In this document: one piece after another, positions 1 to 64,000 of the stretch
Numbering within the stretch: the stretch's first letter is position 1
How the letters are laid out: every line of letters starts with the position of its first letter
Made by a program: the position numbers and the translations under genes
NCBI GenBank assembly: GCA_001600635.1
Contig: BCKL01000007.1
Span: forward strand, 768,303-832,302
DNA: 64,000 nt
Direction: 5' to 3'
Origin: Leucosporidium creatinivorum
Lineage: Eukaryota > Basidiomycota > Microbotryomycetes > Leucosporidiales > Leucosporidiaceae
Notes under the pieces: generated by a model
What the model was told of the DNA's origin: nothing
The model's input: only the letters and a program-made list of their open reading frames with translations
Database searches by the model: none

Positions 1-322
1 AACGCAAGGGTAGCAGGACTACAGAAAGTAAGTGTTGTAGTGTTGAACTCTGAACTCCCATAGCTCCGCCGCCGCCGCTCAAGGGCGACTTGGCAGCTCG
101 GGCTCGGCGTTGGCGCTTCTTGCTCGCTAGCGCGCTCCCTCTACAGGATCTGGGCCTCTCGTCAAAGCAGTGGTCGTTAGTACTCACTTGACTCTTCCCC
201 ACCTACATGTTCAGCGAAGTAGGCCAGCCAATTCACTGAGCTCTAGCCGCCGAGCCGAGCCTGACCTTAGCTTCATCTCCTCCGAGATCCCCGTCAACCT
301 CCGGCTCAAGCGTATCGGTGTG
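1..322 (+). pseudogene. Truncated copy of the cluster MFS carrier gene
   Basis: This stretch matches, introns included, the 5' part of the MFS carrier gene that lies on the minus strand at about 22461-22767. It holds the end of exon 1 (N-A-R-V-A-G-L-Q-K), intron 1 with a perfect GTAAGT donor at 28-33, exon 2 (D-L-G-L-S-S-K-Q-W-S) and exon 3 (I-P-V-N-L), then loses all similarity just after 322. Introns and exons differ to a similar small degree (a handful of substitutions and one 3-nt length change over about 120 nt of intron 1), so it is a fairly recent DNA-level duplication without coding constraint. Exon 2 carries an in-frame TGA where the parent reads AGC. Similarity is still running at base 1, so the copy extends beyond the window. 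Orientation is inverted relative to the parent. Confidence 0.85.
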
Positions 323-1280
323 TGGGTCCAGCCATCACTTCTGACTTGAATCGACCACTCCACGTCCTGTCACCTGAGAATCGGCAACCCTCTCGCGCAG
401 GCGCACCCGCTCGTCGTCTCCACTCTCTCGTGCTCGGCGACCTCGGCGCTCGCTGATGTCGTCTTGCTCTCGCGAAGGGAGGTTTCCAGTGTGGCCCACT
501 GAACAGCCTAGAGCTTTCCAAATCTCCAGCTGCCTCGGCATCCCGCGCGCTGCTGCATTACTCTCGCAGCTGGCATGCGAGAAGCCCGAGCATGCGCCTT
601 CTCGTCCCTTCCCTCCACGCCAATCGGCCTCTACTGGCTCGACGAGCACCGTCATGAATCGTATACGAGTGTTGTTACAGTCCTAGCTCGTCCCTAGTCG
701 ACTGCGGGGAGGTGGAAGGAAGTCGATGTAGAAAGGCGGAAGGCGAAGGAGGGGGGAAGGGGGCAAAGTGTGGCGGATCTGTAGGGTTTTAGAAGCGGTG
801 TTTTGGTGCTGCTGCGTCGACTACAGGTGCAGTGATTCCTGCTGCTGCGTTGGCTTGCTCCTCCTGTTGTAGCGGAGCGAGTGAGGGTCAGCTTCAAGTG
901 AGAGCGAGACGAGACGAGAGGTGAAGCGCCTACAGCCAAGTGCTTCTGCCATGCTGCTTCTCCTGCTGCCATAGTCTCGTTGTGAACGCGGTACATGCCA
1001 TACAGTCCGTCTAGAAAGAAGCAGAGAGAAAGGGAGATGAGCGAGAGCGGCGAGAGAGAGAGAGAGTTGAAAGAGTATAACGTACAGACTGACAAGCCAG
1101 CCAATCCTGATACGAGTACTCGATGAGCGATATCTGCTACTCCCAATCGTGCAATTCCTGACATTGTTGAAGTGTTCAAGTGGTAATGAGGGGTAAGGAC
1201 AAGAAGTGCGTCGCCCCTTCGCCGCGCCTCTTTCCCTTCGCTCGAATTGTTACTGTTATTGAATCGACTTAGACAGAGAA
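323..1280. other. Gene-free stretch upstream of the Mtc1-like gene
   Basis: No reading frame here has exon-like continuity or recognisable protein similarity. It holds a short GA run at 1052-1066 and pyrimidine-rich sequence just before the start codon at 1281, so the last few hundred bases are probably the promoter and 5' UTR of the downstream gene. Confidence 0.5.
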
Positions 1281-2789
1281 ATGGCGAGCAATTCCACTCC
1301 TACTCGCACTACTAGCAGCAGGTGAGTCCTCCTCTTCTACCGTCCTACAGCTTGAGCTCTACTGGCCACTGACACGCAACTCTCATCTCTCCTTCGCTCC
1401 TACTCTCTCCCCCTCTACGCGCACTAGGGATGATGTCCTACAGTTTCTCGACTCTTTGGACGACTACTCGACACCTCCACCTCCTCCCACCTCATCCTCA
1501 TCTGCCACCAAACCCAAACCACCCTCAGCTTCAGCGCCCCTCGCCTCCAAACCCAGGCCTCCTCCTCCTTCTGCTACAGCTCCCGTCCCAGCAACAGCAG
1601 CAGCAGTAGCACCACCAGCACCTTCAACTACAGACGCTCAAGAAGCTCAATCCGTCCTCGACTTTCTCGACGAAATCACCCAACGCTCGGCCACCCCCAC
1701 CGCTCAAGTCAAGCCTCCTTCGGACTTGTCCAAGAAGCCTTCCGCTACTTCCATCGCAGGGCTCTCGAGGTCTTCCTCCAGGCAGAATGTAGCCGCTGCT
1801 GCTCCTCCCCCTAGGAAATCGACAGACTCGGTCCGCTCGCAGCGTAGCGTGCAGTCCTCCTCGCCCGCCGCGGGGGTCGCTCCTCCTCTTCCTACTCCCT
1901 CTCCCGCCGTCGCCGCTCCAGAACCCACCCCAGCAGCAGGTGGAGGCGGATGGGGCTGGAACTCGGTCTGGTCCCAAGCTTCCTCGGTCGTAGCCCAAGC
2001 CTCTTCCGTCGTGGCCCAAGCGCGCACCGTCGCCGAAGAGCAGGTCAAGACCGCCACTGCGCAGGCTCAACAGGCCGCTGCGTCTGCTCAAGCTGCTGGA
2101 GGGATCCACGGATTGGGGGAAGGGTTGATGAAGGCGCTGGGAGAGAACGAGCAGGCCAAGAAGTGGAGTGAGGGGTTGGTCGAGTATGCCAAGGGAGCGC
2201 ATCTGGATCAGTTGGGTCAGTCAATCAATCACGCTCTCTTGCGGTCTTCGCTGCTAAGGGTCACTCTCTGATCCTCGGCTCGACACCAACAGGCAAGGAT
2301 CTCAAATCGACGACGCTCCGCTCCCTCACCGACTTGCTCAACGCCGTCGCTCCTCCCATTGCCGAGCACGAGGTCATTGAAGTTAGCTTGAGTCATGATA
2401 TGTTGGGCTATGAAGGTGTCGAGACGTTGGTGTACCGAGGGTTGGCCAAGGTGGGTTCTTCTAGCTTCATCTCGGCGATGTCGGCTCGGCGCTGACTTTC
2501 TCCTTTCCCTCCTCTCTCTCCTCCCTCCCTCGGAATCAAACGGACGCCAACAACAGATCATGGACCAAATCGAGGGCGGGACTTTGATCGTCAACAAGGG
2601 TCAAGAATCCAAGATGAGCGAGGAAGGAGCCCAGGAGGCCGAGGAGGAGAGGAACTTGAACACGATTGAGGGGTTGGAGGAGGGGTGGAAGTTGGCCGAG
2701 GTGGGTTCTTGATATCTATCTCTGAGCTCAAGGGTGCGGGGGGGCAGAGGGACAGGGAGGGAGGCTGGTCGAGGGGAGAGAGGAACCTG

Positions 2790-2833
<44 letters not shown>

Positions 2834-3645
2834 TTCTCTCGATCGCACAGGCCAACCTCGACCAGCTCATCAAGACGTCCTTCAAGCCCCAACCCGCACC
2901 CACCAACGCTTCGGACGACCTCACCATCCCCATCACGACCTGCCCCATCTACCTGCGGATCCAACCCGTCCTCGCTCCCCTTCCCTATCTTCCCCGCTCC
3001 TCCCCCTCTTCTTCCTCAGAGGACACCAAGGAGAAGGAGACGGGTTCGGGCAAAGCTCTCTTCTTCCTCCTCCTCCTCCGTGACCCGACGCATGGCCTCA
3101 AGCATGAGAGCTTGAGCCAGAGTATTCCCGCCGCTTGGTTGGAGATTCCTTTCGAGGAGAATGAGTGGGTCGAGGATGTTATGGTAGAAGTGATTCGGAG
3201 GAGCGTTGAGTGAGCTTTGATCCCTTTTTTTTTAAGATGTGGATGGATTGAGGGCGATGGGAGGGCGTGAAGGCTCGGCGATGGAGGAAGGGAAGCTAAT
3301 CAGCGCTTGCTCTGACCTACCTACAGGACCCTCGGACAAGAGTACATCAACGGTCGGATGCGCGCTCAGGTGTGTACTTGCCCCATCTCTCCCCCTCCTT
3401 CTCTTTCCTCGGCTCTCTCGCCCACTCGCTAACCCCTGCCCTCCCTCCCCTCCTCCTCCCTGCAACAGACCGTGGCCATCAACAAAGCTCGGGAAGAAGC
3501 GCAGCGCACGCTCGAAGTCGCCAGTGGTGCCAACACCCCCGCCGCCGTCGCTGTGGCTCCAGCGCCCATCGAAAGGCAAGAGCAGAGCCAGGAGGAGAGG
3601 GAGGAGAGCTCCGAGGCGGCTGCGCTGGCGAGGGCGACGATTTAG
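1281..3645 (+). CDS. MTC1: Mtc1-like protein (maintenance of telomere capping 1 family)
   Basis: Seven exons (1281-1321, 1428-2215, 2293-2450, 2557-2700, 2851-3209, 3327-3369, 3469-3645) splice in phase into 569 aa. The N-terminus has the family signature D-D-V-L-Q-F-L-D-S-L, repeated in looser form as V-L-D-F-L-D-E-I. A proline/alanine/serine-rich linker follows, then a W-G-W-N-S-V-W-S-Q-A-S segment with Ala/Gln-rich helices, and a C-terminal domain with V-S-L-S-H-D-M-L-G-Y-E-G-V-E and R-V-type strand-rich sequence as in fungal Mtc1 proteins (DUF5427). In budding yeast the protein is implicated in telomere capping and is associated with vesicle/ribosome fractions; its biochemical role is not known. 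The intron at 2701-2850 contains a 43-base C run. The start at 1281 is the first ATG in frame with the D-D-V-L motif across intron 1. The assignment rests on motif recall, not a search. Confidence 0.75.
2791..2833 (+). repeat. 43-base poly-C run in an intron
   Basis: Uninterrupted C43 immediately after the CTGA of a branch site (CTGAC) in the fourth intron of the Mtc1-like gene; it occupies the place of the polypyrimidine tract, ending 17 nt before the CACAG acceptor. The antisense strand is G43. Length may be unstable or mis-assembled. Confidence 0.95.
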
Positions 3646-4037
3646 GTTGGTTGGTCGAAAGAGGGGTGTTGCGTATGCTAGTAGGATCTAGGGAGATGGA
3701 CCTTTGTAGTGCTCTGAGATTTGTATGACTTGGGTTCGAGACGATGAGAATGACTCGGCGAGCGGTGAGGTTGGTTCGGCGGAGGCATGGTGAGGGATGA
3801 GCTGTACAGAGGGAGACAGCGAGCTTGCTAGCAATGATGAGAGAATCTCAACCTTGCCCTCCACCGCTCTACAAGGCTACTCCTCTCCAGCTCGACCGTA
3901 ACGCCTTGTCTCGCCGGACTTCTTCGAAGGTCGACCTGCCAGGGCGGTCTCGACTTGACCGCCCGCCCCCCTTGGCCTCTCTCGCAACTTGCCTCCCCTC
4001 GCTTCCCTTTGCTTCTGCACGACCAAGATTGGGGGAT
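3646..4037 (+). promoter_or_regulatory. Intergenic, promoter of the large PRRC2-like gene
   Basis: 392 nt between two tandem genes. From 3825 onward the downstream frame is open upstream of the chosen ATG (in-frame ATGs near 3834 and 3837), so the protein could start up to about 68 codons earlier; those residues are Arg/Pro-rich and look like leader sequence. Confidence 0.4.
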
Positions 4038-7000
4038 ATGGGAGATGAACCACCAAACATCTCGACGACGACGACTAGTGCTACACTAGACGCCAACACG
4101 ACCAGCACGACCGGCAACGAGGCATCGACGAGGGAGACGGAGAGTAGCGCGCCTCAGCAGTCGGGAGGAGGAGCAGGGGAGGGAGGGGAGAACAGGGTAC
4201 AGAGTACAGCAGAGGGAGGAGTACAGCCAGTTGTGGTAGGGGGAGCAGAAGGAGCAGCTGGACCAGAGGGAGTCCATCACCTCTCACCTGACAGCCAGCC
4301 GCAACGGGCGGATCAGAGCAGCAAGCCAGGGGAGCATACCGAGGTACAGACTACACCAGTACCAGCAGCGGCGGGATCAGCAGCTACCGCATCACAGCCT
4401 TCCTCCGCCTCGACCTCAGCAGCAGCAGCAAGAGCAGCGTCACCTCCTCCCATCGACGCGTCCCTCCCTTCAGCCTCGTCTCCCGCTCCAACAGCAGCAG
4501 CAGCAGCAGCAGCAGGGGGAAGTAGTCTAGTGGCACTTCCAACACTGGATCGATCTGCCTCACCAGCATCCTCCATCGGCTCATCCGCTCTCGCCCCTCC
4601 CCCAATCGCCGTCCCTTCCCCCTCCGTCTCACCCGCTCCGACCAAGAAGTTCCAATCGAGCCTGAGCGTCAACAAGAAATTCCTCTCCAAGGCCAGCAGC
4701 GACAACAAGTCCAAAGATCAGCCAAAGGTCCAAGTCGGTGCGTCTTGTCCCCTTCGTCTCGCTCTCTCGCTCGTCGGGGCTTGCCATCTATCGCCGAGCT
4801 CACAAGCTGACCTCTCGGATCTCTACCAACCAACAGCCCGACTAGCGACCCCTCCCATCCCTACCCCCCTCTCAGCGTCCCACCCCCGCCTCCTCACCGG
4901 CAAGATCTCCTCCACCTCCTCCTCGGGTCCTTCCCTCTCTCTCACCTCTTCCACCTCCGCCTCGGGCCCTGGAGCCTCCTCTACCGCTGGAGGAGCAGGA
5001 GCTTATCCTGCCGCTCCGGTCGGTTGGAACAAGGCGGCTCCTCCCCCTGCCGCCGCTGGAGAGGGCGTCGGAGCAGCAGGAGCGCATCATCATCCGCCGA
5101 CTGCCCAGCAGTTGGGCTTTGGTGGAGGACATCCTCCTTCGGGAGGATCAGGACTGTATGAGCGAGGAGGAATGAGAGGACCTGCGTCGATGGGGATGGG
5201 ACAGGGACAGAGAGGTCCGAGTGGTGGATGGGGAGCTGGGGGAGGAGGAGGACGAGGAGGTCTACGAGGAGGCGATTATGGGCCGGGTGGGGAGTTCCCT
5301 ACAGCGGCGGAGGCGGCCAATGGTGAGTTTTTGGTTTGTTCGGTCGAGCGGTTGTGGAGCTGGAAGGGGGAGCGCTGCTCGGTCGACGAGACTCGCATGG
5401 GAAGGGAAAGCTGACATTGCCTCGCCTTGCGGTCCCTCTTCCCTTATCTCACCTCCCTCAAACACACACAACAGCCAAGAACCTCCGCGCCCAAGCCATC
5501 ATCGAGCAGATGCAGTCGCGCGATCGCGCCGTCCAGGCTCGAGCCGCCGCGGCAGCAGCAGCCAACGCCCATCTTCTCGAAGGACTGGACGCCTTCCGAG
5601 GTGTGCATCTCGACCCCAACGCCAGTCACTGGGACGAGGTGAGCTCTTGAGTTCGCTCGGACGAGTCACTCGAATGAGAAGGCTGACTTTCGGCGCTATA
5701 CGCAGGACGTCGACGACGACTTCCTTGACGATACGATCGAGTTCGGCGATGGTACGCAGTACAAGATCTCCGAGGACGTCGCTCCTCCACCTTCCTCCGG
5801 AGCACGATCAGCCGGCGACGAGCTGAGGGAGCCTCACCCTTCGGATCTGGCGACGCGCGAGGCTCCCCTCGCTCCCGGAGAGAGGGACGAGCCCGTGAGT
5901 CGGGAGGAGAGATTCAAGGACGACTACGACCGGAGCTACAAGAAGCCTTCCTCGGCTTCGGCGTCGACCTCCAGCTCGGCGCATCACCACCATCCCTCAG
6001 CAGCGGCCGACTCGCACAAGAACCTCTTCAACGAGCGGTTGGGCAAGTTTGAGCCCTACGCCGGTCGTGGCGAGGGAGGCGCTTCCTCGTCGCAACATCG
6101 CAGGACAGGCAGCAACGACGCTCCACCGCACCTCGAGAGTCGTCCCGCCGGTCGCCGACCTTCCTTCACCAGCCCTCGACTCGACCACAAGCCTCTCCCT
6201 CCTCCTCCCAACGCCTGGGGAGCGCCTCGCGGCCCTGCCCTTGGAGGACGACGGCCCAGTATCGAGCACCACGCGATGCCCAGCGCAGGAGCTCGTCGAC
6301 CGAGCAACGAGCACGGAGGACGACGACCGAGCATGGAGAGTGGAGCCAGGCGACCGAGCGTCGGCGCTTATGATGCTGGACTCGTTCGGCAGCTGCCGCC
6401 TCATCTCGCGGCGCAGCAGCAGCAGGCGGCAGCGAGGGCTCAGGCGCCTCCTCCGAGTCGACACCCTTCGGTCCTTTCCCCTCCTCGCGCGACTGCACCT
6501 CTGCCTTCCATCGCTGGCTCTCCCGCTCCCGCCCCTCCAGCACCTTCCACTGCGACCGCTCCTCCTCCCCCTCCCGCCACTGCAGGAGCCGAGGCCGTCA
6601 AGCCGCCCACGCCCGAGGATCTCGAGGCACTACACGCGCGCGAGATGCACGCTGCTGCTGAGAGGGCTAAGAAGCGGAGGCAGGAGGAGGAGCAGGCGAG
6701 GATGGAGCAGGTCGAGCGGGCCAAGAAGAAGGCGCAAGAGTTGGAGGAGAGGATCAAGAAGGCCGAGGAGGCTAAGAAGGCGCCGGTGACTGCTCCGGCG
6801 GTCAATGGTGTTGCTCCATCGGCGGCGCCGCAAGCACCACCGCCGACGGAGAGGCTCGAGTCGTGGAGGAAGCCGCTGCCCAAGACGGTCGTCGCTCCTC
6901 CGCCAGGCGCCGTTCCATCTCCCCACGTCGCATCGGTACCAGCAGCAGCAGCGACGAAGGCTTCCGCGCCTCCGCCACCACCGCCCATCGTCAAGCCCGA

Positions 7001-10000
7001 GCCGACGAGGATCCTCGCTCGCGAGCCTCCATCTCAGCCCGCCGCCGCTCCTGTACCCCCAGCAGCTGCACCCAAGGCTCCTCTCCCCTCGACTCGCCCT
7101 CCAGCTCCTTCCTCGGCCACTCCGGTCGTCCCTCCTGCCGCTCCTCGCGCTCCTCTCGAGCCTCAAGAGCGCGCATGGCGTCGGGATGCACCTCCCAGCG
7201 CCGCTGCCCCTCCTCCTCATCTGGCTCCTCCTCGCCTGACACCAGCAGCAGCAGCAGCAGCAGCAGCAAGCAGCAACCGTCAGCTGCCGCCTCATCTCGC
7301 TGCCGCTGGAGGTGCTCAGCCTGCGACCACCGCTCGCGCCGAACCGTCTCGCCTCGCTACAGGCGCCTCGAGTTCCGCAGGACGACCTGCCGACTCGTAC
7401 GTGCGCCCGACGCCTCCACCAGCAGTCGTAGAGTCCAAGCCCGCGCCAGCACCGGCACCTTCCGCCGAGCCCATCGTCGCCCCTTCGACTCCTCAACCGA
7501 CCGAGCCCACCTCCCTCGCCAAGGAGCCTTCCTCTTCCTCCCCCAGCGCCGTTACTGCGCCTCCTTCTCCTCAGGCAGCTCGCAAGACGGGCGGATCGAC
7601 CACTCCCGCTCCTCAACAGAAGGGAGCGTACAAGGTCCCCGAGGTCTCGCAGTTCGAGGACCTCATGTCGCGCATCAAGGGCGCTATGAACGCTCCCTCG
7701 CCGGCGCCCAAGACGCCTACGCCTCGAGGAGTAGCCGACAACCCCGAGACGGTGTCGACCTCGCACAGCTCGCCTGGTGGAGCCGTACCGACCGTCAAGC
7801 TGCCAGCGCCTTCCTCTTCGGCCGTCGCTCCCTCCGCTTCCAGCGTTCCTACCCCCGCACCATCCCCTCCCATCCTCACCTCCAAGCCGCCAGTCCCCAC
7901 CGAGCCACGAGCCACCAAGTCGTCCCTCGCAGGCGTCAACGGCGGCCCTCAGCAGCAGCCTCGCGGTCGCAACGCCGGCGAGCCTCGCAAGGTCTCTACT
8001 CGGACCGGCCCTTCGCTCCCCACCTTCGAATCGCGCGAGCCTCTACCTCTCTTCGAACGTTCGAGGCGAGCTCGTTCTCCCTCGCCTTCGCCAGCGTGGA
8101 AGCTCTACCCCGTTCGCCTCGCCTCTTCCTCCGCCTCTCCTTCCCCTCGTCGCACTCCCGATATCCGCACCATCCAAGCCTTCAACAACCCTCGCACACC
8201 AGCAAGGGTCGACATCCTCTCGTGGAACCCTCCCATCCAGAACCTCATCCCCCGTCGCCTGTCGAGGGACGACCTCCTCCACCCCAAGAGGTTCAAGCAT
8301 GGCGTAGTGCAGTGCGCTGTCGTCGTACCGAAGCGGAGGATCGTCAAGAAGAGGGAGATTGAGTTGAGCGAGAGGAAGATCAAGATTGCGGCGGCGGCGC
8401 CTGCGCCGGCTAAGAAGGAGATGAGCAAGGAGGAGGTCGTCCAGGTGAACGGAGGGGAGGAGGCGACGGTCGCTGGTGCCGAAGCAGCAGCTGCTCCCTC
8501 TGCGCCGAAGGGTCGAGGACGAGGACGAGCACCCGAGCAAGGAGCTTGGCGTCGCGAGTCGCCTCTCCCTTCGCCGCTCGCCGAGACTACGCCGGCTATC
8601 TCAGCAGACGCCGCTCGGTCGGCAGTCCCCACGCCCTCTCAGGATGCCGTCGCGGACGCCTCGATCGATCCCGAGCTCAACACGACCGCACCGCCGGCCA
8701 ACGACCTCTTCAAGGCCGCCCCTTCGACCGCCGCCGCTCGCGACCCCAAGAGCAAGCTGTCGGTGGGAGCAGGGATCGACTTTTATCGCTCGGCTGATGG
8801 TGTCAGTCCATCGCCGCTCGAGCGGAGCTTCATGGTCACGAGCGAGCTCGGTGGAGAGGTCGTCAATATGGGACCGAGGGAGTCGCTCGCCGCGCCCGGC
8901 GCTGATCTCGCCAGAGTGGCAGCCATGAGGGTGGGCTTCTTCACTCCATCGTAGGTTGGAGCGATAGCTGACGCTCTTCACTCCTGCAGGACGCTTCGAC
9001 TTCACCCGCCTTCGACTCGCAGAACCCCGCCCTCTCCTCGCCGTCTTCGGCGTGGTCGAACAAGCCTCCACTCTCCCTCTCGGTCCTCGACCCCACTGCA
9101 CCCTCCGTGTGGTCTGTACCACTATCCGACGCCCCCGTCCACTCGAGGTCCATCAGTCTCGGCGCTCTCAAGCAGGAGAACTCGCTGCAAGGCATCGCCG
9201 ACGACGACTTCCCCGCTGCGATTCCATCTTCGCTGGCGGATCTCAGGTCGGAGGACGAAGGCTCGACGGAGGGCAGGGGTGAGGGGGCCAAGCATGCCGT
9301 ACACAAGGACGAGGCTCGCCTTCGCGCCGCTGCGCCTTCCTTCTCCTCGTTCAACCCCCAGGCCGGCGCCTTCGACAACAACAGTCGACCAGCCCTCGGA
9401 CCTCGCTACCCTTCGTTCGGACGTCAGAGCCAGCCTTCTCCCGCTCCTCCTCTCACCTACCCCTCCCTCACCGGCGGACTTCCTCCCCCTCCCCCTTCCT
9501 TCTCACCCGCGCCGCCGCACTCCGTTTCCGGCTACTCGCATGCCGCTCCTCAGGCATACCCCTCCTTCTCCATCCCTTCGCACTCGCCGAGTGGACTCCC
9601 CTCCTCTTACGCTCAACAGCAAGCGATGCACCAGTCCTACTCGTCCTCGCCCTTCTCTCCTCATCTCGGCACCTCGCCTTCGCCTCAACCCGTCTACAAC
9701 TCGTACGGTCGGCCACTCTCGATGGGCGGCGGAGGACCTCCTCAGGGAGTCACCAACCCTCAGCTGCTCGCCAACTCGTATGGCTACGGCGCGGTCGGTG
9801 GAGGATTCGGCGCTGTCGGCGCTGGAGGACGAGGCAGCGGAGGGCCAGGAGGATACGGTCGCTCGCCCGCGCCGTCGCCTTATGGAGGACCAGGGGTAGG
9901 AGGCTACCGCGATGGCTCGGGATCGTTTGGCTCGCCTCAGGACGTTCGAGCTCCCCTTCCCTTCAACAGCTACGACGGGAGAGCGAGCTCGTCGGGCTAC

Positions 10001-10204
10001 GGCCAGCCTTCACCTGTGATGATGCCGCAACACCTTCCTCATCACTCGCCCTTCCTGCAACATCAGCAACCGCCGATGTCTGGCTACGGAGGAGGGAGCG
10101 TCGGAGGAGCTTACAGCCCTCAGATGCAGGGCGCTCAGGGAATGAACGGACGAGTGGGAGCTGGAGCAGGAGCGGCGCAAGGATACAGGAGGGGGCAGTG
10201 GTGA
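4038..10204 (+). CDS. Large low-complexity protein, BAT2/PRRC2-like (tentative)
   Basis: Five exons (4038-4737, 4837-5322, 5475-5638, 5706-8930, 8990-10204) give 1929 aa in phase. Almost all is disordered: Ala/Pro/Ser tracts, poly-Ala encoded by CAG/GCA runs near 4494-4513 and 7240-7270, repeated R-R-P-S units around 6240-6360, a charged coiled coil (E-E-E-Q-A-R-M-E-Q-V-E-R-A-K-K-K) at about 6640-6780, and a Gly/Tyr/Ser-rich C-terminal tail like RNA-granule proteins. Ordered islands are K-K-F-Q-S-S-L-S-V-N-K-K-F-L-S-K near residue 210, then D-V-D-D-D-F-L-D-D-T-I-E-F-G-D-G-T-Q-Y-K-I. The N-terminal island followed by a G-W-N-K motif resembles the BAT2/PRRC2 N-terminal domain found in RNA-binding and stress-granule proteins; that link is from memory and weak. 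A role in mRNA regulation is inference only. Confidence 0.6.
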
Positions 10205-10386
10205 TTTTTACGATCCGAGTCATAGCTACGTAGCGTTGGTGTGGACATTGAGGTCGAGGAAAATGAAGAGCAGCCTTTTGCGCTTAGAACGCTTTCGCCG
10301 AGGGAGAGCAAAAGGCCGAGAGCACGTCGATGAACTCTGAGGAGCCGATGATAGTACAACACTACTGCACAAGACTGCTCTGCCCA
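10205..10386. other. Convergent intergenic region
   Basis: 182 nt between the 3' ends of the PRRC2-like gene (+) and the RING/TRAF gene (-). Only 3' UTR sequence is expected; no gene seen. Confidence 0.5.
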
Positions 10387-12104
10387 TCAATTCTCCTCAT
10401 CTGGCGCCCACTCGCGCGGAAACCCTCCATCGAAACGCGGTCTCTTCGCTCCTCCCTTCTCCCACTTTCCCAGATCCTCCTCTTCTTCCGCCCCTGCATC
10501 CTCTACCTTCCCTCGACCGAGACCTAAGTCAAACAGCGCTCTCGGTCGAGCTGGCTTCGTCGGCCTCGCCGAAGTCGAGACGGCCGGGAATGGTCGCCGA
10601 GTGAGGCTGAACGGACCGGAGACGGCTGCTGATGGTGAAGGAAGAGGGGCCGCGGCTGTTGGGCGGATTGTCAGTACAGGAGGAGCTGCCGAGGTGAGAT
10701 TGAATGGGCCTGTTGGGCGAGGAGCGGCCGGAGGGGGAGGCAGATTCGGCGATGCAGGTCGACTTGGCCTCGAAGTTGTGAGCTGGAATGGCGGTGGAGG
10801 GGGAGGAGCCGAGGAGGAGCGATGAGGTGAGGACTCGCGAGTTGAGGTCGTCGGAGAGGATGGGCGACTTGAAGGCGATTCGGAGGTAGCCAGGTCGGAG
10901 GGGAGGGGAGCGTCGCCTGCGAAGAGTCGAGTGTCAGCGGTGCTGCCCTCTAGGTGGGTCCTCAAGCTTAGCCCACCTGCAGCCATTTCAAGCTCGAAAT
11001 CTGCGCGAAGCGAAAGATCAGCTCGGCGCTTTAAACTCTCGCGCATCAGGGAGCTACAAGAGCTCACCATCACCACCAACGATTCCTTGCGATTCCAACT
11101 CTTCCTCGATCTCCTCCGAGGCCAGCTCTTGTACCATGTTCTCGACCTGAGCCTGGAGCTGAGCAAGCCGCTCTTCGGCGAGCAGTCGCTGCCGCTTCTC
11201 CTCCGCAGCCTGAGCTTCTTGTCGGCTCAAGCGCACATGCAATCGGGTGCAGTACGGTTGATGAGCTCGTTGTTCGTCTTGACGCCCGCGAAATGGGCAA
11301 CCGTCCAGTGCGAGGAAGGAGCATCTATCGCCGAGATCCTGCGTTAGCGAATTACCGAGCTCGAAAGAGGGCAGACGCAACACACCTGTGCTCGGTGCAG
11401 ACCAAAGCGTGAGCTTCGAGATCCTTCCGAGCGAGAGGTATCGTGCAGCCCTCCCGAGGGCAGGCGACGGGCTTGAAGGGGCAAACGGCGTCGTGCTCTC
11501 CGAGCGCCGGAATGGGTCCTCGCCAGTCGCAGAGGTCTCCGTTGACCTGGTCCTTGTTGGTGCATGATGTGACCTGCTTCTCGCACTGCAGATCGTGCCC
11601 ATCGCCGAGCCTGCCCATCCAGTCGCATTCGGAAGCGCTGCACCTCACGCGCAGTCGGTCGAGCTGGCGTTTGACGAAGAGTCCTGGCCGAGAGTGGTCG
11701 GCCCTCACTCGCGCGCGGCATAGAGGGCATAGCACGGTGCGAGCGATGTTTGACGTGCTCTTGATGTGGTCGGCGAGGCAGCTGCAGACGAGAAGTGATC
11801 AGCAGGAGCGTTCTGAAGCCTTCTCGAGCTCGACTGGCGCACCTGGCACAGAAGACGTGATCATCCGGGCATCCAAGGTGGACTGGCTCGCTGTAGAGCT
11901 GTAGAGCGGCGGTCAGCTTAGACTGAGCAGCACCCGTCGAGAACAACGCGCTCTCAAATAGCAGCTTCCCATCCTGCAAGGTCCCTCGGGAGGTGCCAGG
12001 AAGATGGGAGAGCAGAGCAGATGACTTACCTCCTGGCAGATGGAGCAGATGAACGGTTCGAGGTCTGCAGGGTCGTCCAGAGCCAGCTCGAGCGCGAAGC
12101 CCAT
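10387..12104 (-). CDS. RING finger and TRAF-type zinc-finger protein
   Basis: Six exons (12104-12030, 11898-11843, 11781-11386, 11324-11068, 11000-10977, 10916-10387) give 445 aa. The N-terminus is a RING finger: C-S-I-C-Q-E-L-Y-S-E-P-V-H-L-G-C, then D-D-H-V-F-C-A-S-C and C-P-L-C-R. TRAF-type zinc fingers follow (C-S-A-S-E-C-D-W-M-G, C-P-R-E-G-C-T-I-P-L, C-S-F-L-A-L-D-G-C-P-F-R-G-R with the closing H-x3-C), then a Gln/Glu coiled coil of about 50 residues and a Pro/Ser-rich tail. It is probably a E3 ubiquitin ligase or signalling adaptor; no MATH domain is seen. The intron between exons 3 and 4 must use the acceptor ending at 11325 to keep the finger in frame; exon 5 is only 24 nt. Start: first ATG before the RING. 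Confidence 0.8.
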
Positions 12105-12482
12105 CTCAGCGACGTCGTGCGCTCAAAGTTGCTGTTCGTGGGAGGTTGGCACGCTGTCGACTGTGCTGTTTTCGAGAGTGTCGAAGGCGAAAGAAGAAGA
12201 CGAGGAGAGATGTGACGAAGGGCGAGAGAAGCGAGCCGTTTCGATGTTCGACTTGCGCAAGGGCGCTCCTCACAGAGCGGGCAGGCTCGATAGAAGCTTT
12301 GGATGTAACAGAATCGCCGCTCATAGCTGTGCAGATCGCTCGGCAGTGTCTCCTCGCTAGTTCTCTCGTCCGCTATTTTGCTCCTTTCTCATCGCCGAGC
12401 CGTCGACTTCGCTCTCCACCTCGTTGACGAGTCGAAGGACAGTACAGAATGCGTTCAAATATTTCAGGCTTACTTTCATAGC
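12105..12482. other. Intergenic between RING gene and catabolic cluster
   Basis: 378 nt holding the promoter of the RING/TRAF gene and the 3' end of the first SDR gene. No exon-like reading frame. It marks the left border of the putative cluster. Confidence 0.45.
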
Positions 12483-13594
12483 TTAGCAAGCGTTCCAGCC
12501 GCCATCAATGCTCACTGAGGACGAAGGAGAGGGTCAGCGCCGAAAGTCGAGAGAGGGCTAGCACAGCGCCCACCAAGAGCTCCGTTAATGTAGGAAGAAG
12601 TGTCGGAAGAGAGGAAGAGGGCAAGGTTGGCTACCTCATCAGCCTCGCCGGGTCGCTGCGACGGTACAAGGGCGACCATGCGCGCCATGGTCTCGGCGTT
12701 GAGTAGGGGCGTGTTCATGACGCCGGGGCAGACGGCGTTGCAGCGAATGCCTTGAGCTCCCTGTGGAGATCGCAGAATGTCAGCTGGCGAGTCAGAAGTA
12801 AGGAGAGGATGTCGAAGGGCGAAGGGAAGGTTCGACCGAGATGAAGAACTCACATGAGCGACGGCGGCACTCTTCGTCATCGCAGCGAGAGCGTGCTTGC
12901 TTGCCGCATAAGCCCAGCTGGTCTTCGAACCATGGAAAGTGACCCAACTGCACCAGTTGACGATGGAGCCGAGAGGCTTCGGCGGTTGGCCTTCCACCGC
13001 GGGACGGGGAGACTGAGCCAGCATGACTCGGAGCTGCTCCTGCATCATGACCCCCTGAGCTCGGACGTTAACGTTCATGATGAAGTCGCTGTCGGTCGTC
13101 TCAGAGTCGGCGAAGGGCCCTCGAACCTTGCCGAGCACTCCAGCGCAGTTTCTGGTTGAGAGTACGAGGAGGGGAAGGAGAAGGGAAGAGAGAAGGACAA
13201 GAGGTATCAGCGACGTAGCCTTCTCTCTCTCGACCTCGTGCCTACTTACAGCGCGTAGTCAATGCGGCCGAACTCGGGATCCTTGGGAATGGCTCGAACC
13301 ATGTCGATGACCTCCTGGTCGTTGCAAATGTTCAAGACGACCAGCTTGAGCGCCTTGACGTTGGGACCGATGAGCTTCTGCGTCTCCTTGAGCCCAGCTT
13401 CGTTGATGTCGACCAGAATGAGCTTGGCGCCTGCTTCGCCGAACTTGAGCGCGGTGGCTCGTCCCATGCCGCTGCCAGCGCCGGCTGTAGAGAGGAGCAT
13501 AAGCCTTTGAGCATATAAGATATCCGAGCGAGAGTAGAAGCTCACTGATGAGTGCAACACCGCTCATATCGCCGAGAAAGTTGGAGGTGGACAT
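12483..13594 (-). CDS. Short-chain dehydrogenase/reductase (cluster SDR 1)
   Basis: Five exons (13594-13546, 13484-13250, 13151-12854, 12760-12574, 12514-12483) give 266 aa, the normal length of a classical SDR. Seen in order: nucleotide-binding T-G-A-G-S-G-M-G, an Asp at the end of strand 2 (L-V-D-I-N) favouring NAD(H), the N-C-A-G-V-L-G structural motif, and the catalytic Y-A-A-S-K preceded by W-C-S-W; the C-terminus D-G-G-W-N-A-C is typical. It would oxidise a secondary alcohol or reduce a ketone in the cytosol. It is the outermost member of the cluster and is divergent from the ABM-domain gene, 258 nt away. The substrate cannot be read from the sequence; an alicyclic alcohol fits the neighbours. 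Confidence 0.85.
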
Positions 13595-13852
13595 GCTGCT
13601 TGAGGTGGTGGATAGAGAAGTGGTGAGTTGGGGAAGAGTAGACTGGGGTGGTAGAGATGAATTAGAGGAGGAGAGACGGATTGTGATGATCTTGTAACTG
13701 CCGCTGACGGCGGAGCAGCCGCCCGGATGGAGCTCGGCGATTAGCAGGTTGGCCCGGGTCGAGCGGGCGTGGTGAGGGAGGTGCGGCCGGCGGGGAGAAG
13801 ACAAGTGCAGGGTTGCAGAGAGGCCCAGCTCTGTGCACCATCATCAAGCAAT
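13595..13852. promoter_or_regulatory. Divergent promoter, SDR 1 / ABM gene
   Basis: 258 nt shared by the two head-to-head genes. It contains GCGGCCGGCG at 13783-13792, a CGG/CCG palindrome of the kind fungal Zn2Cys6 regulators bind; the same 10-mer occurs in the OYE/BVMO1 divergent promoter at 16668-16677. Binding is inference. Confidence 0.4.
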
Positions 13853-14492
13853 ATGGTCTTGTGAGTAGCGAGCCCCAAAACTGGCGGTCGCCGAGCCTCG
13901 CTGACCAGCGCCGAATGGCAGTACTCTGGTCGTGCATATGCTCGCGAAGGACGCCGAGAGCGCTTCCAACTTGTCGCAGAAGCTGGTATGTCGTCGATAG
14001 CGCTGGCTAGAGGACGAGGCTAATGAACCGAGCAGGTGGAGCTGGCGCAGGCCTACCGAAAGGACGAAGGAACGATCGACTGGTAAGCGCTCGAAGCTTA
14101 GATGTAGGCAGACAGCCTCACTTACCTATTATGCGCCGCAGGTTCGTGATGAAGGACACGAAGGTAGGCCAGAGCCGTTGCAGCGAAGCGCGACGCCCGA
14201 AACTGAACCTCGGCCCACCAGAACCCGCTCAAGTTCACCATTGTCGAGCGATACGAGGCGCCTGCATGTGAGTTGGCGATGCTACCGTGCTGCTTCTCGT
14301 GCTGACTCGACTTCCCGGTAGCCATCGCCGTCCACAAAAGCGCGTCTCTCTCTTCCGCCGCCGCTGCTGCCCTTCAGCTGACCTCTTGCTCCGTCTGCAG
14401 CGAATCCCATCTTTGCTACCTGGCAGCCCATGTGTGACGCCCTCTTGTCCGAACCCTACGACCTCCGCATTCACAACGAGCTCGATGAGTGA
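13853..14492 (+). CDS. Small ABM-domain (dimeric ferredoxin-like) protein
   Basis: Seven small exons (13853-13860, 13922-13985, 14036-14082, 14142-14163, 14222-14267, 14322-14339, 14401-14492) give about 98 aa, the usual size of a single antibiotic biosynthesis monooxygenase (ABM) domain. Visible family features: T-L-V-V-H-M at strand 1, a helix ending L-A-Q-A-Y-R-K-D-E-G-T-I-D-W-F, the F-T-I-V-E-R-Y-E strand, and N-P-I-F-A-T-W. Such proteins are cofactor-free quinol monooxygenases or stress proteins. The first exon is only 8 nt. To stay in frame, intron 6 must start with GC at 14340-14341 (GCGCGT) rather than GT, so it is either a rare GC-AG intron or damage. The gene is inside the cluster and may act on an aromatic or enone intermediate; function is unproved. 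Confidence 0.65.
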
Positions 14493-14876
14493 AACGCAAT
14501 TGAAGCTTGAACTAGGCCAGCAGCGCGCTGTGAGATACAGAGAGTGCGAGAGAGAACGGAGAGCAGCCGAAAGCGAGTTCGAACGTCGATTTGGTGGAGG
14601 TGGGCGACGAGGTGAGCGAAGGAGGGAAGAGCGAAGCTGGAAACTCGGCGAGCTACATCGAGACTGCAAGTTCGGATTCTGGTCACGGCGAAGTTGAGCT
14701 ACTACTGCTCGCTGTCATGTAAATGCAGGCCTGGTGTGAGAGCTGGTCTGAGAATCTCGAGATAGCAAGCTTCAATTAGAGGCGATTGCAACAGAGGCTC
14801 CTCGAATCATCGCCGAACCCAACCCCACCAACTCGGCGCTTCGTTCAATGGCCTTCACGACATTCCCCCATCATAC
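14493..14876. other. Convergent intergenic region
   Basis: 384 nt between the 3' ends of the ABM gene (+) and the OYE gene (-). Nothing gene-like was seen. Confidence 0.5.
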
Positions 14877-16641
<1,765 letters not shown>

Positions 16642-16961
16642 GGCTGGAGGTGCTGAGCTAGGATGAAGCGGCCGGCGACGCGCTAAGTCGCTGCTCCCAG
16701 CTGCTCCGGCTTAGTCCGTTCGGCTCCGTAGAGCCTTCTGCATCTTTTTAGAGCCATCGCTGAGGTACACCGGCAGCGAGCGAGCGGCGGGTTGTGAGTC
16801 GAGGTGGGGAACGGAGGCAAGTAGTACGTTCCGCCCGCTCGCTCCTTTGGCTTTCGACACATCGCAGCATGCCTTTAACAACTCTACAAGCAGCGAGTGA
16901 TTGGCTCGTATCAACCTACAGCGCCGACTAGTGTACCTCAGCCCCCACTCCCACGCCCTAC
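16642..16961. promoter_or_regulatory. Divergent promoter, OYE / BVMO 1
   Basis: 320 nt between the two start codons. GCGGCCGGCG at 16668-16677 repeats the 10-mer of the SDR 1/ABM promoter. A shared regulator is plausible but not shown. Confidence 0.45.
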
Positions 16962-19680
16962 ATGCCTCACTCAACCCTCAACGGACTGAACGGCTCAACG
17001 GCTAGCCACCTTGACAGCTCCTCCAAGCAGCACAATAGCGACAAGACCTCCAACGGTACCAACGGCCACGCCGAACCGCTCTACAGCCCCGAGGGAGTCA
17101 AGGAAGCGCCTTTTAACTCGGGCCGAGGGCGTCCTTTCCGCGTCGTTTGCGTCGGCGCCGGAGCTGCTGGAATCTACCTCGGGATCAAGTTACCTCGTTC
17201 GTTCCAAGCTGGAGCCGTAGACCTACAGGTGGGCCCCCTCCGTTCACTCATACCAGCTCCGCCCGCTGATCATCCCTCGCCTCCCTCTCCTCCCTCTGCT
17301 CATCCGGCTAGATTTACGAGAAGAACCCCAAGTTCTCAGGCTGCTGGTACGAGAACACCTACCCTGGTAAGCGAGCTTCTTCGAGGTGCAGAGAATGAGG
17401 GAGACAGAAGCGCCGAAGCTCAAAACTGACCTTCCTTCTCCCTCAGGCTGCGCCTGCGACATCCCTTCGCAGGTCTACAGCTACAGCTTTGCACCCAACC
17501 CCGACTGGAGTCGTGAGTCGTCCTATTCTTACGGACACGTCCCTTCCTTGCTTCCGACCTGTCGAAGCTGCTCCGGGCGCGCCGAGCTTCCCCCGTCTCG
17601 CGCTCTCGGCTCTCGTCTGAACGCCGGCTGATAATGATCTGGACACAGACTTCTACTCGTCATCGGCTGAGATCCAAGCATACTTCGAGGGCGTCGCCAT
17701 TCGCTATGGTGAGCTCACGACGTCTCGGGCTTAGCTCCGCACGAGAGCGCTGGGCTGACCTTGACCTCCTACTACTCTTCCCTTCGCTTCAGGCGTGCCC
17801 AAGTACGTCAAGCTTGAGCACAAGGTCGTGTCGGCAATTTGGAACGAGGAGCTCGGACAGTGGGCGCTCAAGATCGAGCGACTCGAGGACGGCGCCATCA
17901 TCGAGGACTTCGCCGACGTGCTCGTCAACGCGAGTGGCATCTTGAAGTGAGTGCTCCCTGTGCTCGTCCTTGCTCCTCCTCACGCTGACCACCGCCGCCC
18001 TGCAGCGCATGGAAGTGGCCCGACATCCCTGGCCTACATGAGTTCGAAGGCCCGCTGCTTCACTCGGCGAAATGGGACCACTCGGTCGAGTTCGACAAGA
18101 CGACTACAGTGGGAGTCATCGGCAATGGAAGTAGCGCCAGTAAGTCGCTTGCTTCCGTCTACTCGACGTTCGTTGCTGACTTGCACCTCTGCAGTCCAAA
18201 TTGTCCCGAAGCTCGTTCCTCTGGTCAAGCAGCTCGACACCTTCATCCGCACCAAGACGTGGATCGCTCTCCCATTCACCAGCGGCAAGATCACCTCGGC
18301 AGCCGTCTCAAAGGATGCTACACTCGACCCCATGGCCACTCTGGTCGATCCTCAGACGTGAGCTACCCTCCTACCCTCCTGAGTCTCGTTCGGCGACTGA
18401 TCCCAGCTTTGCGCAGGTCCAACCCCGCTTACACCGACAAGGAGCGTCAGCGCTTCCGAGACGACCCAGCCTACCTCGCTCGGTATCGTTGGGAGATTGA
18501 GCACGAGAACAACGCTCGCTTCACCCTCACGACGAGGAAGGACAGCGAGGGAGCGATGGCGGCGATCCCGAAGCTTGCAGGTGATTCGGCGCGGCCCTCG
18601 ACGGTCTAACACACGATCGCTGACCCTCGACTGCTTGTAGGGATCATGAGAGCGCGACTTGCCAAGAAGCCCGAGCTCGCCGACCTCCTCATCCCCGACT
18701 GGCATGTCGGCTGCCGTCGTCGTTAGTCGTCTGTGACTCGTGTAGCTCGGTCAAGCCGCTGAATCTCTCTCCCGCTCGCAGTCACCCCGGGCGTCGGTTA
18801 CCTCGAAGCGCTGTGCGAGGACAACGTCTCGGTCGTCACCTCCTCGATCCAGCGCGTCGTCGCCGAGGGTATCGTCACCACCGATGGAGTTCTGCATCCT
18901 CTTGGTGAGTTTTAGAGCTGTCTATATCCCGCCCCTTCGAGTGTTTCGATCTGATTGATCTCTCCTCAGATGTCCTCGTCTGCGCGACCGGCTTCGACGT
19001 CTCGACTCGCCCTCACTTTGACGTCGTCGGGCGCGACGGCTACGTGTTCACAGACGAGTGGGCCAAGTCGCCGAAGGGATACCTCACCCTCGCCATGTCC
19101 AACATGCCCAACTACTTCCGTGAGTTTCGCTGCTCTTGCTTTCCTGCCTTCGGTCGTCGAGCTGATTCGTCTTTGTCGGCGCTCATGTAGTCTTCAATGG
19201 CCCGAACGCTCCAGTAGCCAACGGGAGCTTAATCCCTGCCATGGAGGCCGAGGGCGACTACATCATCAAGATGATCGACAAGCTCCTGCGCGAGGACATT
19301 CGCAGCATCTGCGTCAAGAAGGAAGCCGAGGATGCTTTCGTGGAGTACACCGACGCCTGGATGCCGAGGACGATTTGGAAGTCGGGCTGTCGGTCGTGGT
19401 ACAAGGGCGGTACCGTTGATGGCCGAGTGTCGGGCGTCTGGCCAGGCTCCATCCTCCACGTGAGTTCGACCGAGGTTCGCTCGCTGTTCGCTTGCTGATG
19501 TGCTCTTTCTTCCAACAGTTCATGGAGCTGCTCAAGCATCCGAGGTTTGAGGACTACAGCTACACTTACTTGAACCCACGCAACCCGTTCACGTTCATGG
19601 GCAACGGCTACACGCTCGCCGATGTGGACCCCGAGGCGGACAAGGCGCCCTACTTGAAGACGGCGGGCATCGCGGTGTAG
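16962..19680 (+). CDS. Baeyer-Villiger-type flavin monooxygenase 1
   Basis: Thirteen exons splice in phase into 615 aa. The first dinucleotide-binding motif is V-G-A-G-A-A-G-I-Y-L-G; the Baeyer-Villiger fingerprint F-E-G-P-L-L-H-S-A-K-W-D matches F-x-G-x-x-x-H-x-x-x-W exactly; the NADPH motif is V-I-G-N-G-S-S-A-I-Q; and the late A-T-G-F-D motif is present. The Asn/Ser-rich N-terminal 45 residues are an extension outside the fold. It belongs to the FAD- and NADPH-dependent type I enzymes that insert one oxygen next to a ketone to give an ester or lactone. It shares a 320-nt divergent promoter with the OYE gene, consistent with sequential ene-reduction and oxygenation. No signal peptide or PTS1 (ends G-I-A-V). 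The ketone substrate cannot be told from sequence. Confidence 0.9.
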
Positions 19681-20196
19681 GAAACAACGTAGTGTATGGA
19701 AGGATCAGCAATGTGCTATAGCTTTGCTTGCCATCAGTCTATGAATGCTCGGCGAGTGACCAAGAGGTTCGGCTGCGATTCGAGAGCTGAGAAGATCCAG
19801 CTCGGCGACTGAGAACTTCGTTCTCATCTCGATAAGGCTCGTGCGCTGATTGAAAACGGGATCTAATTCAAGACGTGGAAGTGTGGCGATTCTCGACCGA
19901 AGAACGCCGTGTGCCATCCAAAAGCGACGCTGCTCGGAGCCGAGTACTCGAGTGCGAGAGGCCTGGCTCGGAGCCCGTAGTACGCGCGCTGGAGCCATTT
20001 GCAGCAGCATGAAGACTTGTCAGCGCTAGATGAGCCCTTCGCTGGCGGCTGAGAGGATGCCGCTCAGATCGCAAGGAAGCTTTCGCCGAGGGCGACGAGG
20101 CGGCGTTGGTACACACAGAGTTGATTTCAAGTCCCGAGTCGTTTCCAATACTATCCAAGATCAGTCTTTAGCTCCCCTTTCAGATCACGCTTTTGC
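19681..20196. other. Convergent intergenic region
   Basis: 516 nt between the 3' ends of BVMO 1 (+) and the MFS carrier (-). AT content is a little higher than nearby; no exon chain could be built. Confidence 0.45.
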
Positions 20197-22988
20197 CTAG
20201 ATAACGTAACGGAAGCGAACTGGACGGTCGAAGGCTCGAAGTCAGCTCGGCGGACAGAAGGACCCACGAGAAGCTCACTGTCGGTGTCCTTCATGGGTCC
20301 ATCGTCGAATACATGATCATGGGGGAGCTGCGCCATCTTGGCGTCGCGGAGCTTGTTCTGGCGGCGCAAGTAGCTGGTTGGGAGCGAGCAAGTCAGCATC
20401 TCGGCGATGTAGGTTGGACCCTCAATGATCGTCGCGGCGTCAGGGTAAGGAGAGCTTACAGCATCATGAATAGAGGGAGGATGCACTCGATAGCCGCTGC
20501 GGTAGCAGAGACAGCTGCACCTGTCCTGTAGCGAGGAGCTTGCGTCTGCGAACGCCGAGGTCAGCGAGAGGCGTCGGAGCAAAGGGGAGGTCGCCTTACA
20601 GTGGGGTAGATCCAAGTGCTGATGATAGCTCCAACTTGAGTCGCCATGTAGGATGCTCCAATCGCGGTTCCGCGCTTGTAGAAGGGAGCCTGGAGAGCAC
20701 GGTCGAGAGCAGGGCGTCAGTCTCCGGGTGTACGGGTGGCCATCGCCACTATAGGGGTAGCTCGGACTCACCGTGTTGTCCACCAACCAGCTCGAGAGAA
20801 CAGGAGACGGCGCGAAGCCCGCGAAAGCCTGGAGGAACAGAGCGCCGTAGCGCGCCGAGCGATTGTTGGTCGAGAGGTTGATGACATAGCCGATGAGTCC
20901 GATGCCACTGCGCAGAGAAGTGCCTGTCAACATAGTTCCCCTCGCTGAAACGGCGCAAGGGCGGGCTAAGAGTGGGCGGCCAGATGCGCGACGCGTTCGC
21001 CGAGCACGAGCAAAGCAGATGAGCTTACCCGAACACGACAAGGTTCCATCCTCTGACGCCATACTTGTCACTGTAGTAGGATGAGATGACCGCTGTGTGA
21101 GCAAGGAGGGAGGTGATCAGCGCTGAGATTGCGGAACGGGCGGAGCTCGGCGCTAGGTCTGCTCGTCAAAGAAGCGGTGCACCACTCACCAACAACGAAC
21201 ACGACCGCATAAGGAGGCACCGAGTGCAATTGAGTCTGAATGGGTGAATAGCCGAACGTTCCGACGATGGTTGGAGCGAACTGTAGCGAAGCGAGGTCAG
21301 TCATCGCCCTCAAAAACAGCTTCAAAGATGAGGAAAGCTGACGTAAGCGATGCCAAAAAGCACCAATCCATTAGCCCAGAACACGGGGAGCATCATGAGC
21401 ATGAAAGGCGACTGTAGAGAGCGCCGAGGTCAGCCCCGAGAAGCTGCTCTGCCTCGGTGAGTCCGTACCTTGAAAGTCGAGACCACCTCGGCCCAGGTGA
21501 AGTAGGCGTCTTGCTCCTCTCCCCTTCCACTACTGTTGTAGCCAGCGCGAAGCGCCTCCTTCTCGTCATCCTTCAGCCACCACGCCTTTTCATAGGAGGG
21601 CGCCATCAGGAAGAAGGCGATGACGGCGAAGATGCAGGTGGCCTGTGAATGGCGACGAGCATCAGTGGTGCCCTGTTGCCTGTCTCCGACCTCTCGAGCA
21701 ACTCACAGCTCCCTCGAGGAAGAAGATCCAGGCTGCGAAGCGGAGATCAAGGTTAGCGCCGAGCGTTGGCTGTAGAGAGGGAACGCCCGAGGTGATGGTG
21801 CAGACAGGCTCGGAGAAGACGCACCCCATCCTGGTTTCCCACCGCGTCCGTCGAGCTTGGAGATGGCGGCGGCGAGAAGGCCGCTGAAGGCGCCTATCAA
21901 GGGGGAGCGCCGAAGGTTAGTCGTAGCTCAGAAGGCTCCAGTGCTCGACAATGTTAAGCTCACCAGCCAGAGATGTAGCGGAGAACAGGAAGCTTCCCCT
22001 GTGGATATCAAGGAAGGCGAGCGTTGACAACAGATGTCAGCAACTCAGTGACGATGCTCGGCGAATACATCTCATCCGCAATGACTCTGAAGCTTACCGA
22101 AGTTGAAATGAGTACCGCGGGTAGAATGTCGACATGTATAGTACGACTGGAGCAGGTAATAGTCAGCACTCGCTGTTCAGGGTGGACGAAAGGGCGAAGG
22201 GCGACTTCTTCGGCGAACTCACTTCCAGCGAGTAGACCTCCCTCGGCAAGTCCAAGCATGACGCGGCAAGCTACGAGGCCGCCATACGAAGTCACAAGTC
22301 CTTGCAGGGTGCACACGAGGCCGAATGAGAGGGTGAGCGCCGGGAGGAGGATGTGGGGACCTGTGAGGGATATTGAGCGGGAGGAGGGCTGCAGTCAGCA
22401 CCGGTGGTCCTCGTCGTTAAAGCCTGGCTCGAGTAAGAGCTACAAAGCAACTCACCGATACGCTTGAGCATGAGGTTGACGGGGATCTACGGGAAGATGA
22501 AGGTGAGGGTCAGCTCGGCTCGGCGAGGGCGAACTGGTCGTAAATCAGCTGGCTAACTTCGGCGAACATGTAGGTTGGGTAGAGGCTAGTCAGTACTAAC
22601 GACCACTGCTTTGACGAGAGGCCCAGATCCTGTAGAGGGAGCGCGTTAGCGAGCAAGAAGCGCCAACGCCGAGGCCGAGCTGCCAAGTCGCCCTTGAGCG
22701 GCGGCGGAGCTATGGGAGCTCAGAGTTCAACACTGCAACACTTAATTTCTGTAGCCCGGCGACCCTCGCGTTGCCGAGATTGGCCTTGTCGAGAAAAGCG
22801 AAGAGGTAGAGGAGCAAGACGACTCCGGTCACGTAGAGGTCGACCTTGCGCATGCCTCGGCGGTAGGCAGGGGTGTTGAGATGCTCAGGGAGACCAGGCT
22901 GCATCGATATGTCGGCGGTAGGGCGAACATTCTCGAGCTCTTGAGAAGAGCCCTTGTCGAGGGAGGAGGTCTCATTCTTGTTGGCCAT
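20197..22988 (-). CDS. Dal5-type MFS carrier of the cluster
   Basis: About 15 exons give roughly 500 aa with the 12-helix MFS pattern. Family marks: Y-L-F-A-F-L-D-K-A-N-L-G-N-A-R at helix 1, I-P-V-N-L-M-L-K-R-I, G-L-A-E-G-G-L-L-A-G at the helix 5 region, Y-S-D-K-Y-G-V-R-G-W-N between helices, and a charged C-terminus. This is the allantoate permease (anion:cation symporter) family, which mostly moves organic acids and related anions across the plasma membrane. Intron 1 should start right after the Lys codon, but the base pair there is TT (22745-22744) instead of GT; no other donor keeps the frame. The fragment at 1-322 shows GT at the same site, so the gene seems to have lost its donor recently and may be mis-spliced. 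Start ATG at 22988 is the first in frame. Confidence 0.85.
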
Positions 22989-23611
22989 CCTGTGGTGGTT
23001 CTGTTGGTTGTTGAAGAGAGCCGAGGGGCTCCAGAGGGCCCCAGTTTGTACTTGCTTTCGAACGGAGGTAAGCGCAGGAAGCAAAGCCGGCAGAGAGCTC
23101 GTTCTCCCGTTTCGACCGGCAGGCGGCCTGCCAAACCGGTCTGGGCGCTGGTCCTGGGCTCTCAAATGATCACGCTCGCTTGACAGTTGTACCGAAGCAT
23201 CGCAGAAGCTCATCAAGATCAAAGGGGGCCCTCCGTAATGCTCAGCTACTATCTGCGCGACGGCCGTTGCTCGACCGAACTTACCCCTGCGAAAGAGATC
23301 AGGCGCTGTGGGGACAGCTTCTCGGACACCACGTGAGAGAGAAGAGCTTCTAGAACTTTCTGCCTGCACTGAGATTGCTGCAGAGAGAGCGGAGCTGTCG
23401 AGATTCGGGTTACTTTGCTGCGCCGAGCTTTCGCCCCGAGCTTTCGCCGAACTCTCGTCTCCCGCTCTCATGTGCATCGATGATCACGATGGTCGAATAC
23501 AGCTCACTAGCAAGATAAGAATACAGTCTCTCCCTCTTCCCAGGTTCTTCACCCAATGCAAGCGAAAAATCAGTCTCGGAAGTCTGAACGGAGCACTCTC
23601 GGTCGACTCAC
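22989..23611 (-). promoter_or_regulatory. Promoter of the MFS carrier with a strong palindrome
   Basis: 623 nt between the carrier start and the regulator's stop codon. At 23118-23132 lies a perfect 7-nt inverted repeat around one base (GGCAGGC-G-GCCTGCC), flanked by CCGG at 23116-23119 and 23136-23139. CGG/CCG-containing palindromes are the usual targets of Zn2Cys6 proteins, and the regulator gene is adjacent. Binding is inference. Confidence 0.45.
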
Positions 23612-26600
23612 TCAGTAGCCGTTGGGAGCGACGAGATTGAACAGATGCTGCCAGTCGTCGAGGACGGCGGCGGAAGGCATAACGAGCCCTGGTCGATTAT
23701 TGAACTGGTTGAGAGTCTCCCTTGCTGCTTCAACGTCGAATCCGAGAGCGCCGGGCGGATCTTCCGTTCCCAGATTGTCGAAGAAGGAGAAGTCGAGCGG
23801 TGGCTCCTGCTGTAGAGCGTCCGGTAGAAGAAGTGGGAGTTGCGGAAAGGAGTTGAGAGAGAGCGGCGAGAGGAGGGATGAGTTGAGGAGCTCGGCGTCA
23901 CGATCGCCGAAGTTTGAGGGATCCGGCGCCGAAGATTGGAGGGGCAAGGGAGGCGACGGGAGGGCAAAGTCTTGGACGGAGTAGTTGCTGCTAGAGGACA
24001 TTGACGAGGAGGAGGGTACACCGTCGGCGTTGGGCGAGCGCAAGCGGTGGGAGATGGTGCGGAAGATGGCGGCGGCGGGCGACGTTGCTCCTGCGTTGTT
24101 GGGGTCACGTCGACGCGGTAGGAGGAGCTGGTCGATGACGGCTACCACCTGCATCGACAGGTCCCGTACTCCGCTACTGGCGTCCCCCTGAGCTCCACGC
24201 ACGTAGAACGAACGAGCTCGGAGCATAAGCTCGCGTTTGCCGCCGTCGCCGCCTCCTTCCTCGTTGAGCAACGCCATAAAGAGGCAGAACACGGCGGAGA
24301 GTCCGTACGACCAGCACCACCAGAGCTGTTTGAGAGCGAGAGCGAGGAAGCTGGTCAGCGCTCTGATGAAAGGCGCCGAGCTGGCGAACTCGGGCGAAGC
24401 TCTCCCGGAGCGCAGCGAGCAATCGAGGGAAGACTCACATGTTCGAGATTTCCGTCATCGCTTCTCAAGTGCTGTAGTCCATCGCAGACGGCGGTAGAAG
24501 CACGAAGGCACGCCGACGACGATTGCTGGAAGCGCTGGTCGCGGAAGCCTCGCATGAAGTAGGGCCCTGTCGAGATGAGGGCGTTGTTAGGTAGCTTCTT
24601 GAGATCGCAGAAAGGGGTACATACGGTGGATACGAGTGACGCGGTTCTGTAGGATCATGAGGAGCAAAGCACGATGATCTGTTGCGGGGAAAGATGAGCG
24701 ACCCGTCTCGGCGTTGACCAGAGGCGAGGAAACGACTTACAGGGTCGTCGCTTCGGGTTCGAATCCTGGCGAGTGAGCTGGATGATTGAGATCTCGGCTT
24801 GGAGAGCAGCGTCCATCTCCTTGACTCGCTCGTAAGCACTCGGCTCGGCAGCGTCGGCGTCTCCCAGTTGCTGAGTTGCCGAGTGACGCCCGATGACAAG
24901 CTTCATCTGCGGAGTGGGGTGGCCGTCAGTACAGAACTCTACGTCGATTTGCGTACGTTGTCAAAGACTCACCCTGGTGAAAGCGAGATCAGTCAAATAA
25001 TGAGGAGGTCGTTCCTTGGCGATGAGATGTAGTCCCAAATCCTCATCGTCGACCTGTTGAATGGCATTAAAGAGTCAGCGCAGTGCAGAGGTTGGGTTTG
25101 AGAGGTTGAGCTCGAGACTTGGGCTCCACGCACGTTCAGCGGCGGCTCAGTATCGTCTGCGCGAAGGGGTAGCCGGTGTGCGATGATTAGCAACAGGCTC
25201 GGTCGACAGAGAGAAGCTGTAAGCTCACAGCTACCTGGAGAGCATTGGCCAATGGATGCTCCCGAGCAGAACAGAAGATCGAAGGAGCACAGCTGGGTCC
25301 AAATGCGTTTGGCGAGCTCCCGACGAAGGCAGCATTCCTGTAGGGGGAAGGCGGGATCTGGCGATGGCATCTTGGTGGGGTCCGAGCCAAGGCGGTGGAG
25401 GCCGAGGAGTTGGGCGAGTCGAATCGCAGCCGATAGATACACGTAGAAGGACGAAGCCGACTGAAGCGAAGGCGCGCTGCTCGGCGCTTCCCGCTGCAGG
25501 GCGAGCTTGAGGAAGAGAGCTTGTATGACACGCACCTGGGGCTTGCCAGCCCAGTCTATGAGGATTTAAGTAACATATAAGTATGATGTTCGTGTGCGGC
25601 GAGATCGAGCAGGCGCACCTGCGGCCGTCAACGCCTGCTCCGAGGCAGCGATCCACGATTCGGGCAAGATCTTGACCTCGGAGTCGGGATAGTGACGAAG
25701 CACATCCTTCGAGCGAGTAGGTCCCAGAGTCGACACCGCCCAAGCAAGGACCTGTGACACAAGCGAGTCAGTCGACGACCGCCGAGGTTCCCAGATTCGA
25801 ACTTCTGCTGTACGCTGTAGTATGTAGCGAGCCAAGCAGGGTCGATCCTACTTGCACATCCATTTGCTACCGAGTCCCACAGCTCTTGCGTCTCCGCGAC
25901 AAAGGTCGGCTTGTGAAGAACCTGTGGTCGGCGACCAGTCAGCGCGCGAGCAAGCGACGAAGAGGGTGGCTCAGGGCTTACGTTATAGATCCATCCGATG
26001 TCGCCGCTGAAAAACTCCTCTACGAGAGCTTCAGACACTGCACGCTCAGGCAGGTAGTCGAGTAAGGTGGATTGATGTTGCGCTCGAGCGAAGACCGAAC
26101 GTCCAGGCGCCTTCAAGGAGGCCTGTCAGCGTTGAGGCAGGATAGAGGCATCCGTGTAGTTCACCTTGGATGATAACAGAATGGTGGTGAAGCGCCCTGC
26201 CTCTGGGATGAGGGCTATCGGCGTCTCACGAGCCTGTCGAGAAGACCGAGCTCAGCGCGGCAAGAGGACTAACGCCGACGCCGAAAGCCTACCACAGTGC
26301 GAGTCGACATCTGTCCGATGCATGGTAACTGAGTGTTGCGACCTAGCGTGCCGTACTGACTTCGACCAAGAGCGAGGTTCTCGAGCTCGTGAGCCGCTCG
26401 TTCGGCTTCGGCGTCGGATGGATCGTAAGGAGGGGTGAGAGGCTCGGTGGAAGATGGAAAGGACGCGAAGCCCGATGAGGAGTATTCGGGAGCACTTTGA
26501 CTGGTGGGAGGGAGGAGAGAGGCCAAGCGTGGCAAGGGAGGAATGACAGCCGCCGAGCTTTGATCCGAAGCCGGTTGAGGAGCGGGACCGCTTGAGGAGA

Positions 26601-27078
26601 CCTGCTGCTCGAGGGAAGCTAGTCGACGCTGCATACGATTGAACTGGGCGATGAAGTCGGTTGATGGTGGCTCTGGGGCTTGTCGGGAGGGAGGAGGATC
26701 CCACGAGCAGAGTGCCTTCTCGTCTCTCTTGATGCAGGCCTCGCAGCCGCTGGTGTCCTTATTACATTTGGTCTTGCGCCTTGTGTTGAAGTAAGGCGTG
26801 TCAGCGGCGTCGAAGAGGAGCAAGGAGGAGGAGAGGCAGGCGCGAAGGGGAAGGAGAGAACTTGAAGGTCACCTCTGACACGGTCTGCAGGACTGGAGAC
26901 AGCGCCGGATGAGCTCGGGTACGTAGCTATACGTCTAAAGATCACCTACCATCTTTGCGCGATTGCGGCGACGCTTCAATGGCTGTAGAGGTCCTCCGTC
27001 GTCGCCGTCGTCGTCTGCCTTAGCACGCTTCGTCTCCTCGACTCGGAGGTCTCCTTGATGGCTGCTGCAGGAGGACAT
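23612..27078 (-). CDS. Zn2Cys6 transcription factor of the cluster
   Basis: About 13 exons give some 800 aa. The zinc cluster is complete once two introns are removed: C-R-P-C-Q-R-R-K-T-K-C-N-K-D-T-S-G-C-E-A-C then I-K-R-D-E-K-A-L-C, i.e. C-x2-C-x6-C-x6-C-x2-C-x8-C. The first Cys pair is encoded by a 20-nt exon (26873-26892). A basic K-R-R-R-N-R-A-K stretch precedes it and a linker with a coiled coil (F-N-R-M-Q-R-R-L-A-S-L-E-Q-Q-V) follows. The middle has the fungal-specific factor domain (L-D-Y-L-P...H-K-P-T-F, then Y-V-Y-L-S-A-A-I-R-L-A-Q-L-L-G-L-H-R-L-G). The last 200 residues are acidic/Ser/Pro-rich, probably activating. Its position inside the cluster makes it the likely pathway regulator. 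Exon edges in the middle part are less certain. Confidence 0.85.
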
Positions 27079-27432
27079 GCTGTACAATATCGCTGGACGT
27101 TGGGCGCGATGGTAACGAGAGCACAGGCGAGTTGTGGCGGAAGCAGAAGAAGCGGGGAGCAGAGGTGGGCCCCACGAGATGGGAAGGTTCTAACTGCTCA
27201 ATCGAGACCGACCTCGGCATAGCCGTCGTTCTTTCACCCGTTACGTCCGGGCTGCTGTCTTGTGCAGCAGGTCATGAACCAGCTGGCGCTGGCGATGCGT
27301 TTGACGTTGAGCGTGTGGGCCGAAGCTCGACCGAGGTTCGCTCTCATCGCCGAAATTCACAATCGTCGATTCGGCGTGCACTCATAGCAAAGTATTGAGC
27401 TCCATAGCATCTCCAAATCACCTAACTCCACC
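27079..27432 (-). promoter_or_regulatory. Upstream region of the regulator gene
   Basis: 354 nt between the regulator start and the P450 stop codon. It must hold the regulator's promoter and the P450 terminator. No reading frame of interest; no clear palindrome noted. Confidence 0.4.
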
Positions 27433-29728
27433 TCAGACGCCGAACGACTCCAAGTTGGCGATGACCTTGGCCGTCTGAGCGAACCGAGGCGTGAAGTCGA
27501 CCTCGAATGGCAGCGGGTGAGCTGAGGGCGGCAGCATGAGTCAGCGAGGGGCGTTGAAGACTTCAGAGAAGTATAACTCACTCGTGACAGCATCGTCGAA
27601 GGCCTTGGGTGAGAGGTCGAGAGGGATGGGCTTTCCTGCCTCGTCGCAAGCGGGTTTGATTATAAACGCCCACATGATACTGGCACTGTTGATGAACACA
27701 CTGCGATCGGCGACATGCAGACCAGCGCACACACTGTCAAGCGGAGGTTAGCGAGACTACTAGAACGAGGGAGAGCGCCGCCAAACGCACCGACGTCCAA
27801 AGCCGAACTGGGTGTGCTTGAGCTCGCGATTGATGGTGGTGGTGCCATGCTGCTTGATCAGCCAGCGAGAAGGCTGGAACTCCTCGGGATCGGTGTAGAG
27901 CGCAGGGTCACGGTGGACGGACCTGTCGAGTTCGAATTCTCGGGTCAGTCAAAGCCGAGCTAACCTCGTTGGAACACCCCCGTTCAGCTGACGTCTGTTG
28001 AACGTCCACCTTCTCTCCAAGTAGTCTTCCGCAAGAGATTTGATGCTTACCACGTGTTTCCAGTGATGATAGCGCCCTTGGGAATGACGAAGCCTTCGTA
28101 AGAGAACGTCTCGGTGACAGCGTGAGCGAGCCCAGCAGGGAGGACGGGCCTCCACCTGTAGGACTCCAGCACAAAGGCTAGTGTCGATGAATAGTGGGCG
28201 AGGGAGGAGGAGTGAGCGACGAAGCGAGGGGAAGGGAGGGCGAGCGAGCGAGAAGGAAGGGGGAGCGAAAGAACAAGTCAGCCCATGCAGAGCTATAGAA
28301 GTACAGCGGCGGACGCACCCCATGTCTCTGGTAGATCCTCCCAATCGTCGAAGGTAGGAGCTGCGCGAAGAGAAGAGATGTCAGCCACAAATCGCGAGCG
28401 GAGCTCGAGCGCCGAACTACTCACGACGGTCACGGCCAACCACACGATCAAGCTCGTCTTGCACAACCTGGAGCTGCTCAGGGAAAGCCACGGCAGCGAG
28501 GAAGACGATCGTGAGCGCCGAGACGGTGGTGTCGCTTCCGGCGCCGAACAGGGAGCCGACGAGGTAAGCCGCCTCATCGTCGTTGAGCTTGTACTCGGCT
28601 TGGTTCTCGACGATGTAGGAGGCGAAGCAGGGTTCAAAGTCCGTGGCGGTTTGCTGGAGACATCGGCGATTAGCGAGATTCAGCGAGCAGGATCTCGAGA
28701 GACGACTTGCCATGCGAGTGCGAACGGCTTCATACTGCTCCTTGAAGAGGGTCAACTCCTCGCGATGCCAGGCTCGGTGTTGACTGAGGTAGCCGGGAAC
28801 GTATCGAAGCCAAGGGTGCGAGTCGATGGCAAAGTGACCGGGTTGGGCAGCGGCGTGGAAGCGATTGAGGCAGGCGACGACCTTGCGAATTTCCTCCGAC
28901 TGGTAGGTGCTGCGCTCATTCTTGCCGTAGGCGAGTGACATGATGACGGTGGCGGCGTAGCTGTTGGAGGGAGGGCTTTGGTCAGCTTGGGTGTACTCCA
29001 CGAAGAGAAGGCGAGGCTTGCGAGCGGATGTGATTTTTGAACAGGCGAGGAGAACCGAGGATGTCCTTCAGCACTTGATGAGAGGCAAGGAGTTGACGAG
29101 GTTGATACGTCTCCGACTTGAGAGGCGTGAGGTTGACGTGGAGAGCCCTGCGAGCGATGGAAGATCAGTCTCGGCGCGACATGAAACGTTCGGAGAGTCG
29201 ACGGCTCACTTGCGAAGACGACGCCACTTGTCACCGTAGCCGACGACACCAGTACGCATATCTCCCGAGAGGACCTCTCCCGCAATGACCGACTTGGGGC
29301 GATCGGAGGTAGCGTTGGACTTGCGCTCCCTGCTCGGCGAGGACAAGTCAGCTCGAGCGAGGGCTGGAGGAGGAGTTTTAGGCTTACATGAGATCTTGAA
29401 CAGCCTTGTATGTAGTACAGATGATGAAAGGCTGGTTACCGAGCCATACAGTCACGACGGGACCTGCGTCCTCGAAAGTCAACCTCGGCGACGGCAAGAG
29501 AAAAGACGGAGAAATGAGCGCACCGTACTGCTTGCCGAGCTCATGAAACCATAGCCACATATGAGAAGGGATCTTGTTGCCAGCGTATCCGGGAGGAGGT
29601 CCAGGCGGAAGGCTGCGAGTGTCGCGACGAGGGCGAAGAGCAAAGGCGAGACTCAGCCCGACGAGGAGGACGGCGGCGAGCATCTCCCGCTGCCCCAGAG
29701 CGTAATGAGATGTGACTTGGTCGGCCAT
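27433..29728 (-). CDS. Cytochrome P450 monooxygenase of the cluster
   Basis: About 10 exons give roughly 520 aa, normal for a fungal microsomal P450. Seen in order: a hydrophobic N-terminal anchor (A-A-V-L-L-V-G-L-S-L-A-F-A-L), the P-P-G-P-P-P hinge, the I-helix oxygen-activation motif G-A-G-S-D-T-T, the K-helix E-x-x-R (L-E-S-Y-R-W-R-P), and the haem loop F-G-F-G-R-R-V-C-A-G with the Cys ligand, split by an intron between R and V. The T-P-R end resembles CYP64-like fungal enzymes, a loose match. It would sit on the ER and need a reductase coded elsewhere. It is divergent from SDR 2 (184 nt), fitting hydroxylation followed by alcohol oxidation. Substrate unknown. Confidence 0.88.
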
Positions 29729-29912
29729 GTTACGGATGATAGAGGAAGAGAGCGCGCTTCGTTTTGAGCTCAAGTTTCCCCCGCCGGGCGCGAATCCGCT
29801 GCGAAGGCCGTTGCATGCGACCGGAGAGCAGCGGGGTTTACCGCCGAAGAGGCATCTTGGAGGTGGGAGAGGGCGGTCCGACGACTTTTGGCAACCCAAA
29901 GATCAGACGAAC
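29729..29912. promoter_or_regulatory. Divergent promoter, P450 / SDR 2
   Basis: 184 nt between start codons. Contains several CCG/CGG triplets (e.g. CCGGAG near 29821) but not the GCGGCCGGCG 10-mer seen in the other two divergent promoters of the cluster. Confidence 0.4.
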
Positions 29913-31033
29913 ATGTCGTCGCTATCGCTAGGAAACATGAATGGTGTAGCTTTGTGCGCTCACTCACCTTCTCGGCGCCGAGCACGAACCGTGAGCTGAT
30001 TCTGAATCATCGCAGGATCACCGGAGCTGCGAGCGGAATTGGAAGGGAGTGCGTTTTAGTGAGTGCTCGCGCAATTAAGGACGAAAGCGAGAGCTCACCA
30101 GAGCATGCAGGCGTTTGCTCGGTGCGGAAGCAAGCTCGCGCTCGTAGATCGGGACCTCCCTGGGCTACAGGCCCTTAAAAGACATCTTGACCTTCCCGAG
30201 GAGCACATCATTATCGAGCAAATCGACGTGACCAATATCGTCGCCCTCGCTCACTTCATACGCACGATCCCCGAGCGCCTCGGCGGCATCCACTTCCTCA
30301 TCCAATGCTCCGGCATCCTCGGCCCCGACTACGACCGCCCGCTGCACGAGCTGCCCGAGAAGCACTGGAGCCTCGTCCTCGACATCAACCTCAAGGCGCC
30401 CGCCCTCATCACGAGCGAGGTCGTCCGCCTGATGCTCAAGCAGGAGCCGCTGCCGTCGCTCTTGGAGAAGGAGGAGGGTCGCAAGGCCGGCACCTGCACC
30501 CGTCGAGGCGTCATCATCAACCTGGGGAGCTCGGCGTCGCTTCGAGCGAGGTCGGCCTCTGGCGCGCCGTACATCACGAGCAAGCATGGGCTGATCGGCT
30601 TGACCAAGGTGAGTCCTCGGCGGTTCGGCGAAGGCGAGGCGAGTCCATGAGAGCTGATGTGAGCTTGTGCAGGTTACCGCCGTGAGCTACGGAGGTCAAG
30701 GGATCCGATGCAACGCATGTAAGCCCTCGCTCGGTCGTAAGAGGCTGCAGGGGAAGCTCACCTCGGCCTCGAACAGTGGCTCCGGGCTTCGTCGCTACGC
30801 CGTTGGTAGCGGGCATCGCCTCCAAAGTAGAGCAGGTCGCTAGGGAGATTGTACCTCAGCGACGAGTGGCCGAGGCTTGCGAGATAGCGGATATGGCGCT
30901 CTTCCTCTGCTCGGAGCGGGCAAACTACTCGAACGGCTCCATCAGTAAGTGTCCGCCGAGGTAGGAGTACAGATCTGAGCTCACCTGCTTTCGATCTGCA
31001 GTCACCATGGATGGCGGCTGGAGCGCTACTTGA
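29913..31033 (+). CDS. Short-chain dehydrogenase/reductase (cluster SDR 2)
   Basis: Six exons (29913-29953, 30016-30058, 30102-30608, 30673-30718, 30777-30944, 31002-31033) give 278 aa. Motifs: T-G-A-A-S-G-I-G, L-A-L-V-D-R-D (Asp for NAD), C-S-G-I-L-G, S-S-A-S for the catalytic Ser region, Y-I-T-S-K for Tyr and Lys, and the L-A-P-G-F-V motif. The C-terminus V/I-T-M-D-G-G-W-S-A-T parallels SDR 1 (S-I-D-G-G-W-N-A-C), and both genes place an intron just before this tail and after the same N-terminal G-V-A-L leader, so they are likely paralogues. A 30-residue insertion (E-E-G-R-K-A-G-T-C-T) before the catalytic Ser is unusual. Divergent from the P450. Confidence 0.87.
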
Positions 31034-31584
31034 GCTCGACAAGGCTGCTGCTGCTGGGGAGCTCGAGAGATGGCGAGAGGGCGAGAGAAAGGGAGCGGAG
31101 GTCGAAGCGCGAGTAGTGGAAGAGCGACGAAGGGTCGGCTCAGAGCAGAATCATGCTGTAGCAAGGTATTCTAATCGCCTCGAGTTGCTGTAGCGAGGTA
31201 TTGACGATTGCGAAGCGAGCAGGAGGAGCGCAAGGAGCGAGGAGCGCAAAACCGCAGGTTGATCTCGTACGCTACACCTCGTTCTTTCGCCGACGCTTTC
31301 GCTGAGGATGCTGTACTCGACTCGGCTGCTCGCTCGCTACCACCCCAGCCTTCCCTCGCTGTAGAGCTCTCTCTGAGCTACTCTTCGACGCGTACCTCTC
31401 CCTCTCCCTCTCGATCCGCTACCTCGGTTCTGCACGGCTCGCTGAATAGCTGCACCGCCTCTCTATCCTACTACATACCTCCCGCTCGCCGCTCATCGGA
31501 AGGACCGGCCGGACTTCGGGAGTAGCCGACTAGACAGCCCGACGAGACGCCGCCCATCTCTCCCTCAGCACACGAACCAGCAAG
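31034..31584 (+). promoter_or_regulatory. Upstream region of the hydrolase gene
   Basis: 551 nt without a convincing exon. The end is pyrimidine-rich with an A-rich ATG context (CAGCAAGATG), as for a promoter and 5' UTR. Confidence 0.4.
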
Positions 31585-32820
31585 ATGAGCCATCCCGACG
31601 AGAAGCTGCACAAGCTCGACCCCGAAGTCCTCGCTGCCTACACTGCAACTCCCTGGATCGTCGCCAACGAGACTACAGTGTCTGCGATCCGCCAAGCGGG
31701 AAGCATCTCGGCAGCTGCAGCCGTTCCGGAGGATGTCGAAGTGCTGGACGTGGACCAGGATGGCGTACAAGGGAAGCTGTATCGCAAGGTCAACGCGCCC
31801 CAGAACTGTCCATGTCTTGTGTGGTTCCATGTGAGTTGCTTCGGCGACTGCTCAGACCGACCGAGCGAGAGCTGACTTGACTTAACTACAGGGCGGCGGC
31901 TACTTGTTCGGGACACCTGCCATGCATGCTGGTCTCTACCTTCAGTTCGTGGAAGCTGGAGTCGCCGTCTTTGCACCTCGCTATCGGCTCTCGCCCGAGC
32001 ATCCGTTCCCTGCTCGTAAGTAGCGAGGAGAGCCTTTTTCCGAGCCGCGCTGACCTCCCGACCCTACCATAGCAAACGAGGACGCTCTACGCGCCTGGGA
32101 CTGGATCGCCAGCGGTGCAGGACGCCGCCTCGGCGTAGCGCCGTCTCGACTCGCCCTCGGGGGAACCAGTGCTGGTGCGTTGGCTCGCTCTTCTTCTTCT
32201 CCCAGCAGGACGCTGACCTTCATGTGCACAGGTGGAGGACTCGCCGCAAGCACGGCTCTTCAGCTGCGTGACCAAGGCCATGTGGTGCAGCCCTCGGCGC
32301 TCTTGCTCAACATTCCCTGGCTCGCCAGACCGCCCAAGGAGGAGACTATCGAGACCTCGTGGAGCTCGGTCAAGTTTGATCGCATTTGGTGCGTCTCTGG
32401 TCTCTACCGAGTCGATTCCTCGAGCTGACTGCAGCACAACAGGTCGCTCGCCAACTGTCAATACGCCGCCGAAGCGTTCTGCCCTCCCGACACCCTCGAC
32501 TCGAACAGTTACGCCTTCGCTGCGGATCATCCATCGCTCCATAGTCTCCCTCCTACCATCGTCAGCGTCAGCGAGCTCGACATCCTGCGAGACAGCGGGA
32601 TCGACTTTGCGATGCGAGTCATGCGCGACAGCGAGAAGGGTGCTGAGCTGCATGTGAGTCCAGTGCGATTTGCCATCAACCTTTCGATGACCCTTCTCTT
32701 CCTTGACAGGTCTATCGAGGAGCTTACCATGGATCGAGCGGCGCCGTCCCTTCGGCCGCGGTCTCTCGAGCTCAGGATCAAAATCAGGTTCGCTTCCTCC
32801 GCGCCGCGCTCGACTTGTAG
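31585..32820 (+). CDS. HSL-family alpha/beta hydrolase (esterase or lactonase)
   Basis: Six exons (31585-31830, 31892-32015, 32073-32174, 32232-32388, 32443-32653, 32710-32820) give 316 aa. Motifs are those of the hormone-sensitive-lipase (GDXG) family: oxyanion H-G-G-G-Y, Y-R-L-S-P-E-H-P-F-P-A, nucleophile elbow G-G-T-S-A-G-G-G (Ser in place, Thr where GDSAGG has Asp), acid in S-E-L-D-I-L-R-D and His in A-Y-H-G. The Gly-Thr-Ser elbow is a known minor variant. The monoterpene lactone hydrolase of Rhodococcus carveol/menthol degradation belongs to the same family (established). In this cluster it would open the lactone or ester made by either Baeyer-Villiger enzyme; that is inference. Cytosolic: no signal peptide. 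The stop at 32818 directly follows F-L-R-A-A-L-D-L, a normal family end. Confidence 0.88.
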
Positions 32821-33358
32821 CTCATCAGTCGTCTGAAATCGTTTCTCTTATCTCGATTTGTCTGCCGCTGCGGTACGGGTGCTGGAGGACTCGACGAGCG
32901 TCAACGACCGGCTTGCTCTTCGCCGAATCCTCGCCGAGATCCACTCGCTCGCTCTTTCTGCTGCTCTCCTCCGCCCGTTCTCGAATACAAGCCATCGCTT
33001 GCATCACATCGTTTACGCGACACTTGGAGACGTTCGCGCACCGCCTGCTGGGATCTAGGGGTAGGTGGCTTCGAGCCTCGGCGCCTCGCTCGTCGTCGCC
33101 GAGCCGCCTGCTAACACTCACTCGCCCGTAGATCCGGTCGCTCGGCACCCGGACGGTTTGTGTTCATTCTTCAGACGCCCCGCTTATCTTTCTGCTCCCC
33201 ACAAACTCCACAGAGCCGACTGGGCGCTACACTCTCGATACTAACTCCGTTCGTCCGAAGGGTGCTCTTGACAAGAAGCGTTCGAGAGCTTCCTCTTACA
33301 CTCCTCATCCTATAACACAGCAAGCACTACATCCATCAACCACCCGGCAACCCACACC
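32821..33358 (+). promoter_or_regulatory. Upstream region of BVMO 2
   Basis: 538 nt. A 66-codon open stretch at 32858-33058 has no family features and no consistent splice partners, so I treat it as chance. The 150 nt before the start are AC-rich (CACACCATGG context). Confidence 0.4.
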
Positions 33359-36052
33359 ATGGTCTCTAGCAACACCAACGGTCACTCGAATGGTCACTCA
33401 AACGGCAGCAACGGCCACTCGAACGGGAGCAACGGTCACTCGAACGGAACCGCTCCCTACGACTACCTGCGCGAGCCTGGCTTCCAGCAGACCCATAAGC
33501 GCATCATCATCGTCGGGGGAGGCATGTCGGGCATTCAGATGGCCTACACCCTCAGTCGCAAGCACAAGAACGTCGAGTTTGTCATCTGTGAGCTTCTCGT
33601 CGGCAGTTCGAAGGATGAAGAGCTCGAGCTGACTATGTCATATTGCTCTGCAGATGAAGAGTGCGACTCGGAAGGCGGTACTTGGGTGCGTTCGACGGCT
33701 CGGCTCATCTTCGAGCTCGGCGATCACTCGAGTTCAAGAGCCAAGAGCTGACTTGTACCACCCATAGACTCGCAACCGCTACCCTGGAGTCCAATGTGAC
33801 GTCTACTCGGCCGTCTACCAGTTCACCTGGGCTCCTAACCCCCGCTGGAGCAAGATCTACGCTGAGGGCGGCGAGATCCTCAACTGTGAGTTACGTCTCG
33901 TCTGAGCCGCCTAGCGAACTCTTCGCTGACTTTCTGACCTACAACAGACATCAAGAACACCGTCTCCGACTTTGGTCTCTCCAAGTTCTTCCGTCTCAAG
34001 CACAAGGTCGTCGGCGCCACGTTCTCCGAAGCCAATGGCAAGTGGTCGGTTGACGTCCAAGGTCCCGGAGGAGTCTTCACCGACACCGCCGACATCTTCA
34101 TCTCTGCTATGGGCTGCCTCAACCTCTGGAAGTGGTGAGTGACATTTTCTGTCGAGATCGCCCCTCGGCGGAGCCAGAAGGGGCAGCCGAAATAGGCAAC
34201 GAGCTACAGAGCACCACTGACCTCTCGATCTTTAACCGCAGGCCTCAGCTTCCCGCCCGCGAGACCTTCAAGGGCACCCTCCTCCACTCGGCTGCCTGGC
34301 CCGAGGGCGGTAAGGAGCTGCTGGCCGGAAAGCGAGTCGCCGTCATCGGCAACGGCGCTTCTGCGGTCCAACTCGTACCGTCCATCGTCGGCACGGTGGA
34401 CAAGCTCGACTTCTTCTTCCGCACGGCCGGGTGGATGGGTGGCAAGCCGCGTAAGCTCAACCGCTCCCTCGCCGCCGAAACCCGAGTTCACCTTCTCTCG
34501 CCCCTACTCAGCTCCAGGAACTCAAGTCCTCAACTCCGACCACACGCCTACCTTCCACTACACCGAGGAGCAGAAGCAGAAGTGGGCTGAGGATCCCGAG
34601 TCCTTCATGAAGTACAGGCAGGCTATCGAAGCCGAGTACGATCATGGCCTCTGGGGCGCCCTCAACCGCGACAACCAGTATCAGCACACTCGCCGTGCCG
34701 CCATGCAGGCGCGAATGGAGGCCAAGATTGCCGACCCCGAGCTCCGCAAGAAGCTCATCCCCGACTTTCCTGCTGGATGCCGAAGGGTAACGCCCGAAGG
34801 TGAGCTGCGGCGCTGTTCCGTCTCCAAAAGCTTCTCGCTGAGCTCTTTCCCTCTCCCGCTATACAGATGGCTTTCTCGAAGCGCTGCAAGTCCCTCAGAC
34901 CGAGGTCCTTAACACTCCTCTCGCCGCCTTCACCGAAAAGGGCCTCCTTCTGGCCACCGGCGAGGAGCGAGAGTACGGTACGCTCCTTTTTAAGCATCTC
35001 TCAAGCTCTGAAGAGCAAGTGCTGATCCCCCTCGTCCCTTGCCTAGACGTCATCATCGCTGCTACCGGTTTCGAGACCAACTTCCGCCCTCCCTTCCCCA
35101 TCCGAGGTCTCGACGGCGTTGATTTGGCTCAGGTGAGTCTCACGCTTGCGCTTACAGGGAAGAGTAGGAATCTAAGCCGACTTCTCACGCTGCAGAAATG
35201 GACCGAGGACTATGCCCAGTCGTTCGGCGGAGTTGTTGTCGATGGCTTCCCCAACTATTTCAGTTTCATGGGCCCAGCGTCTCCCGTAGGACAAGGATCA
35301 ATCTTGTCCGCTATCGAGGTGAGTAGACGACGCAGCCCGGCGAGCGTTCGACACTCTCAAGTCGAAACCGCCTGCGCCGAGCTTGCAACTCTCGCTGACC
35401 GAGGTTTGACCACAGATGCAAAGTCACTACTTCTCGCAACTCCTCAACATCGTACAAGAGTCCCGCATCAAATATCTCGCCCCGAAGGCGGAGCGTGTGG
35501 CCCAGTACAACGAGCACCTCCAATCGCTCATGCCCGACCTCGTTTGGACGTCGCCCTGCAACTCGTGGTTCAAGGATGGGGCGACCGGTCGCATCGTCGC
35601 GGGATATCGTGAGTCATAGCCTCTTACCCGCCTCTCCTCAGCGGTCGGGTGTAGCGTGGAGCGCACCTCTCGTCATCGCCGAGCACCGAGCTGACCGAAT
35701 CCTCTCCTCCCTCGCCACATCAGCTGGCAGCATGTGGCACTGTGAGCATTCTCAAATCTAAGTACTGTCACTATTGAAGCTTTTGAGCTGACCCTGACTC
35801 TACTGCAGACTCCAAGACGATTGCGAAGCCGAGGTTGGAGGACTTCGACATCACCTGTGCGTTGCTTCCAGCTTCCTTCGCCATTTAGACGCCGAGCTGA
35901 CTCGTCTTCGGTCCACAGATCAGCACAAGAACCCCTACACTTATCTCGCCAACGGATGGGTCGACGGAGAGGAAGACTTCGCCTACACGAAGCCCGAAGC
36001 CGGCCTCGACTCTCTCCCCTGGACACGATACCTCGCCGCTGGCGCTCAGTAG
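33359..36052 (+). CDS. Baeyer-Villiger-type flavin monooxygenase 2
   Basis: About 13 exons give close to 600 aa. It opens with N-G-H-S-N-G-S repeats (33377-33450), then V-G-G-G-M-S-G-I-Q for FAD, R-Y-P-G-V-Q-C-D-V-Y, the fingerprint F-K-G-T-L-L-H-S-A-A-W-P (exact F-x-G-x-x-x-H-x-x-x-W-P), V-I-G-N-G-A-S-A-V-Q for NADPH and A-T-G-F-E-T. The 61-nt intron at 34451-34511 is required to reach the frame with F-H-Y-T-E-E-Q-K. It resembles BVMO 1 in layout (same motif order, C-terminal Y-T-Y-L-x-N-x and N-G-Y/N-G-W) but sequence between motifs differs a good deal, so they are old paralogues likely acting on different ketones or sides of one molecule. Last gene of the cluster. Confidence 0.9.
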
Positions 36053-36310
36053 ACTTTGGAAGTAACCGCACATTGTACGAAATCGAGAATCATCCTTTTG
36101 TCTGTCTTCTCTCTCTACGAGTCAACAGCGAGGCTACTTCGCCGAACTCACAGCGGCCGATACACGGGGCTCGGCGAAAGATCGGGTCAAAGAGATAATG
36201 TTACGACAGATGACTACTAGTGAAGATACTGCGAAGACACTAATAACGACACCACTAGGAGATCGAGCCCGAGATCACCCATCGCCCAGTCCGAACTCGG
36301 CCCATTCTCC

Positions 36311-37584
36311 TCAGCTCCGAGCCCTCCTCTTCTCCTCCTCCCACGCGCCCACCTCCTTCGACCTGACTCCCTGCTTCCCCATCATCTTCCTCAGGTCCTC
36401 CCTATCAAGCTCCATGCCCTCCCTCTTGCCAAACTCCTTCCTCGGCGACCGAAGCGAGGCGAGGTGGACGAAGCGGTCGTCTTGCGCCGAGTTGTAGGGC
36501 GTGTGCTCCTCCACTTCCTCCTCGGTCTCTTCTGATACAGCGCCGATGGTGGTGTTGGGCGATGAAGTGCGAGTGGTGAGACGCGGGCGAGCAGCGGAGG
36601 AGGGGATAGAGGAGAAGCGAAAAGAGGAGGAGTCGGAGCCGAAGCGAGAAGGTGAGGAGAGGGAGGGGAGGAAGCTGGCGTGGCGCATGGGAGCGCGGGG
36701 AGTGTCACTGATGTACGAGCCTCTGGGGAGAGGCGAGCGAGGGAGAGGAGCGGGAGTGCTGAAGAGGGTCGAGCGGCGGTAGTCCGAGCGGAGCGACCGC
36801 TGCTTGAGCTGCTCGTCGACCTCGCCTAGAAGCATGTGAGGGCGGTTACTGCGAAGGCGTTGCATGGTGCGAGCAGCGCGGGCTGCATGGTCGATGGAAG
36901 GGTTGGGGAATGGAGCGGGCGAGATGGCCTCAGCGATGAAGGGCGAGCCGAGGTCGAGCCGAGGGCTTGAGGGAGGCGAGGATGAGGGCAAAGAGGAGGA
37001 GGAGGACTCCGAGTCCGAAGTAGTGCTGCCGCTGTCCGAGTCGTCGTCCGAGGAAGTGAAGAGGTGCTCCGAGTGCACGTCCTCGCCATCGCTGGTGCTC
37101 GACTCCTTCTCCTCTTTCTCCTCCTCCTCGACCGAAGTCTCTTCCTCGTTCTCGCAGCTGTTGATCCCCTCCCTGACCACGTCGACGGCTGAAGAGACCT
37201 CGACACGGCAAGGCGACTCGACTTGCGGCTCGGCGCTGGCTTCGGCGGCGTTGTCGGTAGGGGTGTGCTGCTCCTCGGTCGAGGTTGGCCATTCGTCAAG
37301 CGTGGAGGAGTCTGATGAGTTGCTGTTGATGAAGTCTTGCCCGGCAATCTGTGTGCGACAAGCGAGACATGGGTCAGCCTCCCGTTCTGAGAGCGCGCGA
37401 GAGGAATGCGACGAGAGCGGGAGGAAGGATAACTCACCATGACAGCGACAGGGAAGCGACTCTGCGAGATGAGGACAGGTGCAGAGATGCTGGTGATGAT
37501 GCTCTTGCCCTTGTTCTTGCGCACGAGCTTCGAGCGGAGCTTGTTGGAGAAGGAAGCGACCCGCTTGAGGAGCTTGACGGCCAT
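36311..37584 (-). CDS. Acidic Ser-rich protein of unknown function
   Basis: Two exons (37584-37438, 37348-36311) give 394 aa. I do not recognise it. The first 45 residues are basic (L-L-K-R-V-A-S-F-S-N-K-L-R-S-K-L-V-R-K-N) and could form an amphipathic or nucleolar/mitochondrial-type leader. Next comes a long Glu/Ser/Asp block (E-E-E-E-K-E-E-K-E and S-S-D-D-D-S-D-S) with casein-kinase-like sites, then a Ser/Pro/Arg-rich part with repeated S-P-R motifs, and a charged C-terminus (R-E-D-L-R-K-M-M-G-K-Q-G). Wholly disordered in appearance. Codon use is like the neighbours. It borders the cluster but has no enzyme features, so it is probably outside it. Confidence 0.65.
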
Positions 37585-39411
37585 GCTGGTGGGAGGGGAG
37601 GGAACAGGTGAAGGGTGGTAGTAGTGAGAGTTGAAGAGGAGTGTATAGAGTGATGTGCTAGCGAGCAGGAGGGAGCGCAGAGGGTAGAGCTGAGAGAGCA
37701 GTGAAAACTAGGAAGGCAAGAGACGAGCGACCTCTCCGAGAGCCTTTTGTAGTCCTCCGCTAGGGCTCGCCGAGGCAGAGATGGCTGGTCGCTGAGCTTG
37801 GGTCATAGGAGTAGTACCAGTCGATAGGGGCACAGCTGCATCCCTACAGACCTCACAGCTGCCTGATCACTTTCGACCGAGACGCTCGACTGCGATTCCC
37901 CTCTTCTGCGTCCTCTCCCACCTCGTCAGCTGACTCACAGCAAGCTATGGATGGTGAAGGAGGGTAGGCTGGCCATGAGAACGAAATTAAGAAAACCCTC
38001 TGCCAGCTTTTCGGCCCAGTAGCACTCTCCCTTCGACCTCGGCGACGACGAGGACACTTCCCCTCCGAACGGGTGGGCGCTGCTACATCGCGAGAGCATC
38101 CAGCTGTCCATGTAGTACCATACTGAGTCCTTCAAACCTCCTTCCGCACCATCCTGCTCGGGCAAAGCACGTCGCCCGGATCGAACGCTGCACCGAGCGA
38201 TAGGGGCCTGTGCAAAAAGCGGCCGTCATCTTCCCGCCTCCACGTCGACTGGAGCAGCGTCGAGCTGTACCCCACTACACACCGCATCGGGCACGAGGTA
38301 CTGAATCGAAGGGAGGCGATTCGAGCTCCTCCTCCCTCCTTCTGAGCCCTCCGCTGGTGAAGAGGCGAGCTCGAGCCGAGTCTGTCACAAAGCAGATAGT
38401 GCTTGAAGAAAGCAGAAGTGTCGACGAGAGCGAAGAGTCGAGCAAGACGAACGAGGAAGCAAACAGAGCTCGCAGAACACGTCGAGTCTTTTCAGAGGCA
38501 GGGCATTACGAACCGAGTAAGCACCGAGTTAGTCCTCGAGACTAATGGTCAATTGTGGTCCTGCTTACTCGGCTACATGCACTTTCAAGAGAGAGGAGAC
38601 TTTGTATCCCTACAGATGAGCTCACTCCTCAGCTGTGCAGTCGAGGCCTGTGAACGACTCGACCGAACCCGCCGTTACGCTGCGCCGAGCGCCTTCCTCC
38701 TGCTCTCTACGAGTCACGCGGCTCACAGAAGCACACTGAGCACTTGTGTAGAGAGTTCGCACTCCTTCAGAGCTCTCTTGACCCTGCTTGTCACGAGTGT
38801 ACGGTCCTCACCCTTCGAGCTGAGCCCAGTGGAGCAACCGCCCTGGCACCCTCAGCTTCCTTTCTTCCCACCTTACGCCTTGAGCCATCCCAGCGACCTC
38901 ACTCGTACATTTGAGTACTCTTAGTCTGAGTACTCTTACTGTACCGACGGAATCCCCCTACAGCGCAAAGTCTCCCCTTTAGGGCGGCGGCGCCTGACCT
39001 TGCGCGGCGGGACAGCTTCCCCGTTGCGCTCCTCGTCCTAGCAGCGAAGATAAGATAGCCGGCTCACCTTATAGAACAAAGAGCTTGATGCCTCCTTCGT
39101 AGCTTCTCAGCAGCAGCGTGGTAGCAAGAACACGGGCAGAGGTGGGAGGTCAGCGATCTCGGCTTGGTGAAAGGAGAAACGGCCCGCCGGTCTCCCTCCT
39201 CCGCAATCCCCTTAGCCGAAGCGTAGAGCGCGACCCGACGCAGCAACAGGCTATGATGGCGTGGTTGGGGACTCTCGGGAGTCATCAGCTTGCTCGCCTC
39301 ACCGCGCGAAGCGTCAATTTGAACACTCGCTCATGGCTCGGCGAAAGCAAACCTCGTCCCTCGCCTTCCCAAACCCCATAGCTCTCGAAACTCATCCCGA
39401 CAGTCGGCTCT
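37585..39411. other. Gene-poor stretch right of the cluster
   Basis: About 1.8 kb. Open stretches exist (for example 38403-38924 on +) but show no family motifs, no steady codon bias and no matching splice sites. A near-tandem 12-mer, TGAGTACTCTTA, occurs twice at 38912-38938. The part next to 37585 is probably the promoter of the acidic protein gene. Confidence 0.4.
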
Positions 39412-40195
39412 ACTTGAAAGCTCCGACGTTCGGGGTGGACTGGAGGGAGTGCCGGGCGCAGCGAGAGGGAGTTGCCTTGTCGAAGGAATGGGCGCCGAGC
39501 TTGGGAGAGAGACCGACGACGCTGCGAATAGAAGGACAGGTGAGGTTCAGCTACAGGGTATCTGAGCTAGTCTCTGCTGATGTACAGCTCCTTCTGCTCG
39601 CTCAGCGTCTCTGCTGCATCTTCCGACGCTCCAGCGCTCCCTCTCCCTTTCCTCCTCTCCCCTCGGCGCTCCGCTGCACTACAACCGAGCCAGCGAGGAA
39701 GTGAATACTTACCTGTAGACTTCAGTACACTTGGGGATCACCGAGAAGCCCACAGCCTCGAAAGCTGCAGGAGAGGGAGGACTTGTAGCGCGCCTCCCGT
39801 CGACGCTTGAGGAGCACTTGCTCGCGGCTCCTCGTTGCGAAGGGCTACTGTGTGAGTAGCAGCAGCCTGTAGGTATGCACCACTGGGATGGCTTGGGTTG
39901 GGTGGGAAGTCTATAGCGGTCTTCCCATCGCTGAGGAGGGGCAAAGGACAGCGAGCTCCTCGGGCGCTTCAGTCTCAGTTCGAGCTTGCTCAACGAGGAG
40001 CAGGCTGCGAGAGCTGTTGGGAGGCTTCAAGCGGTCGTCCCAGGATCGTGAGTGAGATTGCTCCCCAGCGCCACAAGAGCGGGAGCAACTGCTGCTGCGC
40101 TCCTTCGCTGAGAGAGGTTGGAGGTCGACGAGCACTTCACGCGAGGAAGAGTCGGGCCTTGATCCAGTGGCAGAGCCTATTACAGAGGCCTGCAC
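39412..40195 (-). CDS. Possible small gene, unassigned
   Basis: On the minus strand a run ending in F-S-V-I-P-K-C-T-E-V-Y meets a good GTAAGT donor near 39716, and a TTCGCAG acceptor near 39529 leads into S-V-V-G-L-S-P-K-L-G-A-H-S-F-D-K and a stop near 39412. Upstream, about 39911-40195, an open frame is rich in Ser/Arg (S-S-R-E-V-L-V-D-L-Q-P). The ORFs differ in frame, so more introns would be needed, and the plus strand over 39300-39540 is open too. I do not recognise a family. Coordinates are only an outer estimate. Confidence 0.2.
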
Positions 40196-40541
40196 TCACG
40201 AGAGCGAGAGCACCATGCTTGAGGATGCTGCACGCAACGGCTCACTCCGGAAGGATGTGGCAGGAGAGCAAGAGAGGAGCGAGCGAGACGAGCTCGATTT
40301 CGAGACTTGGCGAAGCTCGGACTTCCTCGCTGCGCCGTCTGCTCCACGACCAAGCTGCAGATTGCTAGACTGCCTCCAGCTGTACTTGGGACATGCTGCA
40401 GGATCTTCGGGAGCCCCTCGTAGTCCTCTGTGGCTTCCCTCTCCTGTCCAAGTCTCGGCGCAAGATGATAATCGGATCGGGGCAGCGTTTGAATTCACTC
40501 TATGCAGGATTGTTGATGCTACTTCACTCGCCACTCGTGCC

Positions 40542-43500
40542 CTACAGATCCTTCTTGACCAGGGACGCCTCCAGCTTCTTCTCGTCCTCAATTTCCAACA
40601 GCCGGTTCTCCTCAGCCCTCCTCGCTTCCCTACGCTCAATACCGCGAGTGATGACGGGCTTGGGCTGGTTATCGGCGAAGAAGTGCTTGAGAACGATCTC
40701 GGCGATCCATGATCCTCCGTAGTCGAGCACCATGACGGTGCAGAGCTGGAAGCGGAACTGAGGTGGAAGGTGAGGTCAGCGACGAGCAGAGAAACACGGC
40801 GGCGAAAGCAAAACGTACCGAGCTCTTCATCTCGACGAGCTGGAGCCAGCGGTTGAACTCGGGGACAAAGTCGGTGGCTCCTGAGAAGGCGACAGCGGCG
40901 ACTCCGAGCAGTCCGTAGAAGAGCGCCGAGTTCTCGGTGATGCCCTCGCGGAAGGGACGTCCCTGTAGGTAGGCAGCGTTAGCGGGCTACGGGGGAGAAG
41001 CACGCTCGGGACCACGCACCTGAAAGTTGATGGCGAAGGTCGACACTTGCTGCGAGAGCGAGATGAGGTAGATGGCCGAGTTGAGGAGGTTGGGCGAGTA
41101 CTTGGCCTCGAGGTCGACGGGGATGCCAGCGCGGGGCTCGTAGACCTCGCAAAGGTTGGTGAGGTACAGGAAGGCGACGACGTGGATGGCGAACTGAGCC
41201 AGGATCGAGAAGACGACGTAGACGTTGAAAATGCTCGACAGAGGTCGCTCCTTGGAGAGCTTGTCGACGGGCTGTAGCGAAGCAGAGGTCAGCATGTGAG
41301 AGCGAGGATGAGAAGTAATAACGTACGCGAGCGCGCGAGATGCACATGAAGCACACGCTCATGAGGATGCCCGTGATGGTGACCTGGTAATCGCCGAACT
41401 TGATGCCTTGGAGGTACTGAACGGAGAGAGCCCACGCCGAGATGAGACAGTTGAGGGCGAGGATCTTGTACATCTGGATCGTGGCGACGAGGGTGCAGCG
41501 GCCTTGACGGATGATGTTGACGATGGCGACGACGTTGGACAGCTTCGAGGTGAAGGGGGCGGCGACCGAGGCGTCTCCGAGCTTGATCTGGGGCACCTCC
41601 TGGTCCTCCTCCATGCTGCTGAGCTGCTCCATGATGGCCGAGGAGTCGAACTGTAGGAGCCATGATCAGCATCCAACTCATCGACCGACCGCGAAGACTG
41701 ACCTTGGTAGCCTTTCCAGCCTTGCGATCAGCACCAACAGCGGCGGCGGCAGCCTTCTGAGCAGCGACAGCCTCGGGGTACAGGTCGGCGATGATGGCGG
41801 GAACGGGAGGAGGAGGCTGCTTGAAGCGAGCGGTGATGTTGAGCTGCTGCTCGTAGATCTTCTTGGCGCGCTCCTTCTTCTGGTGCTCGAGGATGGCCTT
41901 GAGGTCGTCCTCGGTTCCGTTGAGGAGGGCCACTCCAATGTTGGCCTGCTTGAGCGCTCCGACATCGTTGGTTCCGTCTCCAGCCATGAGGGTGATGTAG
42001 CCGAGCGACTTGAGCGTGGTGAGGATGAACTCCTTCTGGGCGGGCGAGACGCGAGCGTAGACCCAGGTGTTCTGGACGAGGATGTGCCACGACTCGGGCT
42101 GGTCGGCGTATTGACGGAGGGCGGCGCCGGTCATGCAGATGTCGTACTTCTCGAAGAGCGAGACGTCGATGGGCGCGTCGGCGCTGACGGGGATGATAAC
42201 GGACTCGTCGGGAGTCCTCCAGGTGAGGTCTGCTCGTGAAGAGAAGTGTCAGCTCCAGGTCGCTACACTCGTCGAGAAGGCGACTCACCCGACTCGCTAG
42301 TAGCTCCCTCGCGCTGGTCGAGGATGAGCACATCGCGGTCGACAATCTCGACCTCGCGAGCGACGTGGGCGGCGGTAAGGGGGTTGTCTCCAGTAATCAT
42401 GACGCAGCGGTGGGAAGAGTCGTTGAGGTCGCGAAGGGTCTTGATGGCGTCGGGCTTGAGAGGGCAGTGGAAGACGAGGAAACCGGCAAACTCGAGCTCG
42501 GCCTCGACCTTCTCGCGAGTGATGGTGGTCATCTACGAGAGAGAAGTATGTCAGCAAAGATCTAACAAGACCGAGACTTTTCGAACTCACCTCCTTGGCG
42601 CCGAGGTCGACCCACTTGTAACCGAGGGCGAGGACACGAGATCCACGCTGAGCATACCACTTGTAAGTCGACTCGTAGTGAGCAGGGATCGACCTGTACA
42701 TCTTCTTGAGCGTCTCAGGAGCGCCCTTGACGGCAACGAGTCCGCGCTGACCGCTCTTGGGTGAAGTGACGGTCGAGATGGTGGACATGCGCTTGAGCTG
42801 CGACGAGAATTGGAAACGACGCTTGACGGTGACCTGGGCGTGGTGGATCGACTCGGAGCCTTCGGTGGGGGCAATCTTGTCACCGGCCGAGAGCTTCCAG
42901 TTGAGGGCGTCGAGGGTGGTCTTCTCCATGGGGTCGCCGACGACGCCATCATCAAGGAGGACGAGGGCGTGGGCCGAGGCGAGGGTGAGGGCGGTCTCGT
43001 ACGAGGTCTCTTTGATGGCGACGAGCTCCTTGGGGTCCCTGGGGCTAGCATACGGGAGGAAGGTTAGTTTGGCGTCGACAAGAGTAGCCGAAGCGAGAAT
43101 CCTGACTTGACGCCGACGACTCCCTCGACGACGAGGTTCTCTCCAGTGATGGTTCCAGTCTTGTCGAAGCAGCAGATGTCGACGCGTCCGGCGAAGGGAA
43201 TGCGGAAGGGCTCAGTGCAGAAGATGGCTGCGAGGAGCATAGGGTCAGCTGGGCTCGCCGGCTGAGGAGCTGGATCGACGTACAGTACTTGGACAGGGCG
43301 ACGAGGGAAGCGTTGACGGCCATCGAGAGCTCCATAGGAAGCTCGGGAGGGACAACCGAGGTGATGATGATGACACAGTCGAGGAGGAGCTTGGAACGCT
43401 TGCGGTCCTGCTCGACACCTGTTGCGCGAGAAGGTCAGCTGTAGCTCCTCGGGAGCACGAAATACTGAACTCACCCTTGACCCAGACGTAGGCACTGGCG

Positions 43501-45218
43501 GCGAGGGCGAAGACGAGGAGGAAGGCGATGAAGAGGAAGCTCTCGACGTTGTTGGCCGAGACTGTCTCGGTGGAGAAGATCATGGTCCTGATGAGCTGTC
43601 CTTGCGAAGTGCCGAAACCAGTGCGGAGAACGACGGCGAGACAGCCACCATCGGGGGCTGTTCGAGTGCGAAAGGCGGTCAGCGAGCGAAGGCGGAAGAG
43701 CGGCCCCCTTTGGAAACGCACCGGCGAGCTTCTCCTTGATGTCGATACCGGTAGCCTGGAGGACCTTGGTTCCTCCGAAGAGAACACTGTTGCGGTCGAC
43801 GCCGTCGATGTCGAGGGGCTCGGATCCTGGGCGAAGCTCGACCGACTCCTTGAGGAGGGGGGTCGACTCTCCCGAAAGCATGGCCTCGTTCACGATGCAG
43901 GAGCCACGAAGGAGGAGGAGGTCGCAGGGGACTCCCGAGTCTTCCTTGGTGCGGACTGTGGGATGAGCGAGGTTAGCGAGAGCAGGCTGAGAGCGTCGAG
44001 AAGGACTCACCAATCGAGACGAGGTCGCCGGGGAGGAGCTCATCGGTTTGAATCTCGATCCACTTGCCCTCGCGGCGAGTCTGGATGTTGTAGGGCTTGA
44101 TGGACATGGAGCGGAACTCGCCAACCGTGCGAAGGCGCTGTTGAAGGCGAAAAGGCTAGTCAGCTCGGCTTTCGACTCGGAAACATCGAAAGCGACTCAC
44201 CTGGAAGCAAGTGGTGCACTCGAAGACGATGAGCATGAACAGGGTGAAGAGCGAGTAGTACCAGTACTCGTCCAAGCACCACAAGCCGACGCAGAAGACC
44301 TGGAAGACGAAGAAGGGCGCGACGGCATGCTCGGCAAAGAGCTCCGAGAAGGTGGGGACGGGGATGTCGAAGATGTTCTTGCCAAAGTCGCGGCGGACGG
44401 CGTCGACCTTCTCGGCCGTCTCGAGTCCTTGGGAGGGTTGGAAGGTGGAGAGAGGGGGAGCGGCGTCGCAGGGGTAGGCGATGCGCGAGAAGGAGCGAGT
44501 GTCGGGGGAGAAGAGGTACTTGTCGCGTTGGTAGGAGAAGAAGATGAGAGGGTAGGTTCCAGGACGCTGTTCCGATATGAAGGAGCGGGTGAGCTGGGGT
44601 GCAACTTGAGCGCGAAGGGTAAGAAAGGGATGGAAGCGCACCTCGGTCCTCTCGAGCCTGACAATCTCTCCCTTGCCGCGGTGCACATGAGGGATAACCT
44701 TGACCTTCTGAGCCGTATCAATGTCGGTGACCTGTAGGAGAAGCAGGTTCAGCTTTCTTGAGCGAGACAGCACGCGTAATCGCCCCGAGCCCGAGAGATG
44801 GAAGGGTGGCGGCGGATTCTGAACGTACATGCCTGGCTTCTCCTCGGGAGCGGAAGCTGACGCTCCAGCGGGTGAAGAGGAAAGAGAGAGCGTGACCTCC
44901 GAACAGGACGATGGAGAGGAGGAAAGACCATTCTACACGTAGGAAGCGAGCGAGCAAGGCGTGCGTCGTCGGAGGTCAGCTTCGGCTGTTCTGCGAGAAG
45001 CTGTAGGGGAGCAGGGGCTGCTGCTCACCGATTGATTTGATGTATGTATCGTAATGACCGTAGAAAGCGTAAGCGGCCAAAGGGTAAGCGATGAGCCAAG
45101 GGCCGATGTAGACCCTGGCGTAGAGGGGCAAAGGAGTGACCAAAGTTAAGCCTGCAACGTCTGGTGAGGTGACATCCACTTGTCCCCCAGGGAACGGCGC
45201 AGTCTTGAGTGTCGCCAT
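40542..45218 (-). CDS. SPF1: P5A-type P-type ATPase (Spf1-like, ER)
   Basis: About 15 exons give some 1,200 aa. P-type ATPase hallmarks: S-G-E-S-T-P in the actuator domain, phosphorylation loop [11 protein letters not shown], and the hinge [14 protein letters not shown]. The N-terminus ([16 protein letters not shown]) and L-N-G-T-E-D-D mark subfamily P5A, the ER Spf1/ATP13A1 proteins that pull misplaced transmembrane helices out of the ER membrane (established). Start chosen at 45218 (M-A-T-L-K-T-A); a longer in-frame start at 45353 (M-A-S-S-L-E-K) exists but would overlap the start codon of the divergent Bud21-like gene, and its residues are low-complexity. The C-terminus is charged ([15 protein letters not shown]). 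Confidence 0.9.
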
Positions 45219-45351
45219 CGCTCTGTAGGCTGTACCAGAATCAAACGAGAGAAGCGGCGAGAGGGAGACCTGGGTCGGGGTCGATTTCGAGGACTTAGAA
45301 AGTGCGGCGCTGAAGCTTGGACTTGAACCACATTTCTCGAGACTTGAAGCC
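45219..45351. promoter_or_regulatory. Compact divergent promoter, SPF1 / Bud21-like
   Basis: 133 nt between the preferred P5A ATPase start and the Bud21-like start. If the upstream ATPase ATG at 45353 were used, the two start codons would overlap in the tetranucleotide CATG at 45351-45354. Confidence 0.5.
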
Positions 45352-46456
45352 ATGAGTTATCAGTACAGCGACAGCGGATCAGAGAGCGACAACGAGGCTC
45401 CCGAGGTAGTCAGCCTCTCTACCGCCAAACAGGGTCGCCTACAGCAAGACAGGCAAAACGAGCTGCAGGCTCAGCAGTCAGTCTCGCCCTTCGCTTTTCG
45501 CATTTCGCAGCCGAGTGAGAACCCTATAGCTGACTCGACTACACTACAGAGCTGCTCAGGCAAAGAAGGCTAAGAACAAGGCCGCCGACGCCAAGCGCAA
45601 GCAGGCCAAGAAGGGCAAGAGCAAGAGCTTTGAGCAGGACGACGAGGAGGAGGATGCGGAGGAGGACGAAGAGGCAGCAGAGGAGCAGCCTACAGCACCC
45701 ACCGCCAGCTCATCCAAGATCAACTACCTCGACGAATCCCTCTTTGCTTCGGCGGCGGCGCATTACGAGCCCGAGCAGCAACCCGAGGCGGGCAAGGGCA
45801 AGATGGCGGCCAAGCGACTGGCGAGGATGGAACGGCAGGCGAGGAATGCCGCTGCTGCTGAGAGGGCTGCGCAGATTGGTGAAGGTGGTGCTAGGGATGT
45901 TGGGTGAGTCCTCTCGCCTTCCTTCGCGCGGCTACCTCTCTGCTCGGCGCCGAGCTGACCTTCCCCTCCTCAACAGCAACCTCACCCTCCAGCATCTCGC
46001 CACTCCCTCGCACACCTCCCACTCCCTCGCCTCGACCTCTCTCCCCTCGCACACCTCAGCCACCAAATTCCTCACGAACCGCCTCTACTCCAAGAAGCGC
46101 CAACTCGCCGTGCTGGACGCTGGCAAGCCTCGCACATCCGAGGAGTCGGGTCGCAAGCGCAAGAAGAAGGGTGGCATGAGTGCTGAGAGTAAAGCGCTGT
46201 TGGGAATGGGGATCGACGATGGAGCGAAGGACAAGGAGGACGCCGAGGAGAAGGAGAGGAATCGCAAGAGAAGCTTGCTGCTTCAGGCAGAGGGCAAGAG
46301 GAAGTCCGGTGAGTTGGAAACGTTTGCATGAGGTGTACCGAGGAACGACCGCTGACCCTCTCGTCGCCAACAGCCTCCCTCGCTCGGCCACTGGCGTCGG
46401 CTCGGTCGCAGGGCAAGCCCGCCAGTCAGTTTGCCGTCTCGACTAGGACGAGGTAG
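45352..46456 (+). CDS. BUD21: Bud21/Utp16-like nucleolar protein
   Basis: Four exons (45352-45476, 45550-45903, 45977-46308, 46374-46456) give 297 aa. The N-terminus Y-S-D-S-G-S-E-S-D-N-E-A-P-E-V-V-S-L-S is the acidic start plus E-A-P-E-V-V-S motif of Utp16/Bud21 proteins, followed by Lys/Ala-rich helices (K-A-K-N-K-A-A-D-A-K-R-K-Q-A-K-K), an acidic block and a basic segment (S-G-R-K-R-K-K-K-G-G). In yeast Bud21 is a U3 snoRNP/SSU processome component for 18S rRNA maturation. The C-terminus (R-S-Q-G-K-P-A-S-Q-F-A-V) has no known motif. Assignment by N-terminal motif and composition; a different nucleolar protein remains possible. Confidence 0.6.
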
Positions 46457-46706
46457 ACTCTAGTGTAGCGCTACTCGGGGGATGGTGTATGTAAAGCTAG
46501 GGCTCCCTTTCGCATTCACAGCCATCGCGGTCCCTCGAATCGCGAATCTCCGCGCGCTCTCGCTCGCTCTTGCCGCGCTCGAATCAGGTGACAACATGGC
46601 CTCGTCTGCCTTCTATTGCACGACGAGGATATCTCTTGGGGTCCAGTCTGATCTGAGGGGCACATAATATTTCGTAGCACGGTCTGAACGATTCCGTGGA
46701 AGCACT

Positions 46707-48311
46707 TCAAAGCTTCTTGATGCCGACCTGGGCGCCGCGAAGCTTGCTGTAGTAGATGAGCGCGAGCACGACGTCTGTTCGGGGGAGAGCGATGTCAGTG
46801 CGAGTCCCGAGTGTGGAAGAGGGCGACGTACAAGCCTCGAGAAGATCCTTGATGCCGAACAAGAGCGCCTGCGAGAGGACGGCCTTGGTGATCTGAGCTT
46901 GCATGCCCTGCAACATCAACGAAGACGAGATCAGCTCCTCTTCTCCACGCCTGCGAACTACTCGGAGCGCACCTGGTACCATCCCGCAAAGCCATTCTGC
47001 TTGTACTCCTGGCTCAGCACGTCCAACGCTCCCGAGTAGCGCTCCTTCCTCTTCTGCTTGGGCAGCAGCTTCGCCTTCTCGGAGCCGATGGCTGCTTCCT
47101 CGTCGGTGGTAGGTTCGTCTTCGTACTTGGCTTGCAGGCGAGTCTTGGCCATGCTGCGGAAGCGGGCCGAGAGGTCAGCGTCTGAGGCTCGGCGCCGAGC
47201 TTCCGAGAAGAGGCTCACATGTAGGGGTAGGTGACCTGTGGTGGGGGCGAGCGAAGTCAGCATACAATCTCAGACACTCCCGAACGCTCTCAGACGCACC
47301 ACCGTGGCCATCGTCTTGCTCAACGCGCCAATGATGAAAGCCTTGCCCGGGGTCATCTTCTCTCCCTCCTTCAAGAAGGCCGTCTTGAGCCTCTCAAACA
47401 TGCCATACGTGATGGCGGGGTTGATGGTCAAGACGAGGGAGGGCTTGAGGCCCCTCCACAGGCCGGTGATGCCATCGTCGGCGAGGATCTCCTTCAAGGT
47501 GGTGAGGAACGAGACCGACTTGTTGGCCAGCTGCTGGCGCGTCGCGATGACCGAGACGGGGATGGTGAAGAGCTGGGCGAATGCGGCTGCTAGAGCGCCG
47601 AGAGCGAGCTCGGTCCTGGGAGGGTGGAAGACGAGTTCAGCCAAAGCCGAGGCAAGAGATTGAGCGCCGACCTACACCGTGTTGAGCGCCAGGACCGTAG
47701 GGAAGCGCTTGAGGTAGGTCCTCCTCACGATCGTGTACCAGTAAAAGTAGGCGCTGTGGATCGGAAAGTTAGCCCTTCGCACTCGTTACCGCGCATGAAA
47801 GAGCGAAGCGTCTCCGCATCAATCTCATCGCTTTCCAACTCCAACGCCGAAGGGAACTCACAACTGCATGCTGAAAGTGTTGAGCATACTAGCAGCGAAC
47901 CCTCGGTACAGCCCCGACACGCCCTGGGTCTTGAGAATGCGGAAGAGCATCTGACGAGCAGAGACACCCTTGCGAGCCGGCAGCTGGCGAGGGGCTCCGG
48001 GACGCTTGAGCGCCGAAGGGAGCGAGGAAGCTGGTGCGGTGGATGAGGGTGTAGTGCTGGTGGACGAGACGTCGGTTTGGATGCGCGTCTTGATCCTGTA
48101 GCGAGTGAGAGAGGTTTAGCGAGGGAATTCGCTGGACAAGTGGGGAGGGAGAGGTTTAGACGGACGTGTCGAGAGGGTAGCTGTAGCGCATTGCGAGAGT
48201 CAGCTGGAGAATCTAGCGATGCACTCGAGTCCTCACTCACACCACACTGTTGCTCACGATTCCGCCGAGAGCGCCGGCCATGGCCATTCCAAAAGGCGAC
48301 AGGGCTGGCAT
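46707..48311 (-). CDS. ANT1: Peroxisomal adenine nucleotide carrier (mitochondrial carrier family)
   Basis: About 8 exons give roughly 390 aa. It shows the carrier-family triplicate: starts with P-F-G-M-A-M-A-G-A-L-G-G-I-V-S-N; first repeat Y-P-L-D then K-T-R-I-Q; second repeat ends G-L-W-R-G-L-K-P-S-L-V-L-T-I-N-P-A-I-T-Y-G-M-F; third has Y-P-Y-I-M-A-K-T-R-L-Q and G-F-A-G-W-Y-Q-G-M-Q-A-Q-I. The N-P-A-I-T-Y/F and Y-P-x-x-x-A-K-T-R-x-Q patterns with a long loop before the third signature fit the PMP47/Ant1 branch, which imports ATP into peroxisomes for fatty-acid activation. Peroxisomal placement is inferred from family, not from a targeting signal. Confidence 0.85.
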
Positions 48312-48664
48312 GGTGCAGAGAGGATAAAGAAGGGTTGGTGTTGTAGGAGGCTTGTGCTATATGCTCTTGCTGTGCTGTGCTGTGCTCGGTGCCGTGATGT
48401 GAACGAGGAGGATGCAGGAGCGAAACCCGCGTCCGGCACAGAATCTCGAGACTTCGGTAACCTCGAGGCCGGGCTGAGAGCTGCTCATCGCCGAAACTCG
48501 CAATGATTAGGTTAGTACTTGTATTCTAACACAAAGCGCTCGCTGAGCCAACACAAGCCCGTCGCCGAGGTCGGAACCTTCCTTTCGCGCGGACCCCCTC
48601 TTTACCTCAACGCCGAGCAAGGTTGAAAGGTTGTACACGGCGATTGATTATGCCCTTCTCCCGT
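48312..48664 (-). promoter_or_regulatory. Upstream region of the peroxisomal carrier
   Basis: 353 nt between two tandem minus-strand genes. It includes a short TGCTG/TGTGC-type repeat near 48370-48390. No exon chain seen. Confidence 0.4.
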
Positions 48665-50089
48665 CTACACATTGGCGACTTCGCCGAGGTACAGCACTCC
48701 CTCCACTCCTCCCGATACAATGATGGGCTCCTTGGGACTCCAATCGGTCGCGACGACGGTGCCCGTGTGGCCAGGGAGCTGCGAGCGTGAGTGCAGGTCA
48801 GCGAGGCGGCTTGGGAGTAACGATAGAATCTCGAGCTCACCTTGTAACGAATCTCCCCGGTGCTAGCATCCCACACAGTCAATGCTCGGTCGGCTCCTCC
48901 AATCGCGACCATACTGCCTCCGCTACCTTCCTGCGTCGAGTGCTTGCTCCAGCTCGCTTTCCTCAGCAGTCCCTCAAACCCTGCCGGTGCGCCGTAGAAG
49001 CTTCGGATGAGCCTTGGGTGTGCAGCAGGGTTGGCGGCGTTGACGGTCGGCGCGAAGGGCTGCACCGACCAGAGGTGGAGAACCGAGTCCATGGAAGAGG
49101 AGAGCAGGTGGGAGGAGGTCGGGGAGAGGGAGAGGGAGGTGATGGTGTCGGTGTGGGAGCGCAGGGAGTAGGAGATGGCCCGCGAGGTGAGCGAGTAGAC
49201 GTGAATGTCGTTGTCGATGCCGCCGATGAACAGCGACTGGCCGTCCTCTGACCATTTCACCTGGGATAGCACAGAGGTCAGCTTCATCTTCACTAACCTA
49301 CAACACTACAACTCACAGCAGTGATGGGGTACCCCAGCTCGATGGTATCAACAGCCTCCTTCGACTCCTCCGACCAAACGCGCACCGAACCGTCGTCGCT
49401 GGCACTGGCAAACAGACCCTGACCTGCTCCACCACGCTGAATGTCTACGCTGTCGACAATGCCCCGGTGCCCACGGAACCGACGAATGACCTCGCCCGAC
49501 TTGAGGTTGAAGAGGAAGAGGGTGTGGTCGGTCGAGCCTGCGAGCAGGGTGTTGTCCGAGGCGAATGCGATGGAGGTTGGTGCTCCTTTTGGTGTGCGCA
49601 GGATTCCGTAGCTGTAGCAGGGTACAGGGTCAGCCTCTGAGGCGAGCTCGAGACGAGCTCAGAGCAACACGCGCGCCAGCAGCTGCTACAGCTCTCCCTC
49701 AGCGCGCGCTGCCCTCGCCCTCTTTGCTTGCTGTAGCTCACTTGGTGCAGTTGCCGTAGACCTTCCACAGCAGGATCGTCTTGTCCACTCCAGCCGAAGC
49801 AATCGACTCGCCGTCTGGCGAGAACTTGACGTCGAGAATCTCGCCTTGGTGGCCCTGTAGTGAAGGATGATGAGTTGTGGCCGGGTATCTAGACTATCAT
49901 ACTACACACCTGCAAGCACATGATGGGCGCTTGTAGTCCTGATGTCCGCCTGACCGTCTGGATCAGCGCGCCTTTGGAGCTGGCAGCATCGGGGGCTGCT
50001 ACGATGATCTGCTGTAGAGCAGGATCCTCCGCGTCGAGCTTTGTCCGCTTGATGAGGGCTTCCGACTCGGATCCTGGTCGCTTGGACAT
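48665..50089 (-). CDS. U5 snRNP 40 kDa WD40 protein (Cwf17/SNRNP40-like)
   Basis: About 6 exons give roughly 355 aa. The N-terminus M-S-K-R-P-G-S-E followed by [13 protein letters not shown] matches the conserved leader of SNRNP40/Cwf17. WD40 repeats are clear: [73 protein letters not shown], then G-H-T-G-T-V-V. D-N-D-I and H-T-D-T-I-T-S-L are strongly diagnostic. It is a spliceosome component, apt in so intron-rich a genome. Start at 50089 is preferred over an in-frame ATG at 50134 because conservation begins at M-S-K-R. Confidence 0.92.
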
Positions 50090-50416
50090 GGTGATGACTG
50101 AAAGAGACGAGAAGAGGGGGAGGGAAAGCAGCAAGTTGCAAGTGGGCGCGCCGCTCTGGGTTGGCTCTCTTCACGACCGCTCGCTGTAGCGCATTCGGCG
50201 GCCTCAGCCGTAGCGGGGAGCACGTGCGGCTCTGCTATGCCATGCCCGCTCCCAGGTTGTTCCGAGTCGAGCTGTACAGATTTAGGCCTCCGCTTCGCTT
50301 CTCACACCTCTCAGGCTATACAGAAGGCTCGCTGCTTGGAATCGAAGCTAGCTAGGTAAAGCTACAGAGGCAATGCACACACAACATGTCAAGTCACAAA
50401 AACCACTACGCTCTAG

Positions 50417-52177
50417 TTACACCAACCTCTCAACCTTCTCCTTCTCCTTGCCCAGCTGACTCGCCTGAGCTTGTCCCATCTTGCCCGCCCTCGCCGCATC
50501 CAGCCAATCCCCCAACAGTAAGCACGTCTGGCTGCCGAGCTCGTACATGCCGTCGCTCTTCTCGGTGAACATCTCGACGTGCGCCTTGATCTCGTCCGAG
50601 GCGTGCGAGTTGGTGTTGGGAGTGAAGCAGGCGCGGATGGGGGCGGTGTGAGGGAGGAGGCAGAAGGTTCGTTCGTTGGCGTTGGAGGCGGTGGGAGGGA
50701 GGAGAGTGTAGAAACTGCGAAGGACAACGGAGAGGTCAGCTCGGCGCTCAGAGGAAAGGAAAAGCGGCGAGGACAGCGTGTGAAGTGCACAGCAAGCACT
50801 CCTCGCTTCCTCCCATGTCAAGTCTGCCTGTATGAGAGCTCACCAATGGAATCCAACGCCCTTCTCGGAAGCCTGCACGAGCTCCTCCGTCCGCCTCTCC
50901 AACTCGGTCGTCTTCCAGAGCTCACCCACAAAACTGAGATGACTCGTCGCCCAGTTGACGTGTTGCTGGATCGTCTCGCGGTTGTAGTAGGCCGCTCCCG
51001 CAGCTCCGACTGCCCCTGCCGCCGCTGCTAGGCTGGCGACTGTCGAGAATGACAGCCATGAAGACTTGGCGGCGGGCTTGTTGGCGGTCGCAGCAACCTC
51101 GGTCTGCTCCTTGCTGGCGGAGCGAGATGTCGAGGCCGAGGTGGAGGACATGGGGGCGGCGGGTGGTGTGGTAGTACCGCTTGAGCCGGTCGCCGACTTC
51201 CAGATTCCGTAGCCTACGCCGAGGGCAGACAGTGCGGCTTGACCTTGCGATGCGAATCCAATGGCCTTGTCAAAAGTGTTCTGTGGCGTGGAGAAGGGTC
51301 AGAGAAGCCTTCTAGAGCGTGTGACAGTGGGAGAGACCGAACTTTGAAGACGGCGGGGTGCAGGCCGAGGAAGGGAGAATCGTAGGCGATGACGCCGAGG
51401 ATGGGCAGAGCGTCGGAGCTGAGCGTAGATAGTACAGTGTCGGCGATGACCAGCCCTCCCATCCTGTTCAGCAAGAGCGATGAGCGGGTGAGCGAAGCGC
51501 CGAGCAGTCTCGGAGTCAGCTTACGAGTGACCTAGCAGCACGACTCTGACGGGACCGGTACCCCTGTATGCACTTTTCCGCTCTGCTACAAGCGTGGTGA
51601 GCCAAGCTACATGGTTGTCGACTGTAGTAGGGAGGTGGCGCGCAAGGCGAAGGGCCGTCAGCTTTCTCCGCCTGTACGATGAGTCTAAGGCAGCAGGAGC
51701 ACCTACCAGCAGCTACTAGCTCTCCCCTAGTATCGTAAGGAGGATAGACGACCGCCTGCACCTCGACGCGAGGCTGCGCTTGCGAGAGGATGTGTTGAAC
51801 ACGAGCTGGGAACTCGCCGAACGTGTCGGCTGTCGCGGTGCAGAGGTGGTGAGCTACAGTCTAGCTGGTCACAGAGAATCGGACTAACCCCCGCCCTTGA
51901 AACCATGGAGAAAGATCAACAACAGCAGCTCCTCAGGCATCCTCGCCTTGACGTCGCGAAAGGTGGGGTAATTGAGTACAGGCTCGTAGCAGGGTGGGAG
52001 AGCTGCAGCGTAGCCGTGAAAGCTGCTGTAGGTGACCGGAAGGGCGAGACTGCGAGTTGACGAGAGGGACGTAGAAGGGCAACCTTCGCCCGCTCGCTCC
52101 TTGGCTCCGTCCTCAGCTTTCGTCTTTGCTCGCTCGACTCGCTTCGCCTCTCGTACAGCTAAATTCAACTGAGCCAC
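50417..52177 (-). CDS. Lipase-like alpha/beta hydrolase (DUF676/PGAP1-like type)
   Basis: About 7 exons give roughly 440 aa. The fold is marked by L-I-F-L-H-G-F-K-G-G-G (oxyanion region), the Y-P-P-Y-D-T-R-G strand, and the nucleophile elbow L-G-H-S-M-G-G with L-V-I-A-D-T following. A Ser/Ala-rich linker leads to a hydrophobic stretch (A-A-A-A-G-A-V-G-A-A-G-A-A-Y-Y), possibly membrane-attached, and a C-terminal domain with R-T-F-C-L-L-P and H-V-E-M-F; the latter may hold the catalytic His. Proteins of this shape are common, uncharacterised fungal serine hydrolases. Likely substrate: an ester or lipid; cannot be named. Confidence 0.78.
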
Positions 52178-52411
52178 ATCTCAGTACCTCCCACTCGCCG
52201 CTCAAAGTTCTCCCTACGTCGCTGCTGGTCTCGTGGAAGCTGAGCTCGGACGCGTGACGGCTGCTCTTCGCGCTCGCTCGTCGCTGGAAAGGTGAGACGT
52301 TGCTACGAGGAGAGCATGAGGTCCACGCTGACCGACCACTTGCGTGTTACAGCTCCTCCTCAGCCCTCCTCCCATCCCGCGCTCTCCTCGTCCGCCTCCT
52401 CGTCGCTCGCC

Positions 52412-53568
52412 ATGGTCCCTACTCTTCCACCCGAGATCACCGACCGCATCATCGAGCTCGTCAGGGAACATCTTTACGACCCGATGGCTCCGGCTGCTGC
52501 CTGTGCGCTGGTGTGCAGGAGCTGGCTGCCAGCTGCTCGCCGATCGCTCCACCGCTGCCTGGACGTCGCTGGCGAGGAGTTCCTGAAGTCCGTAGGCGGC
52601 GCGTACATGCCTATGCGCTGTATCATGGGAACCCGTCACCTGGCGCACCTCGTTACCGAGGCAGGCATCTTGCCCTTCGGCTACGGCGCCGAGTCGGGCG
52701 AGGCGAGGTTGACACGTCTCGACACCGAGCATTGCCTCCCCTCGTTGCAGGTGCTCGCCGTCGGCGTTCAGTGCACCAATCTCACGACGTTGCGGCTGGA
52801 AACTTACGCTGGGCTACTCTCGACTGGCTCGTCAAGACCTGCGCCCGTCCACCCATCGCTTTCACGTCTCTCATTCGCCTCTTCCTCTGCTCCTCCACGA
52901 GTGCCACCTATGCCCGCGTGCAGATCCCCGCAGACGAGCTTCCTATTGGCATCAACGAGTTCCTGGCCGCCATACCGACCCTGGAAGCTTTGAGTTTGGA
53001 AGGCTTCGGCATTGCTACGGATCTCGTCCTCCCCTCGTCCTGCACACGCTTCATCGTCGCGCTGCCTTTCGTCGACGTGAAGCGATCCAAGTCTTTGTCC
53101 TTGTGGACAGCTCGCCACTTCCTCACACGCGCTGTCAGCCTTCATTCCCCGCCCGCCACCTCCCAACTTCGCAAGCTCAGCCTCGGCTACTTTGACGTCG
53201 TCTCGAGTGAGGCGAGAGCCATCGAAACAGTTCTCACTGTCTGCACACACCTCCAGGAACTGCGCCTGCCTGGGTGCGAAGTCGACCTCGGTAGCTGGAG
53301 CTCGCCCACCGTCGACCATGGCCGACTTGAGGCGCTGGACATCACTCGCTCCCTCCCCATCGACCTCGACGTGCTTTCTGCGACTGGTGAATCTGCAGAC
53401 TTGATTGCAGAGGGCATCCTCGACTACCTGCAGGACGGTAGACGCTCGGGAAGGCTTCGCGCGCTGGAGATGAGGCTCGATGGACATTGGGATGAGGAGA
53501 CGATTCGCGACGTCTGCGCCGAGCGTAGGATCTGGCTGAACGGAAAGCCTGCTCGCGTGCCCGAGTAG
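52412..53568 (+). CDS. F-box-like protein with a frame break
   Basis: The N-terminus L-P-P-E-I-T-D-R-I-I-E-L-V then A-L-V-C-R-S-W-L-P-A-A-R-R is an F-box-like helix pair. Leucine-rich sequence follows (L-T-T-L-R-L-E-T and L-E-A-L-S-L-E-G-F). An intron in the 5' UTR (about 52290-52350, GTGAGA...GTTACAG) supports the ATG at 52412. Near 52800 the frame must shift to continue from T-L-R-L-E-T to A-T-L-D-W-L-V-K-T-C; I find no GT-AG intron giving the needed length, so this is a frameshift in the gene or in the assembly. The rest is intact to the stop. F-box proteins recruit targets to SCF ubiquitin ligases; target unknown. Confidence 0.6.
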
Positions 53569-53876
53569 AGCAGACGATCAAGGTGAGCTGTTCGTCTAGC
53601 TTCGGCGCCTCTCGTTCTTTCGCTGAGTTCGCTCTTTCGCAGGTTGCGCCACTGCTCCGAGGAGACGAGGACGTGTGCTGTACGTGGATGTGTGCGCCTG
53701 CTGAAACTTCCTTTGCTTGCTGTGAGACATCAACCCAGTCGAAGTGAGAGCTGTGAGGGCGAAGCGAGCCTTTCGCGGGGCATCGCCGGGGACAGACAGA
53801 AACGGGCGAGGTGGGAACGACAAGTTACTGCTTAGCACTGACTAACAAAATGAGTGGTACACCGGCGGCTCCTCCC

Positions 53877-55579
53877 CTATATCCTCATCGGCAGCGTGAA
53901 AGACGGCTCAGCCGGCAGCGGTTTCGAAAGAGGCTTGCCGCCGACCTGAACATACGAGACGGGAGGGCTCGACGAGACGGGCGTCATGGGAAGTGAAGAG
54001 CAAGTGCTACCTCCCGACTCGCTCTCCAGCTCGATGTCCTCCTTCCGCGAGAGCTCGACTGCGACGACGACTCCATCGGCGACCGACTGGCGAAGGGAAT
54101 CGCTCCTCTCTGCGCGCTCGTCGTGGCGGCGCGAGTATCTGCAAGAAAGGGGGATGAGCGCTTTGACTAGACTCGGACATCTCTCTACTCACCTCCAGCG
54201 CCTCCTCGGGCGAGCAGTCGAGGGAGCGGCCTCGAGCACCCACGTCTCGGGGTCGCTCGATCCAGGTATGCGAAGCTTGCACTCGGCTGCCGACTTCTTG
54301 AGCGCCTCGATCTTCTTTGCCCGTTTTGCCTTCTCCTCTGCTGAGCGAGTCGAGTACGATTCCGGGTCGCGAGGGTTGCGAAGGGCGATGCGAGGGTTTT
54401 CCCCGAGCTCAGCGGCGATGGAAAGAGCGTATCGAAGGTCGAGCGGTATGACGGTGTTACTGGGTGGGGTCCTCGCGAGTTGCCGAGTAAGGAAAGTCGT
54501 AAGTCGAGAGGTGACGGCCTCGGCATGGGTGGTCCAAAGCATCGGTGCCGCGCCGTCGAGCAGCTCGTATTCGAGGTCTACTGAGCCAGTGAAGCTGCCA
54601 CGCGCCGCGTCGACCTCATCCTCGGTGAAAGCGTAGGCACAGTCTCCCTATAGCATATTCAGTCGGTCAGTCATGACGCACGAGCGCAGTGGCGAGCGAG
54701 AAACGAACATGGACGATGAGAACGGGGACCGACACCTTCCCGACGACCTCTGGTGTGAGCTTGCTCGGCTGTGGATGGTTGGAAAGTCAGCGGTCGTCGG
54801 GATGAGCTGTGTAGTGTCCACCCACCCAATGCACGTTGTTCATAAGCTCGTAGCCCGCCGGCGCCGTCTTCGGGTGGTAGCGCCGAACCATCACCGAGAA
54901 GGCGTCGTCGATCCTTTCCACATGCTCAGGCGCCACCTCGCCTCCCGTCAAGGAATGTCCCAGGCCAGCGAGCGCCTCCTCGTAGTCTTCAATGTCCTTT
55001 GGCGTGAGCCAACTCCGATCGAGGTCCCTGCGAGTCGCCGAGAGGTCAACGCCGAGCCTCGCAACTGCAAGCGACAGGCTGGACTCACTCGAAGCTGTTG
55101 ATGGCGCTTGGAGTGCCAAATATACCACAAATTCCAGCGAATGCCAGTCCTGCTACCTGTTGCGGGAAGAGGACCGCGAACTCGACGGCGACTCGGAAGG
55201 CGACAAAACCGGGGGCGAAGATGAATGATGGTGGGAGTTGGAGAGCTTCCATGGCGAAGGCGACATCGGCGCAAGCTACATTATTGTCGTAAGATGGTTT
55301 GACTTCGTTCTTTGTCCGTCCTTGAGAGCGCAGGTCTAGGCAGACGATGTTGAACTTGGACCGAAGTACTGGGTCGCGGGCTTGGGGTGCACGAGAGGTA
55401 ATGTCGCACAGCAGAGGTGAAAGGATGATAAGAGTGGGCTTGATGGACCTGGGCGACGTGGGAGATGGAGAGCTGGGTTGCGGGTTGTCGAGCGTGTCGC
55501 GTTGCTCGTGGGGCGCTTGGAGAGCAGGCAGCAGCTCGTAGAACATGTGCACCGCTCCGGGAAGGCTGAGGTAAGGCAT
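53877..55579 (-). CDS. Alpha/beta-hydrolase-fold protein lacking catalytic residues
   Basis: About 5 exons. The core fold is visible: L-I-I-L-S-P-L-L-C-D, F-N-I-V-C-L-D-L-R-S-Q-G-R-T after strand 4, V-P-V-L-I-V-H-G-D near the end. But where hydrolases read G-H-S-x-G-G this protein reads F-A-P-G-F-V-A, and where the catalytic His should be it reads D-G-A-A-P-M-L. Both nucleophile and base are absent, so it is probably a non-catalytic member or has shifted chemistry. The C-terminal third is a charged, Ser-rich extension (R-Y-S-R-R-H-D-E-R, E-D-I-E-L-E-S-E-S-G-G-S) not typical of the family. Neighbouring genes give no functional hint. Confidence 0.7.
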
Positions 55580-56632
55580 GCTGTACTCGACTGGGCGTTC
55601 GAGAGAGTCGAAGAGTGCAGAGCAAGCGCAAGAGACGAGAGAAAGAGGCAGAAGGTCGAAAGGAAGATCAGGCCGAGGGCGGGGTCGGAGACAGCTGCCT
55701 CCAGGCTACAATTTGGAAGCTGTATCACGGCCTTAACAGGCCCTGGGTGTGGTGTTGAATTCAGCGCCGACCATCGGAGCAGCCTCCGCAGGCAACTTGG
55801 AGCACCAGCCCAGGCTTTCTCATCTCGGCCGCCTTCCCAACCGGGCAGGCGCAGAAAGTCGAGCACTTTATCGACTCGCCTGCAAGGCCAGCTCACCCTG
55901 CACATCTTTACTTTCGGCGCTGCCAGCGACCGAGGTCGATCCCGGAGGAAAGAGGGTGCAAAAATTGGTGGGAAAGGGGGAAAGGACTCGGAGGGGCTGG
56001 AGGCATCAACCGCCGAGATGTTCAAGAGGGGAGGGATCGGCAGGGGGAAGGGGAGTCGTCGAGCGCGCGATTCAAATCGAAGGGCTCACCGCTCGCAACA
56101 GCGAGAGAAGCTGCAGGGAGCTCGCTCGCCTTTCCCAATCTCGGGGCTGCTTCGCCGAGGCCGTCCTTGAGCTCGCATAGACGAACTTAGCGCTGTGATA
56201 GCAAGCATAGGTGCATCTCGATCTGCCGACAAAAGCTGTGGCCCTCACCGTGGTCCACACGAGGCGTAGGGGTGCGCCGAAGAGGGCTCGGCGATGAGCA
56301 GTAGTCGGGGAGAGAAGTTGTGGGCTTTGACTCGGCAGAGAGAGGTCCCCAGAATGTTTCTCAGATGTACATAGTACTACAACGAGGCTCTCCATTGCTA
56401 CAGATAGCCAGAAGCGAGGCTCTCTCACCTCGGCGCAGAGTCGGAGCGGGGCTGCAGTCGATCACGGGCGCCGAAATACTCTGCAGGAGGCTCAGATTTA
56501 TTTTAGCTGCCTTATAACCTCTGAAGGACTTCTGTAGGGTGCCCGACCTCATCAGCGAACTTGGACTTTGCGGCTTCTCAAAATCTCGCTGAGAGTCTCT
56601 CCTCGACTCCAACCACAATCAAGGGTCTTAGC
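55580..56632. other. Gene-free stretch between divergent genes
   Basis: About 1.05 kb between the starts of the hydrolase-like gene (-) and the Nop4-like gene (+). Long open frames occur on both strands but share no family motif or splice pattern, and they look like GC-driven chance. Promoters of both genes must lie here. Confidence 0.45.
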
Positions 56633-59600
56633 ATGCCCGCACCGCAACGCTCCTTTGACAAGGACAGCTCGGCTTCGTCGCCTGGACGTGGCCGTGGCCG
56701 TGGAGGCTCGTCTCGCGGCAGCGCTGGACGAGGAAGAGGAGGATCAACTGGACGCGGAGGCGGCGGCGCCGGTCGTCGCGACGACGACGAGAGGCCCAAG
56801 AAGGAGCCTTTCAAGGCCAAGGAAGGGTTCATCGCCTCGGGATTGAAGGCCTAGTGAGTCTGGCAACTCTCTGCACCGTTCTAGCGCTAGTTGCGTTTTT
56901 TTGCGGCGTTGCGCAGAGCTGACTTCGCTCTTGTTCCGCGCTTTGCAGCACCGAGGCTGCCGAAGCAGCTGCTTCCAACAAGAAGGAGGAGATTTCTGAA
57001 GGTGAGCAGCGCCCCAGCGCGCCGACCGAGGTGCATAGACGGATCGCTGACCCGCTTTCGCTTCCTCGTGCGCTTTCGCTTCGGCTCTGTCTCGCTGCAG
57101 GATGGAAGGACAAGACTACCACCCAAACCACCCTCCATCTCACACATCTCCCTCCTAATCTCACCTCACCCCAACTCACCCTCATCTTCTCCTCCTACGC
57201 TCCCCTCCGTTCCGCCTTCGTCGTCTCGACTTCAGCGGGCCCCAAGGCCGGCCCTGTCGGTTCTTCAGCCAACGCCATCGCTACAGGACCAGGACGTGAT
57301 CGCACTGGAAAGTCGACCTCACGAGGCTTCGGATACGTCCGCTTCGTCCTGCGCACCGACGCCGACAAGTGTATCGAGGACTGGGGAGGCAAGACCGGCA
57401 TCCCTCGCAGCGCCGTCAAGGATATGGAGGGCGCCGAGGGTCTCGAGAACGTCGAGTGGGACAAGCTGTGCGGCCGAGATGGCATGAAGATGGGATGGGC
57501 CAAGAAGAAGCTCAAGGAGGGCGAGGTCGCCGAGGGACCCAAGGAGAAGCGCGAGAAGAAGCCCAAGGTGGAGAAGCCCGTGCCCGAGGACGTCGAGGAG
57601 GAGGAGAGGCAGCCCAAGTGGCGGCCAGGAATCTTCGACCATGCCGCTGCTCGAACCGTCATCGTGCAGGGCATTCCCCTGCCTCTGACCGAGGAGGAGA
57701 TTGCCGCCGAGAAGGCGGCCAAGGCAGCCAAGATGGACGTCGATGGCGAAGATGAGGATGGCGAGAAGGAGGAAGAGAAGGAGGAGGATACCGAGGCCAA
57801 GGATGGCGAGGATGGCGAGGGAGAGGGAGACGCCGAGTCGGGCAAGGCGATCGACTGGAAGAAGGCCATCAAGCAGAAGGCCAAGAAGAGCGGAGAGGTG
57901 GAGGATGTTCAATGGCCCGTGGTTCTGCCTTCGGGCGAGAGCGTTGGTGCGTGGTATTTCCATCTCGGCGCCCCTTTGCCCCACTGACTCGCCTTCGCCG
58001 TGCAGCTCTGGTCGTCCTCTACTCGCCTCGAGATGCGCACGCTCTCATGAAGAAGCTCAACAACCACGTCTTCCGCGGTATCGTCATCAGCGCTGCCGTC
58101 AAGAGTTCTTGGGACCTCACTCAGCGTCTCGGTCGCGCCAAGGGAGGAGGACGACTCGTCGTTCGCAACCTCGGCTTTGACGTATGCTACGATTTCTTGT
58201 GACGCCGAGTCAGCCTGCTGATCTCTTCGCGCTTGCAGGTCACCATCGCCGACCTCCGCACCGTCTTCTCCCGCTTCGGATCGCTTCACTCCATCACCCT
58301 CCCTCAAGATTCGGCTGGCAAGCCTCGCGGTTTCGCCTTCATCTACTACATCACCAAGTCGGAGGCTGAGAAGGCGCTCAAGGCTATCAACGGCTCGCGC
58401 ATCTACGCCGGCATGGCCAAGGAGCGCATCGAGAGCGAGGGAGGCAAGGGCGGCAAGAAGAAGGAGGTGCGCGAGAAGAAGAAGGCCGCCGAGAAGGAGA
58501 TTGGTGGCGGAGGAGGAGAGAAGGGACGTCTTGTTGCCGTCGATTGGGCTCTCAGCAAGGACGACTGGAAGAAGGCGCAGGAGGAAGAAGCGGCTAAGAA
58601 CGCGCCGAGCGGTGACGAGGCCAGCGGCAGCGACGAGGAGGACAGCGATGAGGAGGAGGATAGCGACGAGGAGAACAGCGACGATTCGGACATGTCGCCT
58701 GTACCCGAGGGCGCCGATGAGGAGACCCCCGAGCCGGAAGCTCACCCTGACGACGACGATGACGACCTCGACGAGGAACCCAAGGGTCCTGCGCCCCCAA
58801 AGGGAACCACTCTCTTCGTTCGCAACATGTCCTTCGAAGCGACCGAGGCTGAGCTCTACGACCTGTGAGTACTGTGACACTCGGCGCGCGAGCTCCGCTG
58901 ACGGAGCTCTTGTATCTCTCCGTCCTCAGCTTCAAGGAGTTCGGACCTATTCGCTACGCTCGCATCGTCTACGACCCTACCACCAAGCGCTCGCGTGGAA
59001 CCGCCTTCGTCCACTTCTGGAACGACGAGGATGCACAGAAGGTCCTTTACGAGTCGGAGAGCCTCAACGCCGGTCTCTTCATCGGCGAGGTGAGTACTTC
59101 AGAGCCACGCCCTCCTACTTTCGGTTGCTGACCTCTTCTCCACCTTTCTCTCCCTCAAGACCTCGGACAAGAAGCAGCGTCAAGGCCAATCGCTCCTCAT
59201 GGCCGACCCCGGATCGTCCAAGGCCTCGAAGCTCACCCTGCACGGCCGTGTGCTCGCCGCCGTCGCCGCCGTCTCCAAGGACGACGCCGACAAGCTTCGC
59301 GAAGATCGTGACAAGAAGGGAGACGCCAAGACCGACAGGCGTAACCTCTACCTCATGCGCGAGGGAGGTGAGTAGAGCTTTCGCGATCTTGACCAGAGAG
59401 GTTCCAATCGCTGACCATGCTTCATCACTCGCAGTCATCTTCCCTTCCTGGGCCATCGCTCAAACCCTGCACGCTTCCGATATGGGCGCTCGTCAGGCCT
59501 CCTTCGACGCTCGCAAGGCCCTCCTCCGTTCCAACCCTTCCCTCTACATCTCTCGCAACCGTCTCTCCGTCCGTCAGATTCCCCTCTACGTCTCGGACGG

Positions 59601-60700
59601 CATGATGAAGCGCCTCGCCAACTACGCCATCAAGGAGTTCGACCGCGAGGTCAAGATGGGCCACCAGAAGGCCCTCACCGAGGACGAGCTCAAGGCGTTC
59701 GTTCTCGACGCCAGTGGAAACCCTCCTCCTCCTACCAAGGCCGAGCGCCTTCGCGGTGTACCCCCGAGCAAGGTCAGGCAGGCCAAGATCCTGCGCCAGG
59801 CGGATCGAGTCGACCCCCTCACCGGCCTCGGTCGCTCCAAGGGATACGGTTTCCTCGAAATGGGATCGCACGCCGACGCTCTTCGCGTGCTGCGGTGGGC
59901 CAACGCCAACAAGGACGTCGGTACCCTCTTCCGTGGCTGGTGGCGCGAGGCGCTCGAGAAGATGATTGAGAAGGTCGAGAACGGCGAGGGACCCGTGACC
60001 GGCAAGGGCGTCACCGTCAAGGAGAAGGAGGAGCGTTTGAGAAGGCTGAGGGAGAAGATGGACGAGTTGGTCGAGGAGGAGGAGCTCGCAGCAGGCAAGG
60101 CGGCCAAGCGCGAGGCCAAGGGCAAGACGACCGGCGAGGGAGGAAGGAGTGGAAAGTGCTTGATCGTCGAGTGTGAGTCTTTGCGGTTACTGTTTTGACG
60201 TGACCAAGCTCGCTGACCTGTCTCGCCTTTCCAGTCTCCATCGAGAACGCTGTTACTACCAAGCGCCGTGCCGAGAAGGCTGACCGAGCTCGCGAGCGCG
60301 CAAAGCGTACCAAGGTGCGTCTCATGATTTTGCTCTCACTCTACTAGTCACTGACTCCCTCTCTCGTTCATTCCTCTTCACTCATTTGAACCTACGACCC
60401 TCATCGTCCTCTCTTCGCCTCCCCTCGTCCCTCCCTCGTCCATCTCCATCTCGCTCCCGCTCTCACCAGGCTCGCGATGACGACGACTCTGACGCCGACT
60501 CTGACGCCGAGATGAACGACGAGGCAGCCACTCCCGCCAAGGGCAAGGGCGGCAACAAGAAGCGCAAGAACGAGGAGGCGAGCCCGGCGGGCAAGAAGGC
60601 CAAGGTGGAGGGCGAGGGAGAGGACAAGGAGGAGCGCAAGGGTGGGCTGAGCATCGGTGCCATCATGGGCAAGAAGCGGAGGCAGAAGGGAAAGAAGTAG
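56633..60700 (+). CDS. NOP4: Nop4/RBM28-like protein with four RRMs
   Basis: Ten exons (56633-56853, 56949-57001, 57101-57946, 58006-58181, 58239-58864, 58930-59089, 59160-59367, 59435-60172, 60235-60314, 60470-60700) give 1112 aa. RRM signatures: T-L-H-L-T-H-L-P with R-G-F-G-Y-V-R-F; R-L-V-V-R-N-L-G-F-D with R-G-F-A-F-I-Y-Y; T-L-F-V-R-N-M-S-F with R-G-T-A-F-V-H-F; and a C-terminal one with K-G-Y-G-F-L-E-M then A-L-R-V-L-R-W-A-N-A-N. The fourth RRM's R-W-A-N-A-N and the D/E-rich spacers are typical of Nop4/RBM28, a nucleolar factor for 27S pre-rRNA processing and 60S assembly. An RGG-rich N-terminus and Lys-rich C-terminus (K-K-R-R-Q-K-G-K-K) fit nucleolar RNA binding. Longer than yeast Nop4 because of acidic insertions. 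Confidence 0.87.
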
Positions 60701-61105
60701 TTTGCTCTTTCGGCCTAGCTTGATCCGCCGAGCTCTTGTAATTTCCCTCTCGGCTGTTCAGCATGGTATGGTCCTGTAGCGATGCGAGGCGAAATCTCGG
60801 TGCTCTAGTTATCACGACGCTTTGTAGCTATGTCGCTTGTTTGTAGCAGTACGACGCTGGCAGCGCTGCTCTCAGCCAGGTGCGAAGTGCCAACCTCGGC
60901 GCAAGCTTCTCTCGCGGTAGCGTCATCGTTTGCTACTCTTGACGCTCTGGGTACGTTATTAGGGAGTGTATCTCTCACTGGGCCACCACTCGCGTGCAGA
61001 TTGACCTACAGAAGCGCCACCGACGGGAGGAGAGGAGGCGCTTCTCGCAACGCTCGACCCTCGACCAAGTTCGAAGCAGCTTCCTTTCCCTCAGCTCATT
61101 CGACC
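60701..61105. promoter_or_regulatory. Upstream region of the 14-exon membrane gene
   Basis: 405 nt. The frame of the downstream gene stays open back to about 60830, so an earlier in-frame start is possible, but this part lacks exon features beyond openness. Confidence 0.4.
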
Positions 61106-62747
61106 ATGCCCTCGCTACCTCGAGTCTTCACTGGCTCCAGAGCAGCCTCAGTACACTCGGCTCGTGCTGAACCGTCTACGAGTCCTCCCCCTTCGCCAAC
61201 GCCCGCTCGACTCAAGATTGAACGGTCTTCCCCTCCTCCCGAATCGGCTAAAGAGGACGAACGACCGCTCCCGCATCGTGGATTCTCGCTCGCTGTACCT
61301 CCACATGGCAGCGGACTCCCTACGTTTCACCAGCAACGACGCGAGGAGGTGCCAGAGAGCGGGGGGATGAGCAGAGCGTTGAAGGAGAGACCGAGTCGGG
61401 AGACTATGCGGAGCAGGAGGAGGGTACTAAGCCCTACAGGAACTGCTGCTAGTGCTGCCAGGTGAGTAGCTGTCGCTCTTCTCTTGCAAAACGAGCTGAC
61501 GGGCGATGCGTCTTGCTTGTGAGGGCTGTAGCGCTGCTCCGTAAGTCTGCAGCATCTTACATTGCGCCTCGGAAGCTAAGAGCTCGCACCATGTAATAGA
61601 ATCGACTTTCACGACGTGAGTGCCATCCTCCGCCGAAGCGAGCTCGGCGATTGATCCAGCACGCTTTCTCGCGGCAGCTCGTTCAAATCTACCAGCTGGT
61701 CGCTGCGAGGAGATCTGTATTCGATAACTTGCTATGGCAGGTACCTGTAACCAGTTTTGCAGCTCATTCGTAAGCATCGCATAGCTAGCACTTCCTCTCG
61801 GCACAGCTGACCTCGGCGATGGCAGATTCCTCTTCCAGACGGCTCGTAGGTCCTTGTGATCGCCGATGGATACGCAAGCTGACCTGAGGTACAATCTAGT
61901 CGCTGGAGACACCTCTCAGGCTGCTCGGATCATCTCGATGGTGACTGAAGCTGCTCGGCGGACCCGGAGCCGAGCTGACGATCGCCTCCTGCAGGCCCTG
62001 TCGATCCTCATCACTGTATTAACGCTTCAGCTCTTTACTCGTCAACTTCAAGGTGAGCTGTCACTCTCGATTTAGTCCGACGACCTCGCTTACACCCTCA
62101 AACCTGCAGCCGAGGTGAGCGACGTCTACGCCGAGCGGTTCGCCGACGACGAAGCGAAAGCTGACCTGCTCCTGCAAGGCGGCCGATCACGCTTGGCTAG
62201 AGGGTGACTATCTCTCACCGCTCCTGTACGATCCTCGCTGACTCGCTTCTCTCTCAGACTGGGAGAAGCGGCACGGCGTCGACGAGCGAGACTGCGCGCA
62301 TGGTCAGCCTCTTCTGCCGTCAGAGGACGGAGCTTCTGGGCGAAGGCTGACACCTTGCATGAGCAGGTGCAACCTGGGCCAAGTATCGCTCGGTCCTTCC
62401 TCCTCGAGCTCGGCACTTCAAGGCTCTCGCCGCGGTTCGTGGTGAGTGCGAGTTCGCCGAGCATGCTTCATCGACGGTGCTGACGTCTACCACCACACAC
62501 AGGCTTCACGCTTTGGTCTAACGGCATGCTGTGAGCCTTGCTCTGCCGGAGAGATGGCTCTCTGACTGACTCGCCCTCTCCTCGCTGTTCGCAGGATCAT
62601 CGGCGCGGTCGCCCTCGGCGGTGAGTCGCAGCGTCTACTCGACCTAAACACAACGAGCCCTCGCTAAACAGTCTACTGCTACTCGTCACAGTACTCATCG
62701 CCTCGGCTCTCAACCCGACGACTTTCCAGAACTGCCAAAACGACTGA
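61106..62747 (+). CDS. Membrane protein of unknown family, 14 exons with micro-exons
   Basis: Fourteen exons splice in phase into 289 aa: 61106-61461, 61532-61540 (9 nt), 61600-61615 (16 nt), 61660-61769, 61826-61845 (20 nt), 61900-61940, 61995-62052, 62110-62114 (5 nt), 62179-62203, 62258-62302, 62367-62441, 62503-62530, 62595-62620, 62692-62747. After a Ser/Pro/Arg-rich N-terminal 115 residues comes D-F-H-D-H-A-F-S-R-Q-L-V-Q-I-Y-Q-L, then L-L-W-Q-V-P-V-T-S-F and two or three hydrophobic helices (I-I-S-M-A-L-S-I-L-I-T-V-L-T-L-Q-L and I-I-G-A-V-A-L-G-V-L-I-A-S-A-L), with W-L-E-D-W-E-K-R-H-G between. I do not recognise the family; the core looks like a small conserved integral membrane protein. 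The perfect phase over 13 introns argues it is real. Confidence 0.7.
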
Positions 62748-62885
62748 TTCTCGGCGAGCAAGATGGAGTGGCAGCGCAAGGGGCGAGGGTGGTCGAAATA
62801 CAAAGCATGCTTTATCCCAGTCTCAGTTCAAGTGTATCTACAACACTGCAGAGTCTCTAGATTCCCCTCACAAGACCTCTATGCC

Positions 62886-64000
62886 CTACAACTTCGCCCT
62901 CACTGGCTTGCTGAGCGCCGCCTCTGCCAGCTCTAGCACCTCCTGCGCCATTCCCCAAGACGCCTGATATCCAGCAGGACCAATACCGTACGCATGAATC
63001 ACAGTCGCTTGCCGTGGGGTTGTAGACTTGCTCAGCGCCGAGGTGGTGAGCGCCGACCTAATCGGAAGCTGAACGTGCTCCGCCTCGAGCCTTGGACCTC
63101 CCTCGCGCGAAGGGCGAAGACCGACGTTGTGGCGAAGGATCTGGATACCCTCCACGGTGCCGTCCGACGAAATGGCGGGCTCGATGGCGAGGCAGCGTTC
63201 GAGGATCTTGCGAGCGAGCTTTGGGTCTGATGAGAGGTCCCAGCTGCCGATGTGGTAGCATCCGCCACAGATTGCCTCTCCTCCAGGTCTAGGAATGATG
63301 TAGGCGGAGTCGGGTTCTGCGAGAGAACGTGGTGAGCGGCGAAGTGTGAGGAGGAGGCGGCGCCGAGCTCACGAGACGAGTCCATCGTGCAGCGCTTCAC
63401 GTCCGTCTTGATGAGAACCGTTTGTCCACGAATCGGCCGAACAGCAGCATCCTCGACTCCCGCAAGAGATTTGGCGCCCAAGCCCGTTGCGTTGACGACG
63501 AGGTCGACTCCGCCGAACGCCGAGAAGGCCTCGTCGAGGGAGAGCAGGTTCGCCCGCTCAAACACGACACCGGCGTCGAGGAGTCGAGACTTGAGCCAGA
63601 GGATGTATCGGGGTGCGTTGAGCGAGAGGGTGTCGAACGTCGCGCCGACCGAGTTAGGAGGGCACTCCTCGGCGGGCAGGACTCGGTACTGTTGCGGGAG
63701 AGGTCAGCTTTTGTCGTTTTGCCTATCCTGGGAGATTTAAGAAGCTCACGTTGTCGACGACGTTCTTATACCAGTGGCCAAGGAGGCCGCTCTCCTTTTG
63801 TGCGAAGCGCCGAGTTCCTCGAAGGGGCATTACGACTCCCGACGGCATCAAGGATTTGAGCTTGGAGCTGTGGGAGGTCGAGCGATCATGGTTAGATGAA
63901 ATGGGACCCTGGAGTGGCAGTGTCCAAGACATACAAGGTGGCCGTCTCCCATCGGCAGACATTCGCTTGCCAACCCTCCTCGTTGGGCTCGAACGCACAC
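62886..64000 (-). CDS. DAO1: D-amino-acid oxidase, 5' end outside the window
   Basis: Partial: the C-terminal part of about 300 residues is present; the gene continues past base 64000. Features: [30 protein letters not shown] (FAD contact), [17 protein letters not shown] (Tyr and Arg that bind the substrate carboxylate lie here and in [11 protein letters not shown]), then [15 protein letters not shown]. The last three residues are A-K-L, a type 1 peroxisomal targeting signal, as in the well-known yeast enzymes that end in SKL. It oxidises D-amino acids to keto acids with H2O2. Convergent with the 14-exon gene, 138 nt apart. Confidence 0.92.

Follow-up and report, generated by a model that had tools for sequence, protein, structure and literature searches.

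What is encoded by a row of ten fungal genes that includes two Baeyer-Villiger monooxygenases (BVMOs): a catabolic pathway, a biosynthetic or detoxifying one, or an accidental set of neighbors? In the stretch of Leucosporidium creatinivorum DNA analyzed here (64,000 nucleotides, hereinafter the window), positions 12483-36052 are filled by ten intact, intron-rich genes and contain no further predicted gene (Table 1). We favor, with a probability of roughly 0.6, a regulated catabolic cluster that would make two Baeyer-Villiger cuts, one through a BVMO2-hydrolase-SDR module similar to VidF-VidP-VidH and the other through SDR, Old Yellow Enzyme (OYE) and BVMO1.

An intron-aware gene finder, with 264 kb of the same genome as the training set, yielded nine models with the outer ends at 12483 and 36052; the hydrolase and BVMO2 were fused in the full run and appeared as two separate models when run apart. 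With splice sites corrected, none of the ten models contains an internal stop; each has introns (5–17 exons per gene), the intergenic gaps are 184–623 bp, and the GC content of the genes (0.57–0.61) is like that of most of the surrounding DNA. Eight of the ten proteins match Pfam families above the cut-off (SDR twice, OYE, BVMO twice, MFS, P450 and Abhydrolase_3), and the matches of the ABM-like protein and the regulator are weaker. The gene models and the Pfam matches agree with the preliminary description of this locus, in which the same ten genes lie side by side with no unrelated gene between them and several form divergent pairs, of which we see three (g4/g5, g6/g7 and g10/g11). The left neighbor (a RING zinc finger gene) and the right neighbors (g13, for which Pfam gave no trusted match, and a P5A ATPase) are apparently unrelated to the cluster.

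Table 1 Features of the cluster and its surroundings (window coordinates)
Feature	Position	Strand	Details
g4, classical SDR (SDR4)	12483..13594	-	266 aa, 5 exons; GxxxGxG, NCAG, YxxxK present
g5, ABM-like protein	13853..14492	+	92 aa, 6 exons
g6, Old Yellow Enzyme, YqjM-like	14877..16641	-	436 aa, 8 exons; PF00724 2e-61
g7, BVMO1, type I	16962..19680	+	615 aa, 13 exons; fingerprint FEGPLLHSAKWD
g8, Dal5/allantoate-permease-like MFS carrier	20197..22988	-	498 aa, 17 exons; PF07690 3.2e-30
CCGTTNCGNCCGG, candidate regulator site	23107..23119	+	119 bp upstream of g8
g9, Zn2Cys6 regulator	23612..27078	-	786 aa, 13 exons; six-Cys pattern at residue 45
CCGTTNCGNCCGG, candidate regulator site	27238..27250	+	160 bp upstream of g9
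g10, cytochrome P450	27433..29728	-	510 aa, 11 exons; PF00067 1.4e-63
g11, classical SDR (SDR11)	29913..31033	+	275 aa, 6 exons
g12a, HSL-type (Abhydrolase_3) hydrolase	31585..32820	+	316 aa; PF07859 1.4e-45; last exon uncertain
g12b, BVMO2, type I	33359..36052	+	589 aa, 13 exons; fingerprint FKGTLLHSAAWP
Dispersed repeat, 4.2 kb, adjoining right cluster edge	36195..40360	+	copies on C7
Broken 5' fragment of second g8-like carrier gene	1..323	+	starts 195 bp left of window

The clustering of these families is far above background. Only 4 of 78 background gene models match any cluster protein (E<=1e-3), namely, three carriers, one of them containing the relic copy discussed below, and one P450; even at a family share of 20%, about 0.0008 runs of ten genes are expected by chance (assuming 8000 genes). 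Rearrangement has nevertheless happened at this locus, as indicated by the dispersed repeat at the cluster edge and by a carrier fragment next to another copy of that repeat. Copies of the repeat, 89–90% identical, are located at C7:763690-767837 (inverted) and C7:699966-704129; the repeat in the window encompasses g13 (36311-37976, minus strand), and an Rfam scan of 36195-40540 gave no match. The inverted copy, 12 kb to the left of the cluster, adjoins the carrier fragment, which aligns over 523 bp, in inverted orientation and at 87.6% identity, with positions 22450-22968. This juxtaposition suggests that part of the cluster was probably duplicated once and then decayed. An accidental origin, in which random placement or repeat-driven rearrangement joined unrelated genes, could draw on this repeat and this fragment, but a chance run of ten is negligible against such a sparse background, and we consider this origin very improbable.

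Elsewhere in the same genome, queries with seven of the proteins (BVMO1, OYE, HSL, P450, BVMO2, MFS and SDR11, with SDR4, ABM and the regulator left out) found no second intact copy of the cluster among the matches listed, only scattered weaker relatives and the carrier relic. At a distance limit of 50 kb, the positions taken from these matches give at least five pairs drawn from different families and no group of three; on C6, BVMO-, SDR- and MFS-like matches fall within about 61 kb. The underlying list of family positions was compiled by hand, with one position per place, and lacks the carrier that neighbors the C10 BVMO. Three of the 11 other BVMO/FMO-like places among the matches listed (C2:1615k, C10:417k and C1:1507k) were read gene by gene, mostly by eye.

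Both BVMOs carry the hallmarks of type I enzymes, the class defined by the fingerprint FxGxxxHxxxW[P/D]. The fingerprint is present in BVMO1 (FEGPLLHSAKWD) and in BVMO2 (FKGTLLHSAAWP), each protein contains two Rossmann GxGxx[G/A] motifs (GAGAAG and GNGSSA in BVMO1, GGGMSG and GNGASA in BVMO2), and in both, an Asp and an Arg align at the CHMO catalytic positions. Active-site Arg and Asp residues are named in PMC4966971. BVMO1 matches CHMO (4e-59) and steroid monooxygenase (4.9e-56), and BVMO2 matches CHMO at 1.3e-50; the fingerprint, the two Rossmann motifs and the catalytic Asp and Arg are common to these two enzymes and both cluster proteins. Unlike CHMO, BVMO1 and BVMO2 each have a two-residue insertion, of a kind reported in PAMO and a fungal BVMO, and both also have low-complexity N-termini. 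By fingerprint, Rossmann motifs and the Asp and Arg, both are type I BVMOs, and conversion of a ketone to an ester is predicted for each. The two are 33% identical to each other and the two SDRs 36%, a pairing that fits two Baeyer-Villiger rounds.

The remaining enzymes retain their catalytic motifs. The nearest solved relative of both SDRs is levodione reductase (9.1e-34 for SDR4, which also matches cyclohexanol dehydrogenase at 9.7e-30, and 4.5e-30 for SDR11). Among the solved relatives of the OYE, the best is 7blf (4.5e-87), and AfvA (8j59, 7.7e-83) and YqjM (1z41, 2.8e-71) are also present. The P450, the model of which includes one GC-AG intron, has the motifs AGSDT, ESYR and FGFGRRVCAG; its relatives offer nothing informative on the substrate. 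The hydrolase contains HGGG, GTSAGG (instead of GDSAG), DILRD and AYH, and its best solved relatives are the lipase 7wol (1.1e-39) and heroin esterase (6.1e-38). Given the GTSAGG motif and the kinship with heroin esterase, lactone opening is no better a fit for this enzyme than cleavage of the ester formed from a side-chain ketone. The ABM-like protein scores just below the PF03992 cut-off (E=3.3e-4, 21.2 bits against 23.1) and, as a counterpoint to any pathway drawn for the locus, has no evident role.

The regulator has a complete six-cysteine pattern, CRPCQRRKTKCNKDTSGCEACIKRDEKALC, that conforms to CxxCx6C...CxxCx6-8C; the full-length protein matches no Pfam family at E<=0.001, and the 574 of its 786 residues submitted against PF00172 (Zn_clus) score 15.8 bits, below the cut-off of 21. 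In the promoters, CCGTTNCGNCCGG is a weak lead to a candidate regulator site, picked after the fact: two of its eight copies genome-wide are in the cluster, and the reversed control pattern occurs 21 times. Both copies of TGAGGTACAC in the window are in the g6/g7 promoter. A search for a shared dyad (seven promoters, 21163 dyads) gave a best p of 1e-5, not significant once corrected. The carrier scores 174 of 395 bits with TIGR00893 and 113 of 615 bits with HpaX, below both cut-offs, and since these are bacterial models, which we take to represent the Dal5/ACS anion:cation symporter type, the matches count as resemblance only; no solved relative is found at 1e-5. This carrier may be impaired because its first splice donor is non-consensus.

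Taken together, these features suggest the following scheme, in which we infer the order of steps, the division into two blocks, the direction of transport, the substrate class and the co-regulation. The Zn2Cys6 regulator would govern the cluster and the carrier would import, probably, an organic anion; the P450 would add oxygen to the substrate, an SDR would then oxidize it to a ketone, and two Baeyer-Villiger rounds would break C–C bonds. SDR11, hydrolase and BVMO2, a block of co-directional genes, would strip a keto side chain, converting the ketone to an ester and the ester to an alcohol and an acid, with the alcohol becoming a new ketone, whereas in the block SDR4-ABM-OYE-BVMO1, a conjugated ring ketone would be saturated and then lactonized. 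As judged by family resemblance, the substrate is likely a ketone of terpenoid or steroid-like type; the OYE, SDR and MFS families are broad.

The same families invite a different assignment. P450, SDR, OYE, BVMO, MFS and Zn2Cys6 proteins are also found in fungal biosynthetic clusters, and AfvA, close to the OYE, is presumably an enzyme of the aflavarin cluster, so that the locus could tailor a secondary metabolite, the scaffold of which is made elsewhere, with the carrier exporting the product. In the vid cluster, biosynthesis employs an esterase and a dehydrogenase alongside a BVMO. However, no PKS, NRPS or terpene synthase turned up in the cluster itself or in the part of the flanks, both genes and exons, that was scanned, that is, contiguous enzymes are accompanied by their own regulator and transporter without a scaffold enzyme, and the carrier resembles, below the cut-off, those for organic-anion uptake; we therefore find a biosynthetic role unlikely. 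Somewhat less likely still is that the cluster serves to detoxify, rather than to use as food, a ketone of plant or fungal origin, for instance a plant terpenoid or the mycotoxin zearalenone. Terpenoid detoxification is credited to two Grosmannia BVMOs in a 2021 review, and for the yeast Apiotrichum mycotoxinivorans, it has been proposed that a BVMO, followed by a carboxylesterase, opens zearalenone. Such a function needs fewer than ten genes with a regulator and an uptake-type carrier, and the cluster lacks an ABC exporter.

The preliminary description had proposed a fungal cluster for the breakdown of a cyclic ketone or terpenoid, with carveol, carvone and menthol breakdown in Rhodococcus as the model. 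Applied to this locus, such a p-menthane pathway would run through an SDR, an OYE, a single BVMO and a lactone hydrolase in succession, like that of Rhodococcus erythropolis DCL14. A review bears out the Rhodococcus limonene-carveol-carvone pathway, enzyme set included, and all four families occur together in our cluster. That pathway, however, needs one BVMO and one dehydrogenase where the cluster has two of each, and the hydrolase is of the GTSAGG type near heroin esterase. Bacterial BVMO loci point the same way: at least 583 BVMO relatives were found, and among the best 80 loci, with neighbors identified by tblastn (E<=1e-6), an SDR lies near the BVMO in at least 16, a hydrolase in at least 9, an OYE and a P450 in at least 1 each, SDR and hydrolase together in at least 2, OYE, SDR and hydrolase together in none, and a carrier or an ABM protein in none, all lower bounds given the unequal length of these loci (3.4–19.7 kb). 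The p-menthane route thus appears doubtful, carvone and menthol being one substrate candidate among others, whereas the catabolic proposal itself stands, with its own regulator, a carrier, no scaffold enzyme found and intact catalytic motifs. Recent transfer from bacteria was considered separately and rejected, given the introns in every gene, the host-like GC content, the low bacterial identity and the neighbors that are not shared; for the three proteins searched, the best plasmid matches among those listed reach 36.7% (BVMO1), 36.1% (BVMO2) and 42% (OYE). The 12 pattern matches in viral contigs include no relative.

The catabolic reading can be extended, tentatively and with the odds against it, to an undescribed fungal pathway that would cut one terpenoid- or steroid-like molecule twice in succession by Baeyer-Villiger oxidation; the compact regulated cluster encoding it would once have been partly duplicated, in inverted orientation, next to a 4.2 kb repeat that is enriched on the contig, and the carrier fragment would be what is left of one copy. 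Both the relic and the repeat offer a handle on the copying and loss of such clusters. With ten genes and a regulator of its own, so compact a set lends itself to direct tests, and biocatalysis would gain two new BVMOs of fungal origin together with an ene-reductase and a hydrolase.

Fungal systems comparable to this locus include those of the ascomycete Grosmannia clavigera and the vid (demethoxyviridin) cluster. In G. clavigera, 30 genes form a cluster that responds to terpenes, larger than the present ten, and two BVMOs of this fungus (CMQ_7007 and CMQ_6956) are implicated in terpenoid detoxification; the 2021 review states that the only fungal enzymes characterized in this process come from Grosmannia and that the reason why detoxification genes cluster is still elusive. 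We found no Baeyer-Villiger gene cluster from Pucciniomycotina in the open-access literature. The Rhodococcus route shares the dehydrogenase, enone reductase, BVMO and lactone hydrolase families with our cluster, a likeness at the family level, but is bacterial, with one BVMO in the carvone branch as far as the review describes it, and differs from a cluster with a Zn2Cys6 regulator of the fungal type. The closest parallel to g11-g12a-g12b is the vid module, in which VidF (BVMO), VidP (esterase) and VidH (dehydrogenase) are proven to convert a ketone via an ester and an alcohol to a ketone, and vid genes have been expressed heterologously in Aspergillus oryzae; a BVMO, an esterase and an SDR are combined, by family, in the L. 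creatinivorum cluster too. Unlike the latter, the vid cluster is described as biosynthetic, with 19 genes, six P450s and one named BVMO, and acts on a pregnane side chain. The statement that no fungal cluster of this make-up had been described thus holds for the exact set, which is not seen in what is available on Grosmannia or vid, but has to be qualified by these fungal precedents: the general idea is known, and the exact ten-gene set looks new.

Ten genes that lie side by side in the 27.7 Mb, 63-contig genome of Leucosporidium creatinivorum most likely form a fungal catabolic cluster built around two Baeyer-Villiger enzymes (BVMOs), for which we infer the class of substrate. From left to right, the cluster encodes an SDR (SDR4), an ABM-like protein, an Old Yellow Enzyme (OYE), BVMO1, a Dal5-like carrier (g8), a Zn2Cys6 regulator (g9), a P450, a second SDR (SDR11), an HSL-type hydrolase and BVMO2. 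A simple intron-aware gene finder, trained on the window plus 200 kb more of the host genome, yielded the same outer ends as the preliminary description; one fused model was divided, and splice sites were corrected by hand wherever a conserved motif was interrupted. All 10 models are free of internal stops, and the compact layout described previously, with several divergent pairs, holds, with intergenic gaps of 184-623 bp and three such pairs. The cluster is flanked by a RING zinc-finger gene on the left and, on the right, by g13, a gene without a trusted Pfam family, followed by a P5A ATPase; its GC content (0.57-0.61) is similar to that of most of the window except 4-10 kb.

Outside the cluster, matches to the cluster proteins (E<=1e-3) were detected in 4 of the 78 background gene models, namely, three carriers (one model includes the carrier relic discussed below) and one P450. 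At this observed background share, a run of ten such genes is beyond the reach of chance; with an assumed share of 20% and 8000 genes, about 0.0008 ten-gene runs are expected. No scaffold enzyme was found in scans of the flanking genes (seven whole or in large part, six by one or two exons, with g22 left out).

Searches against Pfam gave scores above the cut-off for adh_short_C2 (both SDRs), Oxidored_FMN, FMO-like (both BVMOs), MFS_1, p450 and Abhydrolase_3, with the ABM-like protein marginally under it (21.2 vs 23.1 bits). For the full-length regulator, no Pfam family was found at 0.001, and a shortened form matched Zn_clus at 15.8 bits, under the cut-off of 21; its six-cysteine pattern is complete. 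The OYE is YqjM-like, with 7blf and AfvA among its best solved relatives, and both SDRs are nearest to levodione reductase, the hits also including cyclohexanol dehydrogenase. The hydrolase contains HGGG and GTSAGG together with the Asp and His motifs and is close to lipase 7wol and heroin esterase. The P450 contains AGSDT, ExxR and FGFGRRVCAG; its listed solved relatives are largely animal P450s, which are uninformative on substrate. The carrier resembles anion carriers with scores under the cut-off, and no solved relative was found at 1e-5. The first splice donor in its gene model is non-consensus, so that, judging from the sequence, the carrier may be impaired; an alternative GT six bases beyond this donor preserves the frame. 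No promoter motif was significant after correction. The sequence CCGTTNCGNCCGG, chosen post hoc, is located upstream of both g8 (119 bp) and g9 (160 bp) and has 8 copies in the genome, compared with 21 for the reversed control.

BVMO1 carries FEGPLLHSAKWD and BVMO2 carries FKGTLLHSAAWP, and both Rossmann motifs are present in each. Residues of both proteins align with the positions of the type I BVMO CHMO that we take to be the catalytic Asp and Arg. In the C-terminal part, the loop that follows the GP is two residues longer in each protein than in CHMO, and these inserts appear to be located where the published insert is, that is, the one reported in PAMO and a fungal BVMO. An Arg and an Asp are named in the abstract of PMC4966971. 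Given that the two BVMOs are 33% identical and the two SDRs 36% identical, neither pair is a fresh duplicate.

The relic is a broken 5' piece of a second g8-like carrier gene and not a whole gene because the protein match ends at about residue 118. It lies about 150-270 bp beyond the corresponding end of an inverted copy of a 4.2 kb repeat, the three near-full-length copies of which are 88.6-89.8% identical; no cluster remnant was found in the 1.6 kb adjacent to the third copy. The divergence of the relic is near that of the element copies, so that one event fits: the relic and the inverted copy are consistent with an inverted duplication of cluster-edge DNA, the remainder of which would have been lost. 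Alternatively, the relic may be a transposed fragment.

The repeat itself is dispersed, with at least 50 matches in the genome (40 of 55 candidates scored), and its distribution is oddly contig-biased. Among the matches listed, all 10 longer than 1.6 kb are on contig C7, where 13 places are spaced 25-155 kb apart; shorter pieces, mostly of about 0.55 kb (query ~3563-4118), occur on C1, C2, C3, C5, C6, C8, C9, C14 and C30. No Rfam match was found for the repeat. The gene g13, whose product is a low-complexity protein of 479 aa, occurs three times, each time together with the repeat.

Coordinates of the cluster, the repeat copies and related features
Feature	Position	Remarks
Window	C7:768303-832302	
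Ten-gene cluster	window 12483-36052	
First splice donor of g8	window 22730-22745	
SDR11, hydrolase, BVMO2	window 29913-36052	co-directional
4.2 kb element including g13	window 36195-40360	starts 143 bp past BVMO2
g13	window 36311-37976	
Second near-full-length element copy	C7:763690-767837	inverted
Third near-full-length element copy	C7:699966-704129	
Carrier relic	window -195 to 323 vs 22968-22450	523 bp, 87.6% identical to g8 5' end
BVMO at C10:417k with neighbours	C10:413001-423000	

Elsewhere in the host genome, there are 11 BVMO/FMO-like places. Inspection by eye of the neighbourhoods of C2:1615k and C1:1507k revealed no cluster-like partners. The BVMO at C10:417k adjoins a carrier that shares 28% identity with g8 and a 2OG-Fe(II) dioxygenase, possibly a second small oxidative cluster. 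Relatives of the OYE, the hydrolase, the P450, the MFS carrier and SDR11 are scattered; among the matches listed, five pairs of different families are no more than 50 kb apart, and on C6, a BVMO, an SDR and an MFS carrier all fall within about 61 kb. Among the best 80 of at least 583 bacterial relatives, an SDR is nearby in 16, a hydrolase in 9, an OYE and a P450 in 1 each, SDR and hydrolase together in 2, and two or more BVMO places in 6, with no carrier, no ABM and no combination of OYE, SDR and hydrolase. Because the partner genes are so seldom near the bacterial relatives, the cluster does not duplicate any common bacterial operon among the loci examined.

The gene content suggests a pathway in which anion uptake would come first, the P450 would hydroxylate the substrate and an SDR would then oxidise it, with two Baeyer-Villiger rounds to follow; with the left half (SDR4, ABM, OYE and BVMO1), a ring ketone would be saturated and then lactonised. 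The run of SDR11, hydrolase and BVMO2 matches the VidH-VidP-VidF enzyme set of vid, for which deletions and assays are reported to have shown conversion of a ketone into an acetate ester, then into an alcohol and finally into a ketone again (PMC5943271). The preliminary description likened the cluster to the Rhodococcus route for carveol, carvone and menthol; this interpretation is supported in part, in that the reading as a catabolic cluster with BVMOs is upheld, and the proposed substrate becomes one possibility among several because the carvone-type pathway, as outlined in PMC4097962, uses one BVMO. A substrate that resembles a steroid or a larger terpenoid and bears two ketones, one in a ring and one in a side chain, would fit at least as well.

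A search of open-access titles and abstract openings found no fungal cluster with the same gene set, and the ten-gene cluster is a solid, testable observation. BVMO modules are already on record from other fungal clusters. In the yeast Apiotrichum mycotoxinivorans, zearalenone has been proposed to be acted on first by a BVMO and then by a carboxylesterase (PMC7416605). According to PMC8120277, the terpenoid-detoxifying enzymes that have been characterised from fungi come from Grosmannia clavigera and include two BVMOs; this species also has a 30-gene terpene-responsive cluster (PMC3680317).
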